A stretch of 64,000 bases of DNA, from NCBI RefSeq assembly GCF_900638305.1, contig NZ_LR134506.1, positions 2,170,001 to 2,234,000 of the forward strand, read 5' to 3'. This stretch comes from Porphyromonas cangingivalis (GTDB lineage Bacteria; Bacteroidota; Bacteroidia; Bacteroidales; Porphyromonadaceae). The position numbers were made by a program, and so were the translations under genes. Of the stretch, positions 1 through 64,000 are shown one piece after another; positions within the stretch are counted from its first letter, which is position 1, and every line of letters begins with the position of its first letter. Under the pieces are notes generated by a model. That model was given only the letters and a program-made list of their open reading frames with translations, did no database searches and was not told where the DNA came from.

Positions 1-155
1 GTCTTTTTGGTCTCAATGATGAACTCTTTTCGTACCGAGACATCTTCTCCACACACTATGCGCATGTCATAGAGACGGAGGACTCGCATCATGTCTTGGA
101 TGAAACGATCACGGACATTGTCATTCCCCATATTCATTCATATTTCGGAAAGTAA
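1..155 (+). CDS. 3' end of a probable YqiA/YcfP-type alpha/beta hydrolase (partial)
   Basis: An open frame enters from the left edge (first full codon at base 3) and stops with TAA at 153-155, giving about 50 C-terminal residues. The tail contains an Asp in a GLNDELFSYRDIF context followed about 30 residues later by a His in SHHVLDE. This is the Asp...His arrangement at the C-terminus of small alpha/beta-fold esterases of the YqiA/YcfP type. Family assignment is by recall of that pattern, and the serine nucleophile lies outside the window. It is co-directional with bamD, about 97 bases downstream. Confidence 0.45.
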   Translation, partial: LFGLNDELFSYRDIFSTHYAHVIETEDSHHVLDETITDIVIPHIHSYFGK

Positions 156-251
156 GAAGGGCTTTGTCGCTCTTTTTTTGCACTTTAAGGAGATAGGAGA
201 GCGGAAGTGTCTCCCAAAATTCATATCTTTGCACCACAAAAGCGCGTTTTT

Positions 252-1067
252 ATGAGACAATATCTATATATCGGCTTGTCGCTCCTGATGGCAATACTCT
301 TGGGTACGGGGTGTACTGAGTTTACACGTATTCAGAAGAGTACAGACGTCATGGAGAAGTATTCCTATGCCAAAAAGTACTATAATACGAAGAAGTACAG
401 TCATGCTGCCCAACTCTTGGAGGAGGTCGTGCCTTATCTCAACGGTACGACCGAGGCTGAGGCTTCGTTGTATCTCCTTGGTCAGTCGTATTTCGAGATG
501 AAGGATTACTATCAGGCCAATGATAAGTTCGTACAATACTATTCAAGATACCCAAGCGGTGAATATGCAGAGTTGGCACGTTTTTATGCCGGCTATGGGC
601 TCTCGCTTGATATCCCTGATGTGAGGTTAGATCAGGGTCCGACCTATGCTGCCATCAAGGAACTTCAGGGATTTTTGGATCATTACCCCCAGAGTGAGAA
701 GGCTCCTCAAGCCAAGGAGGCTCTTGTGATGCTCCAAGAACAGTTGGCCCTCAAGGTATTGCTCGAAGCAAGGTTGTATTACAATCTTGGGAATTATATC
801 TTCAACAACTATGAGTCTTGTATCATCACGGCTCGTAACGCAATGAAGGACTTCCCCTTCTCCAAGTACAAAGAGGAGATGCACTACCTTGTCGTGGCTT
901 CACTCTACGAAATCGCTTACAACAGTGTCATCGAGAAGCAACAAGCGCGTCTGAGAGACCTTCGTGACGAGTATTACAACTACCTCAATGAGTATCCTGA
1001 AGGGAAGTATGCCAAGAAGCTTGAGAAGTACTTCCTCTACGCAGATAAGAACATCAAAGACGAATAA
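252..1067 (+). CDS. bamD: Outer membrane assembly lipoprotein BamD
   Basis: BamD is the essential TPR lipoprotein of the BAM complex, which inserts beta-barrel proteins into the outer membrane from its periplasmic face. The start chosen is the ATG at 252, because it gives a signal peptide ending in a lipobox (LLGTGC) with the lipidated Cys about 21 residues in; an earlier in-frame ATG at 207 would put 15 charged residues before it. The 271-residue length and the TPR-like helices (YSYAKKYYNTKKYSHAAQLLEEV, FVQYYSRYPSGEYAE, FLDHYPQSE) fit the Bacteroidota BamD family. It heads an apparent operon with rpoZ (29 bp downstream) and the DUF4293 gene. I am confident in the family. Confidence 0.9.
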   Translation: MRQYLYIGLSLLMAILLGTGCTEFTRIQKSTDVMEKYSYAKKYYNTKKYSHAAQLLEEVVPYLNGTTEAEASLYLLGQSYFEMKDYYQANDKFVQYYSRYPSGEYAELARFYAGYGLSLDIPDVRLDQGPTYAAIKELQGFLDHYPQSEKAPQAKEALVMLQEQLALKVLLEARLYYNLGNYIFNNYESCIITARNAMKDFPFSKYKEEMHYLVVASLYEIAYNSVIEKQQARLRDLRDEYYNYLNEYPEGKYAKKLEKYFLYADKNIKDE

Positions 1068-1096
1068 ACAATACTAAAAACTGAGATATACAGAAC

Positions 1097-1447
1097 ATGG
1101 ACTACAGAAAAATCAATGCTCCACTATCTACCGTAACTCGTGACGTCAACGAATTGAGCAAAGAGACGGGCAATATCTATGAGTCGGTCATGATCATGGC
1201 TCGCCGTGCCAACCAGATCTCACAGGAGGTGAAGAAGGAGTTGGAGTTGAAGCTTCAAGAGTTCTCTACCTACACGGACAATATGGAGGAAGTGTCGGAA
1301 AACAGGGAGCAGATCGAGATATCAAAGTTCTACGAAAAGCTCCCTAAGCCCACGCTCATCGCAGCGAAGGAGTTTACCGATGGTGAGGTGTATCACCGCA
1401 ATCCTGCAAAACAGATGCGTAACCTCGATGATGACGCAGAGGTCTGA
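1097..1447 (+). CDS. rpoZ: RNA polymerase omega subunit (Bacteroidota type)
   Basis: This 116-residue soluble protein matches the Bacteroidota omega/Rpb6-like family, which helps assemble and stabilise RNA polymerase by binding the beta-prime subunit. The visible signature is the N-terminal DYRKINAPLSTVTRDVNELSKETGNIYESV segment followed by MIMARRANQIS, the omega fold's conserved Ala-Arg-Arg-Ala-Asn helix. The rest is acidic and helical. It lies 29 bp after bamD and 47 bp before the DUF4293 gene in the same direction, a conserved Bacteroidota arrangement. There is no signal peptide or membrane segment. Confidence 0.85.
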   Translation: MDYRKINAPLSTVTRDVNELSKETGNIYESVMIMARRANQISQEVKKELELKLQEFSTYTDNMEEVSENREQIEISKFYEKLPKPTLIAAKEFTDGEVYHRNPAKQMRNLDDDAEV

Positions 1448-1494
1448 TCTGCCATCATACCTGCAGAATCAACAAAAAAAACTGAGACAGCGAC

Positions 1495-1950
1495 ATGATA
1501 CAACGCAAACAAACACTGTACCTGCTTCTCTCTGCGGTCTTGATGACTCTCGTGGTCTTCTTGGATTCGGCTAAAGTCTTTACGATGGCAGATGGAGCGT
1601 ATTCGTTCACTTCGCTCGGGTACTCGGATGCTACCGGTACTCTGGTGGTACCGATGTGGCTCCTTGCAGTGCTCAATGTCCTTTTGGTGCTCTTCTCATT
1701 CTTCACGATCTTCTTGTTCAAGAACAGGATATTGCAGATGAGATTTACAATGTTGGGGCTACTCCTCAAGTTTGGCTTCATCGTCTTGGCTTACGTCCTG
1801 ATGACGAACTTCAAGCCGGAAGGGTATGTCGGGATGGCGTTCACACCATGGGCTGCTCTGCCATTCTTGGCCATCATCTTGGACTATCTCGCCCATAGAG
1901 GCATCGCCATCGATGAGCGCAAGGTGAGATTTATGGACAGACTCAGATAG
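1495..1950 (+). CDS. DUF4293-family inner membrane protein
   Basis: A 151-residue protein beginning MIQRKQTLYLLLS, the usual start of the DUF4293 family that follows rpoZ in Bacteroidota. Four hydrophobic segments are visible (about residues 7-25, 45-70, 75-100 and 105-130), and the C-terminus is basic and probably cytoplasmic. Function is unknown for the whole family. It is the last gene of the bamD-rpoZ unit; a hairpin with a T-run follows 30-90 bases downstream. Confidence 0.8.
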   Translation: MIQRKQTLYLLLSAVLMTLVVFLDSAKVFTMADGAYSFTSLGYSDATGTLVVPMWLLAVLNVLLVLFSFFTIFLFKNRILQMRFTMLGLLLKFGFIVLAYVLMTNFKPEGYVGMAFTPWAALPFLAIILDYLAHRGIAIDERKVRFMDRLR

Positions 1951-1978
1951 TTTCCAATCGTAAGAGTGGAGGAGTATT

Positions 1979-2040
1979 AAAAAATATGTGCCGTTATGGA
2001 GTGACTTGATACCAAGGCTTCGTAAGGGCATATTTTTTTC
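1979..2040 (+). terminator. Probable terminator of the bamD operon
   Basis: A stem of about 10 bp pairs AAAAAATATG near 1979 with CATATTTTTTT near 2029, with a long loop of about 35 bases. The 3' arm runs straight into seven Ts. The long loop makes this a weaker call than others in the window. Confidence 0.5.
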
Positions 2041-2224
2041 TCGATTGCTTTATGAGGTGGGCTGTGTGAAGTCCCTTTAATCATAGGCTTTTGTTTATTG
2101 TATGGAGGTTTTTTAGAATCGAGTTGACGTTAATTTGATGAGGAAACGTTTAGGGGTTCTTTCGGTGTTATTTCTGAGTTTGGCGGATGGCAGTCAATTA
2201 TTTTTTTTTCCCGGTTTAGTGGGT

Positions 2225-2260
2225 CAGAAAGTATTCTGTTGCCTGATGGACTGTATTCTG
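2225..2260. repeat. 22-bp dyad repeat array A (CAGAAT type, 2 units)
   Basis: Two palindromic units of the form NNGAAN-gt-ATTCTG have centres at 2231.5 and 2253.5, exactly 22 bp apart. The second has a degenerate left arm (TGGACT). The array lies in the space before tRNA-Lys, about 90 bp upstream of its -33 element. The same core and spacing recur at 8805, 27574, 45701 and 52484. Confidence 0.8.
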
Positions 2261-2351
2261 TCGTGGGTCGGAGAGGTGTGAAAAAGGATGTCTTGGAGGG
2301 TGATTGTTGCTCGTGGGTGGAAAAGTTCGCAGAAAAAAAACTTAGAGATGT

Positions 2352-2383
2352 TTTGGTGAAATAAAAATAATCACTACCTTTGC
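2352..2383 (+). promoter_or_regulatory. Promoter of tRNA-Lys
   Basis: TTTG at 2352-2355, a 19-base spacer and TACCTTTGC at 2375-2383 match the Bacteroidota housekeeping promoter. The 19 bases from 2375 to 2393 are identical to the tRNA-Phe promoter and leader at 55301-55319. Confidence 0.85.
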
Positions 2384-2420
2384 AGAGCAAAAGCAAAGAA
2401 CATTGCTTGAGACTTCTGAT

Positions 2421-2496
2421 GACTCCGTAGCTCAGCTGGTAGAGCAAATGACTCTTAATCATTGGGTCGAGAGTTCGAATCTCTCCGGGGTCACCA
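2421..2496 (+). tRNA. tRNA-Lys (anticodon CTT)
   Basis: A 76-base cloverleaf. The acceptor stem pairs GACTCCG with CGGGGTC. The D-arm contains AGCTCAGCTGGTAGAGC. The anticodon stem pairs AATGA with TCATT around the loop CTCTTAA, giving anticodon CTT (reads AAG, Lys). The T-arm has GTTCGAATC. The CCA tail is encoded. Two terminator hairpins follow directly. Confidence 0.95.
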
Positions 2497-2499
2497 TCC

Positions 2500-2575
2500 A
2501 AGGGAGCTGATGAATAAGCCGAGGCTTAGACATCAGCTCCCTTTCTTTTTGCCCTCTTTACGAGGGCTTTTTTGT
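2500..2575 (+). terminator. Tandem terminators after tRNA-Lys
   Basis: The first stem pairs AAGGGAGCTGATG with CATCAGCTCCCTT and runs into TTCTTTTT. The second, at 2551-2574, pairs GCCCTC with GAGGGC and ends in six Ts. Two complete intrinsic terminators lie back to back. Confidence 0.85.
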
Positions 2576-3023
2576 GTTTGCTCTTCTCCTGTCCTGTGGT
2601 TACAGCGGGATGTTTTGTCTTTTAGTGATACCTGACGGGGGATCCTTTGAGGGCTTTGGGCTTCGATGGGAAACGAGGCTGTTTCGCTTTGCGATGGAGT
2701 TGAGTGCTTCTTTTAGGATAGGAGCCGAGCATTGAGATCGAGTTTAATGATCTTCGTCACCGTCTCGTAAGATCTTCGATATTAAGTTTAACGACTTTCA
2801 TCATCAAGTTTAACGACTTTCGTCATCAAGTTTAACGACTTTTTTCATCGTCTCGTACGATCTTTTTGGAGGGCACTTCGATATATCCCAAAGTGACCTT
2901 CTCCTGTACGAAGTGTACAACTCCGTGATATAGACGACTCATGAGGCGAAAATTGTGTATATTTGAGGGTTGTTGGGGTCGTTGGTAAGCAATCCCAAAG
3001 TGTTTAAGACAAAAGATATTTCT
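2576..3023. other. Intergenic region with 22-bp repeat array, no gene seen
   Basis: I see no convincing coding sequence between the tRNA-Lys terminators and the TPR gene. Frames in this stretch lack signal sequences or recognisable motifs. It holds repeat array F (2741-2864), and presumably the promoter of the TPR gene, which I could not place with confidence. Confidence 0.6.
2741..2864. repeat. 22-bp repeat array F (AAGTY...RACTT type, 6 units)
   Basis: The words GATCTT or GACTTT recur at 2749, 2771, 2793, 2815, 2837 and 2859, each exactly 22 bp from the last. The three central units are near-identical (AGTTTAACGACTTTCRTCATC). Each unit holds an imperfect dyad with AAGT and ACTT arms. There are no intervening spacers, so it is not a CRISPR. 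It ends about 160 bp upstream of the TPR gene start, and array G at 33687 is related. Confidence 0.85.
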
Positions 3024-6000
3024 ATGAAGAAGATCCTTCTGTTGCTTCCCCTCCTCGGTGGCATCCCTGCCGCCCATGGACAGGTCATCGATCGAACTAC
3101 CGATGTGTTGATGATGGCCAATGAGCTCACTGCGATCAAGAGCTACGTGGGAGTGACTTCGATACTTTCGGTAAGACATATAGATAAGTGGGTGTGCCCT
3201 TACTTCGATGAAGAGGCGGCTTACCTCAATGCCATAGCACAGGGTGCACTTCGTTCGCCCGAAGGGGAGACCAAGCTACTCGACTTTATCGAGCGTTATC
3301 CGCATTCGGCTTACAGACCTTATGCACAGATGAGGCTGGGTGAGTGGTACTTCGTACAGGGCAATTATAGAAGTGCGGCATATTGGTTCAAGCAGTACGA
3401 TCCGTTTTTGCTACCCGACGAGATGGCGCAGGCTTCGGACTACTACCTCTCGTTCTCATTGATGAGAGATGGTCGTGAGGAACAGGCTCTGGGACACTTC
3501 AGACCGCTCATAGGGACGAAGACTTTTGGTCGTGATGCCACTTTTTATAGCGGTTATATCCTCTCTCGACTTGGTCGTACGGACGAAGCTGTCGCTCTCC
3601 TTGATGATGTGAGCCACGACGGCGAGTATGGTGCTTATGCTTGCGCTTATATGGCGAGCGGACTTTTGGCAAAGGGGAGATACTCCGAAGCCATGGAGAA
3701 GGTGCGTGTCGGAGAGCGTCAAGATATACGAGACACCGAGGTGAGGCTCTCGCTCCTCAGAAGTGGTGGTCTGGCAGCCTCGGCTCTGAGCCAGAGAGAG
3801 GTTGCCATCAGTTATCTCCAGGATTATATGCGCTTGGCTCCCAAGGCCGGTCGCCTTGAGATGATCACGCTCGGCAAGGAGCTCTTCGATGCCGGAAGGT
3901 ACGAGGAGTCAGTCGAGTCTTTGGCGAAGGCATCGGAGGAGAGGCATCCCGACTTCATGGGGCAGTTGGCTCTCTACTATGAAGGGTTGGGACAGCTGGC
4001 TCTGAATCATCCCATGAAGGCTCATATCGCTTTCGATCGTGCGGCAGAACTGGATGTCTATCCGAGATTGACCGAGACGGCGAGGTTCAATGCGGCTTTG
4101 GCTCTCTACAGCAACAATCCTGGTAAGATGAATGAGGGTACAGATCGTTTGGCTGACTATCTCGTCCATTATCCGCAGGGAGAGTATGCCGCTCAGGCCG
4201 TCGATCACCTCAAGGATGCTTACCTCAATGATCCTGATGTGGACAAGGCTTTGGCCTCCATCGAGCGCATCACCCCTCTGCCTGCGCCTCTTCGCAGGAC
4301 TCTCGAAAAGGTGCGTCTGCGTAGTGCCAATACCCAGCTGGATAAGGGGAATACTTCTTCCGCAAGCCGTCAGTATGACAACATCATTCGGAACAACGCC
4401 GACCCTGCGAGTGTGGCTGAGGCTCATCTCTGGAAGGGTGAGGTCGCTTATCGTGAGGGTAGGTATGGTGATGCCATAGCTTCGACACAGAGTTATCTCA
4501 AAGTGCGTCCTCAGGATACGCCTGTCAATCCGAACGCTTACTACAACCTCGGCTACGCCTACTACAACTTGTCTCGCTGGCGTGAGGCCGAAGAGAGTTT
4601 CCGTGAGTTTTTGAGGGTCAGACCCGATGCTACGGCTGATGAACAGACCGTTATTTACAGCCGATTGGCTGATATTGAGGTCTTCGGACGTAACTACTCC
4701 CGAGCTTTGTCACTCTACGATACTGCCATCCAAAAGGGTGGAAATGAAGCAGACTATGCTTACTTCAAGAGGGGGATGACCTATGGTTACCTCAAAGAAT
4801 ATAGGACAAAAGCGGATTATCTCGCTCTCCTGAGCTCCAAGTATCCGTCATCCAAATATGTTCCGGAGGCTCTTTATGAGCAGGGACGTGCTCTTTCGTT
4901 GCTCAACGATGAGCGGTCGGCTCAAGGGGTCTTCCAGAGGGTCTTCGAGCAGTATCCCAACACAGATATCGCACCTAAGGCCGGTGTGCAGTTGGCACTC
5001 TCTTACTTCAATATGCAGAAGCTCGATGAAGCCGCTCGCATCTACGAGATGGTAGCACGCAAGTACCCAAAGACCGATGAGGCCAAGGCTGCCATGGAGG
5101 ATCTCAAGGGGATCAGTATCGAGCTCAACAGAGTCGATGAGTATGCAGCCCTTGCTCGTGAGATAGGGCTGGGCAGTGCGGTGTCGGCTTCGGAAATGGA
5201 TTCGTTGGCTTATCTCGCTGCGGAGAAGATCGTCGGTGAAGGTAAGGCCTCGAGATCCATCGAGGCTCTTGATAAGTATGTCGCTGCTCATCCTGACGGA
5301 GTCTTTGTCAAGAAGGCACTGTACACCAAGGCTCTTGTGCATTACCAAAATAAGGCTTACCGTGAGGCGACATTGACACTTGAGCAACTTTTGCCCGATC
5401 TTGTCGGTGATGCCGAACTCGAAAGGGATGCTTACAAGGTGCTTACCGCCGCTTATGTCGACTGGGGACGTCCCGACAAGGCTGCCGAACTTTATCTCGC
5501 TCAGGCACTCAAGACAAAGAGCCTTACGGATCGTAGTGTATTCGTGAGCAAAGCTGTCGATAATGCTCTTGCTTCGAGCTCCGAAGACTTCATCCTCTCC
5601 ATGGCTGATGATATCGCAAGAGACCGCATCTCGATCAACGAAAAAGTCAAGAGTCGTGTCTATGGCGAAGCTCTTCATATCCTTGCGCGCTCAAACCGCA
5701 AGCAGGAGGCCTTGATCTATGCCGATCGTATCTTGATGCTCGGTGATCACGGTCAGCACGCTCGTGCCGGTGTCGTCAAGGCTTTGGAACTCTATGACAG
5801 AGGGCAGAACACTCAGGCTCGTAATGCTGCTCAGAAGGTCATCGACATGGGTACCACAGACACCTATTGGTTGGCAAGAGCATTTGTCTTGCTTGCCGAT
5901 ACCTATATCAAGGAAGGTGACAAGGTGAGTGCCAAGACTTATCTCGAAGGGGTCAAGAGCAACTACAACAACAAGACCGATGGTATCATCAATATGATCA

Positions 6001-6029
6001 ATGAACGACTCTCAAAGATCCAAAACTAA
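3024..6029 (+). CDS. Large periplasmic TPR-repeat protein
   Basis: The start at 3024 gives a signal peptide (MKKILLLLPLLGGIPAAHG, cleavage before Gln-Val); an upstream in-frame ATG at 2970 would add 18 residues with no function. The mature protein of about 980 residues is almost entirely helical TPR or TPR-like repeats. Examples are motifs such as YPHSAYRPYAQMRLGEWYF, AYYNLGYAYYNLSRWREAEESF and YPKTDEAKAAMEDL, each with the small-residue/Tyr pattern of TPR helix pairs. Such proteins are scaffolds for envelope complexes, and no catalytic motif is visible. The stop is 13 bp from the start of the following outer-membrane barrel gene, so the two probably act together. The exact partner or cargo is unknown. 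Confidence 0.8.
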   Translation: MKKILLLLPLLGGIPAAHGQVIDRTTDVLMMANELTAIKSYVGVTSILSVRHIDKWVCPYFDEEAAYLNAIAQGALRSPEGETKLLDFIERYPHSAYRPYAQMRLGEWYFVQGNYRSAAYWFKQYDPFLLPDEMAQASDYYLSFSLMRDGREEQALGHFRPLIGTKTFGRDATFYSGYILSRLGRTDEAVALLDDVSHDGEYGAYACAYMASGLLAKGRYSEAMEKVRVGERQDIRDTEVRLSLLRSGGLAASALSQREVAISYLQDYMRLAPKAGRLEMITLGKELFDAGRYEESVESLAKASEERHPDFMGQLALYYEGLGQLALNHPMKAHIAFDRAAELDVYPRLTETARFNAALALYSNNPGKMNEGTDRLADYLVHYPQGEYAAQAVDHLKDAYLNDPDVDKALASIERITPLPAPLRRTLEKVRLRSANTQLDKGNTSSASRQYDNIIRNNADPASVAEAHLWKGEVAYREGRYGDAIASTQSYLKVRPQDTPVNPNAYYNLGYAYYNLSRWREAEESFREFLRVRPDATADEQTVIYSRLADIEVFGRNYSRALSLYDTAIQKGGNEADYAYFKRGMTYGYLKEYRTKADYLALLSSKYPSSKYVPEALYEQGRALSLLNDERSAQGVFQRVFEQYPNTDIAPKAGVQLALSYFNMQKLDEAARIYEMVARKYPKTDEAKAAMEDLKGISIELNRVDEYAALAREIGLGSAVSASEMDSLAYLAAEKIVGEGKASRSIEALDKYVAAHPDGVFVKKALYTKALVHYQNKAYREATLTLEQLLPDLVGDAELERDAYKVLTAAYVDWGRPDKAAELYLAQALKTKSLTDRSVFVSKAVDNALASSSEDFILSMADDIARDRISINEKVKSRVYGEALHILARSNRKQEALIYADRILMLGDHGQHARAGVVKALELYDRGQNTQARNAAQKVIDMGTTDTYWLARAFVLLADTYIKEGDKVSAKTYLEGVKSNYNNKTDGIINMINERLSKIQN

Positions 6030-6042
6030 TCGCACCAAGAAT

Positions 6043-7848
6043 ATGAAGAATATCCTATATCTCTCTGTAATGCTCGTTGCCTCGGCTCTGATCTCTCACG
6101 ATGCTGTGGCACAAGTGGCAAAGAAGGATTCGCTCAATAGAGAACTCACGCTCGAACGCGACTTCGTCCCGACTCAGGATCAGGTGCAGAAGTCGTTCTT
6201 CAGTCCGCTGGCGACGAAAAAGAGTTCGCCCCTCGCACCTCTACGTTTTGTCAACGACTCGTACAGTATCGGTGCAAAGATTGAGCACAGAGTTTTTGAC
6301 CCCATATACAACGACAGAGCACCTGAGTCTCTCGATCAGAAGGGCTTTGTACGTGTGTATGGAGGCTTTCCCGGAGTGCTCGGACTCAATGTCGGAGGCA
6401 ACTTCACCAATGGCAAGGACAGTCAGTTTGATCTGTCTCTCAACCATTTCACGAGGAAGTACCTCGGGCGGAACACCCTTCCGGCTCCACTCAAGACCCT
6501 CCGTACACATGACACGGACTTCACTCTCGGCTACGCTCGTAAGTTGGCACTCTCCACACTTCGTGTCAGGGGACATTTCTTCTACGACATAGAGGCCCTT
6601 TATGGGTCACATAACGGTCAGCCGGCAGCTCTGTTGCTTGAGTCTTATGACTTCAAGCCACCTTATCCCTTGATCAATAATTATGGTGCGATCCTTTCGG
6701 GCGAAAGGACTTATGCTCCTATCTCTGTCGGTTCGAATTGGTATGCAAGCACTTTCGGGACGTTCTCTTATGTCGGAAAGAATGATCCGACCTTGGTCAA
6801 AAATGATCCGGATCCTCTCTATTCGGGAGGAGAGCGTATGCTTACCTCTGAATTGAGACTTGCCAATCGCTCGACGCTGGCGTACGAGATCTCAGATCTT
6901 TGGAAGTTTGATGTCGGTGCGGAGATTGACCTCCGCAATTATCCCAAGCTCGTTGTCAAGTATCCGATCAAAAATCTCCTCATCCTCGGACTTCGCCCCT
7001 CTGTCTCTTACAAGGGAGATCACTTCGAGATGCATGTGGGAGGGCGGGTTCAGTATGCCAACAGGGCTTCATCTTCACTCGTCTTCTCTCCCGATGCCTC
7101 TTTCCGCTTCCGTCCTATCGACATCTTCTCACTCTTTGCGAAGGTCGACGGAGGCACTGCTGCCATGGATCTGAGAGAAGTGTACAAGTACAACAAATAC
7201 TTCTTCGGTCCCTCTATCGCCAATGCCACCGAGACATCCAAGTACAGGGTCATCGCAGGGGTCGAGCTGGGCAATCTCTCCGGCTTGTCCGTCACGCTCC
7301 AAGGTGGATACGTGGACTATCGTGACTTCGTCGATTGGGAGCAACGCAAGCTCGTCACAGATCTTGATGGCTCGATCACCTTACCCCTTTTCGTGTATGA
7401 TCTCCGTCATCGCGACAACGTCAAGAAGACCTACGGCAACATCTCTGCGAGGTATGTCTCTCAGGCCGGTCTCCGTCTCTCTGCTTCGGCACAGTACAAT
7501 CGTTACATCACTTCGGACATGACAGATAAGGAGGACAAGCCTCTGACTGTCCTCGGCTTGCCCAAGCTCGAAGTCCGTGCTTCGGCGGTGTACGATATCA
7601 ATTCTCGCATGAGTCTTCAGGCCTCTTACACCGGACTTTTCGGGATGGCGTTTGAAGATGTGGACGAGCCCGGCAAGTATGTCCACACCACGGTCAATGA
7701 ACTTAGTGCAGAGTTTTCTTATCGACTCTCTCGTCGTGTGGGGTTATCCGTCATCGGTACCAATCTGCTCAATCTGAGAAATGTCCGATGGAGACACTAC
7801 GAACAGAGAGGTTCGGGTATCCTCGGAACAGCCACTATAACGTTCTAA
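6043..7848 (+). CDS. Outer-membrane beta-barrel protein, TonB-receptor-like without plug
   Basis: Start 6043 is chosen because it gives a signal peptide (MKNILYLSVMLVASALISHDAVAQ). The 601-residue product is rich in alternating aromatic/polar beta-strand patterns (FDLSLNHFTRKYLG, LRASAVYDINSRMSLQASY). It ends in a short strand terminating in Phe (GTATITF), as expected for a BAM-inserted barrel. The penultimate region, VGLSVIGTNLLNLRNVRW, resembles the C-terminus of TonB-dependent receptors, but I see no plug domain or TonB box. It directly follows the TPR gene (13 bp gap). Substrate and role are unknown; an outer-membrane channel or scaffold is inferred. Confidence 0.75.
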   Translation: MKNILYLSVMLVASALISHDAVAQVAKKDSLNRELTLERDFVPTQDQVQKSFFSPLATKKSSPLAPLRFVNDSYSIGAKIEHRVFDPIYNDRAPESLDQKGFVRVYGGFPGVLGLNVGGNFTNGKDSQFDLSLNHFTRKYLGRNTLPAPLKTLRTHDTDFTLGYARKLALSTLRVRGHFFYDIEALYGSHNGQPAALLLESYDFKPPYPLINNYGAILSGERTYAPISVGSNWYASTFGTFSYVGKNDPTLVKNDPDPLYSGGERMLTSELRLANRSTLAYEISDLWKFDVGAEIDLRNYPKLVVKYPIKNLLILGLRPSVSYKGDHFEMHVGGRVQYANRASSSLVFSPDASFRFRPIDIFSLFAKVDGGTAAMDLREVYKYNKYFFGPSIANATETSKYRVIAGVELGNLSGLSVTLQGGYVDYRDFVDWEQRKLVTDLDGSITLPLFVYDLRHRDNVKKTYGNISARYVSQAGLRLSASAQYNRYITSDMTDKEDKPLTVLGLPKLEVRASAVYDINSRMSLQASYTGLFGMAFEDVDEPGKYVHTTVNELSAEFSYRLSRRVGLSVIGTNLLNLRNVRWRHYEQRGSGILGTATITF

Positions 7849-7870
7849 TCTATCACATCAACGATTTATT

Positions 7871-8683
7871 ATGAAAGCAATAAAGACCATCGTCCTCCTG
7901 CTTGGGATGACTTCCATGACTTCGTGCGCCCTCTTTCAGCGTCAGAGCCAAAACGACGCGGAGATCTCCAATATGCCCTTTGCGAAGCTCTATACTTCGG
8001 TATGGATGCAGCGTGCGGCCGAATACAAAGCTTTGTGCTACCAAGCCTTCAATGTCGCAGAGACACACCTTATGAAGGAGGTCAAGGACACCAAAAATAA
8101 GAAACGTAAGTTGGCGATCATCACCGACATCGACGAGACTTTCTTGGACAATTCGCCCAACTCTGTCTTCCAAGCACGTAAAAACGAGCTCTATCAGGAC
8201 GAAGAGTGGCACCGCTGGTGTGCCATGGCAAGTGCCGACACCATCCCCGGAGGGCTCGACTTCTTCAAGAAGGCTGCGGCTCAGGGGGTAGAGATCTTCT
8301 ACATCTCGAATCGCAGTGAGAAGGATCGTAAGGGGACGTTGACGAACCTTCAGAAGTTCGGCTTCCCCAATGCCGACGATGCGCACCTCCTCCTTCGCAC
8401 GAACACTTCCAACAAGGACGAACGTCGTCAGAAGGTCCTTGCGAAGTACCATGTCATCATGTACTTGGGAGACAATCTCGGAGACTTCTCATCGGCCTTT
8501 GACAAGGCGGATGAGGATGGACGCAATGCAGCTCTCTTCGGCATCAAGGAGAGCATCGGTACGAAGTTCATCGTCCTACCTAACCCCAACTACGGTACTT
8601 GGGAGAGTGCTCTCATGGGTCACGAACGCCTATCGCCTGACAAACAAGCAGAGAGATACAGACAAAAAGCGAAGGCCTACTAA
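7871..8683 (+). CDS. e(P4)-family acid phosphatase / 5'-nucleotidase lipoprotein
   Basis: The family comprises outer-membrane class C acid phosphatases of the HAD superfamily that hydrolyse nucleoside monophosphates and similar phosphoesters. A lipobox (TSMTSC, Cys19) follows a short signal peptide. The HAD motif I, TDIDETFLDN (Asp86 and Asp88), is the class C DxD signature. A later MYLGDNLGDF supplies the acidic metal-binding motif. Length (270 aa) fits the family. It lies 22 bp after the barrel gene, so it may be co-transcribed with it, and a strong terminator follows. It could serve NAD or nucleotide salvage in the periplasm, which is inferred from the family. Confidence 0.85.
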   Translation: MKAIKTIVLLLGMTSMTSCALFQRQSQNDAEISNMPFAKLYTSVWMQRAAEYKALCYQAFNVAETHLMKEVKDTKNKKRKLAIITDIDETFLDNSPNSVFQARKNELYQDEEWHRWCAMASADTIPGGLDFFKKAAAQGVEIFYISNRSEKDRKGTLTNLQKFGFPNADDAHLLLRTNTSNKDERRQKVLAKYHVIMYLGDNLGDFSSAFDKADEDGRNAALFGIKESIGTKFIVLPNPNYGTWESALMGHERLSPDKQAERYRQKAKAY

Positions 8684-8706
8684 GTCTTGTCACGACATAA
8701 ACGGTA

Positions 8707-8753
8707 AATGTCAGAGTACGACGGAATTATTGTCGTGCTCTGACATTTTTTTT
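8707..8753 (+). terminator. Terminator after the acid phosphatase gene
   Basis: A 16-bp stem (AATGTCAGAGTACGAC with GTCGTGCTCTGACATT, one G-T pair) has a 9-base loop and is followed by eight Ts. Confidence 0.9.
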
Positions 8754-8804
8754 ATATTGGGCTTAGATATTGTAGGTTGATAAGCAAAGGATGACGGCAG
8801 ACGA

Positions 8805-8884
8805 CAGAATGCTTTTTGACCCCTGCCGTAATACATCTCGGAGTGCGACAGAAGGCATTCTGTCTGAGGACAGAAATAGATTAT
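8805..8884. repeat. 22-bp dyad repeat array B (CAGAAT type, 3-4 units) upstream of clpB
   Basis: Unit centres fall at 8811.5, 8833.5 and 8855.5 (CAGAAT-gc-TTTTTG, CGTAAT-ac-ATCTCG, CAGAAG-gc-ATTCTG). A left half-unit CAGAAA occurs at 8871, in phase with a fourth. The spacing is exactly 22 bp. The array ends about 45 bp before the clpB start and may lie in its leader. Confidence 0.8.
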
Positions 8885-8929
8885 ATAGGCTTCTTGAAGA
8901 AGCTCAGACTCAAAAAAAGAAAGATTATT

Positions 8930-11521
8930 ATGAATATGAACAACCTGACAATCAAGACTCAAGAGGTACTGCAAGGTGCCGTGGATAAGGCACGCAGTCT
9001 CTCACAGCAGGCCATCGATCCTGCTCACATTCTTGCCGCTCTGATAGACAAGGGAGGCAATGTAGCCAATTTTGTTTTTCCGAAGGTCGGCGTGGATGTC
9101 GCTACACTCGTCAGACGGGTAGAGGAGCGTATCGCCACCTTACCCAAGGTCTCCGGTGGAGAGCCGTATCTCACGAACGATACCGACAAGCTCTTCCGGC
9201 AGGCCGAAGACATCGCATCCTCGATGCAGGACAAATATGTCTCCATCGAGCACCTCCTCCTTGCTCTCCTCAAGAGCGACAATGAGACCGCACGCATCCT
9301 CAAGGATCTCGGTGCGACTTACGATGGACTCTTGAGTGCGATCAAGGAGCTGCGCAAGGGGAGCAAGGTCGACAGCCCTTCGGCCGAAGATACTTATGAC
9401 GCCCTTGGCAAGTATGCTATCAACCTCTGTGAGCGTGCACGCAACGGCAAGCTCGACCCCGTCATCGGTCGTGACGACGAGATCCGCCGTGTCCTGCAGA
9501 TCCTATCACGCCGTACGAAGAACAACCCCATCCTCATCGGTGAGCCGGGGGTCGGTAAGACAGCCATCGCCGAAGGCCTTGCACGCCGTATCGTGCGAGG
9601 TGACGTGCCGGAGAACTTGAAGTCGAAGCAGATCTTCTCCCTCGATATGGGTGCCCTCATTGCGGGTGCGAAGTACAAGGGAGAGTTCGAGGAGCGTCTC
9701 AAGTCTGTGGTCAATGAGGTGACCAAGTCCGAGGGTGAGGTCATCCTCTTCATCGACGAGATCCACACCCTCGTGGGTGCAGGAAAGAGTGACGGCGCGA
9801 TGGATGCCGCCAACATCCTCAAGCCTGCCCTTGCTCGTGGCGAACTCCGTGCCATCGGTGCGACGACCCTTGACGAGTACCAGAAGTACTTCGAGAAGGA
9901 CAAGGCCTTGGAGCGTCGTTTCCAGATCGTCATGGTCGATGAGCCGGACGAGATGAGTAGTATATCCATCCTCCGTGGTATCAAGGAGCGTTATGAGACC
10001 CACCACAAGGTACGTATCCTCGATGATGCGATCATCGCTGCGGTGAAGCTTTCGAGCCGTTATATCACCGATAGATTTTTGCCCGACAAGGCGATCGACC
10101 TCATGGACGAAGCGGCGGCTCGTCTGCGCATGCAGGTGGACTCGCTTCCGGAGGAGTTGGACGAACTTTCGCGCAAGATCAAGCAGTTGGAGATCGAGCG
10201 TGAGGCGATCAAGCGTGAAAACAACACCGAGAAGGTCGTCGGCCTTGATGCCGAGATCGCCGAACTGCGTGATCAGCAGTCCGACCTCATGAGCAAGTGG
10301 CAGAGTGAGAAGGATCAGGTCAACTCGATCCAAGCGAACAAGGCGGAGATCGAGCAACTCAAATATGAGGCCGAGCGTGCCGAGCGTGCCGGGGACTACG
10401 GCAAGGTGGCAGAGATCCGTTATGGCCGTATGCAGGAGCTTCAGAAGGCGATCGAGGAGGCACAGCAGCGTCTCCACGAGATACAAGGCGATGACGCCAT
10501 GATCAAGGAGGTCGTGGACTCCGAGGACATTGCGGAGGTCGTCTCGAAGTGGACGAATATCCCGGTGTCTAAGATGCTGGCGACGGAGCGTGAAAAGCTC
10601 CTTCACCTCGAAGCGCACCTTCGTCAGCGTGTCGTCGGGCAGGACGAAGCCCTTACTGCCATTGCCGATGCCGTGCGTCGAAGCCGTGCAGGACTTCAGG
10701 ATCCGAAGCGTCCTATCGGTTCGTTCCTCTTCCTCGGTACGACAGGTGTAGGTAAGACCGAGGTGGCACGTGCCCTTGCCGAGCTCCTTTTCGATGACGA
10801 AAACATGATGACTCGCATCGACATGAGCGAATATCAGGAGAAGCATTCGGCATCGAGACTCGTTGGTGCGCCTCCGGGATATGTGGGCTATGACGAGGGA
10901 GGGCAGCTCACCGAAGCGATCCGTCGTAAGCCTTACTCCGTGGTGCTCTTCGATGAGATCGAGAAGGCGCATCCCGATGTGTTCAATGTCCTTCTTCAGG
11001 TGCTTGATGACGGTCGTCTGACCGACAACAAGGGGCGTACGGTGAACTTCAAAAACACGATCATCATCATGACTTCAAATATGGGTTCGGACATCATCCA
11101 TCGCAACCTCGATCATTATGATGAGAAGAACGCCGAGGAGGTCATCGACCGGACACGCAACGAGGTGATGGAGCTCCTCCGTCGTACGATACGCCCAGAG
11201 TTCCTCAACCGTATCGATGAGACGATTGTCTTCACACCGCTTACAATAGATCAGATCCGCAGTATCGTGCGCATACAGCTTGGCTCTGTGTGCAAGATCC
11301 TTGCAGCCAACGGTATCACACTTGGTTATACCGATGCAGCGGTGAACAAGATCGCGGACGAAGGTTACGACCCACAGTATGGTGCCCGTCCTGTGAAGCG
11401 AGTGATCCAGAGACGTATCCTCAACGAACTGTCGCAGGCTATCCTTGCGGACAAGGTCTCTAAAGATCAGACGATCAGGATAGATGCCACCGCCGAGGGC
11501 GAAATCATCTTCCGCAACTGA
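8930..11521 (+). CDS. clpB: ATP-dependent disaggregase ClpB
   Basis: ClpB is the hexameric AAA+ chaperone that pulls polypeptides out of aggregates together with DnaK. The start at 8930 gives 863 residues, the normal ClpB length; an open frame continues upstream to 8816 but runs through the repeat array. Domains in order are a Clp N-domain (about 1-150), NBD1 with GEPGVGKT near residue 200 and [11 protein letters not shown], the coiled-coil middle domain ([12 protein letters not shown] to [16 protein letters not shown]), and NBD2 with GTTGVGKT near 600 and [14 protein letters not shown]. All Walker motifs are intact. The gene is monocistronic, with a terminator at 11540. The 5' region contains 22-bp repeats instead of an obvious heat-shock operator. 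Confidence 0.97.
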
Positions 11522-11539
11522 TCCTCCAAAGAGGTGTAA

Positions 11540-11590
11540 AAACACAGAGGGGATGTGCCATCCGGCACATCCCCTCTGTGTTTATTTTGG
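11540..11590 (+). terminator. Terminator after clpB
   Basis: A near-perfect 20-bp stem (AAACACAGAGGGGATGTGCC with its complement) closes a 4-base ATCC loop and ends in TTTATTTT. It may also serve the opposite-strand lipoprotein gene. Confidence 0.9.
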
Positions 11591-11621
11591 CAGAATGCCA
11601 ATAATCTCAATAAGTCAAATG

Positions 11622-12224
11622 TCAGGACAATGTAAACTCTGCCTTACAGACTTTAACGCACCCACCACCATCTAAACAATTTGACATAAATTCAGCTGTT
11701 TTCTTTGCAAACTTAATTGCAGAACCTGATCCGGTTGGACGTTCTGCTGTCATGGATTCTCCTTCGTGATTTCCGCCCTCGCAGGAGATAGTCAATTTCT
11801 CTACTTCAGCTCTGAGAGTTTCAAGAGTCCACTGATCAGCAAAAGCAAAAGCCATCGCAAATTCTGCTGGAATCTTTTCAAAGTCATACATAATCAATTC
11901 GCTTACAGAAAAAGTCTTCTCCTCTTTATTGTGTACTATAGAGAATACTGTACAACCTATGCTCTTTTCTTTCTTTTGCTTTTCGATGTATGAAAAGAGT
12001 TTACCATTCAATTCTGCCAATGCTTCAACGTTTGGCTTCTCCTCGGATTCTGACCTTAACTCTGAAGCGTACGTGACAGTAAACTGCGCCAATTCGTTAG
12101 CAGGAACTTCGATCTCCCATTTCCTCTCGTAAAAATCTTTTTGCTCAGATGATACTTCTACACTTTCCTTGCATGAAAAAAGGCTGATCAAAATGGGTAC
12201 TGCAATAAAAAAAAACTTTTTCAC
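11622..12224 (-). CDS. Lipoprotein of unknown function
   Basis: The product begins with a basic N-terminus, a hydrophobic core and a Cys (FFFIAVPILISLFSC), read as a lipoprotein signal. I chose the GTG at 12224 because it places the signal at the N-terminus; an ATG at 12290 in frame would add 22 residues and break the signal layout. The mature part is acidic, with a Cys-rich end (SNCLDGGGCVKVCKAEF) that may form disulfides. I recognise no domain. Base composition is somewhat AT-richer than clpB. It is transcribed toward clpB and convergent with it. The start and lipidation are moderately certain. Confidence 0.6.
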   Translation of the reverse strand: MKKFFFIAVPILISLFSCKESVEVSSEQKDFYERKWEIEVPANELAQFTVTYASELRSESEEKPNVEALAELNGKLFSYIEKQKKEKSIGCTVFSIVHNKEEKTFSVSELIMYDFEKIPAEFAMAFAFADQWTLETLRAEVEKLTISCEGGNHEGESMTAERPTGSGSAIKFAKKTAEFMSNCLDGGGCVKVCKAEFTLS

Positions 12225-12863
12225 AGAAATATTTTTTAGGTTAATGAATTGATAATGTCGTAAAGGTAATGTTATTATTGTGAATAACAATATCTAAATG
12301 TGAGTTTTTAGGAGGTAATAGGGTAGTCCTACCTGAAATCTGAGCCATGGAATAGGTTTTCAACAAAAAAAATCCCCCCCCCATGCAAGGATACTTGAAT
12401 GGGCGGATTATATAGGCAGATTGGTAATACAAATACACTGATAACATCACAAAAATGTGGTTGGTCCACATGATGTTGATAACACACTCTCTTTTTCATG
12501 AATGGAGCCCCTCATGGGGGCACTTAGGTTTTTTAGGTTAGGATTATTAATTGGTAAGAAGTGAAGAGGAGGCTGAGATCCGAAAGATCAAGGCCTCCTT
12601 TTCTATTTTTGTGGGTGGACGAATTTTGCTTTTAAGATAAATTATTATATTTGAAGTGGTTTTTGCCGTTCATCAAAGTTTGAAAGGCAATAGAGTGGGG
12701 AGCATTTTCGAAGGAGGGATGTCACAGAACCGAAATATATCTGCGTTGTAGTAAAAAGGACTTCTTCAACCTTGTCGGAGTCTTTGGCTTTGTCTATATC
12801 TGTATTCGGAGGATCTTCTACCGCCATGTTGGGACTGTAAACACAATAAGTAAATATGATATT
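12225..12863. other. Intergenic region with C9 tract and hairpin, no gene supported
   Basis: Between the two divergent lipoprotein genes there is no convincing gene. It contains a run of nine Cs preceded by eight As (12365-12382, about 150 bp upstream of the minus-strand lipoprotein). It also contains a hairpin at about 12566-12610 (GGAGGC with GCCTCC followed by TTTTCTATTTTT) that looks like an orphan terminator. Short frames here lack any family resemblance. Confidence 0.5.
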
Positions 12864-13949
12864 ATGAAAAAAGACTATTTGAGAGCAGGGCTACTTGTCC
12901 TATTGGTTTTACTCATCGTCTCCTGCGGTGGAACCAAAAAGAGTGCTGAAACTACCTCTGAAACCACTGTCGAACACCCTTTGGGGGAAACATTGGTTGA
13001 GGAGTCGAAGCAGGTCGAAACATTTACGGAAGATACAGTCGCACTCGCCCTCGCAGAGCAAGAGATTGACGCACTTCGTAAGACAATATTGGACAATCTG
13101 CGATCATGGGGGAATGATGTCGATTACGAAAAACTTATTCCTGAATATAATGACCTCATCGAGCAGAATAAGAGAAGACTGCCATTCAAATTTGCAGTGG
13201 GCTCTACTGATAAAAATCGGGCAAAGGTGATCTGGGTGGAGGATGATCAAAACGTACAAGTGAAGCCATCTGACTTTACACATTGTATCATTGCAGGTAA
13301 GGTTTTTGAGGTAAAGTTCATCCGTAAGCAAGAGGGTAAAGAGTCAGAGGATGGTGAATACAGTGTCGATAATGAGGAGGGCTATCTGTACGAAATCACA
13401 GGTGGTAAGATCGTCCCCGGAGATACAGGAGCTACTGTTTTGATGTGTTCGAAAGAGTTCGTGTCTGCTCATACATTCATCCCAACAAAGTATGAGAGTG
13501 GCTCACATGAAGATACTCCGCCCCAATATACGGACGGTCAGCTCAGGGATTTGGAGCTGATCAAGACTGCTATCAAGCAACGATACGAGCAAGGCATCGA
13601 GACCTTCTCGGTGAGATCGGTTTCCGAGGATGGTAAGATTCGCTCGTATTCTCTCATGATCAATATGAAATCTCCTGTTGTGCTTGGTCTTACAGTCATA
13701 TCTGATGATGGCAAGCTTCTCTTTGGGGAAGACTTTGCTGTAAAAGATGAGATGTCGACTTGGCGTACCGGAGATGGGGGGCATTATGAAGGGCATTCCC
13801 TGATATTTGCTTTTAGAGATAAGGGCGGTACGTTGAATTTATTCTTCATAAGCCAAGGGCCTGAGGGAGCCAACTATTTTACGATGTACCAACGAGGAGA
13901 CAGACTGATCCAACGTGCATATATGGCCAGTGAAAGCTACTCTTACTGA
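12864..13949 (+). CDS. Lipoprotein of unknown function
   Basis: A 361-residue product with a clear lipoprotein signal: basic MKKDYLRAG, the hydrophobic LLVLLVLLIV and then SCGG. A low-complexity Thr/Glu linker follows (about 25-55), then a globular part of mixed charge. I see no catalytic motif or known domain; the LYEITGGKIVPGDTGATVLMCSKEF region suggests a beta-rich fold. It stands alone between a long divergent intergenic region and the vanW-like gene about 100 bp downstream. The role is unknown, and location at the inner leaflet of the outer membrane is inferred from lipidation. Confidence 0.65.
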   Translation: MKKDYLRAGLLVLLVLLIVSCGGTKKSAETTSETTVEHPLGETLVEESKQVETFTEDTVALALAEQEIDALRKTILDNLRSWGNDVDYEKLIPEYNDLIEQNKRRLPFKFAVGSTDKNRAKVIWVEDDQNVQVKPSDFTHCIIAGKVFEVKFIRKQEGKESEDGEYSVDNEEGYLYEITGGKIVPGDTGATVLMCSKEFVSAHTFIPTKYESGSHEDTPPQYTDGQLRDLELIKTAIKQRYEQGIETFSVRSVSEDGKIRSYSLMINMKSPVVLGLTVISDDGKLLFGEDFAVKDEMSTWRTGDGGHYEGHSLIFAFRDKGGTLNLFFISQGPEGANYFTMYQRGDRLIQRAYMASESYSY

Positions 13950-14047
13950 TATGTGCCAATACAAAGGAGGATATCGGGGCGTGCAAGTGAAGTGCTTTGG
14001 TCAGATATTGATGGCTGTTCTATGTTACTATGGATAACGAATAGATA

Positions 14048-14902
14048 ATGAAAATAGATTTTGTCGAAAAGCCTCTGATGAGGTCCCCATGGCGACGTCG
14101 CCTCGGGCGTGAGTATTATATCCTCAAGCGTAAGATGAGGGATATCTTGGGTGGGACCAAGTGGGCCAAGAGGCGAAGAGTGACGACCACATTTTATCCC
14201 ATCAAGGAGCACTCCTCGATGATCCTCCGTCCGCTCAAGGATGTGGAGATGTATCTGCAAGAGAATAAGCGTACAAATCTGAAGTTGGCCATCAAGCATC
14301 TCAATGGGATCATGATACGCCCGGGTGAGACCTTTTCGGTATGGCATAAGGTCGGCAGACCTACGGCCTCCAAGGGCTATCTCGAAGGTCTCGTCCTTCA
14401 TCAGGGACAAGTGACGAAAGGGGTAGGGGGAGGGCTTTGTCAGCTCGGCAATCTCCTCTTTTGGATGTTTGCACACACGCCGTTACGCATCACCGAGCGT
14501 CACCGCCACAGCTTCGATGTCTTTCCTGATGTCAACCGCAATGTCCCCTTTGGCGCAGGAGCAACACTTTCTTATAATTACATCGACCTACGTGTGTATA
14601 ATCCCACCGAGAAGACCTATCTCGTCGAGCTGTGGACCGATGAGACACATCTTCACGGTCGTGTCAGTGCCGATGTCCCTCAGCAAGAGAGCTATCGCAT
14701 CGAAGAGAGAGACCACAGAGTCGTCACCCAATACTGGGGAGGTTACACGCGTCACAACCGTATCGTACAAGTGATCAAACATCCTGACGGTCGGGAGCAC
14801 GAACAACTCTTGGTCGAAAATCATGCGATCATGATGTACAACCCCATGCTCTCTCCTCCTGCCAATGCGGAGTTTGAGACGAATGCTGCACCGAGGGACT
14901 GA
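14048..14902 (+). CDS. VanW-family protein
   Basis: The 284-residue protein carries the VanW domain. Visible landmarks are TFYPIKEHSSMILRPLKDVEM, the NGIMIRPGETFSVWHKVG segment, the Gly/Cys motif GVGGGLCQLGNLLFWM (about residues 125-140), and HRHSFDVFPD. VanW domains occur in vancomycin-resistance clusters and in many cell-envelope proteins, but their biochemical role is not established. There is no signal peptide, and the basic N-terminus (RSPWRRRLGREY) suggests a cytoplasmic or peripheral protein. There is no van cluster nearby, so antibiotic resistance should not be inferred. Confidence 0.8.
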   Translation: MKIDFVEKPLMRSPWRRRLGREYYILKRKMRDILGGTKWAKRRRVTTTFYPIKEHSSMILRPLKDVEMYLQENKRTNLKLAIKHLNGIMIRPGETFSVWHKVGRPTASKGYLEGLVLHQGQVTKGVGGGLCQLGNLLFWMFAHTPLRITERHRHSFDVFPDVNRNVPFGAGATLSYNYIDLRVYNPTEKTYLVELWTDETHLHGRVSADVPQQESYRIEERDHRVVTQYWGGYTRHNRIVQVIKHPDGREHEQLLVENHAIMMYNPMLSPPANAEFETNAAPRD

Positions 14903-15013
14903 ACGAGAATACGAAGCTCTGTGAATACCTTTGTGTAGATAGAAGTGATAATATCGACGGTCTCCGAGATTGTATATTATCGTCTGATGTAGCACTTAGT
15001 CATGGAGACAAGG

Positions 15014-15056
15014 AAGCCCGCTGCAACATTGCCATCAAAGGTGCAGCGGGCTTTTC
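15014..15056. terminator. Bidirectional terminator between vanW-like gene and recQ
   Basis: The stem AAGCCCGCTGCA pairs with TGCAGCGGGCTT around a 16-base loop and ends in CTTTTCC. It sits between two converging genes and can serve both. Confidence 0.75.
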
Positions 15057-15066
15057 CGTTTGTGTA

Positions 15067-17028
15067 CTATGTGAGCGCAATCTCTCCCTCTTTTACCCAA
15101 GAGATGGGAGCATACTCGGAGATGAAGAAGTCGATCGCTTCCTTTATGTGTGTGGTGGGGATATCGAGTGTGGTCGAGACTTCTTTGACAGACACCGTGG
15201 TTATCCCCTGCTTGTGGAGGTCACTCAGGTAGCTCTCTATGATATCGATCGTGCGGTAGGACAAGGCCTTGGGGGTGTGCCGACGACAGTAGTCACAGAG
15301 TCCGCAGGGTTTAGGATCTGTCTCTCCGAAGTACTCCATCAATGTCAGCACACGACATTTGTCATCACTTTTGAGATAGTCCAGCATACATTCGAGCCGC
15401 TCCTTTTCGCTGTTGTATCGGCGTTCGTAGATCTCTTCGGTGAGGTAGATCCGAGACTTGGGAAGGCGGTCGAGTGTGTACCGGATATAGGTCGAACGCT
15501 TGCCCGGGACATAGTCGATGACCTTCCATCGGCTGAGGTCTATGAGTGCCTTGTAGATGACTTCGGCAGAGAGCCCGGTGCGTTGGGATATGAGGCTCTC
15601 ATCTATGAATGCATAGTCTGTAAATACTCCCGTGTAGCTTCTCAATATCGCTTCGATGATGTCTTCGTAGACGGGTTGGTCATGCTCAAAGAGATTGTAA
15701 AGACTATTGCGTGAGACAAGGAAAATCAGCCTCGACGAAAACTCCTTGTCCTCCATATAGTCGATAAATCCTCCGATTGTCAGCAGTGAAAGTGCCGATA
15801 GGACTTGGAAGGCTTGGAACTTGAATACGTGGCAAAACTTAAATAGATTGAACTCATACAATTGTCCCTGTCCTGATCCTTCGGCAATCTCGAAGAAGTT
15901 GCCCAACGCCTCATAGATCCTCCGTACAGTGTCCTTGGAGGGGTAGCTGTTGGCCAGACGCTTGTACATATTTCGCTCATCCTCATTGGGATTGAAGAGG
16001 AGCACTGCAAACGAAGGTTTATTGTCGCGACCTGCTCGTCCTGCTTCCTGATAGTAGTTTTCGGGCGAGGTCGGGATGTCCGGATGTACGACAAGGCGGA
16101 CATCGTTTTTGTCTATCCCCATCCCGAAAGCATTGGTACAGACCATCACACGGATGTCTCCCTTCTGCCACTCGTTTTGTTTCCGAGCCTTGACCTCCGA
16201 ACTCAGTCCTGCGTGATAGTAGTCCGCCGAGATCCCTGCATCTTTCAGTAGAGCGGCATACTCGGCTGTGCGCTTGCGACTGCGGGTATAGACGAGAGCA
16301 CTTCCGGCGACATTGTTGATGATGTGTATGAGTTCACGAGGTTTGTCCGCCGTTTCTCGTACGACATAGGAGAGGGCTTTGCGGTAGAAGCTGCGTTTGA
16401 ATAGCTTCCGATCCTCTCCGAAGCTCAGTCTGTCCATGATGTCTCGGACGACGAGTGGAGGTGCTGTCGCTGTAAGTGCGAGCACGGGTACATCGGGAAT
16501 GAATTTCCTGAAGTCCGATATAGCCAAGTAAGAGGGACGAAAGTCATAACCCCACTGACTGACACAGTGGCTCTCATCGACGACGACAAAAGATATGTCG
16601 AGCATCGAGAGGCGTTTGAGGAAGGTCTCGTTGGCCAACCGTTCGGGTGATACATAGAGGAACTTGTAGTCGCCGTATGTGCAGTTGTCGAGTACTGTGA
16701 GAGATTGTCTCCGTGATAGTCCGCTATGGAGATAGGCTGCTTTCAGGTTGAGAGACTTGAGGGTATCTACCTGATCTTTCATCAAAGCGATGAGAGGGGT
16801 GATGACGATACAGAGGCCTTCGCACAAGAGTGCAGGCACCTGAAAAGTGATTGACTTCCCTCCACCTGTGGGCATCAATGCAAGTGTGTCATGACCTGCA
16901 AGAATGGATGCAATGACTTCCTCCTGCATAGGGCGGAAGGTGTCGTAACCCCAATAGGTACGTAAGATGTCTACCGGTGTGAGGGATGTGTTGTACTTCA
17001 GAGCCATGGCGGAGAGTTCTTGGTACAA
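15067..17028 (-). CDS. recQ: ATP-dependent DNA helicase RecQ
   Basis: RecQ is a 3'-5' SF2 helicase acting in recombination and fork repair. The 653-residue protein has Walker A MPTGGGKS (about 52-59), the DESH box with [11 protein letters not shown] (151 onward), and the RecQ arginine-finger region [16 protein letters not shown]. It also has the zinc-binding domain with cysteines in [10 protein letters not shown]...CGLCDYC, and a C-terminal winged helix. No HRDC domain is visible after it. It starts 15 bp after the recJ stop, implying an operon with recJ, whose 5'-3' exonuclease works with RecQ. A later Met (residue 8) is an alternative start. Confidence 0.93.
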
Positions 17029-17043
17029 GTCAGGGCGCAGGCT

Positions 17044-18774
17044 TTACTGCTGCTCGGGTACGTGGATGTCGATGATGATGAGCTGTACCATCTTTTTGCC
17101 CATGCTGTTGTGCTCTTCGATATTGTAGAGGATATCGAACTCTTGTCCCTTTGAGAGGGCTGCGAGGGCATCGGACTGATTGTAAGCGAAGGCTTGGAAG
17201 AAAGGCATCTCTCCCGGCATGCTGACGACCATCTTGAGGTGGTTCTTCTTGCGCCCCATGACACGTGGTGGGGTCACGCAGACAACGCCCCTGGTGCAGA
17301 AGATCGGTTTCTCATTGCCGGGGCCGAACGGAGCCATCTTCTTGAGCTGTCGGCGAAGCATCGGTGTGATCTCTTTGAGTGAGAGCTCGGCATCGACACG
17401 ATGGCGAGGAGTGAAAGACTCCATCGAGAATGTACTGTCTGCCTTTTCGTTCATCATCTTGATGAACTTGTGGAGGTTTGATTTCTTGATCGTCATACCT
17501 GCGGCATAAGGGTGACCGCCAAAATTTTCGAGGATGTCCTTACAACTCTCGATGCAGGTATAGATGTCAAAGCCCTCGGACGAACGCGCCGAACCACAGA
17601 CCAAGCCTTCGGTCGTGTCCGTGAGGACGATAGTGGGGCGGTTGTACTTCTCTGACAAGCGTGAAGCCACAATGCCGATCACCCCTTTGAACCACGCAGG
17701 GTCATACACGATGATGACCTTTCGGTCTTCGATATCTGTGAAGCTCTCGACGATGTTCTTTGCTTCGTGGGTGATCTCCCTGTCGAGTTCACGACGTTTG
17801 TTGTTGTACTCATCGATGTGGTGGCTCATCGCCTTCGCTTCTTTCGGTGTGCGTGCCAAGAGCAAGTCTACCGACTCGCGCCCGCTCTGCATCCGTCCGG
17901 ACGCATTGATACGAGGCCCGATCTTGAAGGTGATGTCGGAGATGTCCAACTCCTTCGATCTCAGACCGCTTACCTCGATGATCCCTTTGAGCCCTATGGC
18001 AGGGTTTTGGTTGAGGTTGCGCAGACCATGGTAGGCCAAGATACGGTTTTCGCCCACGAGAGGGACGATGTCCGCTGCTATGCTCACCGCCACAAGGTCG
18101 AGGAGGTCGTAGAGGCTACGCATATCCGACCCGTTGCTGATCGCAAAGGCCTGCATGAGCTTGAATCCCACCCCACAGCCCGATAGCTCATCGAATGGAT
18201 AAGTCGAGTCGGGCAACTTCGCGTTGAGGAGGGCGACAGCAGTCGGTAATACATCATCCGGTACGTGGTGGTCACAGATGATGAAGTCGATACCTAACGA
18301 AGCCGCATAGGCGACCTTGTTGACCGCCTTGATACCGCAGTCCAAAGCAATGATGAGCGTAAAGCCGTTGCGGTGCGCATAGTCCACCCCCTGTGTGGAG
18401 ATACCGCTCCCCTCGGCATAACGGTCAGGGATGTAGTAGTCGATGTTGGCAGTGACTTGGCGCAGATACTTGTAGACGAGGGTGACAGCCGTGGTGCCAT
18501 CGACGTCATAGTCCCCATAGATGAGGATCTTCTCCTTGTTCCCGATCGCTTTGTTGATACGTTTGATGGCCTTGTGCATATCGTTCATGAGGAACGGATC
18601 ATGCAGGTCGCTCAGTTTCGGCTCAAGGTAATTGCGCAGGTGCTGTGGAGAGTCTATCCCTCTCTGAACCAATATGTCGGCCACGACAGGTAGGAGCTTG
18701 TGACGACTTCTCAGTTCGTTGGCAAGCTCTTTTTCCTCTTTTGTCAGAGTCGATATGTCCCACTCGTGGCTCAT
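17044..18774 (-). CDS. recJ: Single-strand DNA-specific exonuclease RecJ
   Basis: RecJ is a DHH-family 5'-3' ssDNA exonuclease of the RecF pathway and mismatch repair. The motifs DYDVDGTT (88-95), ALDCG (about 143), CDHHVPDD (167-174) and a DHHA1 segment with GGHPYAAGM are all visible. The 576-residue length is standard. It is the first gene of recJ-recQ. A TATATTTG -7 box on the same strand lies at 18837-18830, about 55 bp upstream. No truncation is seen. Confidence 0.95.
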   Translation of the reverse strand: MSHEWDISTLTKEEKELANELRSRHKLLPVVADILVQRGIDSPQHLRNYLEPKLSDLHDPFLMNDMHKAIKRINKAIGNKEKILIYGDYDVDGTTAVTLVYKYLRQVTANIDYYIPDRYAEGSGISTQGVDYAHRNGFTLIIALDCGIKAVNKVAYAASLGIDFIICDHHVPDDVLPTAVALLNAKLPDSTYPFDELSGCGVGFKLMQAFAISNGSDMRSLYDLLDLVAVSIAADIVPLVGENRILAYHGLRNLNQNPAIGLKGIIEVSGLRSKELDISDITFKIGPRINASGRMQSGRESVDLLLARTPKEAKAMSHHIDEYNNKRRELDREITHEAKNIVESFTDIEDRKVIIVYDPAWFKGVIGIVASRLSEKYNRPTIVLTDTTEGLVCGSARSSEGFDIYTCIESCKDILENFGGHPYAAGMTIKKSNLHKFIKMMNEKADSTFSMESFTPRHRVDAELSLKEITPMLRRQLKKMAPFGPGNEKPIFCTRGVVCVTPPRVMGRKKNHLKMVVSMPGEMPFFQAFAYNQSDALAALSKGQEFDILYNIEEHNSMGKKMVQLIIIDIHVPEQQ

Positions 18775-18829
18775 AGTTCTTTGGCGTATCTCGTGTCCCT
18801 ACCGCTATTGTACGTCGATAGGCTGGCTT

Positions 18830-18837
18830 CAAATATA
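18830..18837 (-). promoter_or_regulatory. -7 element of the recJ-recQ promoter
   Basis: TATATTTG on the minus strand matches the TAnnTTTG consensus and lies 56-63 bp upstream of the recJ ATG. No good -33 TTTG is seen at 19 bp. Confidence 0.5.
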
Positions 18838-18939
18838 CAAAAAAGAAATGATTCGTCATGTCTCTTTTTGACACAGAAGAGCGTAAATAGGCTTCTCTGT
18901 ATCGTCTGTCATTTGCCAAAATTGAGCTTGATGCTCCCT

Positions 18940-18984
18940 TAAAAAAATAAACTGCACCACAGACCGTGGGTTACGGTTGTGCAG
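18940..18984 (-). terminator. Terminator downstream of rnc
   Basis: Read on the minus strand, a GC-rich imperfect stem (CTGCACAACCGT with ACGGTCTGTGGTGCAG) is followed by TTTATTTTTTT. It lies about 60 bp after the rnc stop and ends the acpP-fabF-rnc unit. Confidence 0.75.
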
Positions 18985-19043
18985 TGCAGTGATGCTGACT
19001 GGCAGATGCTTTGTGGAGATCTTGCCTTTTCGGGAGGGGCGGA

Positions 19044-19844
19044 TTAGTTGCCTCTCGACTTGACCTTGGCGTACTTTTTTAGGATCTCGGGGTGTTTCTT
19101 CAGGAGGCGGAGGGCATCCTTTGCTGCATTTTGGTGGGAGATCTTCTTTGTCGTACCCGCTCCCATGGCGATAGCTCGACGATCACTGCCGATGAGGATC
19201 TCGCTGCGGTGCACAAGCCCGAAAGAGGGATCGTTGACGGCATCGATGTAGTTGAACTCGAAGTCGATCTTCTGCTGCTGCATGAGGATGATGAACTCCG
19301 TCTTGTAGTCTTCCTCCTTTGCCGACACACGTTCCATATTCTTTTTGCTCACGATGATGTGACTCCGGACGAACATCTGTGCGAAGTCGAACCCCTTGTC
19401 CAAGAAAATCGCTCCCACGAGGGCTTCGAGAGTGTTGCCAAGGGTGTCAGAGTGCTTGAGGTTGAGACTCCCCGAGGCTCTTAGCATGGTGTCGAGGTGG
19501 AGCTTCGTGGCTATTGTGTTGAGGTTCGATCGGCTGACGATCTGTGCTCTGAGGGTGGTCAGTGCGCCCTCGTCGTCGTTCTCATACATATCGTAGAGGA
19601 GGTGTCCGACGACACAAGAGATGACAGAGTCTCCGAGAAATTCGAGGCGTTCGTTGTTCATCCTGCGAGATGCACCGGGGTAAGAGCGGTGTGTGAACGC
19701 CCGACGGTAAAGATCCAAGTTCTGCGTGGGGCAGCCCAATAACTGCTGAACAAAGCGGTGCAGATCATGATCTGCACCGCCTTTTCTACTGCCTCCAAAT
19801 AAGCTCCTTAATATCTGTCCTAATGATGATTTCAAGAAGTGCAT
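19044..19844 (-). CDS. rnc: Ribonuclease III
   Basis: RNase III cuts double-stranded RNA and processes rRNA precursors. The 266-residue protein has the signature NERLEFLGDSV (64-74) with the catalytic Glu and Asp, a second acidic set in TLEALVGAIFLDKG, and a dsRNA-binding domain at about 180-260 ending in KKISHQNAAKDALRLL. The N-terminal extension of about 40 residues is a little longer than in E. coli. It follows fabF by 23 bp in the same direction, the usual Bacteroidota order acpP-fabF-rnc. Confidence 0.95.
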   Translation of the reverse strand: MHFLKSSLGQILRSLFGGSRKGGADHDLHRFVQQLLGCPTQNLDLYRRAFTHRSYPGASRRMNNERLEFLGDSVISCVVGHLLYDMYENDDEGALTTLRAQIVSRSNLNTIATKLHLDTMLRASGSLNLKHSDTLGNTLEALVGAIFLDKGFDFAQMFVRSHIIVSKKNMERVSAKEEDYKTEFIILMQQQKIDFEFNYIDAVNDPSFGLVHRSEILIGSDRRAIAMGAGTTKKISHQNAAKDALRLLKKHPEILKKYAKVKSRGN

Positions 19845-19867
19845 TATTTATTTGGGTGTTACTTCTA

Positions 19868-21124
19868 TTACTCTTTTACTTTCTTGAAGATGACGCTGGC
19901 ATTGTGACCACCGAAACCGAAAGTATTGGAGATGGCTGCATTCACAGGACGCTCTTGCTTCTTGTTGAATGTGAAGTTGAGCTTGTAGTCGATCTCAGGA
20001 TCTTGGTCATCATCAGCATGATTGATCGTAGGAGGTACGACGTCGTTCTTCACGGCAAGGACTGTGATCAGTGCTTCTATCGCTCCGGCAGCTCCGAGGA
20101 GGTGACCGGTCATAGACTTGGTGCTACTGATGTTGAGATTGTATGCGTGATCACCGAAGACCGCTTGGATCGCTTTGACCTCAGAGATGTCACCCACGGG
20201 GGTAGATGTACCATGAACGTTGATGTAGTCGATCTGTTCGGGTGTCATCTCTGCATCTTCGAGCGCATTGCGCATGACGAGCTTTGCACCGAGACCTTCG
20301 GGGTGCGATGCAGTGAGGTGGTGTGCATCAGCAGACATACCTGCACCTGCGAGTTCGGCATAGATCTTTGCGCCACGAGCCTTGGCGTGCTCATACTCTT
20401 CGAGGATGAGAGCCGCACCACCTTCGCCCATCACGAAGCCATCACGACTTGCGCTGAAAGGACGAGAAGCACCCTGTGGGTCATCGTTGCGTGTGGAGAG
20501 GGCATTCATGGCATTGAAACCACCCAATCCGGAGATGGTGATTGCAGCTTCTGCACCACCGGCGATGATGATGTTGGCCTTGCCGAGACGGATGAGGTTG
20601 AAGCCATCGGCGATGGCATTTGTGCCTGAAGCACATGCTGATACCGTAGCATAGTTAGGGCCTCTGAATCCGTACTTCATGGAGATGTGACCCGCAGCGA
20701 TGTCTGCGATCATCTTTGGGATGAAGAAGGGGCTGAAGCGTGGTCCTCTCTCAGGATCGTATGCCATCGTCTCCTCTTCGAAAGTCTTGAGACCACCGAT
20801 CCCTGCGCCGAAGACGACACCGACACGGTTGCAATCCAACTTCTCAGGGTCAAGACCTGCGTCATTGACAGCCTCTTCGGCAGCCACAAGTCCGAACATA
20901 CTATATCTGTCGTATGTACGAGCCTGCTTGCGATCGAAGTGTGCATTGGGATCGAAGTCCTTGACCTCACAAGCGAACTGTGTCTTGAACGTAGATGCAT
21001 CGACGAGGGTCACAGGACCTGCTCCGCTCTTCCCTTCAAGGAGAGCTTTCCATGTATCTTCAACGTTGTTTCCGAGAGGGCTGATGGTCCCCAAGCCGGT
21101 CACAACGACTCTTTTAAGTTCCAT
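19868..21124 (-). CDS. fabF: 3-oxoacyl-ACP synthase II
   Basis: FabF condenses malonyl-ACP with acyl-ACP in fatty acid elongation. The start at 21124 (MELKRVVVTGLG) is standard; an ATG at 21151 would add nine residues. The active-site Cys164 lies in VSACASGTNA. The two catalytic histidines lie in NVHGTSTPVGD and KSMTGHLLGAAGA. The 418-residue length is typical. It is separated from acpP by 170 bp containing a terminator-like hairpin, which suggests partial read-through from acpP. Confidence 0.96.
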   Translation of the reverse strand: MELKRVVVTGLGTISPLGNNVEDTWKALLEGKSGAGPVTLVDASTFKTQFACEVKDFDPNAHFDRKQARTYDRYSMFGLVAAEEAVNDAGLDPEKLDCNRVGVVFGAGIGGLKTFEEETMAYDPERGPRFSPFFIPKMIADIAAGHISMKYGFRGPNYATVSACASGTNAIADGFNLIRLGKANIIIAGGAEAAITISGLGGFNAMNALSTRNDDPQGASRPFSASRDGFVMGEGGAALILEEYEHAKARGAKIYAELAGAGMSADAHHLTASHPEGLGAKLVMRNALEDAEMTPEQIDYINVHGTSTPVGDISEVKAIQAVFGDHAYNLNISSTKSMTGHLLGAAGAIEALITVLAVKNDVVPPTINHADDDQDPEIDYKLNFTFNKKQERPVNAAISNTFGFGGHNASVIFKKVKE

Positions 21125-21156
21125 AAGGTTATTGTATAAAAGATGAAACAAACCAA

Positions 21157-21209
21157 AAACGGCAAACCCACACTATCTAAGAACTATACAGTGACTGGGT
21201 TTGCCGTTT
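21157..21209 (-). terminator. Hairpin between acpP and fabF (terminator or attenuator)
   Basis: A perfect 14-bp stem (AAACGGCAAACCCA with TGGGTTTGCCGTTT) has a 25-base loop. On the minus strand it is followed by TTTTTGG. It lies after acpP and before fabF, so it can terminate most acpP transcripts while letting some read into fabF. Confidence 0.75.
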
Positions 21210-21293
21210 CTTTTCTGACAAAGACTCATGTCTATGTGGATGAGTTCTCAATCATTAAATCGTCCTTTGTCTTACGACCGAAAGACTATGCTA

Positions 21294-21536
21294 TTACTTT
21301 AGGTTAGCCTCGATGTAGTTAATAGCGTCGCCTACAGTCTGGATGTTTTGAGCTTCTGTGTCAGGGATGTTCAAGTTGAACTGCTTTTCAAATTCCATGA
21401 TCAACTCTACAGTATCCAAAGAGTCTGCGCCAAGGTCTGCTGTGAAGTTTGCTTCAGGAGTGATAGCGCTTTCTTCACGACCAAGCTTGTCCACGATAAT
21501 TTTCTTTACAGTAGCTTCAATTTCTGAACGGTTCAT
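21294..21536 (-). CDS. acpP: Acyl carrier protein
   Basis: A small acidic protein of 80 residues with the phosphopantetheine attachment motif [13 protein letters not shown] (Ser39). It carries acyl intermediates during fatty acid and lipid A synthesis. It is the first gene of the acpP-fabF-rnc set, and it is divergent from purN. Confidence 0.97.
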
Positions 21537-21598
21537 AATTGTAGTTTGTTTGGTTAGTTATTACTTATAGATTATTCTTTTTCTATTACTTTTGTAGG

Positions 21599-21606
21599 CA
21601 AAAGTA
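21599..21606 (-). promoter_or_regulatory. -7 element of acpP promoter
   Basis: TACTTTTG on the minus strand fits TAnnTTTG, 63-70 bp upstream of the acpP ATG. No clear -33 element is seen. Confidence 0.45.
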
Positions 21607-21669
21607 GTCATTATTTTAACGATAATACTACTCTCACCCTGCAAAAATACTATATTTCTGCACATGGTG

Positions 21670-21677
21670 TATATTTG
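21670..21677 (+). promoter_or_regulatory. -7 element of purN promoter
   Basis: TATATTTG lies about 29 bp upstream of the purN ATG on the same strand and fits the TAnnTTTG consensus. Confidence 0.55.
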
Positions 21678-21705
21678 TGTGCATTTTTAACTCTTATTAA
21701 AGATT

Positions 21706-22296
21706 ATGAAGTTGGCTATTTTCGCTTCGGGAAGTGGTTCGAATGCCGAAGCTATTGTCAGGTATTTGCATGATAACCAGCCTGAAAAAGGCATTCGGGT
21801 GGCTTGTGTCATCACGAATAAGGCAGATGCTTATGTCCTTGATCGGGCAAAGAGACTCGGGATCCCGGCACTGTATCTGACGTCGGATCAACTCAAGTCC
21901 CAGGAGACACTGCTGCCTATATTGAGAGAGTACGGAGTCAGTCACATTGTCTTGGCCGGTTATCTGGCATTGATACCGAAATTCTTACTCGAAGCCTTCC
22001 CTCAGAGGATCGTCAACATCCATCCCGCCCTTCTACCCAAATATGGAGGCAAGGGGATGTATGGTATGCACGTGCATGAGACGGTCAAGGCAGCAGGAGA
22101 GTCTGAGACGGGTATCACGATCCATGTCATCGACGAGGAGTACGACAGGGGGACGACTCTTTTTCAAGCACATACGAAGGTCTCTCCCGAAGATACACCG
22201 GAAGATATAGCACAGAAGGTACACGTGCTTGAGCACCGATATTTCCCCGAGGTCATTGCCTGTTGGGTGCTGGGTGATCCACAGCCGGAGCTTTGA
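21706..22296 (+). CDS. purN: Phosphoribosylglycinamide formyltransferase
   Basis: PurN transfers a formyl group from 10-formyl-THF to GAR in purine synthesis. The N-terminal MKLAIFASGSGSNAEAIV is the GAR-binding start. The catalytic triad is visible as Asn104 and His106 in VNIHPALLPKYGG and Asp147 in DEEYDRG. The 196-residue length is normal. It is divergent from acpP and followed by a strong terminator. Confidence 0.95.
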   Translation: MKLAIFASGSGSNAEAIVRYLHDNQPEKGIRVACVITNKADAYVLDRAKRLGIPALYLTSDQLKSQETLLPILREYGVSHIVLAGYLALIPKFLLEAFPQRIVNIHPALLPKYGGKGMYGMHVHETVKAAGESETGITIHVIDEEYDRGTTLFQAHTKVSPEDTPEDIAQKVHVLEHRYFPEVIACWVLGDPQPEL

Positions 22297-22384
22297 TGTC
22301 TCCAATAGCTTGAGGATCATAAGATTGACCCCTCTTGGTGGCATCTTTACGAGAGTCTCACGAAAAAGGTCATAGGAGGCGAGC

Positions 22385-22450
22385 AAAAAAGTCCAGGGAC
22401 TTGATGTCATAAGTCGTATACTTTGACAAATCAAGTCCCTGGACTTTTTT
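22385..22450. terminator. Bidirectional terminator between purN and the amidotransferase/dipeptidase gene
   Basis: A perfect 21-bp inverted repeat (AAAAAAGTCCAGGGACTTGAT and its complement) separated by 24 bases ends in six Ts on either strand, between convergent genes. Confidence 0.92.
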
Positions 22451-22505
22451 GTTCTCTTTTCTAAGTGTCGGCGGTGCTTGTCGGAGTGTGGGCTTTGAGG
22501 TCGCC

Positions 22506-24311
22506 TTACTTGAGGTTGGAGACCAACTGTGGTTCTACCGCACGGAGGACACGGAGCACGTTCTCGCCCCACATCTTGCGGATGTCGCTGTCACTGAAGC
22601 CTCGCCGAACAAGCTCTATCGTCAGGCGGATGATGTGCGAAGCATCTCTACATCCGATGACTTCGCCATCGCCATCAAAGTCTGTCCCTATCCCCACATG
22701 ATCTGCCCCCACGAGGTTGTGGGCATGGACGATATGATCCACAAAGTCGAGGAGAGATGCTCGGTCGGAGTCTTTCGATACGAACCCTTTGTACATGCAC
22801 ATCTGGATGAGTCCCCCCGTACCGGCTATGGCACGGATCTCATCATCCGTGAGGTTGCGAGGGTGATCGCAGAGGGCACGGCAGGAGGAGTGCGAAGCGA
22901 TGACGGGGGCTTCGGTGATCGAGAGGACATCCTTCACGGTGCTACTGCCTGCGTGGGAGAGGTCCACGAGGATGCCGAGGCGGTTCATCTCTCTGATCAC
23001 TTCACGCCCGAAGTCGCTGAGACCACCGTGCGTATTTTGGCTCTTCGAAGCTGAGTCGCAGATATCGTTGTCTCCGTTGTGACAGAGGGTGATGTAGCGC
23101 ACGCCTTTTCGGGCATAGTGTGCGAGTCGGGAGAGGTCACGAGCGATGGGGTAGCCATTCTCTATCCCCTTCATGATACTCTTTCGTCCCTGCTGTTTAT
23201 TGGTGATCAAGTCCTCCGACACGACAGCAACGACAGCCCCTTCGCTTGTCTTTGACATCACTTCATCGATGGCATCGAGGGTGCGCTCGGTGTAGTCGTA
23301 AGCCCTTTTGTATCCCTCTTCGTCGAGAGCACCCTGAGGGATATAAGCCACCATGAACGATGTGTCAAGTCCGCCATCCTTCATACGTGGCAAGTCGACA
23401 AGTGCCCGATCTGCTCGTCGGGTGAAGTCATAATCCTCTTTGCCCGAAAAGATCATTGGTGTGTCACAATGTGTGTCGACCGTCAGCATCGAAGCGTGGA
23501 GCTTGCGAGCCTTGCGGTAGAGGCATCCTTCGCCGACGATGAAGTCGAAGAGTTTGGTATGAGGTTCGGAGCCATGACAAGCAAGTGCCTCGGGGTGCCA
23601 TTGGACACCGAGGATGTTGTGTTCGGGGTAGTAGTCCACACCTTCGATGACCCCATCGGGAGCGGTTGCCGTGATGGTGGCGCAGGGTGGAAGATCGGAG
23701 ACGGCTTGGTGGTGAAACGAATTGACCATCACTTCGTCCGCTCCGAGGACTTCCTTCAGGCGTCCTTCGGGATGGACACTCACACTGTGCCAAAGCTCGT
23801 AGCGTGTGGCCGGCTGGTTGTGTCCGATGACATTCCCCTTTTCGCTCGGCAGGTCTTGGTAGATCTTGCCACCGAGGACGACATTGACGAGTTGCATCCC
23901 ACGACATATCGCCAGCATCGGGATGGAGAAGCGCAGTGCCGCATGGATGATCGTCAGGTCGAAGAAGTCCTTGTGGGTATTCGCCCGACCCATGTGGGGA
24001 GATGGTGCTGCATCGAACCATGCAGGCATAAGGTCTCCTCCGCCTGACATGATGACGGCATCGCACCTCGACACGCACTCGGTAATGACCTTCGGATCGG
24101 TGCTGAAGGGGATGATCATCGGTATGCCACCTGCTCGGCGTACACTCTCTATATAAGTGTCCGTAAGAGTATTTTCATCCTCGTGGTGGTTCGACGAGAT
24201 GCCGATGACAGGGGTGTCACGCCAGTCTATCTCTTGGTCAAGGACAAGGTCTCGGACTTCTTTGAGCGAAAAACGAATCTCCGAGAGTGGTGTGGTGTTG
24301 CTTATCGTCAT
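22506..24311 (-). CDS. Fusion of gamma-glutamyl hydrolase-like amidotransferase and M19 dipeptidase
   Basis: Two enzyme domains are joined in one 601-residue protein. Residues 33-265 are a class I glutamine-amidotransferase/peptidase C26 domain of the PuuD type. The nucleophile Cys136 lies in LAICRGMQLVNV, and His239/Glu241 lie in GVQWHPEAL. Residues 275-595 are a membrane-dipeptidase (M19) domain with the zinc HxD in VDTHCDTP (His281, Asp283), LVDLSHAG, and GIGTDFDG. The start at 24311 avoids a 29-residue upstream extension. There is no signal peptide, so a cytoplasmic role in cleaving gamma-glutamyl compounds and then dipeptides (for example from glutathione-like peptides) is inferred. It is monocistronic. 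Confidence 0.85.
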   Translation of the reverse strand: MTISNTTPLSEIRFSLKEVRDLVLDQEIDWRDTPVIGISSNHHEDENTLTDTYIESVRRAGGIPMIIPFSTDPKVITECVSRCDAVIMSGGGDLMPAWFDAAPSPHMGRANTHKDFFDLTIIHAALRFSIPMLAICRGMQLVNVVLGGKIYQDLPSEKGNVIGHNQPATRYELWHSVSVHPEGRLKEVLGADEVMVNSFHHQAVSDLPPCATITATAPDGVIEGVDYYPEHNILGVQWHPEALACHGSEPHTKLFDFIVGEGCLYRKARKLHASMLTVDTHCDTPMIFSGKEDYDFTRRADRALVDLPRMKDGGLDTSFMVAYIPQGALDEEGYKRAYDYTERTLDAIDEVMSKTSEGAVVAVVSEDLITNKQQGRKSIMKGIENGYPIARDLSRLAHYARKGVRYITLCHNGDNDICDSASKSQNTHGGLSDFGREVIREMNRLGILVDLSHAGSSTVKDVLSITEAPVIASHSSCRALCDHPRNLTDDEIRAIAGTGGLIQMCMYKGFVSKDSDRASLLDFVDHIVHAHNLVGADHVGIGTDFDGDGEVIGCRDASHIIRLTIELVRRGFSDSDIRKMWGENVLRVLRAVEPQLVSNLK

Positions 24312-24451
24312 GGGGTCGGTAGTGTTTGGCTTTTGTGATAAAACGAGATGAGGAAGATCATCCGGGGCAAAGGGAGTCTGTCGGCCTCCACAAAGCACTT
24401 TCGGATCATCTTCCTCATCCCTTGAAGTTGTATGCGCTCTATCGTCTGTCG

Positions 24452-26407
24452 TTAGGCATCGATGCGAGCATAGTTGGCGTTGTCTGTGATAAAGTCCCTA
24501 CGAGGAGCCACATCTTCGCCCATAAGCATCGAGAAGATACGGTCAGCCTCGGCAGCGTTGTCGATGGTGACTTGTTTGAGGTAACGTTGCTCGGGATCCA
24601 TGGTCGTCTCCCATAGCTGGTCGTCGTCCATTTCACCGAGACCTTTGTAACGCTGAGTCACGACCTGTCCCTCATTGCCGGCTGCGTACTTTTCGATGAA
24701 TGCCTGACGGTCGGCATCGGTCCAGCAGTACTCCTTGACATCCCCCTTACGGCACTGGTAGAGAGGAGGAGTGGCGAGGTAGATATAACCCTGCTCGATG
24801 AGGACACGCATATGACGGAAGAAGAAGGTCAGGATCAGCGTCGCGATGTGTGCACCGTCGACGTCGGCATCCGTCATGATGATGACCTTGTGGTATCTCA
24901 ACTTCGCAATGTTAAGTGCCTTGGGGTCCTCTTCTGTGCCTATTGTCACGCCGAGGGCTGTGTACATCGCACGGATTTCCTCGTTTTCGAGGACCTTATG
25001 GTGCATCGCTTTCTCTACGTTGAGGATCTTACCACGGAGAGGCAAGATGGCTTGGAACATGGAGTCACGCCCCTTCTTTGCCGTACCACCCGCAGAGTCT
25101 CCCTCGACGAGGAATATCTCGCACTTCTCAGGGTCACGGCTACGGCAGTCGGAAAGTTTGCCGGGAAGCCCTCCGCCAAACATGGGGCCTTTGCGTTGGA
25201 CCATATCGCGAGCTTTGCGAGCGGCAATACGAGCCTTCGCTGCGAGTACCACCTTGTCGACGATAAATCGTGCTTCCTTGGGATGCTCTTCGAGGTAGTC
25301 TGCGAGGATCTCTCCCACAGCAGTGTCCACCGCTCCGGAGACTTCTGAGTTACCGAGCTTGGTCTTTGTCTGTCCTTCGAATTGTGGTTCTGCCACCTTG
25401 ATGGAGATCACAGCGGTAAGCCCCTCACGGAAGTCATCGCCGGAGACCTCTATCTTCTCCTTCTCAAGGATCTTTGAGTCCTCTGCATACTTCTTCAGCG
25501 TACGGGTGAGTGCTCTGCGGAAGCCCGCAAGGTGCGTACCACCTTCGATGGTGTTGATATTGTTGACGTACGAATATACGTTTTCGTTGTACGACGTGTT
25601 GTAGGTCATAGCCACCTCGACAGGGATCCCCTGACGCTCGGTCACGATGTGGATGACATCGTCGATGAGAGGCTCTTTGCTCGCATCGAGGTAGGTGACA
25701 AACTCTCTAAGCCCCTCTTCCGAGTAGAACACGGTAGTCTTGGGGTTGCCCTCCTCGTCTCTCGTGCGATAGTCGGTAAGGGTAAGGCGAACACCCGCAT
25801 TGAGGAATGCGAGTTCGCGCATTCGGTCTGCAAGGATCTTGTACTGATACTCGGTGACGGTGAAGATAGATGCGTCGGGCTTGAATGTGATCGATGTCCC
25901 CGTACGGTCGGTGTTACCGATGATATTGACTTCTGTCTGAGGGATACCCTTCGAATACTCTTGGGCATAGATCTTACCATCACGATAGACCTCTGCACGA
26001 AGGTGGGTGGACAGTGCGTTGACACACGACACACCGACACCGTGGAGACCTCCGGAGACCTTGTACGATCCCTTGTCGAACTTACCCCCTGCGTGAAGTA
26101 CGGTGAGGACGACCTCCAGAGCCGACTTACCCTGCTTCTCGTGGATGTCGACAGGGATACCACGACCGTCGTCATGGACGGAGATCGAGTTGTCCTCGTT
26201 GATCTCGACGACAATGTTCTTACCGAACCCCGCCATCGCTTCGTCGATGGAGTTGTCCAAGACCTCATAGACAAGGTGGTGAAGCCCCTTTTCGCTGATG
26301 TCGCCGATGTACATCGCAGGGCGCATACGTACAGCCTCAAGTCCCTCTAAGACCGTGATATTGGATGAGTCATAGTGAGCTTTTTGCTCCAAGATTTCTT
26401 CGCTCAT
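24452..26407 (-). CDS. gyrB: DNA gyrase subunit B
   Basis: GyrB supplies the ATPase and TOPRIM parts of DNA gyrase. The 651-residue protein has the GHKL ATPase start (YIGDISEKGLHHLVYEVLDNSIDEA), GGLHGVGVSCVNALS, the TOPRIM EGDSAGGTAKKGRD (about 430) and DADVDGAHI (about 512), and the C-terminal QRYKGLGEM segment. The length and the DNSIDEAMAGF context favour gyrase over ParE. It is monocistronic, with a TATCTTTGC box 78-86 bp upstream. Confidence 0.95.
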   Translation of the reverse strand: MSEEILEQKAHYDSSNITVLEGLEAVRMRPAMYIGDISEKGLHHLVYEVLDNSIDEAMAGFGKNIVVEINEDNSISVHDDGRGIPVDIHEKQGKSALEVVLTVLHAGGKFDKGSYKVSGGLHGVGVSCVNALSTHLRAEVYRDGKIYAQEYSKGIPQTEVNIIGNTDRTGTSITFKPDASIFTVTEYQYKILADRMRELAFLNAGVRLTLTDYRTRDEEGNPKTTVFYSEEGLREFVTYLDASKEPLIDDVIHIVTERQGIPVEVAMTYNTSYNENVYSYVNNINTIEGGTHLAGFRRALTRTLKKYAEDSKILEKEKIEVSGDDFREGLTAVISIKVAEPQFEGQTKTKLGNSEVSGAVDTAVGEILADYLEEHPKEARFIVDKVVLAAKARIAARKARDMVQRKGPMFGGGLPGKLSDCRSRDPEKCEIFLVEGDSAGGTAKKGRDSMFQAILPLRGKILNVEKAMHHKVLENEEIRAMYTALGVTIGTEEDPKALNIAKLRYHKVIIMTDADVDGAHIATLILTFFFRHMRVLIEQGYIYLATPPLYQCRKGDVKEYCWTDADRQAFIEKYAAGNEGQVVTQRYKGLGEMDDDQLWETTMDPEQRYLKQVTIDNAAEADRIFSMLMGEDVAPRRDFITDNANYARIDA

Positions 26408-26484
26408 AAAACGTGTTTGCTAAGTAAACTTATCGGCGATCCCAATACATGGATGACGGTATCACCGATCTTGCACAATAATAA

Positions 26485-26493
26485 GCAAAGATA
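26485..26493 (-). promoter_or_regulatory. -7 element of gyrB promoter
   Basis: TATCTTTGC on the minus strand matches the consensus, 78-86 bp upstream of the gyrB start. The matching -33 TTTG is not obvious. Confidence 0.5.
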
Positions 26494-26636
26494 GAGATTT
26501 TTTCTCACTTTTTGTGTGCCGTTTTGAGGTGTTTTTATTCCGATTTTCATCGTTTTCGGGGCGTTTGGGCAAATACTTTTTGCATTAAAGTTTTTTATTT
26601 GTATTATTGGGCTGTAATAACCTTAAAAATCAAATT

Positions 26637-26948
26637 ATGGATCAAGCAAGACAAACAAAAACCATCAAGAGACCTTGGATAAGGAACTGTTGGGATGTTC
26701 AGGATCTCATCGTCTTTTCGTTCATCCTGGTGATAGCGTTGTTTCATAAACAATTAGATTTTAATCCGATCAGAGCTCTATTGGGCTTTGTCTCCGTGGC
26801 ATTTTATGTGGCTGCGCGAGTCTCTTATGTTTTGAAGAAAAAGAACGACAAACTCTTCCGCAACATCGCCACCCTTTTCTTGATTGCTGCTGCATTCTAC
26901 AGGTACCTGGTACTGGGGGTAGAGTTCATCGTCGATCTCTTCAAATAA
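26637..26948 (+). CDS. Small membrane protein of unknown function
   Basis: A 103-residue product with a basic N-terminus and three hydrophobic segments (about DLIVFSFILVIALF, IRALLGFVSVAFYVAA and NIATLFLIAAAFYRYLVL). I chose the ATG at 26637 over one at 26607 because the sequence before it (CCTTAAAAATCAAATT) looks like untranslated leader. No domain is recognised. It is divergent from gyrB and followed by a terminator. Confidence 0.6.
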   Translation: MDQARQTKTIKRPWIRNCWDVQDLIVFSFILVIALFHKQLDFNPIRALLGFVSVAFYVAARVSYVLKKKNDKLFRNIATLFLIAAAFYRYLVLGVEFIVDLFK

Positions 26949-26993
26949 TCCGAGTCTGAAACGACATAAATACCATGGCCGATGGTAGGTGGG

Positions 26994-27032
26994 GGCTGTG
27001 TCATAAGTAACTCTTGTGTCACAGCCTTTTTA
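26994..27032. terminator. Terminator between membrane protein gene and mutT
   Basis: GGCTGTGTCA pairs imperfectly with TGTGTCACAGCC and runs into five Ts on the plus strand, between convergent genes. Confidence 0.7.
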
Positions 27033-27039
27033 TTTACCT

Positions 27040-27438
27040 CTATTGTAAGGTTTCTTCGTGGACTTGAAGGTGGGCGACCACTTCGACATCGGCAGGAAGC
27101 CATGTCAGAGAGGAGAGTTCCGAAGCCTTTAGTTTGCGTATGGCTTTGTGTTCCGAGAGCTTGGGCGCACCCTCTGACAGGGTGCAGAGGTAACAGTGCA
27201 TCGTAAGGTGAAAGGTCGGGTAGTCGTACTCTACGGTGCAGAGTTTGTCCCCGACTGTAATGAGGACATCCAGTTCTTCGTGGATTTCTCGCACGAGAGC
27301 TTCTTGGGGAGTCTCTCCGGCTTCGATCTTTCCGCCCGGAAACTCCCAATACCCATCCCAATCGCCGCCCTTTCGTTGTGTGGCGAGGTAAGTGTCTCCG
27401 TCTGTGATGACGGCTGCGACTACTTCTATCCTTTTCAT
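27040..27438 (-). CDS. mutT: Nudix hydrolase, probable 8-oxo-dGTP diphosphatase
   Basis: The start at 27438 gives MKRIEVVAAVITDGDTYLATQR, the typical MutT beginning, and a 132-residue protein. The open frame extends upstream to 27627 but passes through a repeat array, so I reject the longer form. The full Nudix box GGKIEAGETPQEALVREIHEEL is present with its REIHEE core. FPGGKIEAGE and WLPADVE also fit MutT. It likely removes oxidised dGTP from the nucleotide pool, although other Nudix substrates are possible. Confidence 0.85.
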   Translation of the reverse strand: MKRIEVVAAVITDGDTYLATQRKGGDWDGYWEFPGGKIEAGETPQEALVREIHEELDVLITVGDKLCTVEYDYPTFHLTMHCYLCTLSEGAPKLSEHKAIRKLKASELSSLTWLPADVEVVAHLQVHEETLQ

Positions 27439-27573
27439 ACGCTGTTTGTGTCTTTGTAAAGCCTTACGAAGTTCGCCAAAAAATGACGACTGCCCAAGTC
27501 TCCTCCAGTCCCATTTATCCTGCTCATCACCTACGGTATGTCTGTTCGGCATCGACTTTTTCTGCTCAGACGA

Positions 27574-27631
27574 CAGAATGTATTCTGATGCCTGACAGAA
27601 TGCTTTCTGACCCACGACAGAAAACATTCTG
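27574..27631. repeat. 22-bp dyad repeat array C (CAGAAT type, 3 units)
   Basis: The cleanest array of its type. CAGAAT-gt-ATTCTG, CAGAAT-gc-TTTCTG and CAGAAA-ac-ATTCTG have centres at 27580.5, 27602.5 and 27624.5, spaced exactly 22 bp. It is 136 bp upstream of mutT and about 340 bp upstream of the TonB receptor. Confidence 0.9.
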
Positions 27632-27895
27632 TCAGGCTACAAAGATCCGCCATTCGTTTACGATCACTGACCTGAGGCTCCGGGGGGCTTTCAGCTCTTT
27701 CTGAAAGGACAGTCAAAAGACCTGCTGTGCAAGGTATTGGTTCATTGGGGATTATTCAAGTGTAAATGAAATGAAAACATTGGTTCTTTCACAATCTGCA
27801 GGCGAGGCTCCTTTGCCTAAAATCTCTGCTTTGCCCTCTTGGAGAAGACTCCGGTCTATTTATACAGGCAGAGCAACGTGAACGATATTTTGTGA

Positions 27896-27904
27896 TATCT
27901 TTGC
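27896..27904 (+). promoter_or_regulatory. -7 element upstream of the TonB receptor
   Basis: TATCTTTGC matches the Bacteroidota -7 consensus, 67-75 bp before the receptor ATG. No TTTG is seen at the expected -33 distance, which may mean an activator is needed. Confidence 0.5.
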
Positions 27905-27970
27905 GACGAATATTGGACAACCTAAGCCAATTTTCTATGAAAACGTTACATAAACTATTTTAATGTTCAG

Positions 27971-30379
27971 ATGAAACCACATCATCTCATTTGGGCACTT
28001 TTGTGCACGTGGCTACCTGCGGTGGCCTTCTCTCAGACCGCTACGATCAGCGGATATGTCTCTGATGCCACGAGTGGCGAGACCCTCATTGGCGCGAATG
28101 TCTACATAAAAGACGGGAAGCAGGGGACAGCCTCGAATAACTTCGGATTTTATTCCCTCAAGGTGCCCACTGGGGAGGTACATCTCCGTGTCAACTATGT
28201 GGGCTACCTCGTGATGGATACGACCCTTGTCGTGACCAAGAATACCCGCCTCAACATCAAGCTCCGAGAAGCCTCCACGGCACTCAGAGAGGTGACCATC
28301 GTCGGCAACCGCCAGTCTGAGGTCAAGGGGATGGAGACAGGACGTCTCAAGATGAGCATGGAGGATCTCAGTCGTACACCCACACTCTTCGGAGAGACTG
28401 ACCTCATCAAGTATGCCCAGCTCATGCCCGGGGTGGCGAGAGGCCAAGAGGGATTTTCGGGGCTTATCGTCAGAGGTGGCAATCAGGACGAAAATCTCTA
28501 CCTCGTCGATGGTAACCCGATGTACAACATCAATCACCTCTTCGGGCTCTTTTCGACCTTCAATCCTGATGCGATCAAGACCTCGAACCTCTACAAGGGA
28601 AGCTTCCCTGCACGTTTCGGTGGTCGTCTGAGCTCGGTGCTCGATGTCCGCATGAAGGACGGCGACATGGAGAAGTTTTCCGGTACTGCTTCCATCGGAC
28701 TTATCTCCAGTCGTCTCAACTTCGAAGGTCCACTCAACAAGGGCAAGACCTCTTTCAATGTCTCTCTCCGCCGTACCTACCTCGACTTGCTCATGGGCGC
28801 AGCATTTTATTTCATCAACAAGAGTAACAGAGAGAGTGCGACAGAAGACAGATTCTCCGAGGACAAACCCGGGTACCACTTCTATGATGTGAATGTGAAG
28901 GTGAACCACAAGTTTGACGATCGTAACCGCTTGTTCCTGAGTCTCTATATGGGCAATGACGTCTTCGACTTCAGGAGCAAAGACTTTTCGACAGACAAGA
29001 AACTCCTGCTCAACGAAAACAGAGCCGGTGCAAGATGGGGCAGCAAGCTGGCCTCTCTCGGGTGGACTCATGTCTTTTCGGACAACCTCTTCGCCAATAC
29101 CAACTTGTATTTCGGTGAGTATGGGTCTGCCATTTCGGCACTCGATCGTCAGTACAGTTGGACAAAAAATGGAGAAAGAGTCCTGACCTACGGCTTTGAG
29201 TACGACATCAAGAGCGGTATACGTGACTTCGGTATCAGATCGGACTTTGACTGGACACCTTCAAACAGTCACTATGTCCGATTTGGAGGTAACCTTATCC
29301 GACACATCTTCCGTCCGAACATAGAGACGAGAGATCTATCCGGACAGGAGATCGACGAGGATATGAAAAATGCCATCAAATCCAATCCTAAAGATCCTAT
29401 CTCTGCCAATGAATTGTCTCTGTATGCAGAGGACGAGATCAGTTGGAACGACCGCTTTTCTACCAACATAGGTGTGCATGCTTCGATCATCGGTGTGGAG
29501 GGCAAACAGTATTACAGCGTACAACCAAGACTGTCGGCAAGGTATGCCTTCCTCCCCAACTTGAGCGTCAAGGCCTCATACGCAGAGATGAGTCAGTATG
29601 TCCACCTCTTGCAGACGACCATAATCTCTCTCCCTACCGATATGTGGGTGCCGGTGACAAAGAAGATCCGACCATTGCACTCGCGACAGACTTCGGCAGG
29701 TATATATTGGGACAACGGTACCTATGAGGCATCGATGGAGGCTTACTACAAGAGTCTCAATCATCTCATTGCTTACAAGGATGGTGCTTCGGTCTTCGTC
29801 ACCGATGTGGACTGGCAGGAGCGTGTGGCGATAGGCAGTGGCAGGGCTTATGGATTCGAGTGGCTGTTGAAGAAGACTCGTGGGACGTTTACAGGTTGGG
29901 TGGCTTATACCCTCTCTTGGGCTGACCGTATCTTCAAGGGAGGAGAGGTCAATAGAGGTCTGAGATTTCCGGACAAGTATGACAACCGCCACAAGCTCAA
30001 TATCGTCGGCATGTACCGCCTTGGTAAAAATATCGAACTGTCGGCAGCTTGGACTTTCGCTTCGGGCAATAGGATGACGATCCAGCAAGAGCAGTACATC
30101 GACATCAATCATAAAGTCACTCCGTTTATCAACCAGCGCAACAATTACAGAATGCCTGACTATCATCGTCTTGATCTCGGACTGAACATCTACAGACCCA
30201 AGAAGAATGGTCGTATGGGTATATGGAACATAAGTGTCTACAATGCTTATATGAAACACAATTCCTTCTTGGTCAATCTCGAAGAGCATACATCGAAGGA
30301 TCAGCAGATTCGAAACGTCATCTACTCAGTGGCGGCTTTCCCCATCATCCCTTCGATCTCTTACACGTACAAATTCTAA
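27971..30379 (+). CDS. TonB-dependent outer-membrane receptor
   Basis: An 802-residue receptor. A signal peptide ends near AVAFSQ. A carboxypeptidase-regulatory-like beta domain (TATISGYVSDATSGETLIGANVYI to KLREAS, about 23-105) precedes the plug (EVTIVGNRQSEV, LPxxG-like LMPGVARGQEGFSGLIVRGGNQDENLYLVDG). A 22-strand-type barrel ends in SISYTYKF. It lacks the length and pattern of SusC. It sits 9 bp before a DUF4249 lipoprotein gene, a frequent Bacteroidota pairing for uptake of an unidentified ligand. The energy source would be TonB-ExbBD elsewhere. Confidence 0.9.
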   Translation: MKPHHLIWALLCTWLPAVAFSQTATISGYVSDATSGETLIGANVYIKDGKQGTASNNFGFYSLKVPTGEVHLRVNYVGYLVMDTTLVVTKNTRLNIKLREASTALREVTIVGNRQSEVKGMETGRLKMSMEDLSRTPTLFGETDLIKYAQLMPGVARGQEGFSGLIVRGGNQDENLYLVDGNPMYNINHLFGLFSTFNPDAIKTSNLYKGSFPARFGGRLSSVLDVRMKDGDMEKFSGTASIGLISSRLNFEGPLNKGKTSFNVSLRRTYLDLLMGAAFYFINKSNRESATEDRFSEDKPGYHFYDVNVKVNHKFDDRNRLFLSLYMGNDVFDFRSKDFSTDKKLLLNENRAGARWGSKLASLGWTHVFSDNLFANTNLYFGEYGSAISALDRQYSWTKNGERVLTYGFEYDIKSGIRDFGIRSDFDWTPSNSHYVRFGGNLIRHIFRPNIETRDLSGQEIDEDMKNAIKSNPKDPISANELSLYAEDEISWNDRFSTNIGVHASIIGVEGKQYYSVQPRLSARYAFLPNLSVKASYAEMSQYVHLLQTTIISLPTDMWVPVTKKIRPLHSRQTSAGIYWDNGTYEASMEAYYKSLNHLIAYKDGASVFVTDVDWQERVAIGSGRAYGFEWLLKKTRGTFTGWVAYTLSWADRIFKGGEVNRGLRFPDKYDNRHKLNIVGMYRLGKNIELSAAWTFASGNRMTIQQEQYIDINHKVTPFINQRNNYRMPDYHRLDLGLNIYRPKKNGRMGIWNISVYNAYMKHNSFLVNLEEHTSKDQQIRNVIYSVAAFPIIPSISYTYKF

Positions 30380-30388
30380 CCAATCCAC

Positions 30389-31468
30389 ATGACAATGAAG
30401 CGAATACTTATATACTTGGCAATGACTTTGCCTTTCATCCTCTCCGGGTGTATGGAGATGAATAAATATCTCGAAATAGACAGCTCTTTTCGCGCCGAAC
30501 CCTTGTTGGTCGTCAATGGAGAAGTGATTGCAGATGAATTTCCTCGACTTTATATCTCCAAGACCTTGCCCGTAAATATCCCATATTATCGAGGTAAGAA
30601 ACATGAGGCCTTCGGCGTACAAGAGGCTGTGATAAAGTGCTATATCAATGAAAAACTGGTCGATCAGCAGACGGTGCTCAGAGAGAGAAACACCAACCCC
30701 AATGAAAATGGGGGATACAACCGAAACGACATAGAATGCCTCTATGTCGCAAAGGTCAAGCCTCAGGCAGGTGATCATGTCAGGTTTGAGGTGTCTTCTC
30801 GAGGGTTGAATCCTGTGACCACCGAAGTCCGTCTGCCTATCGCTCCAAAGTTCACGATAGAGAAGCTGGAGAAAACGGAAGCTCCTATGAACATCTTTTA
30901 TCCTCAAAAGAGAAATCACCGACAACACACCGTGTTGAAGATGCGTGTGAAGGTGGAAAAGGCCCCCGAAAATCCTAATGTCTCCGTAGCGGTAGGTTTT
31001 TATGGCATTTCGGACAGACAGAGAGATTCTGAGCAATACCAAAGACGTCAACTACGTGTGGCGGATGACTTGATCTTTTCCAGAGATGCGGTGAGTCTGA
31101 GCAGGTTCTTCAATAGGTATATCTTCACCTACCAAGACGGATACAGACATCCGTATTTCTCCACCGCTCAGATGAGTGAGGATAGTTATATCATCGCTCT
31201 TACCGGAAATATACATTACCATCATAGCGATAGCAAGGAGGATATCAAAAATAAGCTCGTCATGAATGTCATGGATACATTTTACGATGAGTGGGCAAAG
31301 ATGAGGTACGGCTTGGGAGACATCGGCTCGGGAGAAGACGATGAGACGGATATGACAGAAGGCACTGTATCTCCTCTTTCAGAACCCATACTCGACATTA
31401 CGAATGTCCGTGGAGGCAGGGGTATCGTTTTGGGTTATACGAGGGTCGAGATTGTGGTTGTCGAATGA
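30389..31468 (+). CDS. DUF4249-family lipoprotein
   Basis: A 359-residue protein with a lipoprotein signal (MKRILIYLAMTLPFILSGC). The opening YLEIDSSFRAEPLLVVNGEVIADEFPRLYISKT is the DUF4249 hallmark, a beta-rich domain that accompanies TonB receptors in Bacteroidota. It is probably the surface or periplasmic partner of the upstream receptor, like SusD-type partners, but the ligand is unknown. An ATG at 30395 is an equally good start. A terminator follows. Confidence 0.8.
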   Translation: MTMKRILIYLAMTLPFILSGCMEMNKYLEIDSSFRAEPLLVVNGEVIADEFPRLYISKTLPVNIPYYRGKKHEAFGVQEAVIKCYINEKLVDQQTVLRERNTNPNENGGYNRNDIECLYVAKVKPQAGDHVRFEVSSRGLNPVTTEVRLPIAPKFTIEKLEKTEAPMNIFYPQKRNHRQHTVLKMRVKVEKAPENPNVSVAVGFYGISDRQRDSEQYQRRQLRVADDLIFSRDAVSLSRFFNRYIFTYQDGYRHPYFSTAQMSEDSYIIALTGNIHYHHSDSKEDIKNKLVMNVMDTFYDEWAKMRYGLGDIGSGEDDETDMTEGTVSPLSEPILDITNVRGGRGIVLGYTRVEIVVVE

Positions 31469-31492
31469 TGATACTCTATCCCTCAAAAGGGC

Positions 31493-31540
31493 ATCGGGTA
31501 TTTCACTTTTCAAGGGTGAGATACCCGATTCTTTTATTTT
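31493..31540 (+). terminator. Terminator after the DUF4249 gene
   Basis: The stem ATCGGGTATTTCAC pairs with GTGAGATACCCGAT around a 9-base loop and is followed by TCTTTTATTTT. Confidence 0.85.
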
Positions 31541-31601
31541 ATGCCCTTATTTGATAGGAAATTAACAAACAATAGGTATTTCATCAGAAGTATATGCTGT
31601 G

Positions 31602-31609
31602 TAGCTTTG
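31602..31609 (+). promoter_or_regulatory. -7 element overlapping the methyltransferase start region
   Basis: TAGCTTTG lies only 7 bases before the ATG at 31617, with TTTC at the -33 distance (31579-31582). If used, the transcript would begin almost at the start codon. Confidence 0.5.
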
Positions 31610-31616
31610 TGGTGTC

Positions 31617-32288
31617 ATGAAGAAGGCAAAACAACACCCCTCTCCATACCATAAAAATGTAGACAGGTATGATGATGTCATCACGGGACGTCGGTGGTGG
31701 TCGAGGTTGTACATGCACTCCTTTTGGGGCGTGGATGACAATGCCATCGCAGAAGAGGTACTGGCCAAGATCCCGGATGACTTTTCGGGGCATTTGCTGG
31801 ACATCCCCGTAGGGACAGCGGTCTTTACGTGCGAGAAATACAAACGTATGTCGCATACTCGGATCACAGGTGTGGACTATGCCGAACCCATGCTGGAGAT
31901 CGCCCGAAGTCGCAAGGAGGCTCACGGACTGGAGCTACTCACACTTTCGCAGGGAGATGCCACATCTTTGGCCTATGCCGATGGGACCTTCGACGGTGTC
32001 TTGACGATGAACGGCATCCATGCTTTCCCCGACAAGCAACGAGCTCTTAGTGAGATGGCAAGGGTGCTCAAATCAGGTGGGCGGCTCTACGGATGCACCT
32101 ATGTGACGGGACAACGCCCGATGGCGGATCTGCTTGTGCGTCTGGTGCTGGACAAGACCGGTTTGTTTGCACCTTCTCATTACACTCTCGAAAGCCTTCG
32201 AGACGAATTGGAAGCGATCTTCGGGACTGTGATCTCACTGACGCACCACCGATCGATAGCGATCTTTGAGTGCCGGAAGACGAAATAA
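31617..32288 (+). CDS. Class I SAM-dependent methyltransferase
   Basis: A 223-residue cytoplasmic protein with the methyltransferase-11/UbiE-like fold. Motif I is GHLLDIPVGTAVFT, the acidic residue after strand 2 is in ITGVDYAEPMLEIARSR, the GDATSLAYADGTFDGVLT motif follows, and there is a post-motif RVLKSGGRLYGCTY. The substrate cannot be told. It stands alone, with a promoter that would give a very short leader. A small gene follows 28 bp downstream. Confidence 0.8.
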   Translation: MKKAKQHPSPYHKNVDRYDDVITGRRWWSRLYMHSFWGVDDNAIAEEVLAKIPDDFSGHLLDIPVGTAVFTCEKYKRMSHTRITGVDYAEPMLEIARSRKEAHGLELLTLSQGDATSLAYADGTFDGVLTMNGIHAFPDKQRALSEMARVLKSGGRLYGCTYVTGQRPMADLLVRLVLDKTGLFAPSHYTLESLRDELEAIFGTVISLTHHRSIAIFECRKTK

Positions 32289-32316
32289 GTTTTACGTTAT
32301 AATAAAAGACAAAGCT

Positions 32317-32484
32317 ATGAGCATCACAAATCTAATCGACTATGACAACATAACCATAGTACAAGGAGTCAATGGTATACGTCTCTGTGAAGAGACATGG
32401 ATGAAAGAACGAGACATTCACGTCGATGTATCTCAGTACGTCAACATCGTAGGTGAGGAGACCTCTTCTACCGACGAGCGTTGA
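32317..32484 (+). CDS. Small protein of unknown function (55 aa)
   Basis: A 55-residue acidic frame beginning MSITNLIDYDNITIVQGVNG, preceded by A-rich leader AATAAAAGACAAAGCT and followed about 120 bp later by a terminator. There is no signal peptide, membrane segment or known domain. It is co-directional with the methyltransferase gene. Coding status rests on position and reasonable codon use only. Confidence 0.4.
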   Translation: MSITNLIDYDNITIVQGVNGIRLCEETWMKERDIHVDVSQYVNIVGEETSSTDER

Positions 32485-32607
32485 GATAGAGAGGATATAC
32501 ACGTCCGTTCTCGCGCTTCTGACATCCTTTTTAAGCTCTTGGGTGCATGTCTTGTATTCAATAAGCCTCAAGAGTTGAGTGTTTTTTTAGTATATTCTGT
32601 GAAGAGA

Positions 32608-32656
32608 GGAAGGACACTCCGAGTAGATCGATACTCAGGAGTGTCCTTCCTGCTTT
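32608..32656 (+). terminator. Terminator after the small gene
   Basis: A 13-bp perfect stem (GGAAGGACACTCC and its complement) with a 17-base loop is followed by TGCTTTTTG. Confidence 0.8.
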
Positions 32657-32772
32657 TTGTCATTTGCTTGTCGGTGTCTGCTTTGGGGAAGGGAGATGGG
32701 CTGATAAGCAAGACGCTCCCACGGAGTCTGCCTCTTTGGCTACGAGATAAATAACCTCAATCAGACAAGCAA

Positions 32773-32806
32773 AAACAGCCATGGCAACAGTATGCCATGG
32801 CTGTTT
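32773..32806 (-). terminator. Terminator after the outer-membrane protein gene
   Basis: A 14-bp perfect stem (AAACAGCCATGGCA with its complement) and short loop is followed on the minus strand by TTTTTGC, about 45 bp after the barrel gene. Confidence 0.8.
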
Positions 32807-32851
32807 CGAGACGAGTCAGAGACTATGTGGATTTATCCTTATCCTTTCGGA

Positions 32852-33532
32852 TCAGAAGGCATAGCCGATGCTAAGTGTGATGTTCCTTAGATGCACAGAG
32901 CCTGTCGAGTACTGTGCCAAGGGGTATAAGAGTCCGAACTGTGAATTGAGGGACAGTCTGAATCGCTTCGAGATGTCGGTGTCGACACTCAGCACGATAC
33001 CGACGTTCTGACGCTGGAAGGCATCGAAGAAGTATTGAGCGTTCTGGGCAGGCATCTTGCCCTGAGTCACCTTGAAAGGCTCGACCCTCATGGTGCCCGG
33101 ATCCTGATCTGCTTTCAGATTGTCGGTCGTCAAGAGCCCATAACCGCCCACACCGTACGCCACATACATCCCTGCACGAGGGGTGATGGCGAACTCATCC
33201 CCCAGTCGTAGCGCATAGCCCATGGATAGTGGTACTTCGACATAGTCCAAGTGGAACTCATATCGGTTGATGATCCCATTCCACTGTTGCATCTCGGGTT
33301 TGTCGAGGGTCGCCCCTTTGTTGACATAGTTGAGCTCTCCGTGTAGCACAAACCCGCTACCAAACCTATACTCTCCGAACACCCCTGCGGTGTAAGAGAC
33401 CATCCCGCTGTGCTCGGCTTTGGAGAGCGCATCCGAATGCCCTATCCCCACGTGAATCCCTTTGCGCCACTGTCCCCATGCCGTGTTGAAGGTCGTCAGT
33501 GCCAAAATAAAAATGAATACGTACTTTTTCAT
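32852..33532 (-). CDS. Outer-membrane beta-barrel protein (PorT-like size class)
   Basis: The start at 33532 gives the signal peptide MKKYVFIFILALTTFNTAWGQ and a 226-residue protein; the frame extends upstream to 33709 without a plausible signal. The mature part has repeated beta-strand patterns (GVFGEYRFGSGFVLHGELNYVN, YVEVPLSMGYALRLGDEFAITPRAGMYVAYGV) and ends in LSIGYAF. That fits small 8-10-strand Bacteroidota outer-membrane proteins. No peptidoglycan-binding domain is seen. Function is unknown. Confidence 0.75.
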   Translation of the reverse strand: MKKYVFIFILALTTFNTAWGQWRKGIHVGIGHSDALSKAEHSGMVSYTAGVFGEYRFGSGFVLHGELNYVNKGATLDKPEMQQWNGIINRYEFHLDYVEVPLSMGYALRLGDEFAITPRAGMYVAYGVGGYGLLTTDNLKADQDPGTMRVEPFKVTQGKMPAQNAQYFFDAFQRQNVGIVLSVDTDISKRFRLSLNSQFGLLYPLAQYSTGSVHLRNITLSIGYAF

Positions 33533-33686
33533 AGTTGTGAATGTTGTTACTTGTGCGACTTGGAGGCCATAACGACTGCAAAGCCCTCTTTTTTCGGATC
33601 TTGGCAATCGGTTTGATTTTAGGCAAACGAAATTACACATTCCCTTCAATTTGGGCAATAGGTGGTCGGCGAAGGATACAAAAAAA

Positions 33687-33752
33687 GATCGTAAGACTTG
33701 TTTCATCAAATCATACGATCTGCGTTGTCAAGTCATACGACTTGTTTTGTCG
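33687..33752. repeat. 22-bp repeat array G (AAGTC-rTAy-GACTT type, 3 units)
   Basis: GACTTG or GATCTG recur at 33695, 33717 and 33739, spaced 22 bp. The third unit contains the near-palindrome CAAGTCATACGACTTG. The array lies about 155 bp upstream of the outer-membrane protein start and is related to array F at 2741. Confidence 0.85.
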
Positions 33753-33809
33753 TGTCCTTTGACCTTGTCTCGTGGCAGTGGACAGAGAGGGGGCAGGTGC
33801 TCTGACTCT

Positions 33810-34007
33810 TTAGTACAGCTTCCTTCTTGGGAAGATCAAGTCGATCACAAAGAGAACCACCGTCGCAATGACGACCGTAAGGGTGTGCTCCACGAACAAG
33901 TTGTGCCCGATGATGAGCCCCACCACAAGAAGTACACAGAGGAAGCCAATCGTAGCGATGGCCGCACTCCAAATCCTTTCGCGTACAGAAACTTTCTTTT
34001 TGCCCAT
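33810..34007 (-). CDS. Small two-helix membrane protein (65 aa)
   Basis: A basic N-terminus (MGKKKVSVRERIWSA) is followed by two hydrophobic stretches (AIATIGFLCVLLVVGLIIG and TLTVVIATVVLFVIDLIF) and a basic end (PRRKLY). No family is recognised. It lies 53 bp after another small membrane protein gene in the same direction, suggesting a bicistronic unit. Confidence 0.6.
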   Translation of the reverse strand: MGKKKVSVRERIWSAAIATIGFLCVLLVVGLIIGHNLFVEHTLTVVIATVVLFVIDLIFPRRKLY

Positions 34008-34060
34008 AATAAAAAGATGTGTATTAGTTGAGATTAAAGGATAAGACGGTATGTGCGTGT

Positions 34061-34267
34061 TTACTTCCTTCGTTCGATCCGTGCGAGTATCAGGATGATG
34101 ACGGAGAGGACGATGAGGACGAATGCTATACCCATCTTGGCTGCGTAGCTCGGAGAGGCGATCTCATCCTTCCCCGACATGGCGACGAGGAGTATCGCCA
34201 ATGCGCAGACATAGGGCAGGTAAGGGATATATTTTCTCATATCTTTGTCGTTCAAAAGATTAGACAT
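34061..34267 (-). CDS. Small membrane protein (68 aa)
   Basis: Two hydrophobic segments (YLPYVCALAILLVAM and MGIAFVLIVLSVIILILA) are joined by a short polar loop (SGKDEIASPSYAAK), and the protein ends in RIERRK. I chose the ATG at 34267 because a TATATTTG box lies just upstream (34289-34282); MRKYIPYL at 34240 is an alternative. It precedes the 65-residue membrane protein. Function is unknown. Confidence 0.55.
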   Translation of the reverse strand: MSNLLNDKDMRKYIPYLPYVCALAILLVAMSGKDEIASPSYAAKMGIAFVLIVLSVIILILARIERRK

Positions 34268-34281
34268 AGATCGCTTTATCT

Positions 34282-34289
34282 CAAATATA
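34282..34289 (-). promoter_or_regulatory. -7 element for the small membrane protein pair
   Basis: TATATTTG on the minus strand, 15-22 bp before the ATG at 34267. Confidence 0.5.
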
Positions 34290-34343
34290 GCAATTACTTG
34301 TGATACTCTCATGCCCCACCACACATATTTCTTCCCAAACCTT

Positions 34344-34351
34344 TATATTTG
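34344..34351 (+). promoter_or_regulatory. -7 element for the acetyltransferase gene
   Basis: TATATTTG on the plus strand, 20-27 bp before the acetyltransferase ATG. It is divergent from the -7 element at 34282. Confidence 0.5.
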
Positions 34352-34370
34352 TGAACAAACAACCAAACTT

Positions 34371-34898
34371 ATGACCACTACGACCCCAACCCAACCGGCA
34401 CAACTCACGATCCGAAAAGCGACACTCAAGGATCTCCCTTCCATCATGCCCATATACGACAAGGCTAAGGTGCTCATGCGCCGTGCAGGCAACCCTCATC
34501 AGTGGAACAGTGATTACCCCTCCATCGGGCTTATCGAAGAAGACATCCGAGAAGGGTATTGCCACGTGTGTCTCACGCCTGATGGGCGAGTGTGTGGCAC
34601 TTTTTGGTTCGGCATCATCGAAGAGCCTACCTACACATATATAGAAGATGGGGCGTGGCTTCATGATCGTCCTTATGGGGTCATCCATCGCCTGGCTTCG
34701 GACGGGGAGGTGAAGGGGCTTGGTCGTCAGGTCTTTGAGTGGGCACTTGCACAGTATCCGAACATAAGGGTCGACACGCATAGGGACAACCATGTGATGC
34801 AACACATCGTCACCTCTCTCGGCTTTGAGTACTGTGGGATCATTTATGTTGCAGACGGTTCGCCAAGACTCGCTTATCAGAGGGACGATGACCGATGA
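34371..34898 (+). CDS. GNAT-family N-acetyltransferase
   Basis: The start at 34371 (MTTTTPTQPAQLTIRKATLKDLPSIM) is the usual GNAT opening and follows a -7 box. The frame extends upstream through the divergent promoter region, which I reject. The 175-residue protein has the acetyl-CoA-binding turn as VIHRLASDGEVKGLGRQVFEWAL and the terminal RVDTHRDNHVMQHIVTSLGFEYCGIIYV, both typical. The substrate is unknown. Confidence 0.8.
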   Translation: MTTTTPTQPAQLTIRKATLKDLPSIMPIYDKAKVLMRRAGNPHQWNSDYPSIGLIEEDIREGYCHVCLTPDGRVCGTFWFGIIEEPTYTYIEDGAWLHDRPYGVIHRLASDGEVKGLGRQVFEWALAQYPNIRVDTHRDNHVMQHIVTSLGFEYCGIIYVADGSPRLAYQRDDDR

Positions 34899-34926
34899 GA
34901 GATATCCCTTGAGGAGGAAGCAAATA

Positions 34927-34969
34927 AAAACATCCCGATCCATAGTCGAATTGGATCGGGATGTTTTTT
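34927..34969. terminator. Bidirectional terminator
   Basis: A 15-bp stem (AAAACATCCCGATCC with its complement) has an 11-base loop and T/A runs on both sides. It separates the convergent acetyltransferase and GH3 genes and overlaps the GH3 stop codon. Confidence 0.85.
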
Positions 34970-36488
34970 ATTTCTGTCCGTCAGAGAGTTCAATGAGGCG
35001 ACGGATGATGCTGTCGTCCTTGGAGAGTCGGGGCACCTTGTGCTGTCCTCCCAGTTTGCCATGCTCCTTCATCCATCCGAAGAATGTCCCCTCCCGGACC
35101 ACAGTGACAAGGGGTGGCCGGAGTGAGATGTCTTTGTAACGCTTCGCCTCGTAGTCTGAGTTGAGGGCTTTGAGTCCTTCATCCAAGAGTGATGCAAAGC
35201 GTGCGATGTCTTTCGGCTCTTCCTCAAACTCCACCACCCAGTGGTGATAGCCTTTGCCCTCTTCGGTCAGAAATACCGGTCCTGCCGAATACTCTCTGAG
35301 TCTTGCTCCACTCTCCTTGGCGGCATGATCGAGAGCCTTATCGGCATTCGCCACCATGAGTTCTTCGCCAAAGGCATTGATGAAGCTCTTCGTGCGCCCC
35401 GTGATGACGAATTTGTACGGTGCTGTCGATGTGAACCTCACAGTGTCGCCTATGATGTAGCGGTAAAGCCCACCGAGGGTGGAGATGACCATGGCATAGT
35501 TGATCCCTTGGGAGACTTTGTGGAGTGGGATGGCATTTGTGAGATCGCTTTCGTCAAAGACATCCATCGGGATGAACTCATAGTACACCCCATAGTCGAG
35601 CATGAGTAGCATCGAGCTGTCCGAAGGATCGTCCTGAATACCGAAGAACCCCTCCGAAGCGTTGTACGTCTCCATGTACTTTACCCCCTCACCCAGCACT
35701 CGTCGGTACTCGTCCCGGTAAGGGTCGAAGGCTATCCCACCGTGGAAGAAGACTTCGAGGTCAGGCCAAAGCTCCTTTGCGGTCTTTGCACCGGCCTTAC
35801 GCATCGCCTCTTTGACGATGACGAGCATCCACGAAGGGACGCCCGAGAGGGTCGCGATGTCGGCACGCACGAGGGCATCGGAAGTGCGGTCGAGCTTCTC
35901 CTCCCATTCTTCGAGCAGAGCGACTTCTATACTCGGTACTCTCAGACTGCGTGCCCAGACGGGAAACTTGCTCACGAGCACTGCAGAGAGGTCGCCTGCT
36001 TTGATGAATCTTCCGTAGCTCCCCTTCGACAAGCTCCCGGAAAGTGCAAAACTCTTGTGCGAAAGGACTTTCGTCTCGGGATTGTTACGGACGAAAAGGG
36101 AGAGGACATCCTTGCCTCCCCGGAAGTGACAACGTGAAAGATGTGTCGGAGGTACCGGGATATACTTGCTCTTCGCGTTTGTCGTACCACTGCTCTTGGC
36201 AAACCACTCCGTACGCTCTCCACAGAGCACTCTTTGTTCGCCGGCCAGCATACGCTCGACATAAGGCGCGAGATCCTCGTACATCACAATGGGAAGGCGT
36301 TCGGCATAGGTCGAGTAGCCGATACGATCCGTGATGCCATGCTTGCGACCATACTCGGTGCGTGCCAGCATACGTGTGATCTCTCGGAGCTGACGAGCCT
36401 GTATCTCCATCGCATGGGTTGCATAGCCGGCGATCTGACTCGGACGCTTGCGATACAGCAGGGTATAGAGTGAAGTAAGGGTATCCAT
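34968..36488 (-). CDS. GH3-family acyl-adenylating-type protein
   Basis: A 506-residue member of the GH3 family, relatives of plant acyl-acid amido synthetases of the ANL superfamily. The visible ATP-binding motifs are KSSGTTNAKSKYIPV (about 98-112), YNASEGFFGIQ, and GLYRYIIGDTVRF, followed by GRTKSFINAFGEELMVANAD. The bacterial substrate is not known. It stands alone between a terminator and the AT-rich restriction-modification locus. Confidence 0.85.
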   Translation of the reverse strand: MDTLTSLYTLLYRKRPSQIAGYATHAMEIQARQLREITRMLARTEYGRKHGITDRIGYSTYAERLPIVMYEDLAPYVERMLAGEQRVLCGERTEWFAKSSGTTNAKSKYIPVPPTHLSRCHFRGGKDVLSLFVRNNPETKVLSHKSFALSGSLSKGSYGRFIKAGDLSAVLVSKFPVWARSLRVPSIEVALLEEWEEKLDRTSDALVRADIATLSGVPSWMLVIVKEAMRKAGAKTAKELWPDLEVFFHGGIAFDPYRDEYRRVLGEGVKYMETYNASEGFFGIQDDPSDSSMLLMLDYGVYYEFIPMDVFDESDLTNAIPLHKVSQGINYAMVISTLGGLYRYIIGDTVRFTSTAPYKFVITGRTKSFINAFGEELMVANADKALDHAAKESGARLREYSAGPVFLTEEGKGYHHWVVEFEEEPKDIARFASLLDEGLKALNSDYEAKRYKDISLRPPLVTVVREGTFFGWMKEHGKLGGQHKVPRLSKDDSIIRRLIELSDGQK

Positions 36489-36678
36489 GTCGGTGCACTG
36501 TTTGTCTATTTGTTGGCGGAAATGAATTGTTCAGATGCGAAAATAACGATTGTCTCCGAGGATTACAATCTAAAAGTCTGTGTCGCTAATCTTTTTATTG
36601 TATTTTGAGATAATTCTAAATAGAAGTCTAAGAATAAGTATCCATAAAGTAAGGTTTAATTTATCTGTGATCTTAATA

Positions 36679-36709
36679 CTTGCAGATTAATTTAGTTGTT
36701 GTAAATTTG
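36679..36709 (+). promoter_or_regulatory. Promoter of the cytosine methyltransferase gene
   Basis: CTTG at 36679-36682, a 19-base spacer and TAAATTTG at 36702-36709 match the Bacteroidota promoter. The ATG lies about 30 bp downstream. Confidence 0.75.
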
Positions 36710-36739
36710 TAACCATGTATAATGTTGTATAATGTGGTT

Positions 36740-37960
36740 ATGGATGATTTTCTAAAGATAGAAGAGGTCTCAAAACTGTTGAATAAGAGTAAACAAACTC
36801 TTAGAAGATGGGATGCTGAAGGTAAACTTACTGCTATGAGGGAACCAATTAGTGGATATAGAGTTTATCCAAGAAAGGAGATAGAAGGACTATTCTCTCA
36901 CTTAATTGAGGATAAAGCATGTTCAAATATTGTAGAACCAGATAGAAATTATACAACAATTGAGCTGTTTGCTGGAGGGGGAGGGTTGGCCATCGGGTTG
37001 GAGTCTGCAGGGCTTAATTGTATAGCTCTTAATGAGATGGATAGATGGGCTTGTCAGACATTGAGACGTAACAGACGTTTTTGGAACGTTCTAGAAGGAG
37101 ATATCAAGAATTTTGACTTCACTCAGTATAGAGATAAGGTCGATGTTGTTACAGGGGGATTTCCATGTCAAGCCTTTAGTTATGCAGGAAAAAGACTTGG
37201 ATTTACAGATGCTCGTGGAACCCTATTTTATGAGTTTGCAAGGGTTGTGAAAGAAGTTAATCCATTGATTTGTATTGGAGAAAATGTAAAAGGTCTTTTG
37301 TCTCATGATGGCGGTCGAACAATAGAAGGTATGATTTCTGTTATGAACGAAATAGGATATAATGTACTTCCTCCTCGAATTCTTAAGGCAACGAACTATA
37401 GAGTTCCTCAAAAAAGGGAACGAGTTATCATTGTTGGTATAAGGAAGGATATTAAAACTCAGTTTCAGATGCCACTTCCCGATCATCGTGTATACAACTT
37501 AGCTGATGCTCTTAAGGCTGGAGAGCTATACGATAGTGATGTTCCAAGTTCCCCTGGTGCAAAATATCCCCCTCAAAAGGAGGAAGTGCTAAAACTAGTC
37601 CCTCCCAAGGGATATTGGAGAGACCTACCTATAGAAATTCAGAAGTTATATATGGGGGGAAGTTACTATTTAGGAGGTGGAAAAACTGGTATGGCAAGAA
37701 GAATAGGCTGGGATGAGCCTTGTTTGACACTTACATGTAGTCCTGCTCAAAAACAAACAGAAAGATGTCATCCTGAAGAAACTCGCCCCTTTACTATTCG
37801 TGAATATGCTCGTATCCAAACATTTCCAGATGATTGGCAGTTTGAAGGGTCTATAGCACAACAATACAAACAGATTGGTAATGCTGTGCCGGTCAACCTT
37901 GCTAAGGAGATTGGGTATTCCATTGTAAGATTTCTGAATGACTATTATGCTCAGAAATAA
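36740..37960 (+). CDS. DNA (cytosine-5) methyltransferase with N-terminal MerR-type HTH
   Basis: A type II modification enzyme. Residues 1-50 form a MerR-like helix-turn-helix (KIEEVSKLLNKSKQTLRRWDAEGKL...GYRVYPRKEIE), which may autoregulate expression. The C5-methylase motifs follow: I (ELFAGGGGLAIGLE), IV (GGFPCQAFSYAG, catalytic Cys143), VI (GENVKGL), VIII (QKRERVIIVG) and X (GNAVPVNLA). The gene is AT-richer than its neighbours, as is common for transferred restriction systems. It converges on the restriction gene, with 15 bp between stops. An ATG at 36722 is an alternative start. The layout resembles M.Eco47II-type enzymes, but the recognition site is not proven. Confidence 0.9.
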   Translation: MDDFLKIEEVSKLLNKSKQTLRRWDAEGKLTAMREPISGYRVYPRKEIEGLFSHLIEDKACSNIVEPDRNYTTIELFAGGGGLAIGLESAGLNCIALNEMDRWACQTLRRNRRFWNVLEGDIKNFDFTQYRDKVDVVTGGFPCQAFSYAGKRLGFTDARGTLFYEFARVVKEVNPLICIGENVKGLLSHDGGRTIEGMISVMNEIGYNVLPPRILKATNYRVPQKRERVIIVGIRKDIKTQFQMPLPDHRVYNLADALKAGELYDSDVPSSPGAKYPPQKEEVLKLVPPKGYWRDLPIEIQKLYMGGSYYLGGGKTGMARRIGWDEPCLTLTCSPAQKQTERCHPEETRPFTIREYARIQTFPDDWQFEGSIAQQYKQIGNAVPVNLAKEIGYSIVRFLNDYYAQK

Positions 37961-37975
37961 TATTATTATATACTT

Positions 37976-38683
37976 TTATAACCCTTTGGAAGATATTTCA
38001 TCTGCTAGGGCATTGATAATGCCATCTAATTGTTTTGAACAATTGTATTCGAGTGCTATTTCTCCTATAGCATCAGTTAATTGGGAATAAAAGTCCTCAT
38101 CGCCCGTCAAGTGTAACCAAAAGTCTTTTCCTATGTATACATTGAAGTTTTCATTGAGCTTTTTGTAATTGGCACTCAAATCTTCTATTTTACCATATAA
38201 AACTCCCACTACTAAGTCGTTAATGCCAACATCAAGATTATTTGTTCTTGCGAGATTTTTTACACTCTGAAAGTGATCCGATATAGTTTTAACATCATCT
38301 TTGTTGATTGTGTTGGGACCAGCTTTTACTTGACAGTACTTTTTTCTGCCATCTATTGCATCAATGAATTCAATGTCAATGCCTTGGGTAGTTGATCCAA
38401 ATCCTGAGAATAATGTGTTTATCATCTTTTGGGTTTTATTTCCAAATGAGGTGTTGATAGAGGTGCCTAGTACTCTTGGGTATATTAAGGCTTTCGCAAT
38501 GCTTTGAGGACTATCATTGCCTTCAAGAAAGCATGCCAAATATTTAATTAGAAAAGGATTTACATTATAGCTTTTTAACAAAGAAGCTTTGTTGTAGCTG
38601 TTGTCTATGTGAGTTTCAAAGAGTTCTTTCCTGAAAAAATCTTTAGCATTAGCTATAATGTTTTTTCTTTCGTTTTCTGTCAT
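37976..38683 (-). CDS. Type II restriction endonuclease, Eco47II/PmeII-like
   Basis: A 235-residue partner of the adjacent methylase. The central region reads TSINTSFGNKTQKMINTLFSGFGSTTQGIDIEF...KKYCQVKAGPNTINKDDV. It places acidic residues (Asp103, Glu105) ahead of a QVK (118-120), a PD-(D/E)xK-type active site. From memory, this INTSFGN...VKAGPNTINKDDV pattern belongs to the Eco47II/PmeII family, whose members cut GGNCC-like sites; the exact specificity here is inferred. It is AT-rich and convergent with the methylase. Confidence 0.8.
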   Translation of the reverse strand: MTENERKNIIANAKDFFRKELFETHIDNSYNKASLLKSYNVNPFLIKYLACFLEGNDSPQSIAKALIYPRVLGTSINTSFGNKTQKMINTLFSGFGSTTQGIDIEFIDAIDGRKKYCQVKAGPNTINKDDVKTISDHFQSVKNLARTNNLDVGINDLVVGVLYGKIEDLSANYKKLNENFNVYIGKDFWLHLTGDEDFYSQLTDAIGEIALEYNCSKQLDGIINALADEISSKGL

Positions 38684-38819
38684 GACATTTTTATATTATG
38701 TTAATATCGAAAGTTAGCAGTTTTTTAGATAATTGTCTGTTTGATTTTGTACTTATTTAGCATGACCGCACTTTTTAAGTTTTAGGGATAATGGAGATGA
38801 ATAGAATTATCAACTTGTA

Positions 38820-40370
38820 TCACAGAGAGTCGATGATGGCTTGGGCGACATCTTGGGGTGTGGCCTTGGGGAGGGTGCAGTAGGCTTGGATGCCGTAGGT
38901 GGATAATCGTGCAGTGGTGGCAGGACCATAGGTGATGACTTTGGCTTGGCGAGGGAGGCTGTGTAGGTCGTATTTCTCCATGAGTTCAGCGAAGTTGTCC
39001 ACAGCCTTACTGCTACTGAAGATGATGTGGGTGAAGCCTATTTCCTTAAAGAAAGTCACATCGTCCTTAACATAACTCACCTTGACGCTGTGATACAGAG
39101 GTATGTCGATGACGGAGAGGTGAGCGAGTGGTGGGAAGATGAGGGGCTTTGTCTCGTTGTCATAAGCACCGTGGGGTGAGACGATCGTTGTCGGTCTATC
39201 ACCGATGTGAGTGATGAGTTCGTCGATGAGTCCTTGTCTGTCTCTGCGTGTGGGGACGAAGTCGGGAACAAGTCCATAGCTACGGAGGCGGAGGGTTGTC
39301 GTCTTACCGATGGCCGCTATCTTACACTGTGCCAAGGTACGGATGTCTCTGCCACTGCGGATGAGCATCTCCATCATATAGTCCACGGCTGCGGTGGTGG
39401 AGAAGGCGACCCATGCTCCGGGTCGTATCTGTGCTAATTTCTGTTCGATCTCTTCGGAATACTCATCCATCTCATGCTTGGAGGTTGGTAGAGAATGGAT
39501 GTAGGCGACCTTGTCTCCGAGGAGGTCTTCGATCACAGAGCGTTCGGTATCCACGCTCACAGCCAAGACTTTCACCTGTGAGAGAGGAGTGGGAGCGAAG
39601 AATGAAAACTCTTCGGCAAAACTGACCACTTCGCCCACCACGAAGAGCCCCGGAGAGAGTTTCGAGTAGTCGGTGAAGTCGGGTGTGAAGTCTCCTACTT
39701 GGCCGATGAGACTGTGCTGAGAGGGCAGCGTGCCATTCGTCGTGACGCAAGCGGGTGTGTCGGGGGATAATCCTGCTTCGATGAGCCTTTGGCAGATCGT
39801 CGGGATGACGGTCGCTCCCATATAGAAGACGATGGTTCCTTGGAGCTCCACAAGACTCTTCCATGACGAAGCTTCGTGCTGATGCTCCTTGGTTGAAGCG
39901 GTGATCAGGGTCACACTACGGCTCATACCCCGGTGGGTGACGGGGATGCCGGTATAGGTGGTGACGGAGTTGGCTGCCGTGATGCCGGGTACGACCTCAA
40001 AGGGGATGCCTCGTGCGATGAGGGCTTGGAGCTCTTCTCCCCCACGTCCGAAGACGAAAGGATCACCACCCTTGAGCCTGACGATGCGACCGCCTTTGAG
40101 GGCGCGTTCGACGAGGAGCGTATTGATGTCCTCCTGAGGGTGAGAGTGTCGTCCACAACGTTTGCCCACGGGGATGCGTTCGATCCCTTGGCGACAATGG
40201 CTGAGGATGACAGGATTGACCAGAGCATCGTAAAAGATGACATCAGCACTGCGCAGACATCGGACGGCACGCAAGGTGAGGAGATTGGGGTCTCCGGGGC
40301 CTGCGCCCACGAGCGAAACAATGGTGCCTTCGGGAATATGATCTGTGGGGGTGATGTCTGATGATGTCAT
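38820..40370 (-). CDS. Fused uroporphyrinogen-III methyltransferase and uroporphyrinogen-III synthase
   Basis: Residues 16-255 form a CobA/SUMT domain that methylates uroporphyrinogen III to precorrin-2. Its motifs are VGAGPGDPNLLTLRA, KGGDPFVFGRGGEE and GITAANSVTTYTGIPVTHRG. Residues about 265-516 form a HemD domain with IIFSSSKAVDNFAELM and VITYGPATTARL, which closes hydroxymethylbilane to uroporphyrinogen III. The ATG overlaps the stop of the preceding cbi fusion gene (ATGA), indicating translational coupling. It is the last gene of the cobalt/tetrapyrrole operon. CobA-HemD fusions are known in other bacteria. Confidence 0.92.
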   Translation of the reverse strand: MTSSDITPTDHIPEGTIVSLVGAGPGDPNLLTLRAVRCLRSADVIFYDALVNPVILSHCRQGIERIPVGKRCGRHSHPQEDINTLLVERALKGGRIVRLKGGDPFVFGRGGEELQALIARGIPFEVVPGITAANSVTTYTGIPVTHRGMSRSVTLITASTKEHQHEASSWKSLVELQGTIVFYMGATVIPTICQRLIEAGLSPDTPACVTTNGTLPSQHSLIGQVGDFTPDFTDYSKLSPGLFVVGEVVSFAEEFSFFAPTPLSQVKVLAVSVDTERSVIEDLLGDKVAYIHSLPTSKHEMDEYSEEIEQKLAQIRPGAWVAFSTTAAVDYMMEMLIRSGRDIRTLAQCKIAAIGKTTTLRLRSYGLVPDFVPTRRDRQGLIDELITHIGDRPTTIVSPHGAYDNETKPLIFPPLAHLSVIDIPLYHSVKVSYVKDDVTFFKEIGFTHIIFSSSKAVDNFAELMEKYDLHSLPRQAKVITYGPATTARLSTYGIQAYCTLPKATPQDVAQAIIDSL

Positions 40371-42445
40371 AGTCGGTTGATGAGTTCGTTCTTTTCGTTA
40401 TCGTAGAGGGCTTTGAGTTCGTTGTATCGGTCGTTGTCTCCCTTTCTTCGGGCAGATATCATATCCTGACGAAGTCGGCTCAGTGAATGCAGTCTCTCGG
40501 TGTCAAGGTGAGTGTCGAGATAGGTCTCATAACGATCTCTGAGTACTTGCCCCACTTCGGGTAGGCGGTGCTTGGTCTGTATGGCAAAGGTCGTGTCTCC
40601 TTTGGACGATGATGCACCAAGGACGAAGGTGCTCTCGGTGGCAGATGAGAGGTTGTTGACAAGGATGCTTCGTTGGTGGCATTCTTCAGAGACCATGTTA
40701 TCGACAGTGGTATGGCCTGTCCCGGCAATGACAAGGGTGTATCTCCACGTGTCCCCTTGGATGAATGTACGTGCGATGTGGTGTGCCCCTTGGGCTGCTA
40801 TCAATGCCTGCATCTCGGGACATACTTCGGGGCTGATGACGTCAAAAGGAATGCCGTGGTGACTCAGCGTGAGCGCCTTGCGGTAAGCCCCTTGTCCTCC
40901 ACCGACGATGAGGGCATGGTGTACTTGAGATGGTAAGAAAATGGGACAGCTCTCAACTTCTTTTGATGCAGCACCAACTCTCAGTTTCGAGTAACGTGGG
41001 GGCTGGAGATTGGCTTCTCGGAGGGCAATGGTGTCCGTAAAAATCATGTCGATGTCCCCGTCAGCGATGATCCTCCCTTGGTGCAGGATGATGCCCCTCT
41101 GAGCCCACCGATGAGCAAAGTCCATATCGTGGGTGGAGAGGATGATGGTCTTCCCCTCTGTGTGTAGTCGGGTGAGGAGTCCTCTGATCCTTTCGGTAAA
41201 ATACTTGTCCAGACCTGCCGTGGGTTCGTCCAAAATGATGATCTCCGGACTCATCGCAACGATAGAAGCGATCGCAACCCACTTCTTTTGGCCCTCACTG
41301 AGGAGGTGGGGTGGGGTCTTCATCAGGGGATGGAGTTCGAAGTCTCGTATGATGCGATCGACCTCACTTTCGAGGGCTTCGCCTTTGAGGCCAAGGTTTT
41401 TGAGTCCGAAAGCTATCTCGTCTGCCACGGAGGGGGTGAAGAGTTGGTGCGAAGGATTTTGGAAGACAAAGCCGACGGTATGACGAAGATCATTGACATC
41501 CGTGAGTACTTCTCCCCTGAGAGACAGAGCGCCATTTTGGACTTTATGGATGCCTGAGAGGAGTGCGAATAGGGTAGACTTACCTGCACCATTTTCGCCC
41601 AAGAGGACGATGCGCTCACCTTTCTTTATCTCAAGTGTGATGTCGTGGAGTATGGGGCAGTCCTTTTCGTAACCGAAAGAGGCGTTGGCTACCGACAACA
41701 GGCTGTCATTCAATGTCGTCGGCTCTGATTGACCTCTCGGAGTGGAGTAGATGTCCTCTTCGCTGTAACCTCTCGATAGCAGACCTTGGTAGACCTTCTC
41801 GGCATCGTTGTGTGCGAGGATGAATGTCTGCGCAAAGAGCATGCCCGAGTGTTCCGCTCTGCTTCGCCACGTGGTATAACCGAGGCGACAACGTTGGGCC
41901 GTGAGGATGTGCGAAGCCGTCTCCGTCATCACGTTGATGTAGCGGTAGATGAGTTCGGAGAGTTCGACAAAAAGTGCAGGAACTCCCAGTGCGCGAAGAC
42001 GGTGCATGACGCTGTATATCGGTGTGGTGGAGGTGATGAGGAGGATGGCGAGGAAGCCATTGAGGCACCTCAAAGAGATGAGTCCGAAGAGTCTGAGAGT
42101 CTCATGAGTGACACCCCATCTCCGGAGGGTAAGGATGGCTTGCCCCCCTCCCTCTATGCTTGTCAGCAGGATAGGCAGAGTGCCTAATAGGATGAAGAGG
42201 AGGGTAAGTACTACACGTCGGATCAGCTTGGCACGACCACTTCGAGGCGTGAGCCAAGCGTGGAGTGCCACAAGGGGGATGAGCAGGACTACCTGCCCGA
42301 TGATGCTCTTGACGAATAGAGCAGTGATAAGGAAAATAAGGGGATAAAATAGACGGAACAACCCCGAGTCCATCTCCTTATAGAGTGGACCGGAGGTTGT
42401 CTGTGTCTTGTTTGAGTCAGGATGGTCAGTTTGCTGACTTGTCAT
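40367..42445 (-). CDS. Triple fusion: CbiQ permease, CbiO ATPase and precorrin-2 dehydrogenase-like domain
   Basis: Residues 1-235 are a CbiQ-type energy-coupling transmembrane protein with five hydrophobic segments and the QRCRLGYTTWRSRAEHSG coupling region. Residues 248-480 are a CbiO ATPase: Walker A GENGAGKS (283-290), signature LLSEGQKKW (381-389), Walker B IIILDEP (402-408), switch His439. Residues 508-692 are a CysG/Met8-type Rossmann domain with VGGGQGAYRKA (514-524). By eye, the position equal to catalytic Asp104 of E. coli CysG (NVVDAP) is Ser600 (NNLSSA), and the usual ATDD is GTGH. It overlaps cbiN by 20 bp and couples to cobA-hemD. Cobalt uptake is clear from context; the third domain's activity is doubtful. 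Confidence 0.88.
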   Translation of the reverse strand: MTSQQTDHPDSNKTQTTSGPLYKEMDSGLFRLFYPLIFLITALFVKSIIGQVVLLIPLVALHAWLTPRSGRAKLIRRVVLTLLFILLGTLPILLTSIEGGGQAILTLRRWGVTHETLRLFGLISLRCLNGFLAILLITSTTPIYSVMHRLRALGVPALFVELSELIYRYINVMTETASHILTAQRCRLGYTTWRSRAEHSGMLFAQTFILAHNDAEKVYQGLLSRGYSEEDIYSTPRGQSEPTTLNDSLLSVANASFGYEKDCPILHDITLEIKKGERIVLLGENGAGKSTLFALLSGIHKVQNGALSLRGEVLTDVNDLRHTVGFVFQNPSHQLFTPSVADEIAFGLKNLGLKGEALESEVDRIIRDFELHPLMKTPPHLLSEGQKKWVAIASIVAMSPEIIILDEPTAGLDKYFTERIRGLLTRLHTEGKTIILSTHDMDFAHRWAQRGIILHQGRIIADGDIDMIFTDTIALREANLQPPRYSKLRVGAASKEVESCPIFLPSQVHHALIVGGGQGAYRKALTLSHHGIPFDVISPEVCPEMQALIAAQGAHHIARTFIQGDTWRYTLVIAGTGHTTVDNMVSEECHQRSILVNNLSSATESTFVLGASSSKGDTTFAIQTKHRLPEVGQVLRDRYETYLDTHLDTERLHSLSRLRQDMISARRKGDNDRYNELKALYDNEKNELINRL

Positions 42446-42722
42446 TAGCGTGTTTCTTCAGAAGGGCATATCCTGCCACGAATATACAGATGCCGATGAG
42501 GACTTGGAGTACGAACAACCATGGTTCGGTCGCATCGGTGGGCTCGTAACCTATGGCATTCATCTCAAGGACTTGTCCTTCGTGACCCGTGATGTTGTGG
42601 ATCACGTCGCAGGCTGCATCGTCCGTGCCTCCGCCGAAGTCTATCCATGCACTGGCGATGGGTGCAGCGAGACAGAGCAGGAGGATGATCACGAGGATGA
42701 TCTTATTGGTCGTCTTGTTCAT
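42426..42722 (-). CDS. cbiN: Cobalt transport protein CbiN
   Basis: A 98-residue protein with two membrane segments (about 8-26 and 68-86) enclosing a polar periplasmic loop that contains WIDFGGGTDDAA, the CbiN signature region. CbiN activates cobalt entry through CbiM. It lies 7 bp after cbiM and overlaps the cbiQO fusion by 20 bp. Confidence 0.85.
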   Translation of the reverse strand: MNKTTNKIILVIILLLCLAAPIASAWIDFGGGTDDAACDVIHNITGHEGQVLEMNAIGYEPTDATEPWLFVLQVLIGICIFVAGYALLKKHANDKSAN

Positions 42723-42729
42723 GATAGAC

Positions 42730-43443
42730 TTATTTTGAAGTGGATACTAAGGGGACTTTGACATCCGACAGCAGGCGGATGATGATTGCTGTGATGATAC
42801 CTTCGAGGATGGAGAGGGGCACTTGTGTCACGGCAAAGACCGAGAGGAACTGCATCGCCGAACCAAAGATGCCGCTGCTTGGGTCCGGGTAAGCCAATGC
42901 AAGCTGGAAACTCGTCGTCACATAAGTACTCATCGAGCCTAAGAAGGCTGCGAAGAAGATCGCAATGGAGTTGGGAGCGTTGAGGCCTTTGATGAGCTTG
43001 AAGACATAATAAGCTACCCAGGGGCCGACGATGGCCATCGAAAAGACATTGGCGCCAAGTGTGGTAAGACCTCCGTGTGCCAATAGCAACGACTGGAACA
43101 GTAGTACGATGAGCCCCAACAATGGGATGGTACGTGGTCCGACCGTCAGTGCACCGAGTGTCGTCCCGGTAAGGTGACTGCTGCTGCCGGTGACGGAGGG
43201 GAGTTTGAGCGCAGAGAGGATGAAGATGAATGCGCCCGACAGTGCGAGCGTGATCTTACCTCTCGGATTGCCTTTGACTATCTTTCGGATAGCGTTGAAA
43301 CTCAGAATGATGAATGGCAAACTAAGCACATACCATACGATAGCCCATGTCGGAGACAGATAGCCCTCCATGATGTGCATCGCCGATGCTGTCGGTGCCG
43401 ATAGCACGACAAGGCTGAGTAAGAGTAATAGTTTTTGTTTCAT
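42730..43443 (-). CDS. cbiM: Cobalt transport substrate-binding membrane protein CbiM
   Basis: A 237-residue integral membrane protein. After an N-terminal signal ([21 protein letters not shown]) comes [14 protein letters not shown], the CbiM/NikM motif whose His coordinates the metal. Further signatures are [22 protein letters not shown] and [19 protein letters not shown]. It starts 53 bp after the proline dehydrogenase gene. No cobalamin riboswitch is visible upstream. Confidence 0.93.
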
Positions 43444-43496
43444 ATCGAAATAGGTTTGGGGATAGGTGTCTTGACGAGTCTCAGACTGCTTTTTCT

Positions 43497-44669
43497 TTAG
43501 CTTTTTGCGGAGCGACGTCTCTGCCTTTCGGTGCGTATGAGCCCGAGCTCACGGGTAGTCTGCCCCTTGATGGCTGTATTTTCTTCGGCACGACGGATGA
43601 GGTAAGGGAGTACCTTGTCCACGGGTGCGTAGGGGAGATACTTGGTGACGTTGTAACCCGCCTTGGCGAGGTTGAAGCTGAGGTTGTCACTCATGCCATA
43701 CAGTTGGGCGAAGAAGATGCGCTTGTCATCCGGTGCGATGCCTTGCTGCTTCATCAGTTCTGTCGCCTTGAGGAGGCTTCTGTCGTTGTGAGTGCCGACG
43801 AAGATCTCAAAGTGATCGATGCGTTCGAGGACGAAGCGTACACCTGCATCATAGTTGTCGTCAGTCGCCTGTTTGTCTTTGCAGATTGGATCGGGGTACC
43901 CGTTTTTCTGAGCGAGCATGCGCTCCTCTTCCATGTAAGCACCGCGGACAAACTTGATGCCGGGGATGAACCCCTTGTCGCGCGCCTCTTCGTCGATACG
44001 CTCAAGCAAGGCAAGGCGGTCATGGCGATACATCTGAAGAGTAGCAAAGACGATGGCACGCTCTTTGTTGAACTCAGCCATGGCCTCGACAGACAATTCG
44101 TCCACAATCCCCTGATAAGCATAGTGCTCGGCATCTATGAGGATACGTGTGCCATGCTCATGAGCAAGACGACAAAGCTCCATGAACCTCTTCCGAAAAG
44201 CATCAAAACGTTTCTGCTCTTCGGCTGTAAGCGTTTCTCCTTTGGTAACCTTTTCGAGTACGGAGGTAGGCCCTACACCACTGGGTTTGAAGACACCGTG
44301 GCTCACGTGTGGGTTTCCCTTTGCGAAGTTGAGCGAACGTATCGTTTCCTCATAAGTCGCATTGATGTCTGCCTCTGAGCTACCCCCTTCTGCCGAGTAG
44401 TCAAGGACGGCACATACCCCTCTCGATCCCAGTTTTTCGAGTGTCGGACGAGTCTTTTCGAGCGTTTCTCCCCCGACGAAGTGCCTGTATATCGTGGGGC
44501 GAAGAGCCCAACCTATCGGGAAATGTATGCTTGCTGCAATATTCGAGAGTACCTTACCCGTCTTGACGAGAGTGGTCGACGCCATGGCACGGAAGAGCAG
44601 CTCGGCACCTCGGAGATCTGCATCCGACTTGCCTTCGAAGGCGTTTTTGGTATTTGAAAAGTCTATCAT
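43497..44669 (-). CDS. Proline dehydrogenase
   Basis: A 390-residue FAD-dependent proline dehydrogenase domain protein (TIM barrel) that oxidises proline to pyrroline-5-carboxylate. Family landmarks are [52 protein letters not shown] and [22 protein letters not shown]. It has no P5C dehydrogenase domain. It lies within the cobalt operon, 21 bp after cbiK and 53 bp before cbiM, with no terminator between, which is an unexpected location. The start [22 protein letters not shown] is plausible. Confidence 0.92.
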
Positions 44670-44690
44670 AATGTTATCGTTTGAGGGTTT

Positions 44691-45620
44691 TTAGTCCATC
44701 TTCTCACCGGTGACGGTGTATATTTTCTTTTTCGACATGATGTCCCACTCGCTGTAAGTGACCGTGTCCTCAAGTTTGCGAAGGTAAAGGGCTTGTATGC
44801 CGGGATGTTCGCCCAGCCCTTGGAGCAGGACATCGACCTCATAGCCTTCGGCTTCAAAGTCTTCTTTCCAATCCTCTGCAATGTCATTCTTTGCGTGTTC
44901 TCCGGCCACAAACATAAATGGTACCAAAGTCACCTTTTTGTGTCCCGAGCGTCGGAGTTCTGCCATGGCTTGCTCCTGTGTCGGGAAGCCTTCGATGGTG
45001 CCTACGAAGACATTGTCGATCCCCATCTCTCTCAGTACATAAGTGATCATCGTGTATTGTGCCGTCGAAGGGTGATAAGTCCCATGACCCACCCACACGT
45101 AAGCCCGATCCTTGTCGTAATCACTCGTAATCGCCTCTATGGCTCTATAATAGTCGATGGGGTGATAGAAGAGTGGTGATCCCACACGTATCTCTTTGAA
45201 GCTCGAACGGCAGGTGGTCACATCCTTTCGGATCGACTCCATCTCCAACCCATCGATAAGGACTGTCGGCTGCACGACCACATGTGTGTATCCCTCGGAT
45301 CGGAGGTGTTCGAGGGTCTCGGGGAGGTTCAGCTTTGGCTCTCCCCGGTCTCTGAGTCTCTTGAGGATGATGCGAGAGGTGTAGGCATCTCTCACTGTGA
45401 TATCCTCATAGAGGGTTTGTGCCGATCTGTTGATGGCATCGATGGTCTTCTCCCTCGTGTCGTTGTGTGTCGTCCCGAAGTGGGTCATTACGATGGCCAT
45501 ACGCTTGCCTTCGGTGATCTTCTCGGTCAGAGGGTCTCTCTTGTAGTTGGACATGAGTCCGATATGCTTATCTCTTGGATTTATTTCGTCGTGCATCGTG
45601 TGTGATGGTGTTACATTCAT
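44691..45620 (-). CDS. cbiK: Sirohydrochlorin cobaltochelatase CbiK
   Basis: CbiK inserts Co2+ into sirohydrochlorin on the anaerobic B12 pathway. The catalytic histidines lie in VMTHFGTTHNDTRE and WVGHGTYHPSTAQY, and PFMFVAGEHAKNDIAEDW is the third conserved block. The 309 residues include an N-terminal tail of about 40; with a TATTTTTG box at 45635-45628, the Met at 45596 or 45554 may be the true start instead of 45620. There is no signal peptide. It is the first gene of the cobalt operon. Iron-type chelation is an alternative role known for relatives. Confidence 0.88.
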   Translation of the reverse strand: MNVTPSHTMHDEINPRDKHIGLMSNYKRDPLTEKITEGKRMAIVMTHFGTTHNDTREKTIDAINRSAQTLYEDITVRDAYTSRIILKRLRDRGEPKLNLPETLEHLRSEGYTHVVVQPTVLIDGLEMESIRKDVTTCRSSFKEIRVGSPLFYHPIDYYRAIEAITSDYDKDRAYVWVGHGTYHPSTAQYTMITYVLREMGIDNVFVGTIEGFPTQEQAMAELRRSGHKKVTLVPFMFVAGEHAKNDIAEDWKEDFEAEGYEVDVLLQGLGEHPGIQALYLRKLEDTVTYSEWDIMSKKKIYTVTGEKMD

Positions 45621-45627
45621 ATCTGTA

Positions 45628-45635
45628 CAAAAATA
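45628..45635 (-). promoter_or_regulatory. -7 element of the cobalt operon promoter
   Basis: TATTTTTG on the minus strand fits TAnnTTTG. Repeat array D lies 65-125 bp further upstream. No -33 TTTG is seen at 19 bp. Confidence 0.45.
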
Positions 45636-45700
45636 ATCTTTTTTGGAGATATATGACCTTTATTGCAGAATTTTAGAGGTATATCATTTTTGTCGGCAGA

Positions 45701-45758
45701 CAGAAAACTTTCTGTCCCGAAATAGAATACATTCTGTTGCCTGCCGGAAAGTATTCTG
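45701..45758. repeat. 22-bp dyad repeat array D (CAGAAT type, 3 units) upstream of cbiK
   Basis: CAGAAA-ac-TTTCTG, TAGAAT-ac-ATTCTG and CGGAAA-gt-ATTCTG have centres at 45707.5, 45729.5 and 45751.5, spaced exactly 22 bp. The array lies between the lipB stop and the cobalt operon, 80-138 bp upstream of cbiK. Confidence 0.9.
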
Positions 45759-45847
45759 TCTGGCAACAAAAAGTTGTGTCACGAATGTGTTCGTTGGGAG
45801 AAAAAGTCGGATGGAGTTATTTTATTTGTTGATAAACGATACGATAT

Positions 45848-46525
45848 TCAGGTTTTTATGATTTCTCGTCCAAAGACTTCGCTGAAGACCTCCTCAAATC
45901 GGTCACGTAGGGTCTCCATCGAGAGCTCGTGTCCGACTTCGAGGTGGAGAGAGGTGACCCCTTTGTCGGTGAACCCGCAAGGGTTGATCCAGTGGAAAGC
46001 TTGAGGATCGGTATTGACGTTGAATGCCATGCCGTGCATCGTGATATAACGACTGCAATGTATCCCTATGGCTGCGACTTTGCGAGGCATGGGGCTGTCT
46101 ACGTGCATCCATACGCCCGAAGCCCCGGGGAGACGGTGGCCTTGGAGACCGTACATGGCAAGGATGCGGATGGCGACTTCTTCGAGCGACTCGACAAACT
46201 CACGCACGCCCATACCGAGCTCCTCGAGGTCGAAGACAGGGTAGATCGTCCACTGCCCCGGACCATGGTAAGTGGCATCTCCTCCTCGTGAGATGTGGAA
46301 GAGGGAGACCCCTTGCTGAGCAAGGAAGGCTTCGGAGAAGAGGACATTGCTCTCCTTGGCGTGACGACCAAGGGTGATGACGGGGCGGTGTTCGTTGAAG
46401 AAGAGGCGGTGTTGTACGCTCTTGCCCTCCTTCTTTGCTTCGACTCCGAGGTCGAAGGCTTGTTGCTGAAGTGCGAGAGAGTCTGCGTATTCTATATCTG
46501 TATGTGTGGTGCTGATGATGTCCAT
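45848..46525 (-). CDS. lipB: Octanoyltransferase LipB
   Basis: LipB moves octanoate from ACP to lipoyl domains. The start at 46525 (MDIISTTHTDIEYADSL) gives 225 residues; the frame extends upstream into the neighbouring gene, which I reject. The motif SRGGDATYHGPGQWTIYPV (79-97), Lys149 in RKVAAIGI and Cys183 in NPCGFTDKGVTSL are the conserved substrate and catalytic residues. It follows the AddB-like gene by 49 bp. Confidence 0.93.
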   Translation of the reverse strand: MDIISTTHTDIEYADSLALQQQAFDLGVEAKKEGKSVQHRLFFNEHRPVITLGRHAKESNVLFSEAFLAQQGVSLFHISRGGDATYHGPGQWTIYPVFDLEELGMGVREFVESLEEVAIRILAMYGLQGHRLPGASGVWMHVDSPMPRKVAAIGIHCSRYITMHGMAFNVNTDPQAFHWINPCGFTDKGVTSLHLEVGHELSMETLRDRFEEVFSEVFGREIIKT

Positions 46526-46574
46526 GATGGAGGAAGTTGTTTTGGTGGAGATAATGATTTTTTGGCAAGGCTTT

Positions 46575-49500
46575 TTATTCCTCTTCTCCGATCTCGCCCG
46601 TCGTGCTGCGTGCCGTTGCCTCACAGAGGTCGAAAGCGGGGCAGTGCTTACACACTGTGGGAGAGGGTTGGGGCGCAAAGGTCTGTGTCGGATCTACAAT
46701 GGCACAGAGGAGGGGATCAATGAAGCCCTCGAACCACTCCTGCACCGAAGCATAATCTTCGATGACGGTGCTGACCGACCTTCCCGACGAACTGTCCTTC
46801 ATGATGAGTTCGCCGGTCTTGGAGCGGTGGTGGGGCTTGTTGATGATCGGACGGAGGGTAGAGAAGGCGGGCAACTGTTGTCTGAACGGATGCTCGGGCG
46901 ACATCTTTTGGATGACGTGGCAGTAGAAAAGGAGTTGGGTCGCCGCTCCGTTGAAGAGTCTCGGCTGGTCATTGTTCGATGAGATCTCATAGATATCCCG
47001 GCCTGTCTTGTAGTCTGTGATGCGGAGGCAGTCCCCTTCGAGGTCGATGCGGTCGATGAAGCCTTTGACGTTGATCGTGGAGCCATTGGAGAGGGAGAGG
47101 GTGTCGATGAGCCTCATTTCCCCTCCGACATATTTGAGTTGTCGAGGGTAGTCTTTGTCCTTACGGATGATACTTTTCACCTGACTCACTGCGTACTCGT
47201 ACTGGATGAGGTTGTAGCCTTTGAGGGGCTGTCCGTCATCTTTGCCGAAGACGTGTTGGCGGAATTTCGATAGGACGAGTTTCGAGACTTCGGTGTTGTC
47301 CTTTCGGAGCCATTCATCGAGTTGTCCCTTGTCCATAATGCCATCATAACGCTCTATAAATCCTTGGTACAAGGCTTCGAGACTGTTGTGGATGATCGTG
47401 CCGAGGTCGTTGCTCTCGATGCGCTCCCGTAAGGACTCTTGGGCGTTGATCTCTTGGATCATGGTATAGTAGAACTGTCTCGGGCAGACGACAAAGCTTT
47501 TGAGCCGTGAGGGTGAAAGGGCTCTCCCACTCTCGGGGTCTTGGAGAGATTTTTGGTATGCCGAGATGAGCTCGGGATGAAGGACATCGTTGCTGTCGAG
47601 CTTCTGGAGCGGAGAGAGCGGATAGTCGGCGGTCTTGTACTCGACATCCACACCGTAGATGTAGTGCAGCATGCGGATGTATCTCGATGGCTCACCCTGA
47701 GAGAGGTCGCTTTTGCGTGAGTCATAGGTCAGCACCACTCGCTTGGCACGGCTGATGAGACGGAAGAAGTTGTACGCCCTTGTGCGGTCTTGCCACTCGT
47801 AAGTGGGCAGACCGTAGCCCAATCTCAGAGAGTAGGGGATGATCCCCGACACCGCTCTTTTTTGAGGAAGTAGACCTTCCGAAGCATCGGGGATATAGAC
47901 GATGTCAAAGTCCAAACCACGAGTCTCAAGCACCCCCATCATCTGAAGCCCCTTGAGTGGCTCGCCACTGTAAGGGATGCGGGCATTGCGCCAGACGGTC
48001 AAGAGGGCATCTGCCACGGTGTCTATGGTCAGTGGCAGACTGTCTATTTCTCTCTGCCAGTGGGTCAAGGTGTGTTGGACTTCGAGGGTGAGATACAGCA
48101 GTCGTGGGAGTATGGCTCTTTCGGCTGAGAATGACGCTGAGGGGTCATCAGAGGTTGCGGTGTCGGAGGGGATGTCTTTATTCCACTCGGTGAGGTCTTC
48201 GGGAGTAGAGATAAGACTTGCCGAGAGAAATCTCAACAACCTTATGAAGTAGTCGAAGAGGCTCAACCCTCCGTCTTCTTCTTTAGGCAAGGCGACGAAT
48301 ATCAATCGGAGCAGTGCCATGGCTTTGTCGTTGACATCTATGGAGAGGGTCTCAAACGCTTCCTCTGCAAGGGTAAGGATCGTCTTTCCGTTCAGAGATA
48401 TGTGTTTGCGACGGATGATGTTTTCGCTCATCTTCTCTCTGATCTCTGTCAGATAGGGAGAGAGCACAGACATCGATAGCAACTGTATGACATCGGTACC
48501 TCTCCATATTTGTCGTTCAGCGGAGGGACCGTTCTTTTGTTTGCGGATGATGAGGATGAGTTGTTCGAGCAGTGCCACCGGTGGAGTCTCTCGTACGGGA
48601 TAACCCATGGTTACGTTGAGATGGCGTACCTCGGCAGGTATATTGTTGAGCATCGGGATGAGCAACCTTTCATTCGGTAGCACTACTGCCACACGGAGGT
48701 CTTGCATACTCTCGGGTTGGGTCTCGTGCAAGGCCTTGAGATCTGCGCCTATGTATGCCGTCTGCGCTACGGAGGAGGGGATGGCCGTGACTTCTACCTT
48801 TGGGAAGCTCTTGATACTCTCTCTGATGATGGCATCGTCACCTGTCGGCTCAGGGTAGTGGCTGAGGTTGTATTCTCTGAAATATGCTCCTGGGCTCTTG
48901 TCTTGTAGCGGTATCGAGGGATAATCCCAATAGAAAAGCGTTTCGCTACTCTCTTTGAGATGCTTGAGGATGCGGTGCTCGCAAGGGGTAAGGGCATTGA
49001 GCCCGACGAATACATTGATCACTCCATCCTGTCCCAAGGTGCTCTTGCCTGCGTCGATACTGTCGCACACCTCCCTCATGATCATACCGTCGTAGCCTAT
49101 ACCGAGGTTGCGTAGGCTTTCCTTATAACTGACATACAAGTCGTACAAACCATCCCAAAAGGTGAGGAAACTCTTCAGTAGAGGTTTGGCATCCTCTGCT
49201 TTTGCGGGCAAAGGTCTGAGAAAACTGTTTATCGCCTCTTTTTGAGTATCATCGAGATAAGAGAGCTCGTTCTCCAGTTCTTTGAGTTCGTAGAGATTGC
49301 GGAAGAGCTTTTGTGCATCACTGCGGTGCTTGTCTAGATCCTGGAAGTCTTGTAAGATGAGTTCGCCGATCTGATAAAAGCCTTCAAAGGTCATCGACTC
49401 TGCTTTTTCTTCGGGCAACCTTGCCACATAACACTTGTACAACTCAAAGAGCAGGATGAGCTTTTCGCCCGACACCAAGCGGGACGAAGAGGTTATGTAT

Positions 49501-49679
49501 TCGTTGAGTGTGGTGATCTGTGGAGCCAATAAGGGAGTGTCTCCGAGTCGGGACTGAAGGTAGTGCATGAAGAACAACCTTGCCCTCCTATTGGGCAAGA
49601 ATATCCTGTACTTGTACAACTCCTTCTGGTGCTTTTCGAAGAAGTGTGTGGCGATCTGTTCGAGGAAAGGTGTCATCAT
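46575..49679 (-). CDS. AddB-like PD-(D/E)XK nuclease protein
   Basis: A 1034-residue protein of the AddB/RexB-like group used in double-strand break resection. The N-terminal half resembles an inactive helicase (YRIFLPNRRARLFFMHYLQ, IYIPDASEGLLPQKRA). The C-terminal third is the nuclease: a Cys in VVCPRQFYY (about 729), IDRIDLEGDCLRITDYKTG (Asp and Lys, about 888), and the Cys triplet CKHCPAFDLC near the end. The four cysteines fit an Fe-S cluster, as in AddB and Cas4. The AddA-type helicase that normally pairs with it is not adjacent in this window; the flanking genes are DUF4270 and lipB. Confidence 0.85.
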   Translation of the reverse strand: MMTPFLEQIATHFFEKHQKELYKYRIFLPNRRARLFFMHYLQSRLGDTPLLAPQITTLNEYITSSSRLVSGEKLILLFELYKCYVARLPEEKAESMTFEGFYQIGELILQDFQDLDKHRSDAQKLFRNLYELKELENELSYLDDTQKEAINSFLRPLPAKAEDAKPLLKSFLTFWDGLYDLYVSYKESLRNLGIGYDGMIMREVCDSIDAGKSTLGQDGVINVFVGLNALTPCEHRILKHLKESSETLFYWDYPSIPLQDKSPGAYFREYNLSHYPEPTGDDAIIRESIKSFPKVEVTAIPSSVAQTAYIGADLKALHETQPESMQDLRVAVVLPNERLLIPMLNNIPAEVRHLNVTMGYPVRETPPVALLEQLILIIRKQKNGPSAERQIWRGTDVIQLLSMSVLSPYLTEIREKMSENIIRRKHISLNGKTILTLAEEAFETLSIDVNDKAMALLRLIFVALPKEEDGGLSLFDYFIRLLRFLSASLISTPEDLTEWNKDIPSDTATSDDPSASFSAERAILPRLLYLTLEVQHTLTHWQREIDSLPLTIDTVADALLTVWRNARIPYSGEPLKGLQMMGVLETRGLDFDIVYIPDASEGLLPQKRAVSGIIPYSLRLGYGLPTYEWQDRTRAYNFFRLISRAKRVVLTYDSRKSDLSQGEPSRYIRMLHYIYGVDVEYKTADYPLSPLQKLDSNDVLHPELISAYQKSLQDPESGRALSPSRLKSFVVCPRQFYYTMIQEINAQESLRERIESNDLGTIIHNSLEALYQGFIERYDGIMDKGQLDEWLRKDNTEVSKLVLSKFRQHVFGKDDGQPLKGYNLIQYEYAVSQVKSIIRKDKDYPRQLKYVGGEMRLIDTLSLSNGSTINVKGFIDRIDLEGDCLRITDYKTGRDIYEISSNNDQPRLFNGAATQLLFYCHVIQKMSPEHPFRQQLPAFSTLRPIINKPHHRSKTGELIMKDSSSGRSVSTVIEDYASVQEWFEGFIDPLLCAIVDPTQTFAPQPSPTVCKHCPAFDLCEATARSTTGEIGEEE

Positions 49680-49702
49680 CGATAAGAGGTGTCTTGTCTC
49701 AA

Positions 49703-49755
49703 AAGAGAGGAGATCTCCATCATGGCCATGCCGTGACTCGGGGATCTCCTCTCTT
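49703..49755 (-). terminator. Terminator after the DUF4270 gene
   Basis: The stem AAGAGAGGAGATCTCC pairs with GGGATCTCCTCTCTT and on the minus strand is followed by TTTTG. It lies between DUF4270 and the AddB-like gene, which are in the same direction. Confidence 0.8.
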
Positions 49756-49825
49756 CTATGAGTTCTCCAATTTTGGGTGGAGCTAAACCTTCATTACTTT
49801 GTGTTAACTCTGTCTTAAAAGGGGA

Positions 49826-51262
49826 TCAGAATGGACTTCCCTTTTTGTGCTCCGTCATGATCGCTCTGATCTTGCCTTTGTCTCCCGTGAAGTTGAGCCT
49901 TATTGCTGTCGGTAGCACCAGGTTGGAGATCGAGCTTGAGAGAGGTTGGTTTGTGTTGGGGTTTGTCACAGTGGTACGATCCACCGGCACCACCCAAAGG
50001 ACGAGATCTTCGTTGGGCTTCTCGCTGATCTGCTTTCTGATGAGGGGAGCGAGGTTGCCGAAAATATAGGTGGCCGAGCCCGTTGAAGACTTGGTGCTCA
50101 AGTAAGTCGTGTACGGTGCATCTATCTCTGTCAATTCCTTTTCGAAGAATTTTCCTACCGAGTCTTTCGGCAAGATGAGGAGATTACTTGGCAGGACGAG
50201 ATCGTACTGACCGCTACCCTGAGGCTCTCCGTAGAGGGTGAGAGGTAATGAGTTCAACTCTCTTATCATATCAGCCTTACCCTCTTTCAGCGTCTTTGCG
50301 ATGGCTGTCGTCGGGATGGTGAGCTCTGTCACCACACCTGCGGGGGACTTGATGTAGCTGATGCCTTTTGACGGATCTGTGTTGATGAGGCGATCAAGGT
50401 TCTCGTTTGCAAATCGAGACAACTGTGGCACTTCGGATGTGTGTGCCAACTGCTGGGTGAATGTGGCGAGGTAAGTCGAGTCCTTCTTGTTGTCCTTTGT
50501 CTTGCCTTTGACCTCTTTCTTGAAGTACATGGTCAATGCCGTACGCTGGACACGTAGGATGCTGCCTGTCCCTGCACCCACTGTGATGTACACACCGGGG
50601 AAGTACTTGTCGAACGCTGCTTGCGATGCGAACACCGGATCACCTCCCTTGCTCTTGTCGTAGATCTCCTGACCCAGCTCCCGAGGGAGAGGGATGTCGA
50701 CGGCGGTCAGACCCGATACTGTCTTGCTGTGCCCCCTGCCTGCATAGTAAGATGCTTTGCCGAGGAGCTTATCTGATACGTACTCGCTAACATCGGAGAT
50801 CGTGTATTTGGAGAAAGGAAGAGCCTTTGCCAGTCTGTATGCCTCGACGGAGATCGGAGCCAACGAGTCTCCGGTGTAGCCCGAATAGTAGAGCGTGATC
50901 GCCATGGAGTCGATACGGTCGTTGATGGGAGTGTCTGCGAACTTGAATCCCGCAGGGATATGAAACTGAGTAAGGTACTCACTGCGTATGCGACCGTACT
51001 GGATGTTGGGTATCTCGCCGATATAACCATAGTGTGAGGTCACATAGATATTATTGTACGAGGTGCCCTTTGCTATGTTTTGGTGTTTCAAGTCTGCAGA
51101 GACTGTCTTCCACTTGATCTCATACTCCTTGCTGAAGCTCGACAACTTGTCATACTCGGGTAGATTGTCGATACCCAATGCGTTGTTGCGGTCATCGCAG
51201 GAGGCCATCAGGCCGGTCATGAGCAACAAACATCCCCATACGATATGCTTTAGTCTATTCAT
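49826..51262 (-). CDS. DUF4270-family lipoprotein
   Basis: The start at 51262 gives a lipoprotein signal (MNRLKHIVWGCLLLMTGLMASC). The 478-residue protein is of the DUF4270 family, seen in NALGIDNLPEYDKLSSFSKEYEI..., IDSMAITLYYSGYTGDSLAP and TALTMYFKKEV. Family function is unknown. In Bacteroidota it is regularly adjacent to the short glycogen synthase gene, as here (95 bp downstream). Location in the periplasm or at the cell surface is inferred from lipidation. Confidence 0.8.
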   Translation of the reverse strand: MNRLKHIVWGCLLLMTGLMASCDDRNNALGIDNLPEYDKLSSFSKEYEIKWKTVSADLKHQNIAKGTSYNNIYVTSHYGYIGEIPNIQYGRIRSEYLTQFHIPAGFKFADTPINDRIDSMAITLYYSGYTGDSLAPISVEAYRLAKALPFSKYTISDVSEYVSDKLLGKASYYAGRGHSKTVSGLTAVDIPLPRELGQEIYDKSKGGDPVFASQAAFDKYFPGVYITVGAGTGSILRVQRTALTMYFKKEVKGKTKDNKKDSTYLATFTQQLAHTSEVPQLSRFANENLDRLINTDPSKGISYIKSPAGVVTELTIPTTAIAKTLKEGKADMIRELNSLPLTLYGEPQGSGQYDLVLPSNLLILPKDSVGKFFEKELTEIDAPYTTYLSTKSSTGSATYIFGNLAPLIRKQISEKPNEDLVLWVVPVDRTTVTNPNTNQPLSSSISNLVLPTAIRLNFTGDKGKIRAIMTEHKKGSPF

Positions 51263-51357
51263 CGGGATAAGTGTATTGTCTTTGGTGTGATAATGTCGTT
51301 TCAAAAAAAGCATCCGTCCTACCTCTCACACTCAAGTGCAAAAGGCTGTCGGTCGGA

Positions 51358-52155
51358 TCAGAGGGTCGCGTAGAAGTCATCCACGGCCTTCACCAACTCT
51401 TCGGGCTCGTGGTAGTCCAAGTACTTCTTGCCCGAGCCGTGGATCGCCTCCAGCAGTTCGGGACTGATCTCCTTCGTTGAGATCACCATGCCGTCGATGT
51501 ACTTCAGCACGAGCTGGACGAAGGTCTCCTTGTCCAATGCGGTGCCATCGAGTAGAGGTGATGTGATGTTGTCAAAGCCCAAGACCCTTGTGAGCTCTTC
51601 GCCGAAAGGTTGTTGGGGAGTCTGGTCGTAAGCCGAGAAGACGATCTTTGCCTGTGCGAGTGCCGGCTCATCTTTGTAGAGTGTCCTCAGATAGAGTGGG
51701 GCAAGCCCTGTGAACCAACCTTGGCAGTGGATGATGTCCGGTACCCAGCGTAGCTTTTTGATGGTCTCGAAGACCCCGCGAAGGAAGAAGACAGAGCGTT
51801 CGCTATTGTCCGGATAGAGTGCCCCCGACTCATCGTGGAGGTTGCCTTTGCGGCTGAAGAAGTCGTCACTGTCGATGAAATACACCTGCATCTTGGCAGA
51901 GGGGAGCGAGGCTACCTTGACGACGAGTTGATGTACCTTGTCGTCGATGACGAGGTTCATGCCTGAGAGACGGATCACCTCGTGGAGCTGGTTGCGACGT
52001 TCATTGATCGTGCCATAGTTGGGCATGAATGTACGGATGTCATACCCGAGTTCTTGAATCCCTTGGGGCAAGAACTGTGAGATCTTACCGATAGGGCTGT
52101 CTTCGATATATGGATGAATCTCTTGAGCTAAGAATAGGACTTTTTTTGCGGTCAT
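51358..52155 (-). CDS. Short glycogen/starch synthase-like protein (GT5 N-terminal domain only)
   Basis: The start at 52155 (MTAKKVLFLAQEIHPYIEDSPIGKI) gives 265 residues, about half of a full glycogen synthase. The GT5 N-terminal Rossmann domain is recognisable: GIQELGYDIRTFMPNYG, ERSVFFLRGVFETIKK, and PDIIHCQGWFTGLAPLYL, matching the DWHTG region. The C-terminal GT1-like nucleotide-sugar domain is missing, and the usual KxGGL near the start is replaced by SPIGKISQFL. This short form is a known Bacteroidota type paired with DUF4270. Whether it has synthase activity is unclear. Confidence 0.8.
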   Translation of the reverse strand: MTAKKVLFLAQEIHPYIEDSPIGKISQFLPQGIQELGYDIRTFMPNYGTINERRNQLHEVIRLSGMNLVIDDKVHQLVVKVASLPSAKMQVYFIDSDDFFSRKGNLHDESGALYPDNSERSVFFLRGVFETIKKLRWVPDIIHCQGWFTGLAPLYLRTLYKDEPALAQAKIVFSAYDQTPQQPFGEELTRVLGFDNITSPLLDGTALDKETFVQLVLKYIDGMVISTKEISPELLEAIHGSGKKYLDYHEPEELVKAVDDFYATL

Positions 52156-52483
52156 AAACGTAAAAAGATTGTTCAAATTCCCTTCCATACACAAATGTGC
52201 ATGAAAAGTGCAACATACTTAGCAAAGATACGATTTTTTGCGCAATTAACCGCAGGTTTTTCAAATGGGGTGAGAGGGGGTGAATTTCTGTGTCATAGGT
52301 GTTTCGGATGTCAAGGGTGTTTGGGAGGTGTCCGCATCGCCTCTGTGCCGGTATCTGTTCGAGAAAAAAGGTGTAGGCTTGTGGGTGTCCGTGTTTTTCC
52401 TCCTGTGAGACCTTTCGTGCTTTTTTGTCGGGAATGCTTCGGGGCTTATCCTTTCCTGCCCTGCATGTTTTCGAGGAGTACCT

Positions 52484-52562
52484 CGGAATGTGTTCTATGT
52501 GCCGACAGAATCCATTCCGGGAGGGGATAGAAAGCATTCTGTCGACCGACAGAATCTTTCCG
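52484..52562. repeat. 22-bp dyad repeat array E (CAGAAT type, 4 units)
   Basis: CGGAAT-gt-GTTCTA, CAGAAT-cc-ATTCCG, TAGAAA-gc-ATTCTG and CAGAAT-c-TTTCCG have centres at 52490.5, 52512.5, 52534.5 and 52556. The spacing is 22, 22 and about 21.5 bp (one base deleted in the last). It is about 330 bp upstream of the GT5 gene. Confidence 0.85.
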
Positions 52563-52690
52563 AGTCATGGTGGGATGTTTTTTTTTATTGTCCGGGAGAT
52601 TGGGATCGTTTCGTAGGGTGGCGGAGAGGCTCGTTCGTCGGTGCTCGCAGGTCTCTTGTAATGTCTGTGAGAATAGGACTCGTAAGCTGA

Positions 52691-52750
52691 TAAAAAAAGA
52701 AGAGACCTCGCCGAGATGGATCCGGTGGATCCGATCGACGAAGTCTCTCT
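52691..52750 (-). terminator. Terminator after the 451-residue lipoprotein gene
   Basis: On the minus strand AGAGACTTCG...GGATCC pairs with GGATCC...CGAGGTCTCT, and TTCTTTTTTT follows. It starts about 20 bp after the lipoprotein stop. Confidence 0.75.
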
Positions 52751-52768
52751 ATCGTAACTGTATTGAAT

Positions 52769-54124
52769 TTATGCGTTTCTGAATCCGTGTGCAACGAAGA
52801 CAAAGGTTACTCCCTCCACAGCCACTTCGTTTGCAAACGTGAGGCGTACGGTCACCCGGAGCTTCGCGTCTTGGATGACGGCAGACACGAGTTCGAATCT
52901 TGGGTTTTCGAGGTACAGATCGCCATTCTCTTGTGTGATGCCACTTCCGCAAGAGATGATGTCGTTCATGCCCTTTGTGTGGTAGTCCAAGGCTTCACCT
53001 TTGTAGGAGAACTGAGCTTGCTTGATCCAATTCATGATGCCCGATTTGAGCTTGTCACTCATGTCCTTACCCTCGGTGAAGTCTCCTTTGAGCTTCTTCT
53101 TGAGGGTCTCATCCAAGGTCGCGCTGGTGCTGATGTCGATATCCTTTTTAAGCTCGGTCAGAGGCTTGAAGTTGTTTACTTCTTTTCTCAAGGTCGCCAG
53201 TTCTCTGTCTGAATCCTTATCTCTTAGGCTGACGGTAAGCCATAGTGCATTGTTGTTGTCGTCTCCTTGGTGTCCGTTGTCGGAGAGTTCGACCACATAT
53301 TTGTCGTGGTCATACGAGAGCATATGTCCGCTGTATAGCCCGAGGTGCATAAATACTCCGCGCATATATTTCTGTGGTGCAAAGTTTTCGACGATGCTGA
53401 CTTTGTGATCGTAGTAGTCCATCGGTCTCAGCGGTAATGTGGCATAGGATGAACTCGAGAAACCCTTGTAGCCGATCTTGAAAGTGATGCTTTCTTTGGC
53501 GCGATCATACCTCAAGTCGATGATTTTGACATACTTCATGTCCTCTTCAGTAAGGATGTACTGCTGTCCCTGGGTGTTCGACGAGATAAACGACACGAAG
53601 CGTGCAAGATATTCGGTGTCATACATCTCGGTTTTGTTGTTGATGTACAGAGGGTCGAGGTCAAAGGTCTTGAAGAGCTCTTCCCCCTTGACCTTCCATG
53701 TGGCATACGCTCTGATCCCGATCTCCGAATCTGACGGGCGTATCGCAAAGCCTGAAAATGCCATCTTTTGACTATGTTTCTTTCCATCGATGAGAGCTTC
53801 TCGGATGTCGAGGGTGAATGTCCCCTTGGTATCGTCACGATCCGTGAGGGTGGCATCCTTGATCTCAATCGTCTTCGAGCCGACCTTTTTCGCTTCGTGT
53901 ACGGATCTCACCAGAGCGTCCACGGCTTCCACGGTCATTGTGGTGCTCCAGTTGTAGTACTGAGCTATCTCCTCAGCAGTGAGATTTTGCTGCTGAGGGT
54001 CTTCTTTGGATCCGCCCGGATTTTCGGGCTTTGGTTCTTCAGGCTTAGGTGAGGGCTTGTTGTCGTGATCACATGCTGAAAGTGCTATCATCAGCACCAT
54101 AAGATATCCTACAAATTTCTTCAT
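52769..54124 (-). CDS. Lipoprotein of unknown function
   Basis: A 451-residue protein with a lipoprotein signal (MKKFVGYLMVLMIALSAC) and a Pro/Glu-rich linker (about 22-48: KPSPKPEEPKPENPGG). A large soluble part of mixed helix and strand follows, ending in VEGVTFVFVAHGFRNA. No domain or catalytic motif is recognised. It is monocistronic, with a TATATTTG box about 65 bp upstream on the same strand (54194-54187) and a terminator downstream. It is probably outer-membrane anchored. Confidence 0.65.
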   Translation of the reverse strand: MKKFVGYLMVLMIALSACDHDNKPSPKPEEPKPENPGGSKEDPQQQNLTAEEIAQYYNWSTTMTVEAVDALVRSVHEAKKVGSKTIEIKDATLTDRDDTKGTFTLDIREALIDGKKHSQKMAFSGFAIRPSDSEIGIRAYATWKVKGEELFKTFDLDPLYINNKTEMYDTEYLARFVSFISSNTQGQQYILTEEDMKYVKIIDLRYDRAKESITFKIGYKGFSSSSYATLPLRPMDYYDHKVSIVENFAPQKYMRGVFMHLGLYSGHMLSYDHDKYVVELSDNGHQGDDNNNALWLTVSLRDKDSDRELATLRKEVNNFKPLTELKKDIDISTSATLDETLKKKLKGDFTEGKDMSDKLKSGIMNWIKQAQFSYKGEALDYHTKGMNDIISCGSGITQENGDLYLENPRFELVSAVIQDAKLRVTVRLTFANEVAVEGVTFVFVAHGFRNA

Positions 54125-54272
54125 AATTGATGTTTTCGATCTTAATGTTTAATGGAGTCTTTACTTAATCTTCTTTCTTAGCCTTGCAAATATAGTAATT
54201 ATTTTTAGAAACGAGGGTGGCCTTTATAAACAATGTGTCATGCGAAAACATTATCATCTCTTTTTTTGTTTG

Positions 54273-54280
54273 TATCTTTG
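54273..54280 (+). promoter_or_regulatory. -7 element of slyD promoter
   Basis: TATCTTTG lies 38-45 bp before the slyD start and fits TAnnTTTG. The expected -33 is weak. Confidence 0.55.
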
Positions 54281-54317
54281 AAGATATTTAATGATTCTAA
54301 CACAAAATATTATTACA

Positions 54318-54920
54318 ATGAAAGTAGATAAAAATCTATTGGTCAAGGCACAGTACACGCTATATACAGTCGCTACTGATGGCAAGGAAGAGATGGTCGA
54401 GCAGACAGCTCCTGAGATGCCATTGGTGTACATTCAGGGTATGGGATTGATGCTCCCTGAGTTCGAAAACAACCTCCTCGGCCTTGCACAGGGTGAGAAG
54501 TTTGACTTCGTCCTTACTCCTGAGCAAGCATACGGCGAGGTGTCTGAAGACTACATCACTACCCTCCCTAAGGAAGTGTTCCTTGTCGATGGCGAGTTCG
54601 ACGAAGAAGTCGTATTCGTAGGCGGACAGGTGCCTATGCTCGATGCGGATGGCAACCAGCTTCTCGGTAAGGTGCTCGAAATCACCGATAACGGTGTGAA
54701 GATGGACTTCAACCCATTCCTCGCAGGACAGACTCTACACTTTGTAGGTGAGATCCAAGAAGTGTCTGAACCAACTCCCGATGAGGTACAAGCTATCCTC
54801 AATCCTCATGCAGGTGGCGGATGCTGTGGCTGTGGCTCAGAAGAACACGGTGGTGGCTGCTCATCAGGCGGTTGCTCGACAGACAGCTGTGGCTGTGGTT
54901 CTGGCGGCTGCGGTTGCTAA
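54318..54920 (+). CDS. slyD: SlyD-like FKBP-type peptidyl-prolyl isomerase with metal-binding tail
   Basis: The start at 54318 (MKVDKNLLVKAQYTLYT) gives 200 residues. The FKBP half has PLVYIQGMGLMLPEFENNLLGLAQGEKFDFVLTPEQAYGE. The inserted-flap domain is DYITTLPKEVFLVDGEFDEEVVFVGGQVPM, and FKBP resumes with VKMDFNPFLAGQTLHFVGEI. The last 35 residues are a Gly/Cys/His-rich tail with at least ten cysteines, the SlyD-type nickel or zinc binding tail. It is cytoplasmic, acting in folding and possibly metal delivery. It is monocistronic with a strong terminator. Confidence 0.92.
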   Translation: MKVDKNLLVKAQYTLYTVATDGKEEMVEQTAPEMPLVYIQGMGLMLPEFENNLLGLAQGEKFDFVLTPEQAYGEVSEDYITTLPKEVFLVDGEFDEEVVFVGGQVPMLDADGNQLLGKVLEITDNGVKMDFNPFLAGQTLHFVGEIQEVSEPTPDEVQAILNPHAGGGCCGCGSEEHGGGCSSGGCSTDSCGCGSGGCGC

Positions 54921-54942
54921 GCCATAACTTCTCCTCATAATG

Positions 54943-54999
54943 AAATCAACGATTATATCCTCCCTCTTATGGGATCTCGATATAATCGTTGATTTTTTT
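54943..54999 (+). terminator. Terminator after slyD
   Basis: A perfect 17-bp stem (AAATCAACGATTATATC with its complement) has a 19-base loop and is followed by a run of seven Ts. Confidence 0.92.
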
Positions 55000-55090
55000 G
55001 CTCATCACTCGGCTTTTACTTATACTATCGGCTCTTAGGGCCTCTCCTGCACTGCTTCCTACCCATCCTTGCGATCCTCCAAAATGAATT

Positions 55091-55188
55091 GTCTAACTCG
55101 ACGACAACGGTTGTCTAATTCAATTCATCAAGTTGTCTAATTCGATCTCAAAGGATGTCTAACTTGATTTGTCACTTTGCTAACCTCA
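55091..55188. repeat. 22-bp repeat array H (GTCTAA type, 4-5 units)
   Basis: GTCTAA recurs at 55091, 55113, 55135 and 55157, spaced exactly 22 bp, with a degenerate TGCTAA near 55178. The third unit and its flank form the imperfect palindrome ATCAAGTTGTCTAATTCGAT. The core differs from the other arrays, but the period is the same. It lies about 140-240 bp upstream of tRNA-Phe. Confidence 0.88.
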
Positions 55189-55278
55189 TCGGTCAAGGAC
55201 TCTTCTCTCTGTAAGGGAGACTACTATTCTCAAAAACACCAAATCCCAAATAAAAAGCAAGAAAAAACGCTCTGCCCC

Positions 55279-55308
55279 TTGTGGAATCAAAATAATGTAT
55301 TACCTTTG
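55279..55308 (+). promoter_or_regulatory. Promoter of tRNA-Phe
   Basis: TTG at 55279-55281, a 19-base spacer and TACCTTTG at 55301-55308 match the consensus. Bases 55301-55319 are identical to the tRNA-Lys promoter/leader. Confidence 0.85.
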
Positions 55309-55328
55309 CAGAGCAAAAGAAAAGCAAC

Positions 55329-55401
55329 GGTGCCATAGCTCAGTTGGTAGAGCAAAGGACTGAAAATCCTTGTGTCCCCGGTTCGATTCCTGGTGGCACC
55401 A
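55329..55401 (+). tRNA. tRNA-Phe (anticodon GAA)
   Basis: A 73-base cloverleaf. The acceptor stem pairs GGTGCCA with TGGCACC. The D-arm has AGCTCAGTTGGTAGAGC. The anticodon stem pairs AGGAC-like bases around the loop CTGAAAA (anticodon GAA). The T-arm has GGTTCGATTCC. The CCA tail is not encoded (A then CAG), unlike tRNA-Lys in this window. Confidence 0.95.
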
Positions 55402-55408
55402 CAGCAAA

Positions 55409-55448
55409 CAAAGTACCTGACCTCTTAATGAAGTCAGGTGCTTTCTTT
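55409..55448 (+). terminator. Terminator after tRNA-Phe
   Basis: An imperfect stem pairs AAAGTACCTGAC with GTCAGGTGCTTT and runs into CTTTATT, 8 bp after the tRNA. Confidence 0.75.
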
Positions 55449-55526
55449 ATTATTAACCTTATACAGTTTTTTCGGCTAAAGGGGGCGAAGATATCTGTAT
55501 TTGTAAACGTTTAGCCGTAAGATATT

Positions 55527-55703
55527 ATGTCAAGCAAGAAGGAATTCCGGATACAGAAAATGTTACCTATAGTCTTACCTACGGCAATTTTTCTGACTCT
55601 CTTTATCCTTTCTAAATATAAAGTCGCCGGTTTTGAGCAAATTGGGTACGCTATTGGCTATTATGGTTGGAAAGCCCTGCGGTTTGTCATGGGGGCATTT
55701 TAG
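55527..55703 (+). CDS. Small single-span membrane protein (58 aa)
   Basis: A 58-residue frame starts MSSKKEFRIQKML, contains one hydrophobic segment (PIVLPTAIFLTLFIL), and ends YAIGYYGWKALRFVMGAF. The basic start followed by a membrane span and reasonable codon use support coding. It lies just after tRNA-Phe in an AT-rich stretch. No family is recognised; it could be a small inner-membrane or toxin-like peptide. Confidence 0.45.
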   Translation: MSSKKEFRIQKMLPIVLPTAIFLTLFILSKYKVAGFEQIGYAIGYYGWKALRFVMGAF

Positions 55704-55853
55704 TGGATGAAAAACTTACAGTCTAAGCCCTCGGAATCCAGAGACTTCCTAAAGTAGTCAGGGAAATACATTGAGGGCAGATCTCAAATACTTTCCTGAG
55801 GGCCTCTATTTACGAAAAGAAAAAGAAACTGTAGCTCAAACAGACCACATGTT

Positions 55854-56327
55854 ATGATCCATAAGATCTCAGATTGGTTATCAAGGATATCGATGGCATC
55901 GTTTGTAATACTGATCCTCTTGGTCTGTATCTTATGGTGTGTTGTCTTCAATGTAGTAATAGTGGCCTCAGGGATTGATGTCGGGTACATTTCAGAGGCA
56001 CCCGATATCAATCAAGTCTTTGAGTATTTTTCAGGTATTGTGATCATCCCCATGCTGGAATCTCTGCTTTTTCAGAAATTGCCATATTGGGGGCTGACGA
56101 AGAGCTCATATTTGAGGAGAAATATGTGGATCGTCTACATCATCTCTGCTTCCCTCTTTGCGCTATCTCACATCTATTCGATAGCCTACATCATCTACAC
56201 TTTCATCATCGGCTTAATCCTGATTTACTCCTACCACATTCGAATAAACAAACACCCTTTTTGGACAATCACCTTGATCCACTCACTCTTCAACATCTCC
56301 TTCGCTATCTATAAGGCTCTTGGCTGA
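55854..56327 (+). CDS. CPBP-family intramembrane protein with degenerate first motif
   Basis: A 157-residue polytopic membrane protein with about five hydrophobic segments. It resembles the CPBP (Abi/Rce1-like) intramembrane protease family through FALSHIYS (His106) and HSLFNISF (His143, Asn147). The first motif, usually EExxxR, reads ESLLFQ (Glu69, Ser70, Gln74), so catalytic competence is doubtful, although the first Glu is kept. Members act in prenyl-protein processing, bacteriocin immunity or abortive infection. It is AT-rich and sits between tRNA-Phe and the nuclease-STAND gene. Confidence 0.6.
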   Translation: MIHKISDWLSRISMASFVILILLVCILWCVVFNVVIVASGIDVGYISEAPDINQVFEYFSGIVIIPMLESLLFQKLPYWGLTKSSYLRRNMWIVYIISASLFALSHIYSIAYIIYTFIIGLILIYSYHIRINKHPFWTITLIHSLFNISFAIYKALG

Positions 56328-56339
56328 TAAGGCTCTCTA

Positions 56340-56376
56340 CAAAACAACGAGATATAATCCTTGTTGTTTTGTTTTT
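56340..56376 (+). terminator. Terminator after the CPBP-like gene
   Basis: CAAAACAAC pairs with GTTGTTTTG and runs into TTTTTG. Confidence 0.75.
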
Positions 56377-56523
56377 GACGCTATAGATAATACACAAAAA
56401 TATTAGGTGATTGGGTTGTGTAAATATTACTGAATTAAGTGTTTTTGCAAATTATGTTATCTTTAAATTAGTGTTTAGAGATACTGTTCGTAGAATAATA
56501 CCCCCTTGATCTTTTTGTAGAGT

Positions 56524-58785
56524 ATGACTAATTATGATTTCCAAATTTTACAATATAATGAGCTTGAACTTTTGACACGTGATCTATTTCAAGCTGAGTT
56601 TAATGTCTACATAGAAAGCTTTAGGGATGGACGTGATTTAGGGATAGATTTGCGTTTTGGTTCAACGGGAGACGACAAGACAGTCGTCCAAGTCAAGAGA
56701 TATAAAGAGTGGAAAGATCTCAAGCAAAACCTGAAGCAAGAGGTTGAGAAGGTTCAGAGGCTTGCACCTCGTCGATATATGATATCCACATCTGTAGCTC
56801 TTTCCCCGGAGAATAAGGCTGAAATTATGCAGATGTTCTCACCCTATATCATTGATGCCGGTGATATCTATGGGCGAGATGACTTGAATAATCTTATAGG
56901 TAAACATAACAGTATAGAGCGTAAGTACTATAAGCTTTGGTTAGCGAGTGTCGATATATTACAAGCAATTGCGAATAGGGGCGTTGTCAATCGCTCAAAG
57001 TTCGAATTGGATCAGATTAGAGAGGAAATTGGGCTATATGTGCAAAATGATAGCTTTAGAGTGGCAGACGATATTCTAAAAGAACAGCGTTATGTGATCA
57101 TTTCCGGTATTCCCGGTATTGGGAAAACGACATTGGCCAGAATGCTTTCTTATCATTTATTGGCTCAAGGATACGAAGAGTTTGTTTATGTTGCGGGAGA
57201 TTTGGATGATGCCACAACTCTTTTTCAAGAGGGAAGAAAGCAAGTTTTCTTTTTCGATGATTTTCTGGGAGCGAATGTTTTTGAGCCGTCCGGAAAGGGG
57301 TTTGACAAGAGATTGATTGCCTTTATTGATGCAATTAGAAGAGCAAAGGATAAAGTACTTATCTTGACTACTCGAGAGTATATCCTATCTGAAGCTAAAA
57401 GTAAATACGAGGTCTTTAAAATACGAGACATAGACATTGCAAAGTGTACGGTTGATCTTTCCTCGTACTCGAGATATGTCAGGGCGAATATCCTCTATAA
57501 TCATTTGGCTGAAGCTAATTTGCCAAATGATTATATTGAACAATTGTTAGCTAATAAGCAATATCGAAACCTAATTGACCATCCCAATTATAATCCTCGT
57601 ATTATAGAGGCATATATAGATAATGGGGCATGGAAAAAATACCCTGCTGACCAATTTGTGACTAATTTTAAGCTCTTCTTTGATAAACCAATGATGGTCT
57701 GGGAGTATGCATTTACGGATCTTGATGTTAAAGCACGCTATGCGTTAATTGTACTAACGTCGATGGGAGATAAGGTGTTTCTAAAAGACTGGAAGAGCGC
57801 ATTTTCTCATTTCTGTAAAGAAACATATTCTGATTTGGAACTAAAATGTGGTGATCATGAGTGGAGTAGAGTTTTAAGGATATTGGAAGATTGCTTTATT
57901 AGAACAAAAATGTATGATGGAGATATTATAGTTTCTCATTTTAATCCATCTGTACGTGATTTTATAGTTGCTTATCTGAACGACTTCAGAGAAATTCAGA
58001 GACTGTTGATCAAGTCCACACTCTACATGGAGCAGCTTTACACGATATTTAAGGTGTCTGATAAACCAAGTATATACAATTGTTTTTATGTTAATATAGA
58101 AAAGGATTTATGGGATAGTGTGATAGAGAGTTTTGAAAAAGTAGTGATAAATTCATCGTTATCTTGTGAGCTCTCTGTTTTTGGAGGACGAGTATACCGT
58201 AATCAGCATTGCAACAAAATATGGTTTTATTTGAACTTCTCATCTCATTACCGACGGTTACTTGAAGTAAATAAAGGCCTTTTTGAGAAGCACTTTGAAC
58301 TCAAAGATGTTTTTGATAAAAAAATATCATTTTCTCATAGAACGACCTTTGTGGCAATGCTGGACTGGCAAATACTCTCTGTTGATTTGAATAAAGTTGT
58401 AGATCGTCTTATAGAAGAGATTGCATCTACTGAAGATTGCCGAGACTTATTGGAGATGCTTACAGAATTAGGGCTTAATGAAAGACTCAAGGATCAGGAG
58501 TTATTGGCTTCCATAGAGACAATTATATCTTGTGAAATAGATAGTATTTCAAAGACTGAAGAAATTGATGAGGTATCTTCTCTTCTTGATGATATAGATA
58601 AATTCCTGCCACTGGATAATTTTAACTGTAATTTTCTTGAGTGGTTAGGAGAAGTTCAGGAGGCTCTTAAAGAATATGAGGGGGATTACGAAGATGATGG
58701 GTATGATCGAGAGTTTACCAGATATGATGGAGGTAATGATGATATAAGTATCAATGAAATGATGAGCAGTCTTAGGGTTAAGTAA
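56524..58785 (+). CDS. Mrr-like nuclease fused to a STAND (nSTAND3-type) NTPase, probable antiphage protein
   Basis: Residues 1-140 are a restriction-endonuclease-like domain: DGRDLGIDLRF (Asp38, Asp42) followed by VVQVKRYKEW (Gln56, Lys58), the Mrr-type D...QxK active site. Residues about 165-480 are a STAND NTPase: Walker A GIPGIGKTTLAR (195-206), Walker B VFFFDDFLG (241-249), ILTTREY (280-286), and HFNPSVRDF (472-480), an arrangement typical of nSTAND3. Residues 480-753 are helical with no known domain and could sense a trigger. The gene is AT-rich and apparently standalone. By analogy with Avs proteins, it may cut DNA once a phage component is sensed; that role is inferred. Confidence 0.8.
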   Translation: MTNYDFQILQYNELELLTRDLFQAEFNVYIESFRDGRDLGIDLRFGSTGDDKTVVQVKRYKEWKDLKQNLKQEVEKVQRLAPRRYMISTSVALSPENKAEIMQMFSPYIIDAGDIYGRDDLNNLIGKHNSIERKYYKLWLASVDILQAIANRGVVNRSKFELDQIREEIGLYVQNDSFRVADDILKEQRYVIISGIPGIGKTTLARMLSYHLLAQGYEEFVYVAGDLDDATTLFQEGRKQVFFFDDFLGANVFEPSGKGFDKRLIAFIDAIRRAKDKVLILTTREYILSEAKSKYEVFKIRDIDIAKCTVDLSSYSRYVRANILYNHLAEANLPNDYIEQLLANKQYRNLIDHPNYNPRIIEAYIDNGAWKKYPADQFVTNFKLFFDKPMMVWEYAFTDLDVKARYALIVLTSMGDKVFLKDWKSAFSHFCKETYSDLELKCGDHEWSRVLRILEDCFIRTKMYDGDIIVSHFNPSVRDFIVAYLNDFREIQRLLIKSTLYMEQLYTIFKVSDKPSIYNCFYVNIEKDLWDSVIESFEKVVINSSLSCELSVFGGRVYRNQHCNKIWFYLNFSSHYRRLLEVNKGLFEKHFELKDVFDKKISFSHRTTFVAMLDWQILSVDLNKVVDRLIEEIASTEDCRDLLEMLTELGLNERLKDQELLASIETIISCEIDSISKTEEIDEVSSLLDDIDKFLPLDNFNCNFLEWLGEVQEALKEYEGDYEDDGYDREFTRYDGGNDDISINEMMSSLRVK

Positions 58786-58884
58786 TCTTTGGGTCATTTA
58801 CGTGTTGTGTTTTATATCCTATATCTTGGGATAATTGATCTTTTCTAATTATTTCTTGGCTAAGAGCTTAAAATTGGATTAACA

Positions 58885-58910
58885 TTCGACTGTAATCGAC
58901 GATAATCGAC
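58885..58910. repeat. Three 10-bp-spaced ATCGAC repeats
   Basis: TTCGAC, ATCGAC and ATCGAC start at 58885, 58895 and 58905, exactly 10 bp apart, ending 22 bp before the TATCTTTG at 58932. Helical phasing next to a promoter suggests a regulator-binding site. Confidence 0.5.
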
Positions 58911-58931
58911 TGGTGCGGTATTGGGGTGTAT

Positions 58932-58939
58932 TATCTTTG
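58932..58939 (+). promoter_or_regulatory. -7 element of a promoter with no downstream coding gene
   Basis: TATCTTTG matches the consensus. The -33 position (58909-58912) is ACTG and overlaps the last of the phased repeats. No plus-strand gene follows, only a terminator at 59007. Confidence 0.55.
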
Positions 58940-58945
58940 TGTTCG

Positions 58946-59043
58946 CTTTGATGTAGCGACATCGGAGAGGATCCTCATGTAATTGATTGTGCTCAGGTGA
59001 TAGGTAAAAAGCCATCACGCATCATGCGTGATGGCTTTTATTT
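58946..59043 (+). ncRNA. Candidate small RNA (about 100 nt)
   Basis: A promoter-like TATCTTTG is followed about 75 bp later by a strong intrinsic terminator, with no reading frame between (the only ATGs are followed directly by stops). The predicted transcript folds locally. GATGT-AGCG-ACATC forms a hairpin at 58950-58963, GAGGATCCTC is self-complementary, and the terminator stem closes the 3' end. It matches no RNA family I recognise. The terminator may instead only serve the minus-strand peptidase gene. Confidence 0.4.
59007..59043. terminator. Bidirectional terminator
   Basis: A perfect 15-bp stem (AAAAGCCATCACGCA with its complement) closes a 3-base loop and has a T-run on each strand. 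It ends the minus-strand peptidase operon and the candidate plus-strand RNA. Confidence 0.9.
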
Positions 59044-59060
59044 ATGAGAGGATGATGTGT

Positions 59061-61112
59061 TTATTGTTTTGAGAGAGCCTCTGTCACGCCTTCGATGATC
59101 GGTGTGGTAGAGATTGGTGTTCCGACAGCATTTTGCATCCATTGGTTGGGAATGATCCTACCGATGGTGAACATTCGCTCAACTTCGGTTGCTAGTGGAC
59201 GGCCTTCCATATAGCGTTGGATCTGATAGCTGATCAAGTGCCCGATGGCGTAGTTGGGCAGATAGATGGGGTATACCAGCATGTGCGAATAGATGGCGAG
59301 GAGCGTTTCGTCCTTGCCACCGAGGATGCCTGCGTAGTACTTGTTCCACACTGATTTTGCGATGTCGAGGACCGCGTCACGAAGTTCGCCTGCTGTCGCA
59401 TCCGGATGTGCGTAAAGCCATTGCCATACTTGTATATCTACGAGTGACACGCCCATGATCTCGTAACAGCTCCAGAAGACATCAAGGCTGACGGCATCGA
59501 GGTTGTCTGTACTCTGATAGCCAAGGAGTTGGAGGTCACGGGCTTGGAAGAGGAAGGCGAGGGCTTCGGTAAAGCCTGTGTTGGGTACGCCACTGAGCAT
59601 GTAGTGGTCGACATCGTTCATAGAGAGTGTTTGTTCGACATTGTGCCCAAACTCGTGTATGGCGATGTTGTAACCCTTGTAGTCCATCCCCTTGTCAGAG
59701 ATACGTGTGCGCAGACGAGCGACATCTCCTCTCATCTGTGATCCCATGGCATGACCTGCACCACGAGACGGATCTACCTCGATGAGGGAGGCGATCTGTC
59801 GGGCACGTTCGGGTGTCCAGCCGAGTTTGATGAGGATATAGGGCAGATCGTCTTTGAGGGCTTGTGGTGTGGGGTACTTCCTTGCTGTTTCGGCAGAGAG
59901 CTTCACTTCATTTACAGAACTACGAGCCTTGAAGCCGTCGTACCAGATGTCGAATGGCTCAAGTGATCGGCCAAGTTTCCTTGAAATATGTGCAGCAACA
60001 TCCTTGACGACAGGATGGGTGAGGAGGGTGTCAAAGAGTTTCACTACATCATCGAGCATCATCTCCATCTCCAAGTCTATGGCTCGTTCGATCTGTGTAG
60101 GATAGTGTGGTGAATAAGCATCGAGACGGCGTGCGATCTTGAACAACTCCAAGAGGTGAGCGTAGCGTACATCGGGCTCTCTTGTGGCGTCCGTAAGAAC
60201 TTCGTCCCCCTTATAAACCTTGTTGGTATAAGGATCCCAAGTGACTTCGTTATTATTGATGACGATTTGTGGGATGCTTTGGTCGATGATGTGCTTCATG
60301 ACCTCGTAGATCATGCGTTGTTTGGTGAGTCCTTGTTGGCTGTCCGAGTAGTTGGACTTGAGTTCGTCTCTCAAACCCCAGTGAGAGATGAGGTGCATAT
60401 CTTCGGGAAAGAAGCGGTTGCCCTTCTCATCGACGAGATTGCCCATCATGATGTTGTAGTCAGCAATATAGGTGTCATTGGCAGTCAGTGAGGTGGACAT
60501 GGCTTGGCGCAGGTCCGCAGGGACTCTCGATATGAAACGGTCACCCATACGTGCATAAGCCCATTCTTGGCGTGACCAACTGTCACCTTTGGCTGTCTTC
60601 TCCGCAAGAGTATAGTGTGGGAAGTTGAGCGCAGTGATGAAGGCTATCTTGTTTGCGAAAAGATCCTCGTCGAGGTGGGCTTTCACATCATAAGCTCCGA
60701 AGAGCATATCCACTTCTGTCAAGGCCGGACCGGTGACATGGAGTGGCATCTTGAGACGCGAGTCGATCTTATGGAAGTGGCCGTTGAGGGTCTCGAAGTT
60801 GCGTTCGAGAGTCTCGTAAAGTGTGCCGAGGGCTGAAGGATCGTCGACAAACCTATCGAGACAGAACTTCTCGAAGTCCTCTGCCGAACCATCCTTCTCG
60901 ATCCAAAGGTGTGCGACTTGTTTCACCCCTCGTTCGATACGGAATGTTTGGGCTTCGCCAAACTTCTCTTTGAGTGCACTTATGGTGCCGGAGACTTGGG
61001 CGTCTGAGATGAAGCGTTCGGGTGTCATATCAGCCTTTTGTTTGGAGGGCGCCGTACAAGCTGATAAAAGCAGACTTGTGACGGTGACAAGGAGTAAGTA
61101 AACTCTTCTCAT
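59061..61112 (-). CDS. Zinc metallopeptidase lipoprotein (HEXXH gluzincin)
   Basis: A 683-residue protein with a lipoprotein signal (MRRVYLLLVTVTSLLLSAC). The zinc site is HEFGH (about residues 485-489) with a likely third ligand in GFTEALAF about 26 residues later, as in gluzincins such as the M3 group. The rest is helical (for example IERAIDLEMEMMLDDVVKLFDTLL). I cannot name the exact family or substrate. It is the last gene of aroK-glucosaminidase-peptidase (24 bp gap), in the periplasm or on the outer membrane. Peptide degradation for nutrition is inferred. Confidence 0.75.
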   Translation of the reverse strand: MRRVYLLLVTVTSLLLSACTAPSKQKADMTPERFISDAQVSGTISALKEKFGEAQTFRIERGVKQVAHLWIEKDGSAEDFEKFCLDRFVDDPSALGTLYETLERNFETLNGHFHKIDSRLKMPLHVTGPALTEVDMLFGAYDVKAHLDEDLFANKIAFITALNFPHYTLAEKTAKGDSWSRQEWAYARMGDRFISRVPADLRQAMSTSLTANDTYIADYNIMMGNLVDEKGNRFFPEDMHLISHWGLRDELKSNYSDSQQGLTKQRMIYEVMKHIIDQSIPQIVINNNEVTWDPYTNKVYKGDEVLTDATREPDVRYAHLLELFKIARRLDAYSPHYPTQIERAIDLEMEMMLDDVVKLFDTLLTHPVVKDVAAHISRKLGRSLEPFDIWYDGFKARSSVNEVKLSAETARKYPTPQALKDDLPYILIKLGWTPERARQIASLIEVDPSRGAGHAMGSQMRGDVARLRTRISDKGMDYKGYNIAIHEFGHNVEQTLSMNDVDHYMLSGVPNTGFTEALAFLFQARDLQLLGYQSTDNLDAVSLDVFWSCYEIMGVSLVDIQVWQWLYAHPDATAGELRDAVLDIAKSVWNKYYAGILGGKDETLLAIYSHMLVYPIYLPNYAIGHLISYQIQRYMEGRPLATEVERMFTIGRIIPNQWMQNAVGTPISTTPIIEGVTEALSKQ

Positions 61113-61136
61113 AGCAATACGTATTAAGGATTAGGG

Positions 61137-62132
61137 TCATCGTAGAAGGAGGACATCACCTTCGTTGGGGACATACTCTTCGGACAACCTATTGAGGGCA
61201 TATAGAGCCGAAATCTTGATGCCATACGTCTGTGCGATCTGGTGGATCGACTCACCGACCTTCACGACGTGCTCGTAATGTGGAGGGACGGCCTTGGATC
61301 GTTTCGGTTGCAGATACACGATGTCGCCCGGAGTGAGAGGATAGCCTTCAGGGAAGTCGTTGTGCTTTGCCAGCTTACGTTCGCTCATCTCCATCTCACG
61401 AGCGATGTCTGCCAGTGTCTCTCCTTGCTGAACGATGGTGTACAATAGCTCGTTGCCGATGTATGCAGGGCGCTCTCCATGTACACCTCTCTTCTCCTTC
61501 TTTGGCTGTTGTTTTTTGGGTTGGGGCGCAACAGACTTTGATGGAGCATCGTAAGTGTACAGACGCTTGGGATTCTCTTTGTCTATGAGGTAGAGGCGGT
61601 TGTCCTCAATGAGCTTGATCAGCGCATTGGCATAGCCTTTGTTGGTGGCATAACCGCACTCTTGAAGACCTCTTGCCCAGCCCTTGTAGTCTGTGATTTT
61701 TAACTTGAAAAGGCGTTGATATCTCTTTTGCTTGAGGAAGTAACTGTGATCCAAGAACGACTCTTCGACGGTGTCATAGGCACGGAAGCATTCGTTCGGC
61801 AGATCATCGTTGTGGTAAGAGCGACCGCCGGTCCAGCTGCGGTGACATTTGATGCCGAAGTGGTTGTTGGCCTCTTTTGCCAATTTACTCTTGCCCGCAC
61901 CGCTTTCGAGTATGCCTTGGGCGAGCTTGATGCTGGCTGGTATGCCATGTTTCCTTTGTTGATCTAAGGCAAGGGGAGCATATCGGTTGATGTAATCGTT
62001 GTATGGAGTGTAGGCGCGTGCTGCAGGGATGGGGCGTGGTGCTGCTGTGCGGGTGGATGAGCAGGAACTCGTGCCAAGAAGCACAACCAAAGATAGGAAG
62101 CCACAAAGTGTCAGGCTATAAATAGATTTCAT
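61137..62132 (-). CDS. Glucosaminidase with two LysM domains (peptidoglycan hydrolase)
   Basis: A 331-residue lipoprotein-type signal (SLVVLLGTSSCSS) precedes a FlgJ/Acm-like glucosaminidase domain (about 45-190: IPASIKLAQGILESGAGKSKLAKEANNHFGIKCH, with the catalytic Glu in ILESGAG). A Lys/Pro linker and two LysM repeats follow (about 229-275, LYTIVQQGETLADIAREM; and 287-331, HVVKVGESIHQIAQTYG). It cleaves peptidoglycan glycan strands in remodelling or daughter-cell separation. It lies 4 bp after aroK. Confidence 0.9.
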   Translation of the reverse strand: MKSIYSLTLCGFLSLVVLLGTSSCSSTRTAAPRPIPAARAYTPYNDYINRYAPLALDQQRKHGIPASIKLAQGILESGAGKSKLAKEANNHFGIKCHRSWTGGRSYHNDDLPNECFRAYDTVEESFLDHSYFLKQKRYQRLFKLKITDYKGWARGLQECGYATNKGYANALIKLIEDNRLYLIDKENPKRLYTYDAPSKSVAPQPKKQQPKKEKRGVHGERPAYIGNELLYTIVQQGETLADIAREMEMSERKLAKHNDFPEGYPLTPGDIVYLQPKRSKAVPPHYEHVVKVGESIHQIAQTYGIKISALYALNRLSEEYVPNEGDVLLLR

Positions 62133-62136
62133 ATAC

Positions 62137-62688
62137 TTATGATTTAGGAGTGTTCAGTACTGATAGTATGTGTTCGGCCATGCGCTTCTCATCCTCGACG
62201 GTCATCATCCCCGAGACATCGACAGTATGATGGGCTTGTGTATAGTAAAGCTCTCTCTTGGGTAAGGTCTCTTCGACATACCTCCGTATGCCTTCCTTGT
62301 CCAAGTGTGCGACCAAGGGTCTGTCTGCTTTGCAGATCTCGAGACGGTCGGTGAGACTGTCCATGTTGCTGTAAAGGTATACGACTGTGCCACGTGACTT
62401 CATGATGTCGATGTTATTGTCGGTACAAGGCATCCCTCCTCCTGTTGCAATGATGAGGTCTTTGTATTGAGACAATTCTATGAGGATGACGGTCTCACGC
62501 TTCCTAAACTTATCTATACCACAGCAGGCAAACATATCTGTGATGCTGCTGTGGTATTTCTTTTCGATGTATGCATCGGTGTCGACAAATGTCCTCCCCG
62601 TCATTTCGGCAAGATGACGCCCGATGGTCGTCTTGCCTACTCCTGAGAAACCGATGAGAAAAATTGGCCTCGGGTCTTCTGGTGTCAT
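62137..62688 (-). CDS. aroK: Shikimate kinase
   Basis: A 183-residue P-loop kinase of aromatic amino-acid synthesis. Walker A is GFSGVGKTTIG. FVDTDAYIEKKYHSSITDMF holds the shikimate-binding Asp. KFRKRE and ATGGGMP are further family motifs, and DRPL follows in the lid. It is the first gene of the operon with the glucosaminidase and peptidase genes, which is functionally unrelated. Confidence 0.93.
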   Translation of the reverse strand: MTPEDPRPIFLIGFSGVGKTTIGRHLAEMTGRTFVDTDAYIEKKYHSSITDMFACCGIDKFRKRETVILIELSQYKDLIIATGGGMPCTDNNIDIMKSRGTVVYLYSNMDSLTDRLEICKADRPLVAHLDKEGIRRYVEETLPKRELYYTQAHHTVDVSGMMTVEDEKRMAEHILSVLNTPKS

Positions 62689-62727
62689 ATTTATTTACTC
62701 CTTACTGACTTGGTTCTGAATACAAAC

Positions 62728-62765
62728 GAGGGCTGTTCCTGAAGAAAACCTCCGAAACAGCCCTC
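62728..62765 (-). terminator. Hairpin after the M23 peptidase gene
   Basis: GAGGGCTGTT pairs with AACAGCCCTC around an 18-base loop. The T-run on the minus strand is short, so termination is likely but not certain. Confidence 0.55.
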
Positions 62766-62894
62766 ATTTGGCGTACTTTAGATGGGTACACACGTAACAA
62801 ATCTCACACTCCAAACAAATACTGTCAAGACCCCGCTGATCTCTCAAGATTTGTCACGCTATTACTCAGTGTGGATTATTCCTTTTGTTTTTTG

Positions 62895-63911
62895 TCAACT
62901 TACTCTGATCGACTTACCGACCTTCAGTGTGGTCTTCGATGTCAATCCATTGAGCTTGCAAAGTTTAGCCACAGATGTGCCGTATTTGGCCGCGATGCCG
63001 GAGAGAGTATCCCCTTGACGTATCTTGTGGACGGCGATGCTTGAGCCCTTGGAGCCCGAAGACTTCTTCTTTTTGGCAAGATAAGAAGTGCCTGTGATGG
63101 CTTTTTGAGTGTTTCTCTTGACAAATACGTACTGTTCCTTGAGGGGAATACCGGTGTCAAAGTTGATGATCTCTTCCGGATTGATGGGGATACCCATAAA
63201 TCTTGTTTCGAAGTGGAGGTGTGGCCCTGTCGAACGACCGGTGTTTCCTCCGAGACCGATAGGTTCACCTGCTCTGACAATCTGTCCTTCTTGGATCAAA
63301 TGCTTCGAAAGGTGCCCATAAACTGTCTCCAACCCATTGGGGTGACGCACCACGATGTAGTTGCCATAACCCTTGCGCTCAAAACTGACGATACGCACCT
63401 TGCCATCGAAGGCCGAACGAATCGTGTCGCCCACTTGTACCTTGAGGTCTATGCCGTAGTGCATACGACGGAAGCGACGGCGGTAGCCAAATCGAGATGT
63501 GGTAGCGGTAATGGTGGTCAGGGGGTAAGAGAATTCGGTACAATTGATGGAACAAGTGTCAGGAATCTGCACGGACTTGTTTCCTGCGAAGGGATTGACA
63601 TACTCACTCCAAGAGTCCTCTCCATAGAGATCCACTGCGGGAAACTCCAACTCCTCTTCGGAGACTTCGCTCATCATTTTCTTTAGTTCAAGGACTCTTC
63701 TGTTGTCCTTGATGGGTAGATTGTCTGCCAAGAGTTCGGCCGAAGGTTTGATTTCTTCTTTGCCTTTCTTCTTAGGCTGGGTGGTTGCGGGACTGGGGAC
63801 CTCTAACTTCTGGGCAGGTACTTCCAGCTTCTTCACCGGTGGGGTCGTGGCGTTGGCAAAGCTCAATAAAAACGACCCGGAACACAGCAGTAAAATCTGT
63901 CTGAACGTCAT
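62895..63911 (-). CDS. M23 (LytM-type) peptidase with C-terminal LysM
   Basis: A 338-residue protein with a signal peptide (MTFRQILLLCSGSFLLSFANA). The LytM fold contains MHYGIDL (the HxxxD motif) and PHLHFE (the HxH motif), both zinc-binding motifs of active M23 endopeptidases. A C-terminal LysM (about 295-338, HKIRQGDTLSGIAAKYGTSVAKLCKLNGL) anchors it to peptidoglycan. It likely cuts peptide cross-links in cell-wall turnover. It is upstream of, and separate from, the aroK unit. Confidence 0.92.
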   Translation of the reverse strand: MTFRQILLLCSGSFLLSFANATTPPVKKLEVPAQKLEVPSPATTQPKKKGKEEIKPSAELLADNLPIKDNRRVLELKKMMSEVSEEELEFPAVDLYGEDSWSEYVNPFAGNKSVQIPDTCSINCTEFSYPLTTITATTSRFGYRRRFRRMHYGIDLKVQVGDTIRSAFDGKVRIVSFERKGYGNYIVVRHPNGLETVYGHLSKHLIQEGQIVRAGEPIGLGGNTGRSTGPHLHFETRFMGIPINPEEIINFDTGIPLKEQYVFVKRNTQKAITGTSYLAKKKKSSGSKGSSIAVHKIRQGDTLSGIAAKYGTSVAKLCKLNGLTSKTTLKVGKSIRVS

Positions 63912-64000
63912 TAGTCTTTTCGTCTTTTGTTTATACTTGATCTTGAAGGCTCACCCTTGATGTTACTCTGCGGGAAGTTTATTCGCCGTCAAGACCGTCA

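Follow-up and report, generated by a model that had tools for sequence, protein, structure and literature searches.

Intergenic arrays of dyads at a 22-bp period in Porphyromonas cangingivalis, and the recurrence of the period in related genomes

Several gaps between genes of Porphyromonas cangingivalis hold short tandem arrays of 22-bp units, many with an internal dyad. The question raised by this locus is what holds the period: a protein bound to the DNA, a mobile element, a structure in the transcript, or repeat slippage. We address it from the 64,000-nucleotide stretch of contig NZ_LR134506.1 in which the arrays were noticed (here termed the window), from a sample of the whole genome, and from related genomes, to which we refer where necessary by working numbers (G000 is the P. 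cangingivalis genome itself).

Nine arrays of period 22 were called in the window (Table 1); class A (CAGAATnnATTCTG) accounts for five of them and class B (AAGTCnnnnGACTT) for four. The threshold was 22 bits and two units, a score at which the reversed sample gave zero calls. The preliminary description had counted eight arrays in three sequences. It was right about the period, since a lag scan finds self-similarity at lag 22 to be special in the window, but the sequences reduce to two classes: the array at 55086 with TTGTCTAATTC, its third type, scores as class B, as the weakest of the nine, and GTTGTCTAAC is present in other class B arrays. Genes were called with a small in-house script and 19 window proteins were checked against Pfam, 4 of them having no family.

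Table 1. Period-22 arrays in the window (positions are those of the window; gene families from Pfam, tRNA-Phe from ARAGORN)
Position	Class	Units	Strand	Bits	Surroundings and remarks
2225..2268	A	2	.	41.8	Upstream of tRNA-Lys
2740..2871	B	6	-	79.9	Between tRNA-Lys and TPR protein gene; also detected by Tandem Repeats Finder and the lag-22 scan; A-run anchor on the - strand
8783..8870	A	4, including a weak first	.	46.8	Upstream of ClpB/ClpC-like gene
22367..22454	B	4	+	43.0	Convergent gap between formyl transferase gene (21706-22296, +) and peptidase C26/M19 gene (22506-24311, -); anchor weak, 9/12
27574..27639	A	3	.	73.3	Divergent gap, NUDIX and TonB-dependent receptor genes
33686..33773	B	4	-	63.9	Upstream of outer-membrane beta-barrel gene on the - strand
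45701..45788	A	4	.	67.7	Between lipoyl ligase and CbiK-like genes
52484..52571	A	4	.	57.6	
55086..55173	B, GTCTAATTC variety		+	37.0	Upstream of tRNA-Phe; anchor weak, 8/12

A genome-wide scan for period 22, as had been proposed, was run on 864 kb of the 2,404,857-bp genome (the window and a further 40 stretches of 20 kb at even spacing). At a cutoff of 28 identical bases in 44, lag 22 gave 43 clusters; lags 44 (11 clusters), 30 (6) and 24 (5) came next, and among lags 16 to 59 none besides 22 exceeded 11. Forty-two of these 43 clusters overlap class A or class B arrays; the remaining one lies inside a predicted gene. In the same sample, refined unit models recovered arrays of at least two units 34 times for class A and 39 times for class B, against 0 in reversed sequence at an equal score. 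Over the whole chromosome the sequence models gave at least 77 class A and at least 103 class B loci (at least 180 together), which are lower bounds from the 150 of 634 and 150 of 1132 candidates that were scored, each counted locus having E of about 2e-5 or less. The class A pattern had 118/120 matches in this genome against 5/5 for its reversal, and the class B pattern 151/167 against 6/11. The two classes do not cluster with each other beyond chance, with 4 class A loci at most 1 kb from a class B locus where 6.6 are expected. Loci of both are spread round the chromosome (Rayleigh p about 0.15 for class A; 0.046 toward 1.7 Mb for class B, which is marginal), so that a single segregation site, one of the functions first suggested, is not indicated. 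Class A matches had looked denser opposite dnaA; terminus enrichment of the matS kind was rejected, the model-based list being not significantly uneven.

The class A unit is CAGAAT-nn-ATTCTG, commonly with GA before and TC after it, followed by about four free bases; the class B unit reads AAGTC-nnnn-GACTT, and its spacers include GATGACGA. Most class A arrays have three units (18 of 34) or four (13 of 34), and class B arrays have four (21 of 39) or three (11 of 39). Class B is polar: in the 30 anchored arrays of the 39 an A-run fixes one end, three of the units are strong and the fourth is weak. The array fades at the end opposite the A-run, and its units are position-dependent. Class A arrays share almost no flanking sequence past about 15 bp. 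The dyad had been ascribed to every array; it is clear in class A and weaker in class B, and under a test with permuted unit columns 19 of the 43 lag-22 clusters of this genome reach p<0.05 while 24 fail. In a few arrays (L007:13158, L005:5013) the sequence forms a long and almost perfect palindrome that spans units, and at L075:12817 the units are near-identical. An alternation of AT and GC along the unit was considered as a common feature and given up, as the permutation test did not make it general (mean z -0.30 for the clusters of this genome; 1.39, 2.39 and 1.63 in G003, G014 and G023).

What neighbouring units have in common is their distance. Among site pairs within 110 bp of each other, 46 of 48 in class A lie at exact multiples of 22 (the exceptions are at 23 and 45) and 52 of 52 in class B, or 98 of 100 overall, pairs from one array not being independent. 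The units had been described as uniform within an array. In class A, sharing an array does not make them more similar, whether at the half-sites (identity 0.662 within, 0.688 between), at the spacers (0.377 and 0.381) or at the unit centres, and this excludes recent tandem duplication there. Inner spacers within class A arrays have an identity of 0.268 where column composition alone gives 0.300; the phase has therefore been held though the spacers have lost their likeness. Oriented class B units show a small excess (0.607 within, 0.547 between; 38 arrays).

The period recurs through the family. We scanned 722 kb from 13 family genomes with readable samples, blind to sequence; stretches had been taken from 15 genomes, and masked-looking ones were excluded (L056 and L058 from G005 and G008, L052 from G001). 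Five of the sampled pieces (L038, L051, L055, L121, L122) were taken from contigs found through a gene match, and the two stretches of G001 overlap by about 11 kb. Ten of the 13 genomes yielded 35 lag-22 clusters (29 without L064, L065, L127 and L128, which were chosen near earlier matches), and all 13 show a period of 22, 23 or 44. In G004 the clusters are confined to lag 23 and its double, 46; G018 and G023 also show lag 23; and lag 44 is found in G007 and G010, in the latter as two weak clusters. With multiples of three set apart because they are common in coding repeats, and lag 46 aside, all other lags together gave 5 clusters in the 13 relatives. In 342 kb from other families of the order, where many lags gave one to four clusters each, lag 22 gave a single, AT-rich one. 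The dyad test was passed by 25 of the relatives' 35 lag-22 clusters and failed by 10. Thus the suggestion that spacing is conserved rather than sequence, possibly for an oligomeric protein, has gained from the phase of the site pairs, the drift of the spacers and the 13 of 13 relatives.

The sequences that carry the period mostly differ among these genomes: TAGTTGCAACTAAG in G002, CTAATACCGGTATTAG in G006, CTATATAG in G012, TGTCGACA and TTTTAACTAAAA in G024, and TTTCCACT, CTCGCGCC and TATATAAATCG in G023. Some are common to several relatives. G001 has arrays (AAGTTAGACAACCTT) similar to class B in its GTTGTCTAAC variety, and sequences like the TTTCCACT-bearing array of G023 occur in G013, G014, G021 and G042, found with a DNA query whose first 940 bases match about ten places in G023. 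Across 40 other genomes the class A pattern has at most 27 matches on a strand, and family members are mostly near the reversed control; it is slightly raised in G023 (10/6 against 1/0), and the reversed pattern is the commoner in G009 (37/26) and G024 (57/57). Several genomes of other families stand two- to sevenfold above control, with matches that looked AT-rich (for example G026, 27/17 against 4/2; G034, 21/22 against 5/7; G036, 23/26 against 7/5). In the same 40 genomes the class B pattern is in clear excess in G011 only (9/15 against 3/1).

Taken from sequence patterns, our reading is that the arrays are probably binding sites, at the level of DNA, for a putative oligomeric protein. Each dyad of 14-18 bp would be occupied by a dimer of the protein, with usually three or four such dimers assembled side by side; with dyad centres 22 bp, or about two turns, apart, we propose that they would stand on one face of the helix. 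This genome has two dominant site classes, which occur in every kind of intergenic gap regardless of strand. The same geometry with mostly other sequences in the relatives suggests a protein whose geometry is old and whose sequence preference is changeable. Class A has the marks of an operator array read by an oligomer, namely conserved dyad half-sites, unconserved spacers and a fixed helical phase; class B shares the phase and has partly conserved spacers. Against the protein-site reading stand the look of dispersed, copied elements in the close pair G023 and G022, the fixed end, position-dependent units and slight within-array likeness of class B together with its excess of G-T mismatches, the few long palindromes, the failed dyad tests, and the period of 23 or 44 in place of 22 in some relatives.

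A search for candidate readers with the Y1_Tnp and AsnC domains found no general one. The consensus of Lrp/AsnC sites is YAGHAWATTWTDCTR, which the class A half-site CAGAAT resembles, and Lrp/AsnC is a multimeric protein on phased sites. As a general reader AsnC was rejected: G000 has 1 match, and there is none at E<=0.001 in G001 (an assembly 94 percent complete), G009 or G014, all of which have lag-22 arrays.

The arrays might instead make up the body, or be what is left, of MITE-like mobile elements, their dyads being transposase sites with a fixed oligomer geometry and their families lineage-specific. We hold this to be rather unlikely, but it draws support from element-like copies in G023 and G022 and from the fixed end of class B. 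G023 and G022 are closely related to each other, and G023 falls in a different genus of the family from G000. In both, two families of arrays sit within dispersed repeats roughly 120-330 bp long. The first gives 47/45 matches, at no fewer than 40 separate places in G023 (40 candidates scored), and the second 60/78, at 34 separate places in G023, matches exceeding places because some places match on both strands. Aligned copies of the first are alike over their whole length, at least 120 bp, which points to a copied element rather than to independent sites. An element of 44-bp period occurs at 8 places in 40 kb of G007, and class B has, besides its A-run end, a fixed order of units. Class A argues the other way: with almost no flanking sequence in common past about 15 bp, no terminal inverted repeats are seen, and its units show no common descent within arrays. 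Against mobility, too, 7 of the loci compared in the close pair (those with partner sequence) keep one position in the two species. In these 7 orthologous pairs substitutions affect 70 of 857 array sites and 755 of 7746 other noncoding sites (P=0.14), and indel events number 1 and 68 over the same sites (Fisher P=0.013); spacing thus appears to have been preserved more strictly than sequence, though the indel comparison is biased, the arrays having been called on their period in one member of the pair. An origin from elements is also compatible with the protein-site reading, since the sites in use today may derive from old elements.

Elements of this kind are known in the genus. In the available portion of PMC4596501, BrickBuilt is described as a MITE of P. 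gingivalis with a 23-nt unit in up to 22.8 copies, a leader and a tail (some elements lack one or the other) and IS5-like ends, with predicted stem loops and mention of dyad symmetry; prokaryotic MITEs as a whole are the subject of a review seen in part (PMC10969869). As far as that portion describes it, BrickBuilt is like the present arrays in being intergenic, in its short tandem unit and dyad symmetry, and in its many loci. The arrays of P. cangingivalis are nevertheless not elements of the BrickBuilt type: the 864-kb sample has zero clusters at lag 23 against 43 at lag 22, repeats within an array are as alike as repeats between arrays in class A and slightly more so in class B, and in place of a leader and tail with terminal inverted repeats there is no shared flank past about 15 bp in class A and one fixed end in class B. 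REP/BIME sequences with RAYT are similarly dispersed intergenic palindromes with lineage-specific sequences, for which we know of no fixed 22-bp phase. They too were rejected, since G000 has 0 Y1_Tnp matches, where 16 of the 31 searched genomes have one.

The place of the arrays bears on whether the sites are operators of an ordinary regulator acting on adjacent genes, and here the preliminary description fared unevenly. It placed the arrays in intergenic spaces, which is borne out by the sample, where 4 of 73 arrays lie within a predicted gene or at a stretch edge and 84 percent of the 864 kb is coding; 63 of the 267 gaps of at least 150 bp hold an array. Its distance of 50-170 bp to a gene start fits 7 of the 9 window arrays, but in the sample the distance has a median near 200 bp and a wide spread. 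Its claim of a promoter bias is not supported, and that of no array between convergent genes fails. By gap type, 69 arrays divide into 22 divergent, 37 tandem and 10 convergent, where gap length predicts 18.4, 39.3 and 11.4 (P=0.40 for the convergent and P=0.19 for the divergent deviation), so that the proposed test of gap bias returned the convergent frequency that gap length predicts, and the window itself has an array between convergent genes. Class A taken alone leans toward such a bias, with 2 of 31 arrays convergent (5.1 expected, P=0.10) and 12 divergent (8.2 expected, P=0.10). Operators would find support in the window distances and in this scarcity of class A in convergent gaps; the 8 of 38 class B arrays that are convergent speak against them, as does the absence of an evident common theme among the array neighbours (19 window proteins scanned). 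We consider ordinary operators unlikely.

Very unlikely, in our view, are RNA hairpins formed between neighbouring units as intrinsic terminators or 3-prime stabilisers. They could account for the T-run at one end of class B and for a placement somewhat nearer the upstream gene end in tandem gaps (relative position averaging 0.40, n=17, and 0.42, n=20), and stem loops are predicted for the BrickBuilt units according to the part of PMC4596501 at hand. Yet class B occurs in 10 divergent gaps, and its polarity in tandem gaps runs with the genes in 7 arrays and against them in 8 (the rest of the 30 anchored arrays are 8 divergent, 6 convergent and 1 without a gap call). T-run terminators were accordingly rejected for class B, in whose 30 anchored arrays the T-run is not tied to the strand of the upstream gene. 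Arms of adjacent units pair no better than non-adjacent arms, in class A (0.634 against 0.624, 0.543 against 0.566) or in class B (0.541 against 0.564, 0.398 against 0.409). Pairing is no better between the two arms of one dyad than across dyads of the same array, and selection on an RNA fold or a cruciform is thus not seen; a co-variation of arms suggested by eye in G012 is unsupported in both classes. G-T and A-C mismatches are equal in class A (76/75, 90/92). In class B G-T exceeds A-C (122/100, 126/98), with the same excess in non-adjacent arms (393/318, 277/199). The two tRNAs are the sole Rfam matches within the window.

Functionless minisatellites, kept at a fixed unit length by replication slippage as had also been suggested, are the least probable reading of all: the tandem form, the near-identical units at L075:12817 and the slight within-array likeness in class B would suit them, and for class B they are not fully refuted, but for class A they are refuted by a within-array identity equal to that between arrays and to the composition expectation, while the phase has outlasted the randomisation of the spacers and a few periods (22, 23, 44) recur through the whole family.

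The unit length itself has been met before. A remark in the preliminary description that Porphyromonas genomes carry repeats of about this length was correct, as PMC4596501, in the part available, cites 22-, 23- and 41-nt direct repeats described earlier from P. gingivalis W83 and there gives no exact locations. On that citing paper's account, through which alone the W83 repeats are known here, the 22-nt repeats share with the present arrays the bacterial family and the 22-nt tandem unit; they are reported for one species, and the period of the present arrays recurs through the family. Such sequences are easily passed over, repeats of 3 to 31 bp being left unannotated according to the portion of PMC5771137 seen. 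The 22-nt repeats of P. gingivalis are thus already in print. The family-wide spacing is without a precedent that we could find: the literature covered, outside which the likeliest P. gingivalis repeat papers fall, held no report of a 22-bp dyad phase or of spacing shared through the family.

If, as we infer, a protein reads the arrays as dimers or a larger oligomer, then those 63 of the 267 gaps of at least 150 bp would be marked by a DNA-binding system for which we found no description. Its most likely role would be to form a nucleoprotein patch between genes, serving chromosome architecture or insulation, in preference to the control of single promoters. More tentatively, and with no great confidence, we suggest a spacing code common to the Porphyromonadaceae: hundreds of patches of three to five dyads, whose phase would predate the split of the genera and whose dyad sequences would have been replaced repeatedly, with paralogous oligomeric proteins, constant in geometry and variable in specificity, organising the chromosome through them. 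Repeat families are normally defined by their sequence; here the trait that recurs through the family is a distance.

Class B arrays (AAGTC-nnnn-GACTT, 22-bp period) reach their maximum length within the 864-kb Porphyromonas cangingivalis sample in an array of nine units by the unit model, the six units displayed being nearly identical. Two further class B arrays, with 1.6 kb between them and a longer flank in common, are a local duplication. In some arrays of this genome adjacent units are reverse complements of each other, forming long palindromes, either perfect or mismatched only at the centre, for which template switching is a possible origin.

Relatives in the same family carry other such elements. 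In G007 a dispersed element, found at eight places within 40 kb (stretches L121 and L122), alternates two 22-bp dyads, GACGGATAG... and TTTCCAGTAGGAAA, giving a period of 44; extrapolated from this density, there would be several hundred copies in 2.1 Mb. G023 has a 22-bp array enclosed in a repeat of about 330 bp at 34 separate places; copy numbers are around 10–20 for the MITE groups that PMC4596501 describes. The reversed class A pattern, the control for matches to class A (CAGAAT-nn-ATTCTG), is itself common in the whole genomes of G009 (37/26 matches) and G024 (57/57), a frequency that suggests further array families in both.

Array features in P. cangingivalis and its relatives, by stretch and position
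Genome	Feature	Location
P. cangingivalis	Longest class B array	L075:12817-13014
P. cangingivalis	Class B array pair	L014:4271-4380; L014:5852-5961
P. cangingivalis	Reverse-complement neighbour units	L007:13158-13193; L005:5013-5078; L018:1647-1690
G007	Period-44 element, example copy	L121:13995-14118
G023	~330-bp repeat around 22-bp array	L111:11024-11358
G023	Lag-23 arrays	L112:4947-5522; L112:16128-16544
G018	Period-23 arrays	L127:897-1021; L128:2332-2459
G004	Period-23 array	L055:143-238

Long arrays of near-identical units at a 23-bp offset in G023 are probably BrickBuilt, the P. gingivalis MITE, a label taken from its 23-nt unit length. Period-23 arrays occur also in G018 and G004 and, judged by eye, these contain dyads as well (CGAGTTACCATAACTCG, GAACTTAGA); dyad spacing is thus 22 or 23, depending on lineage or family.
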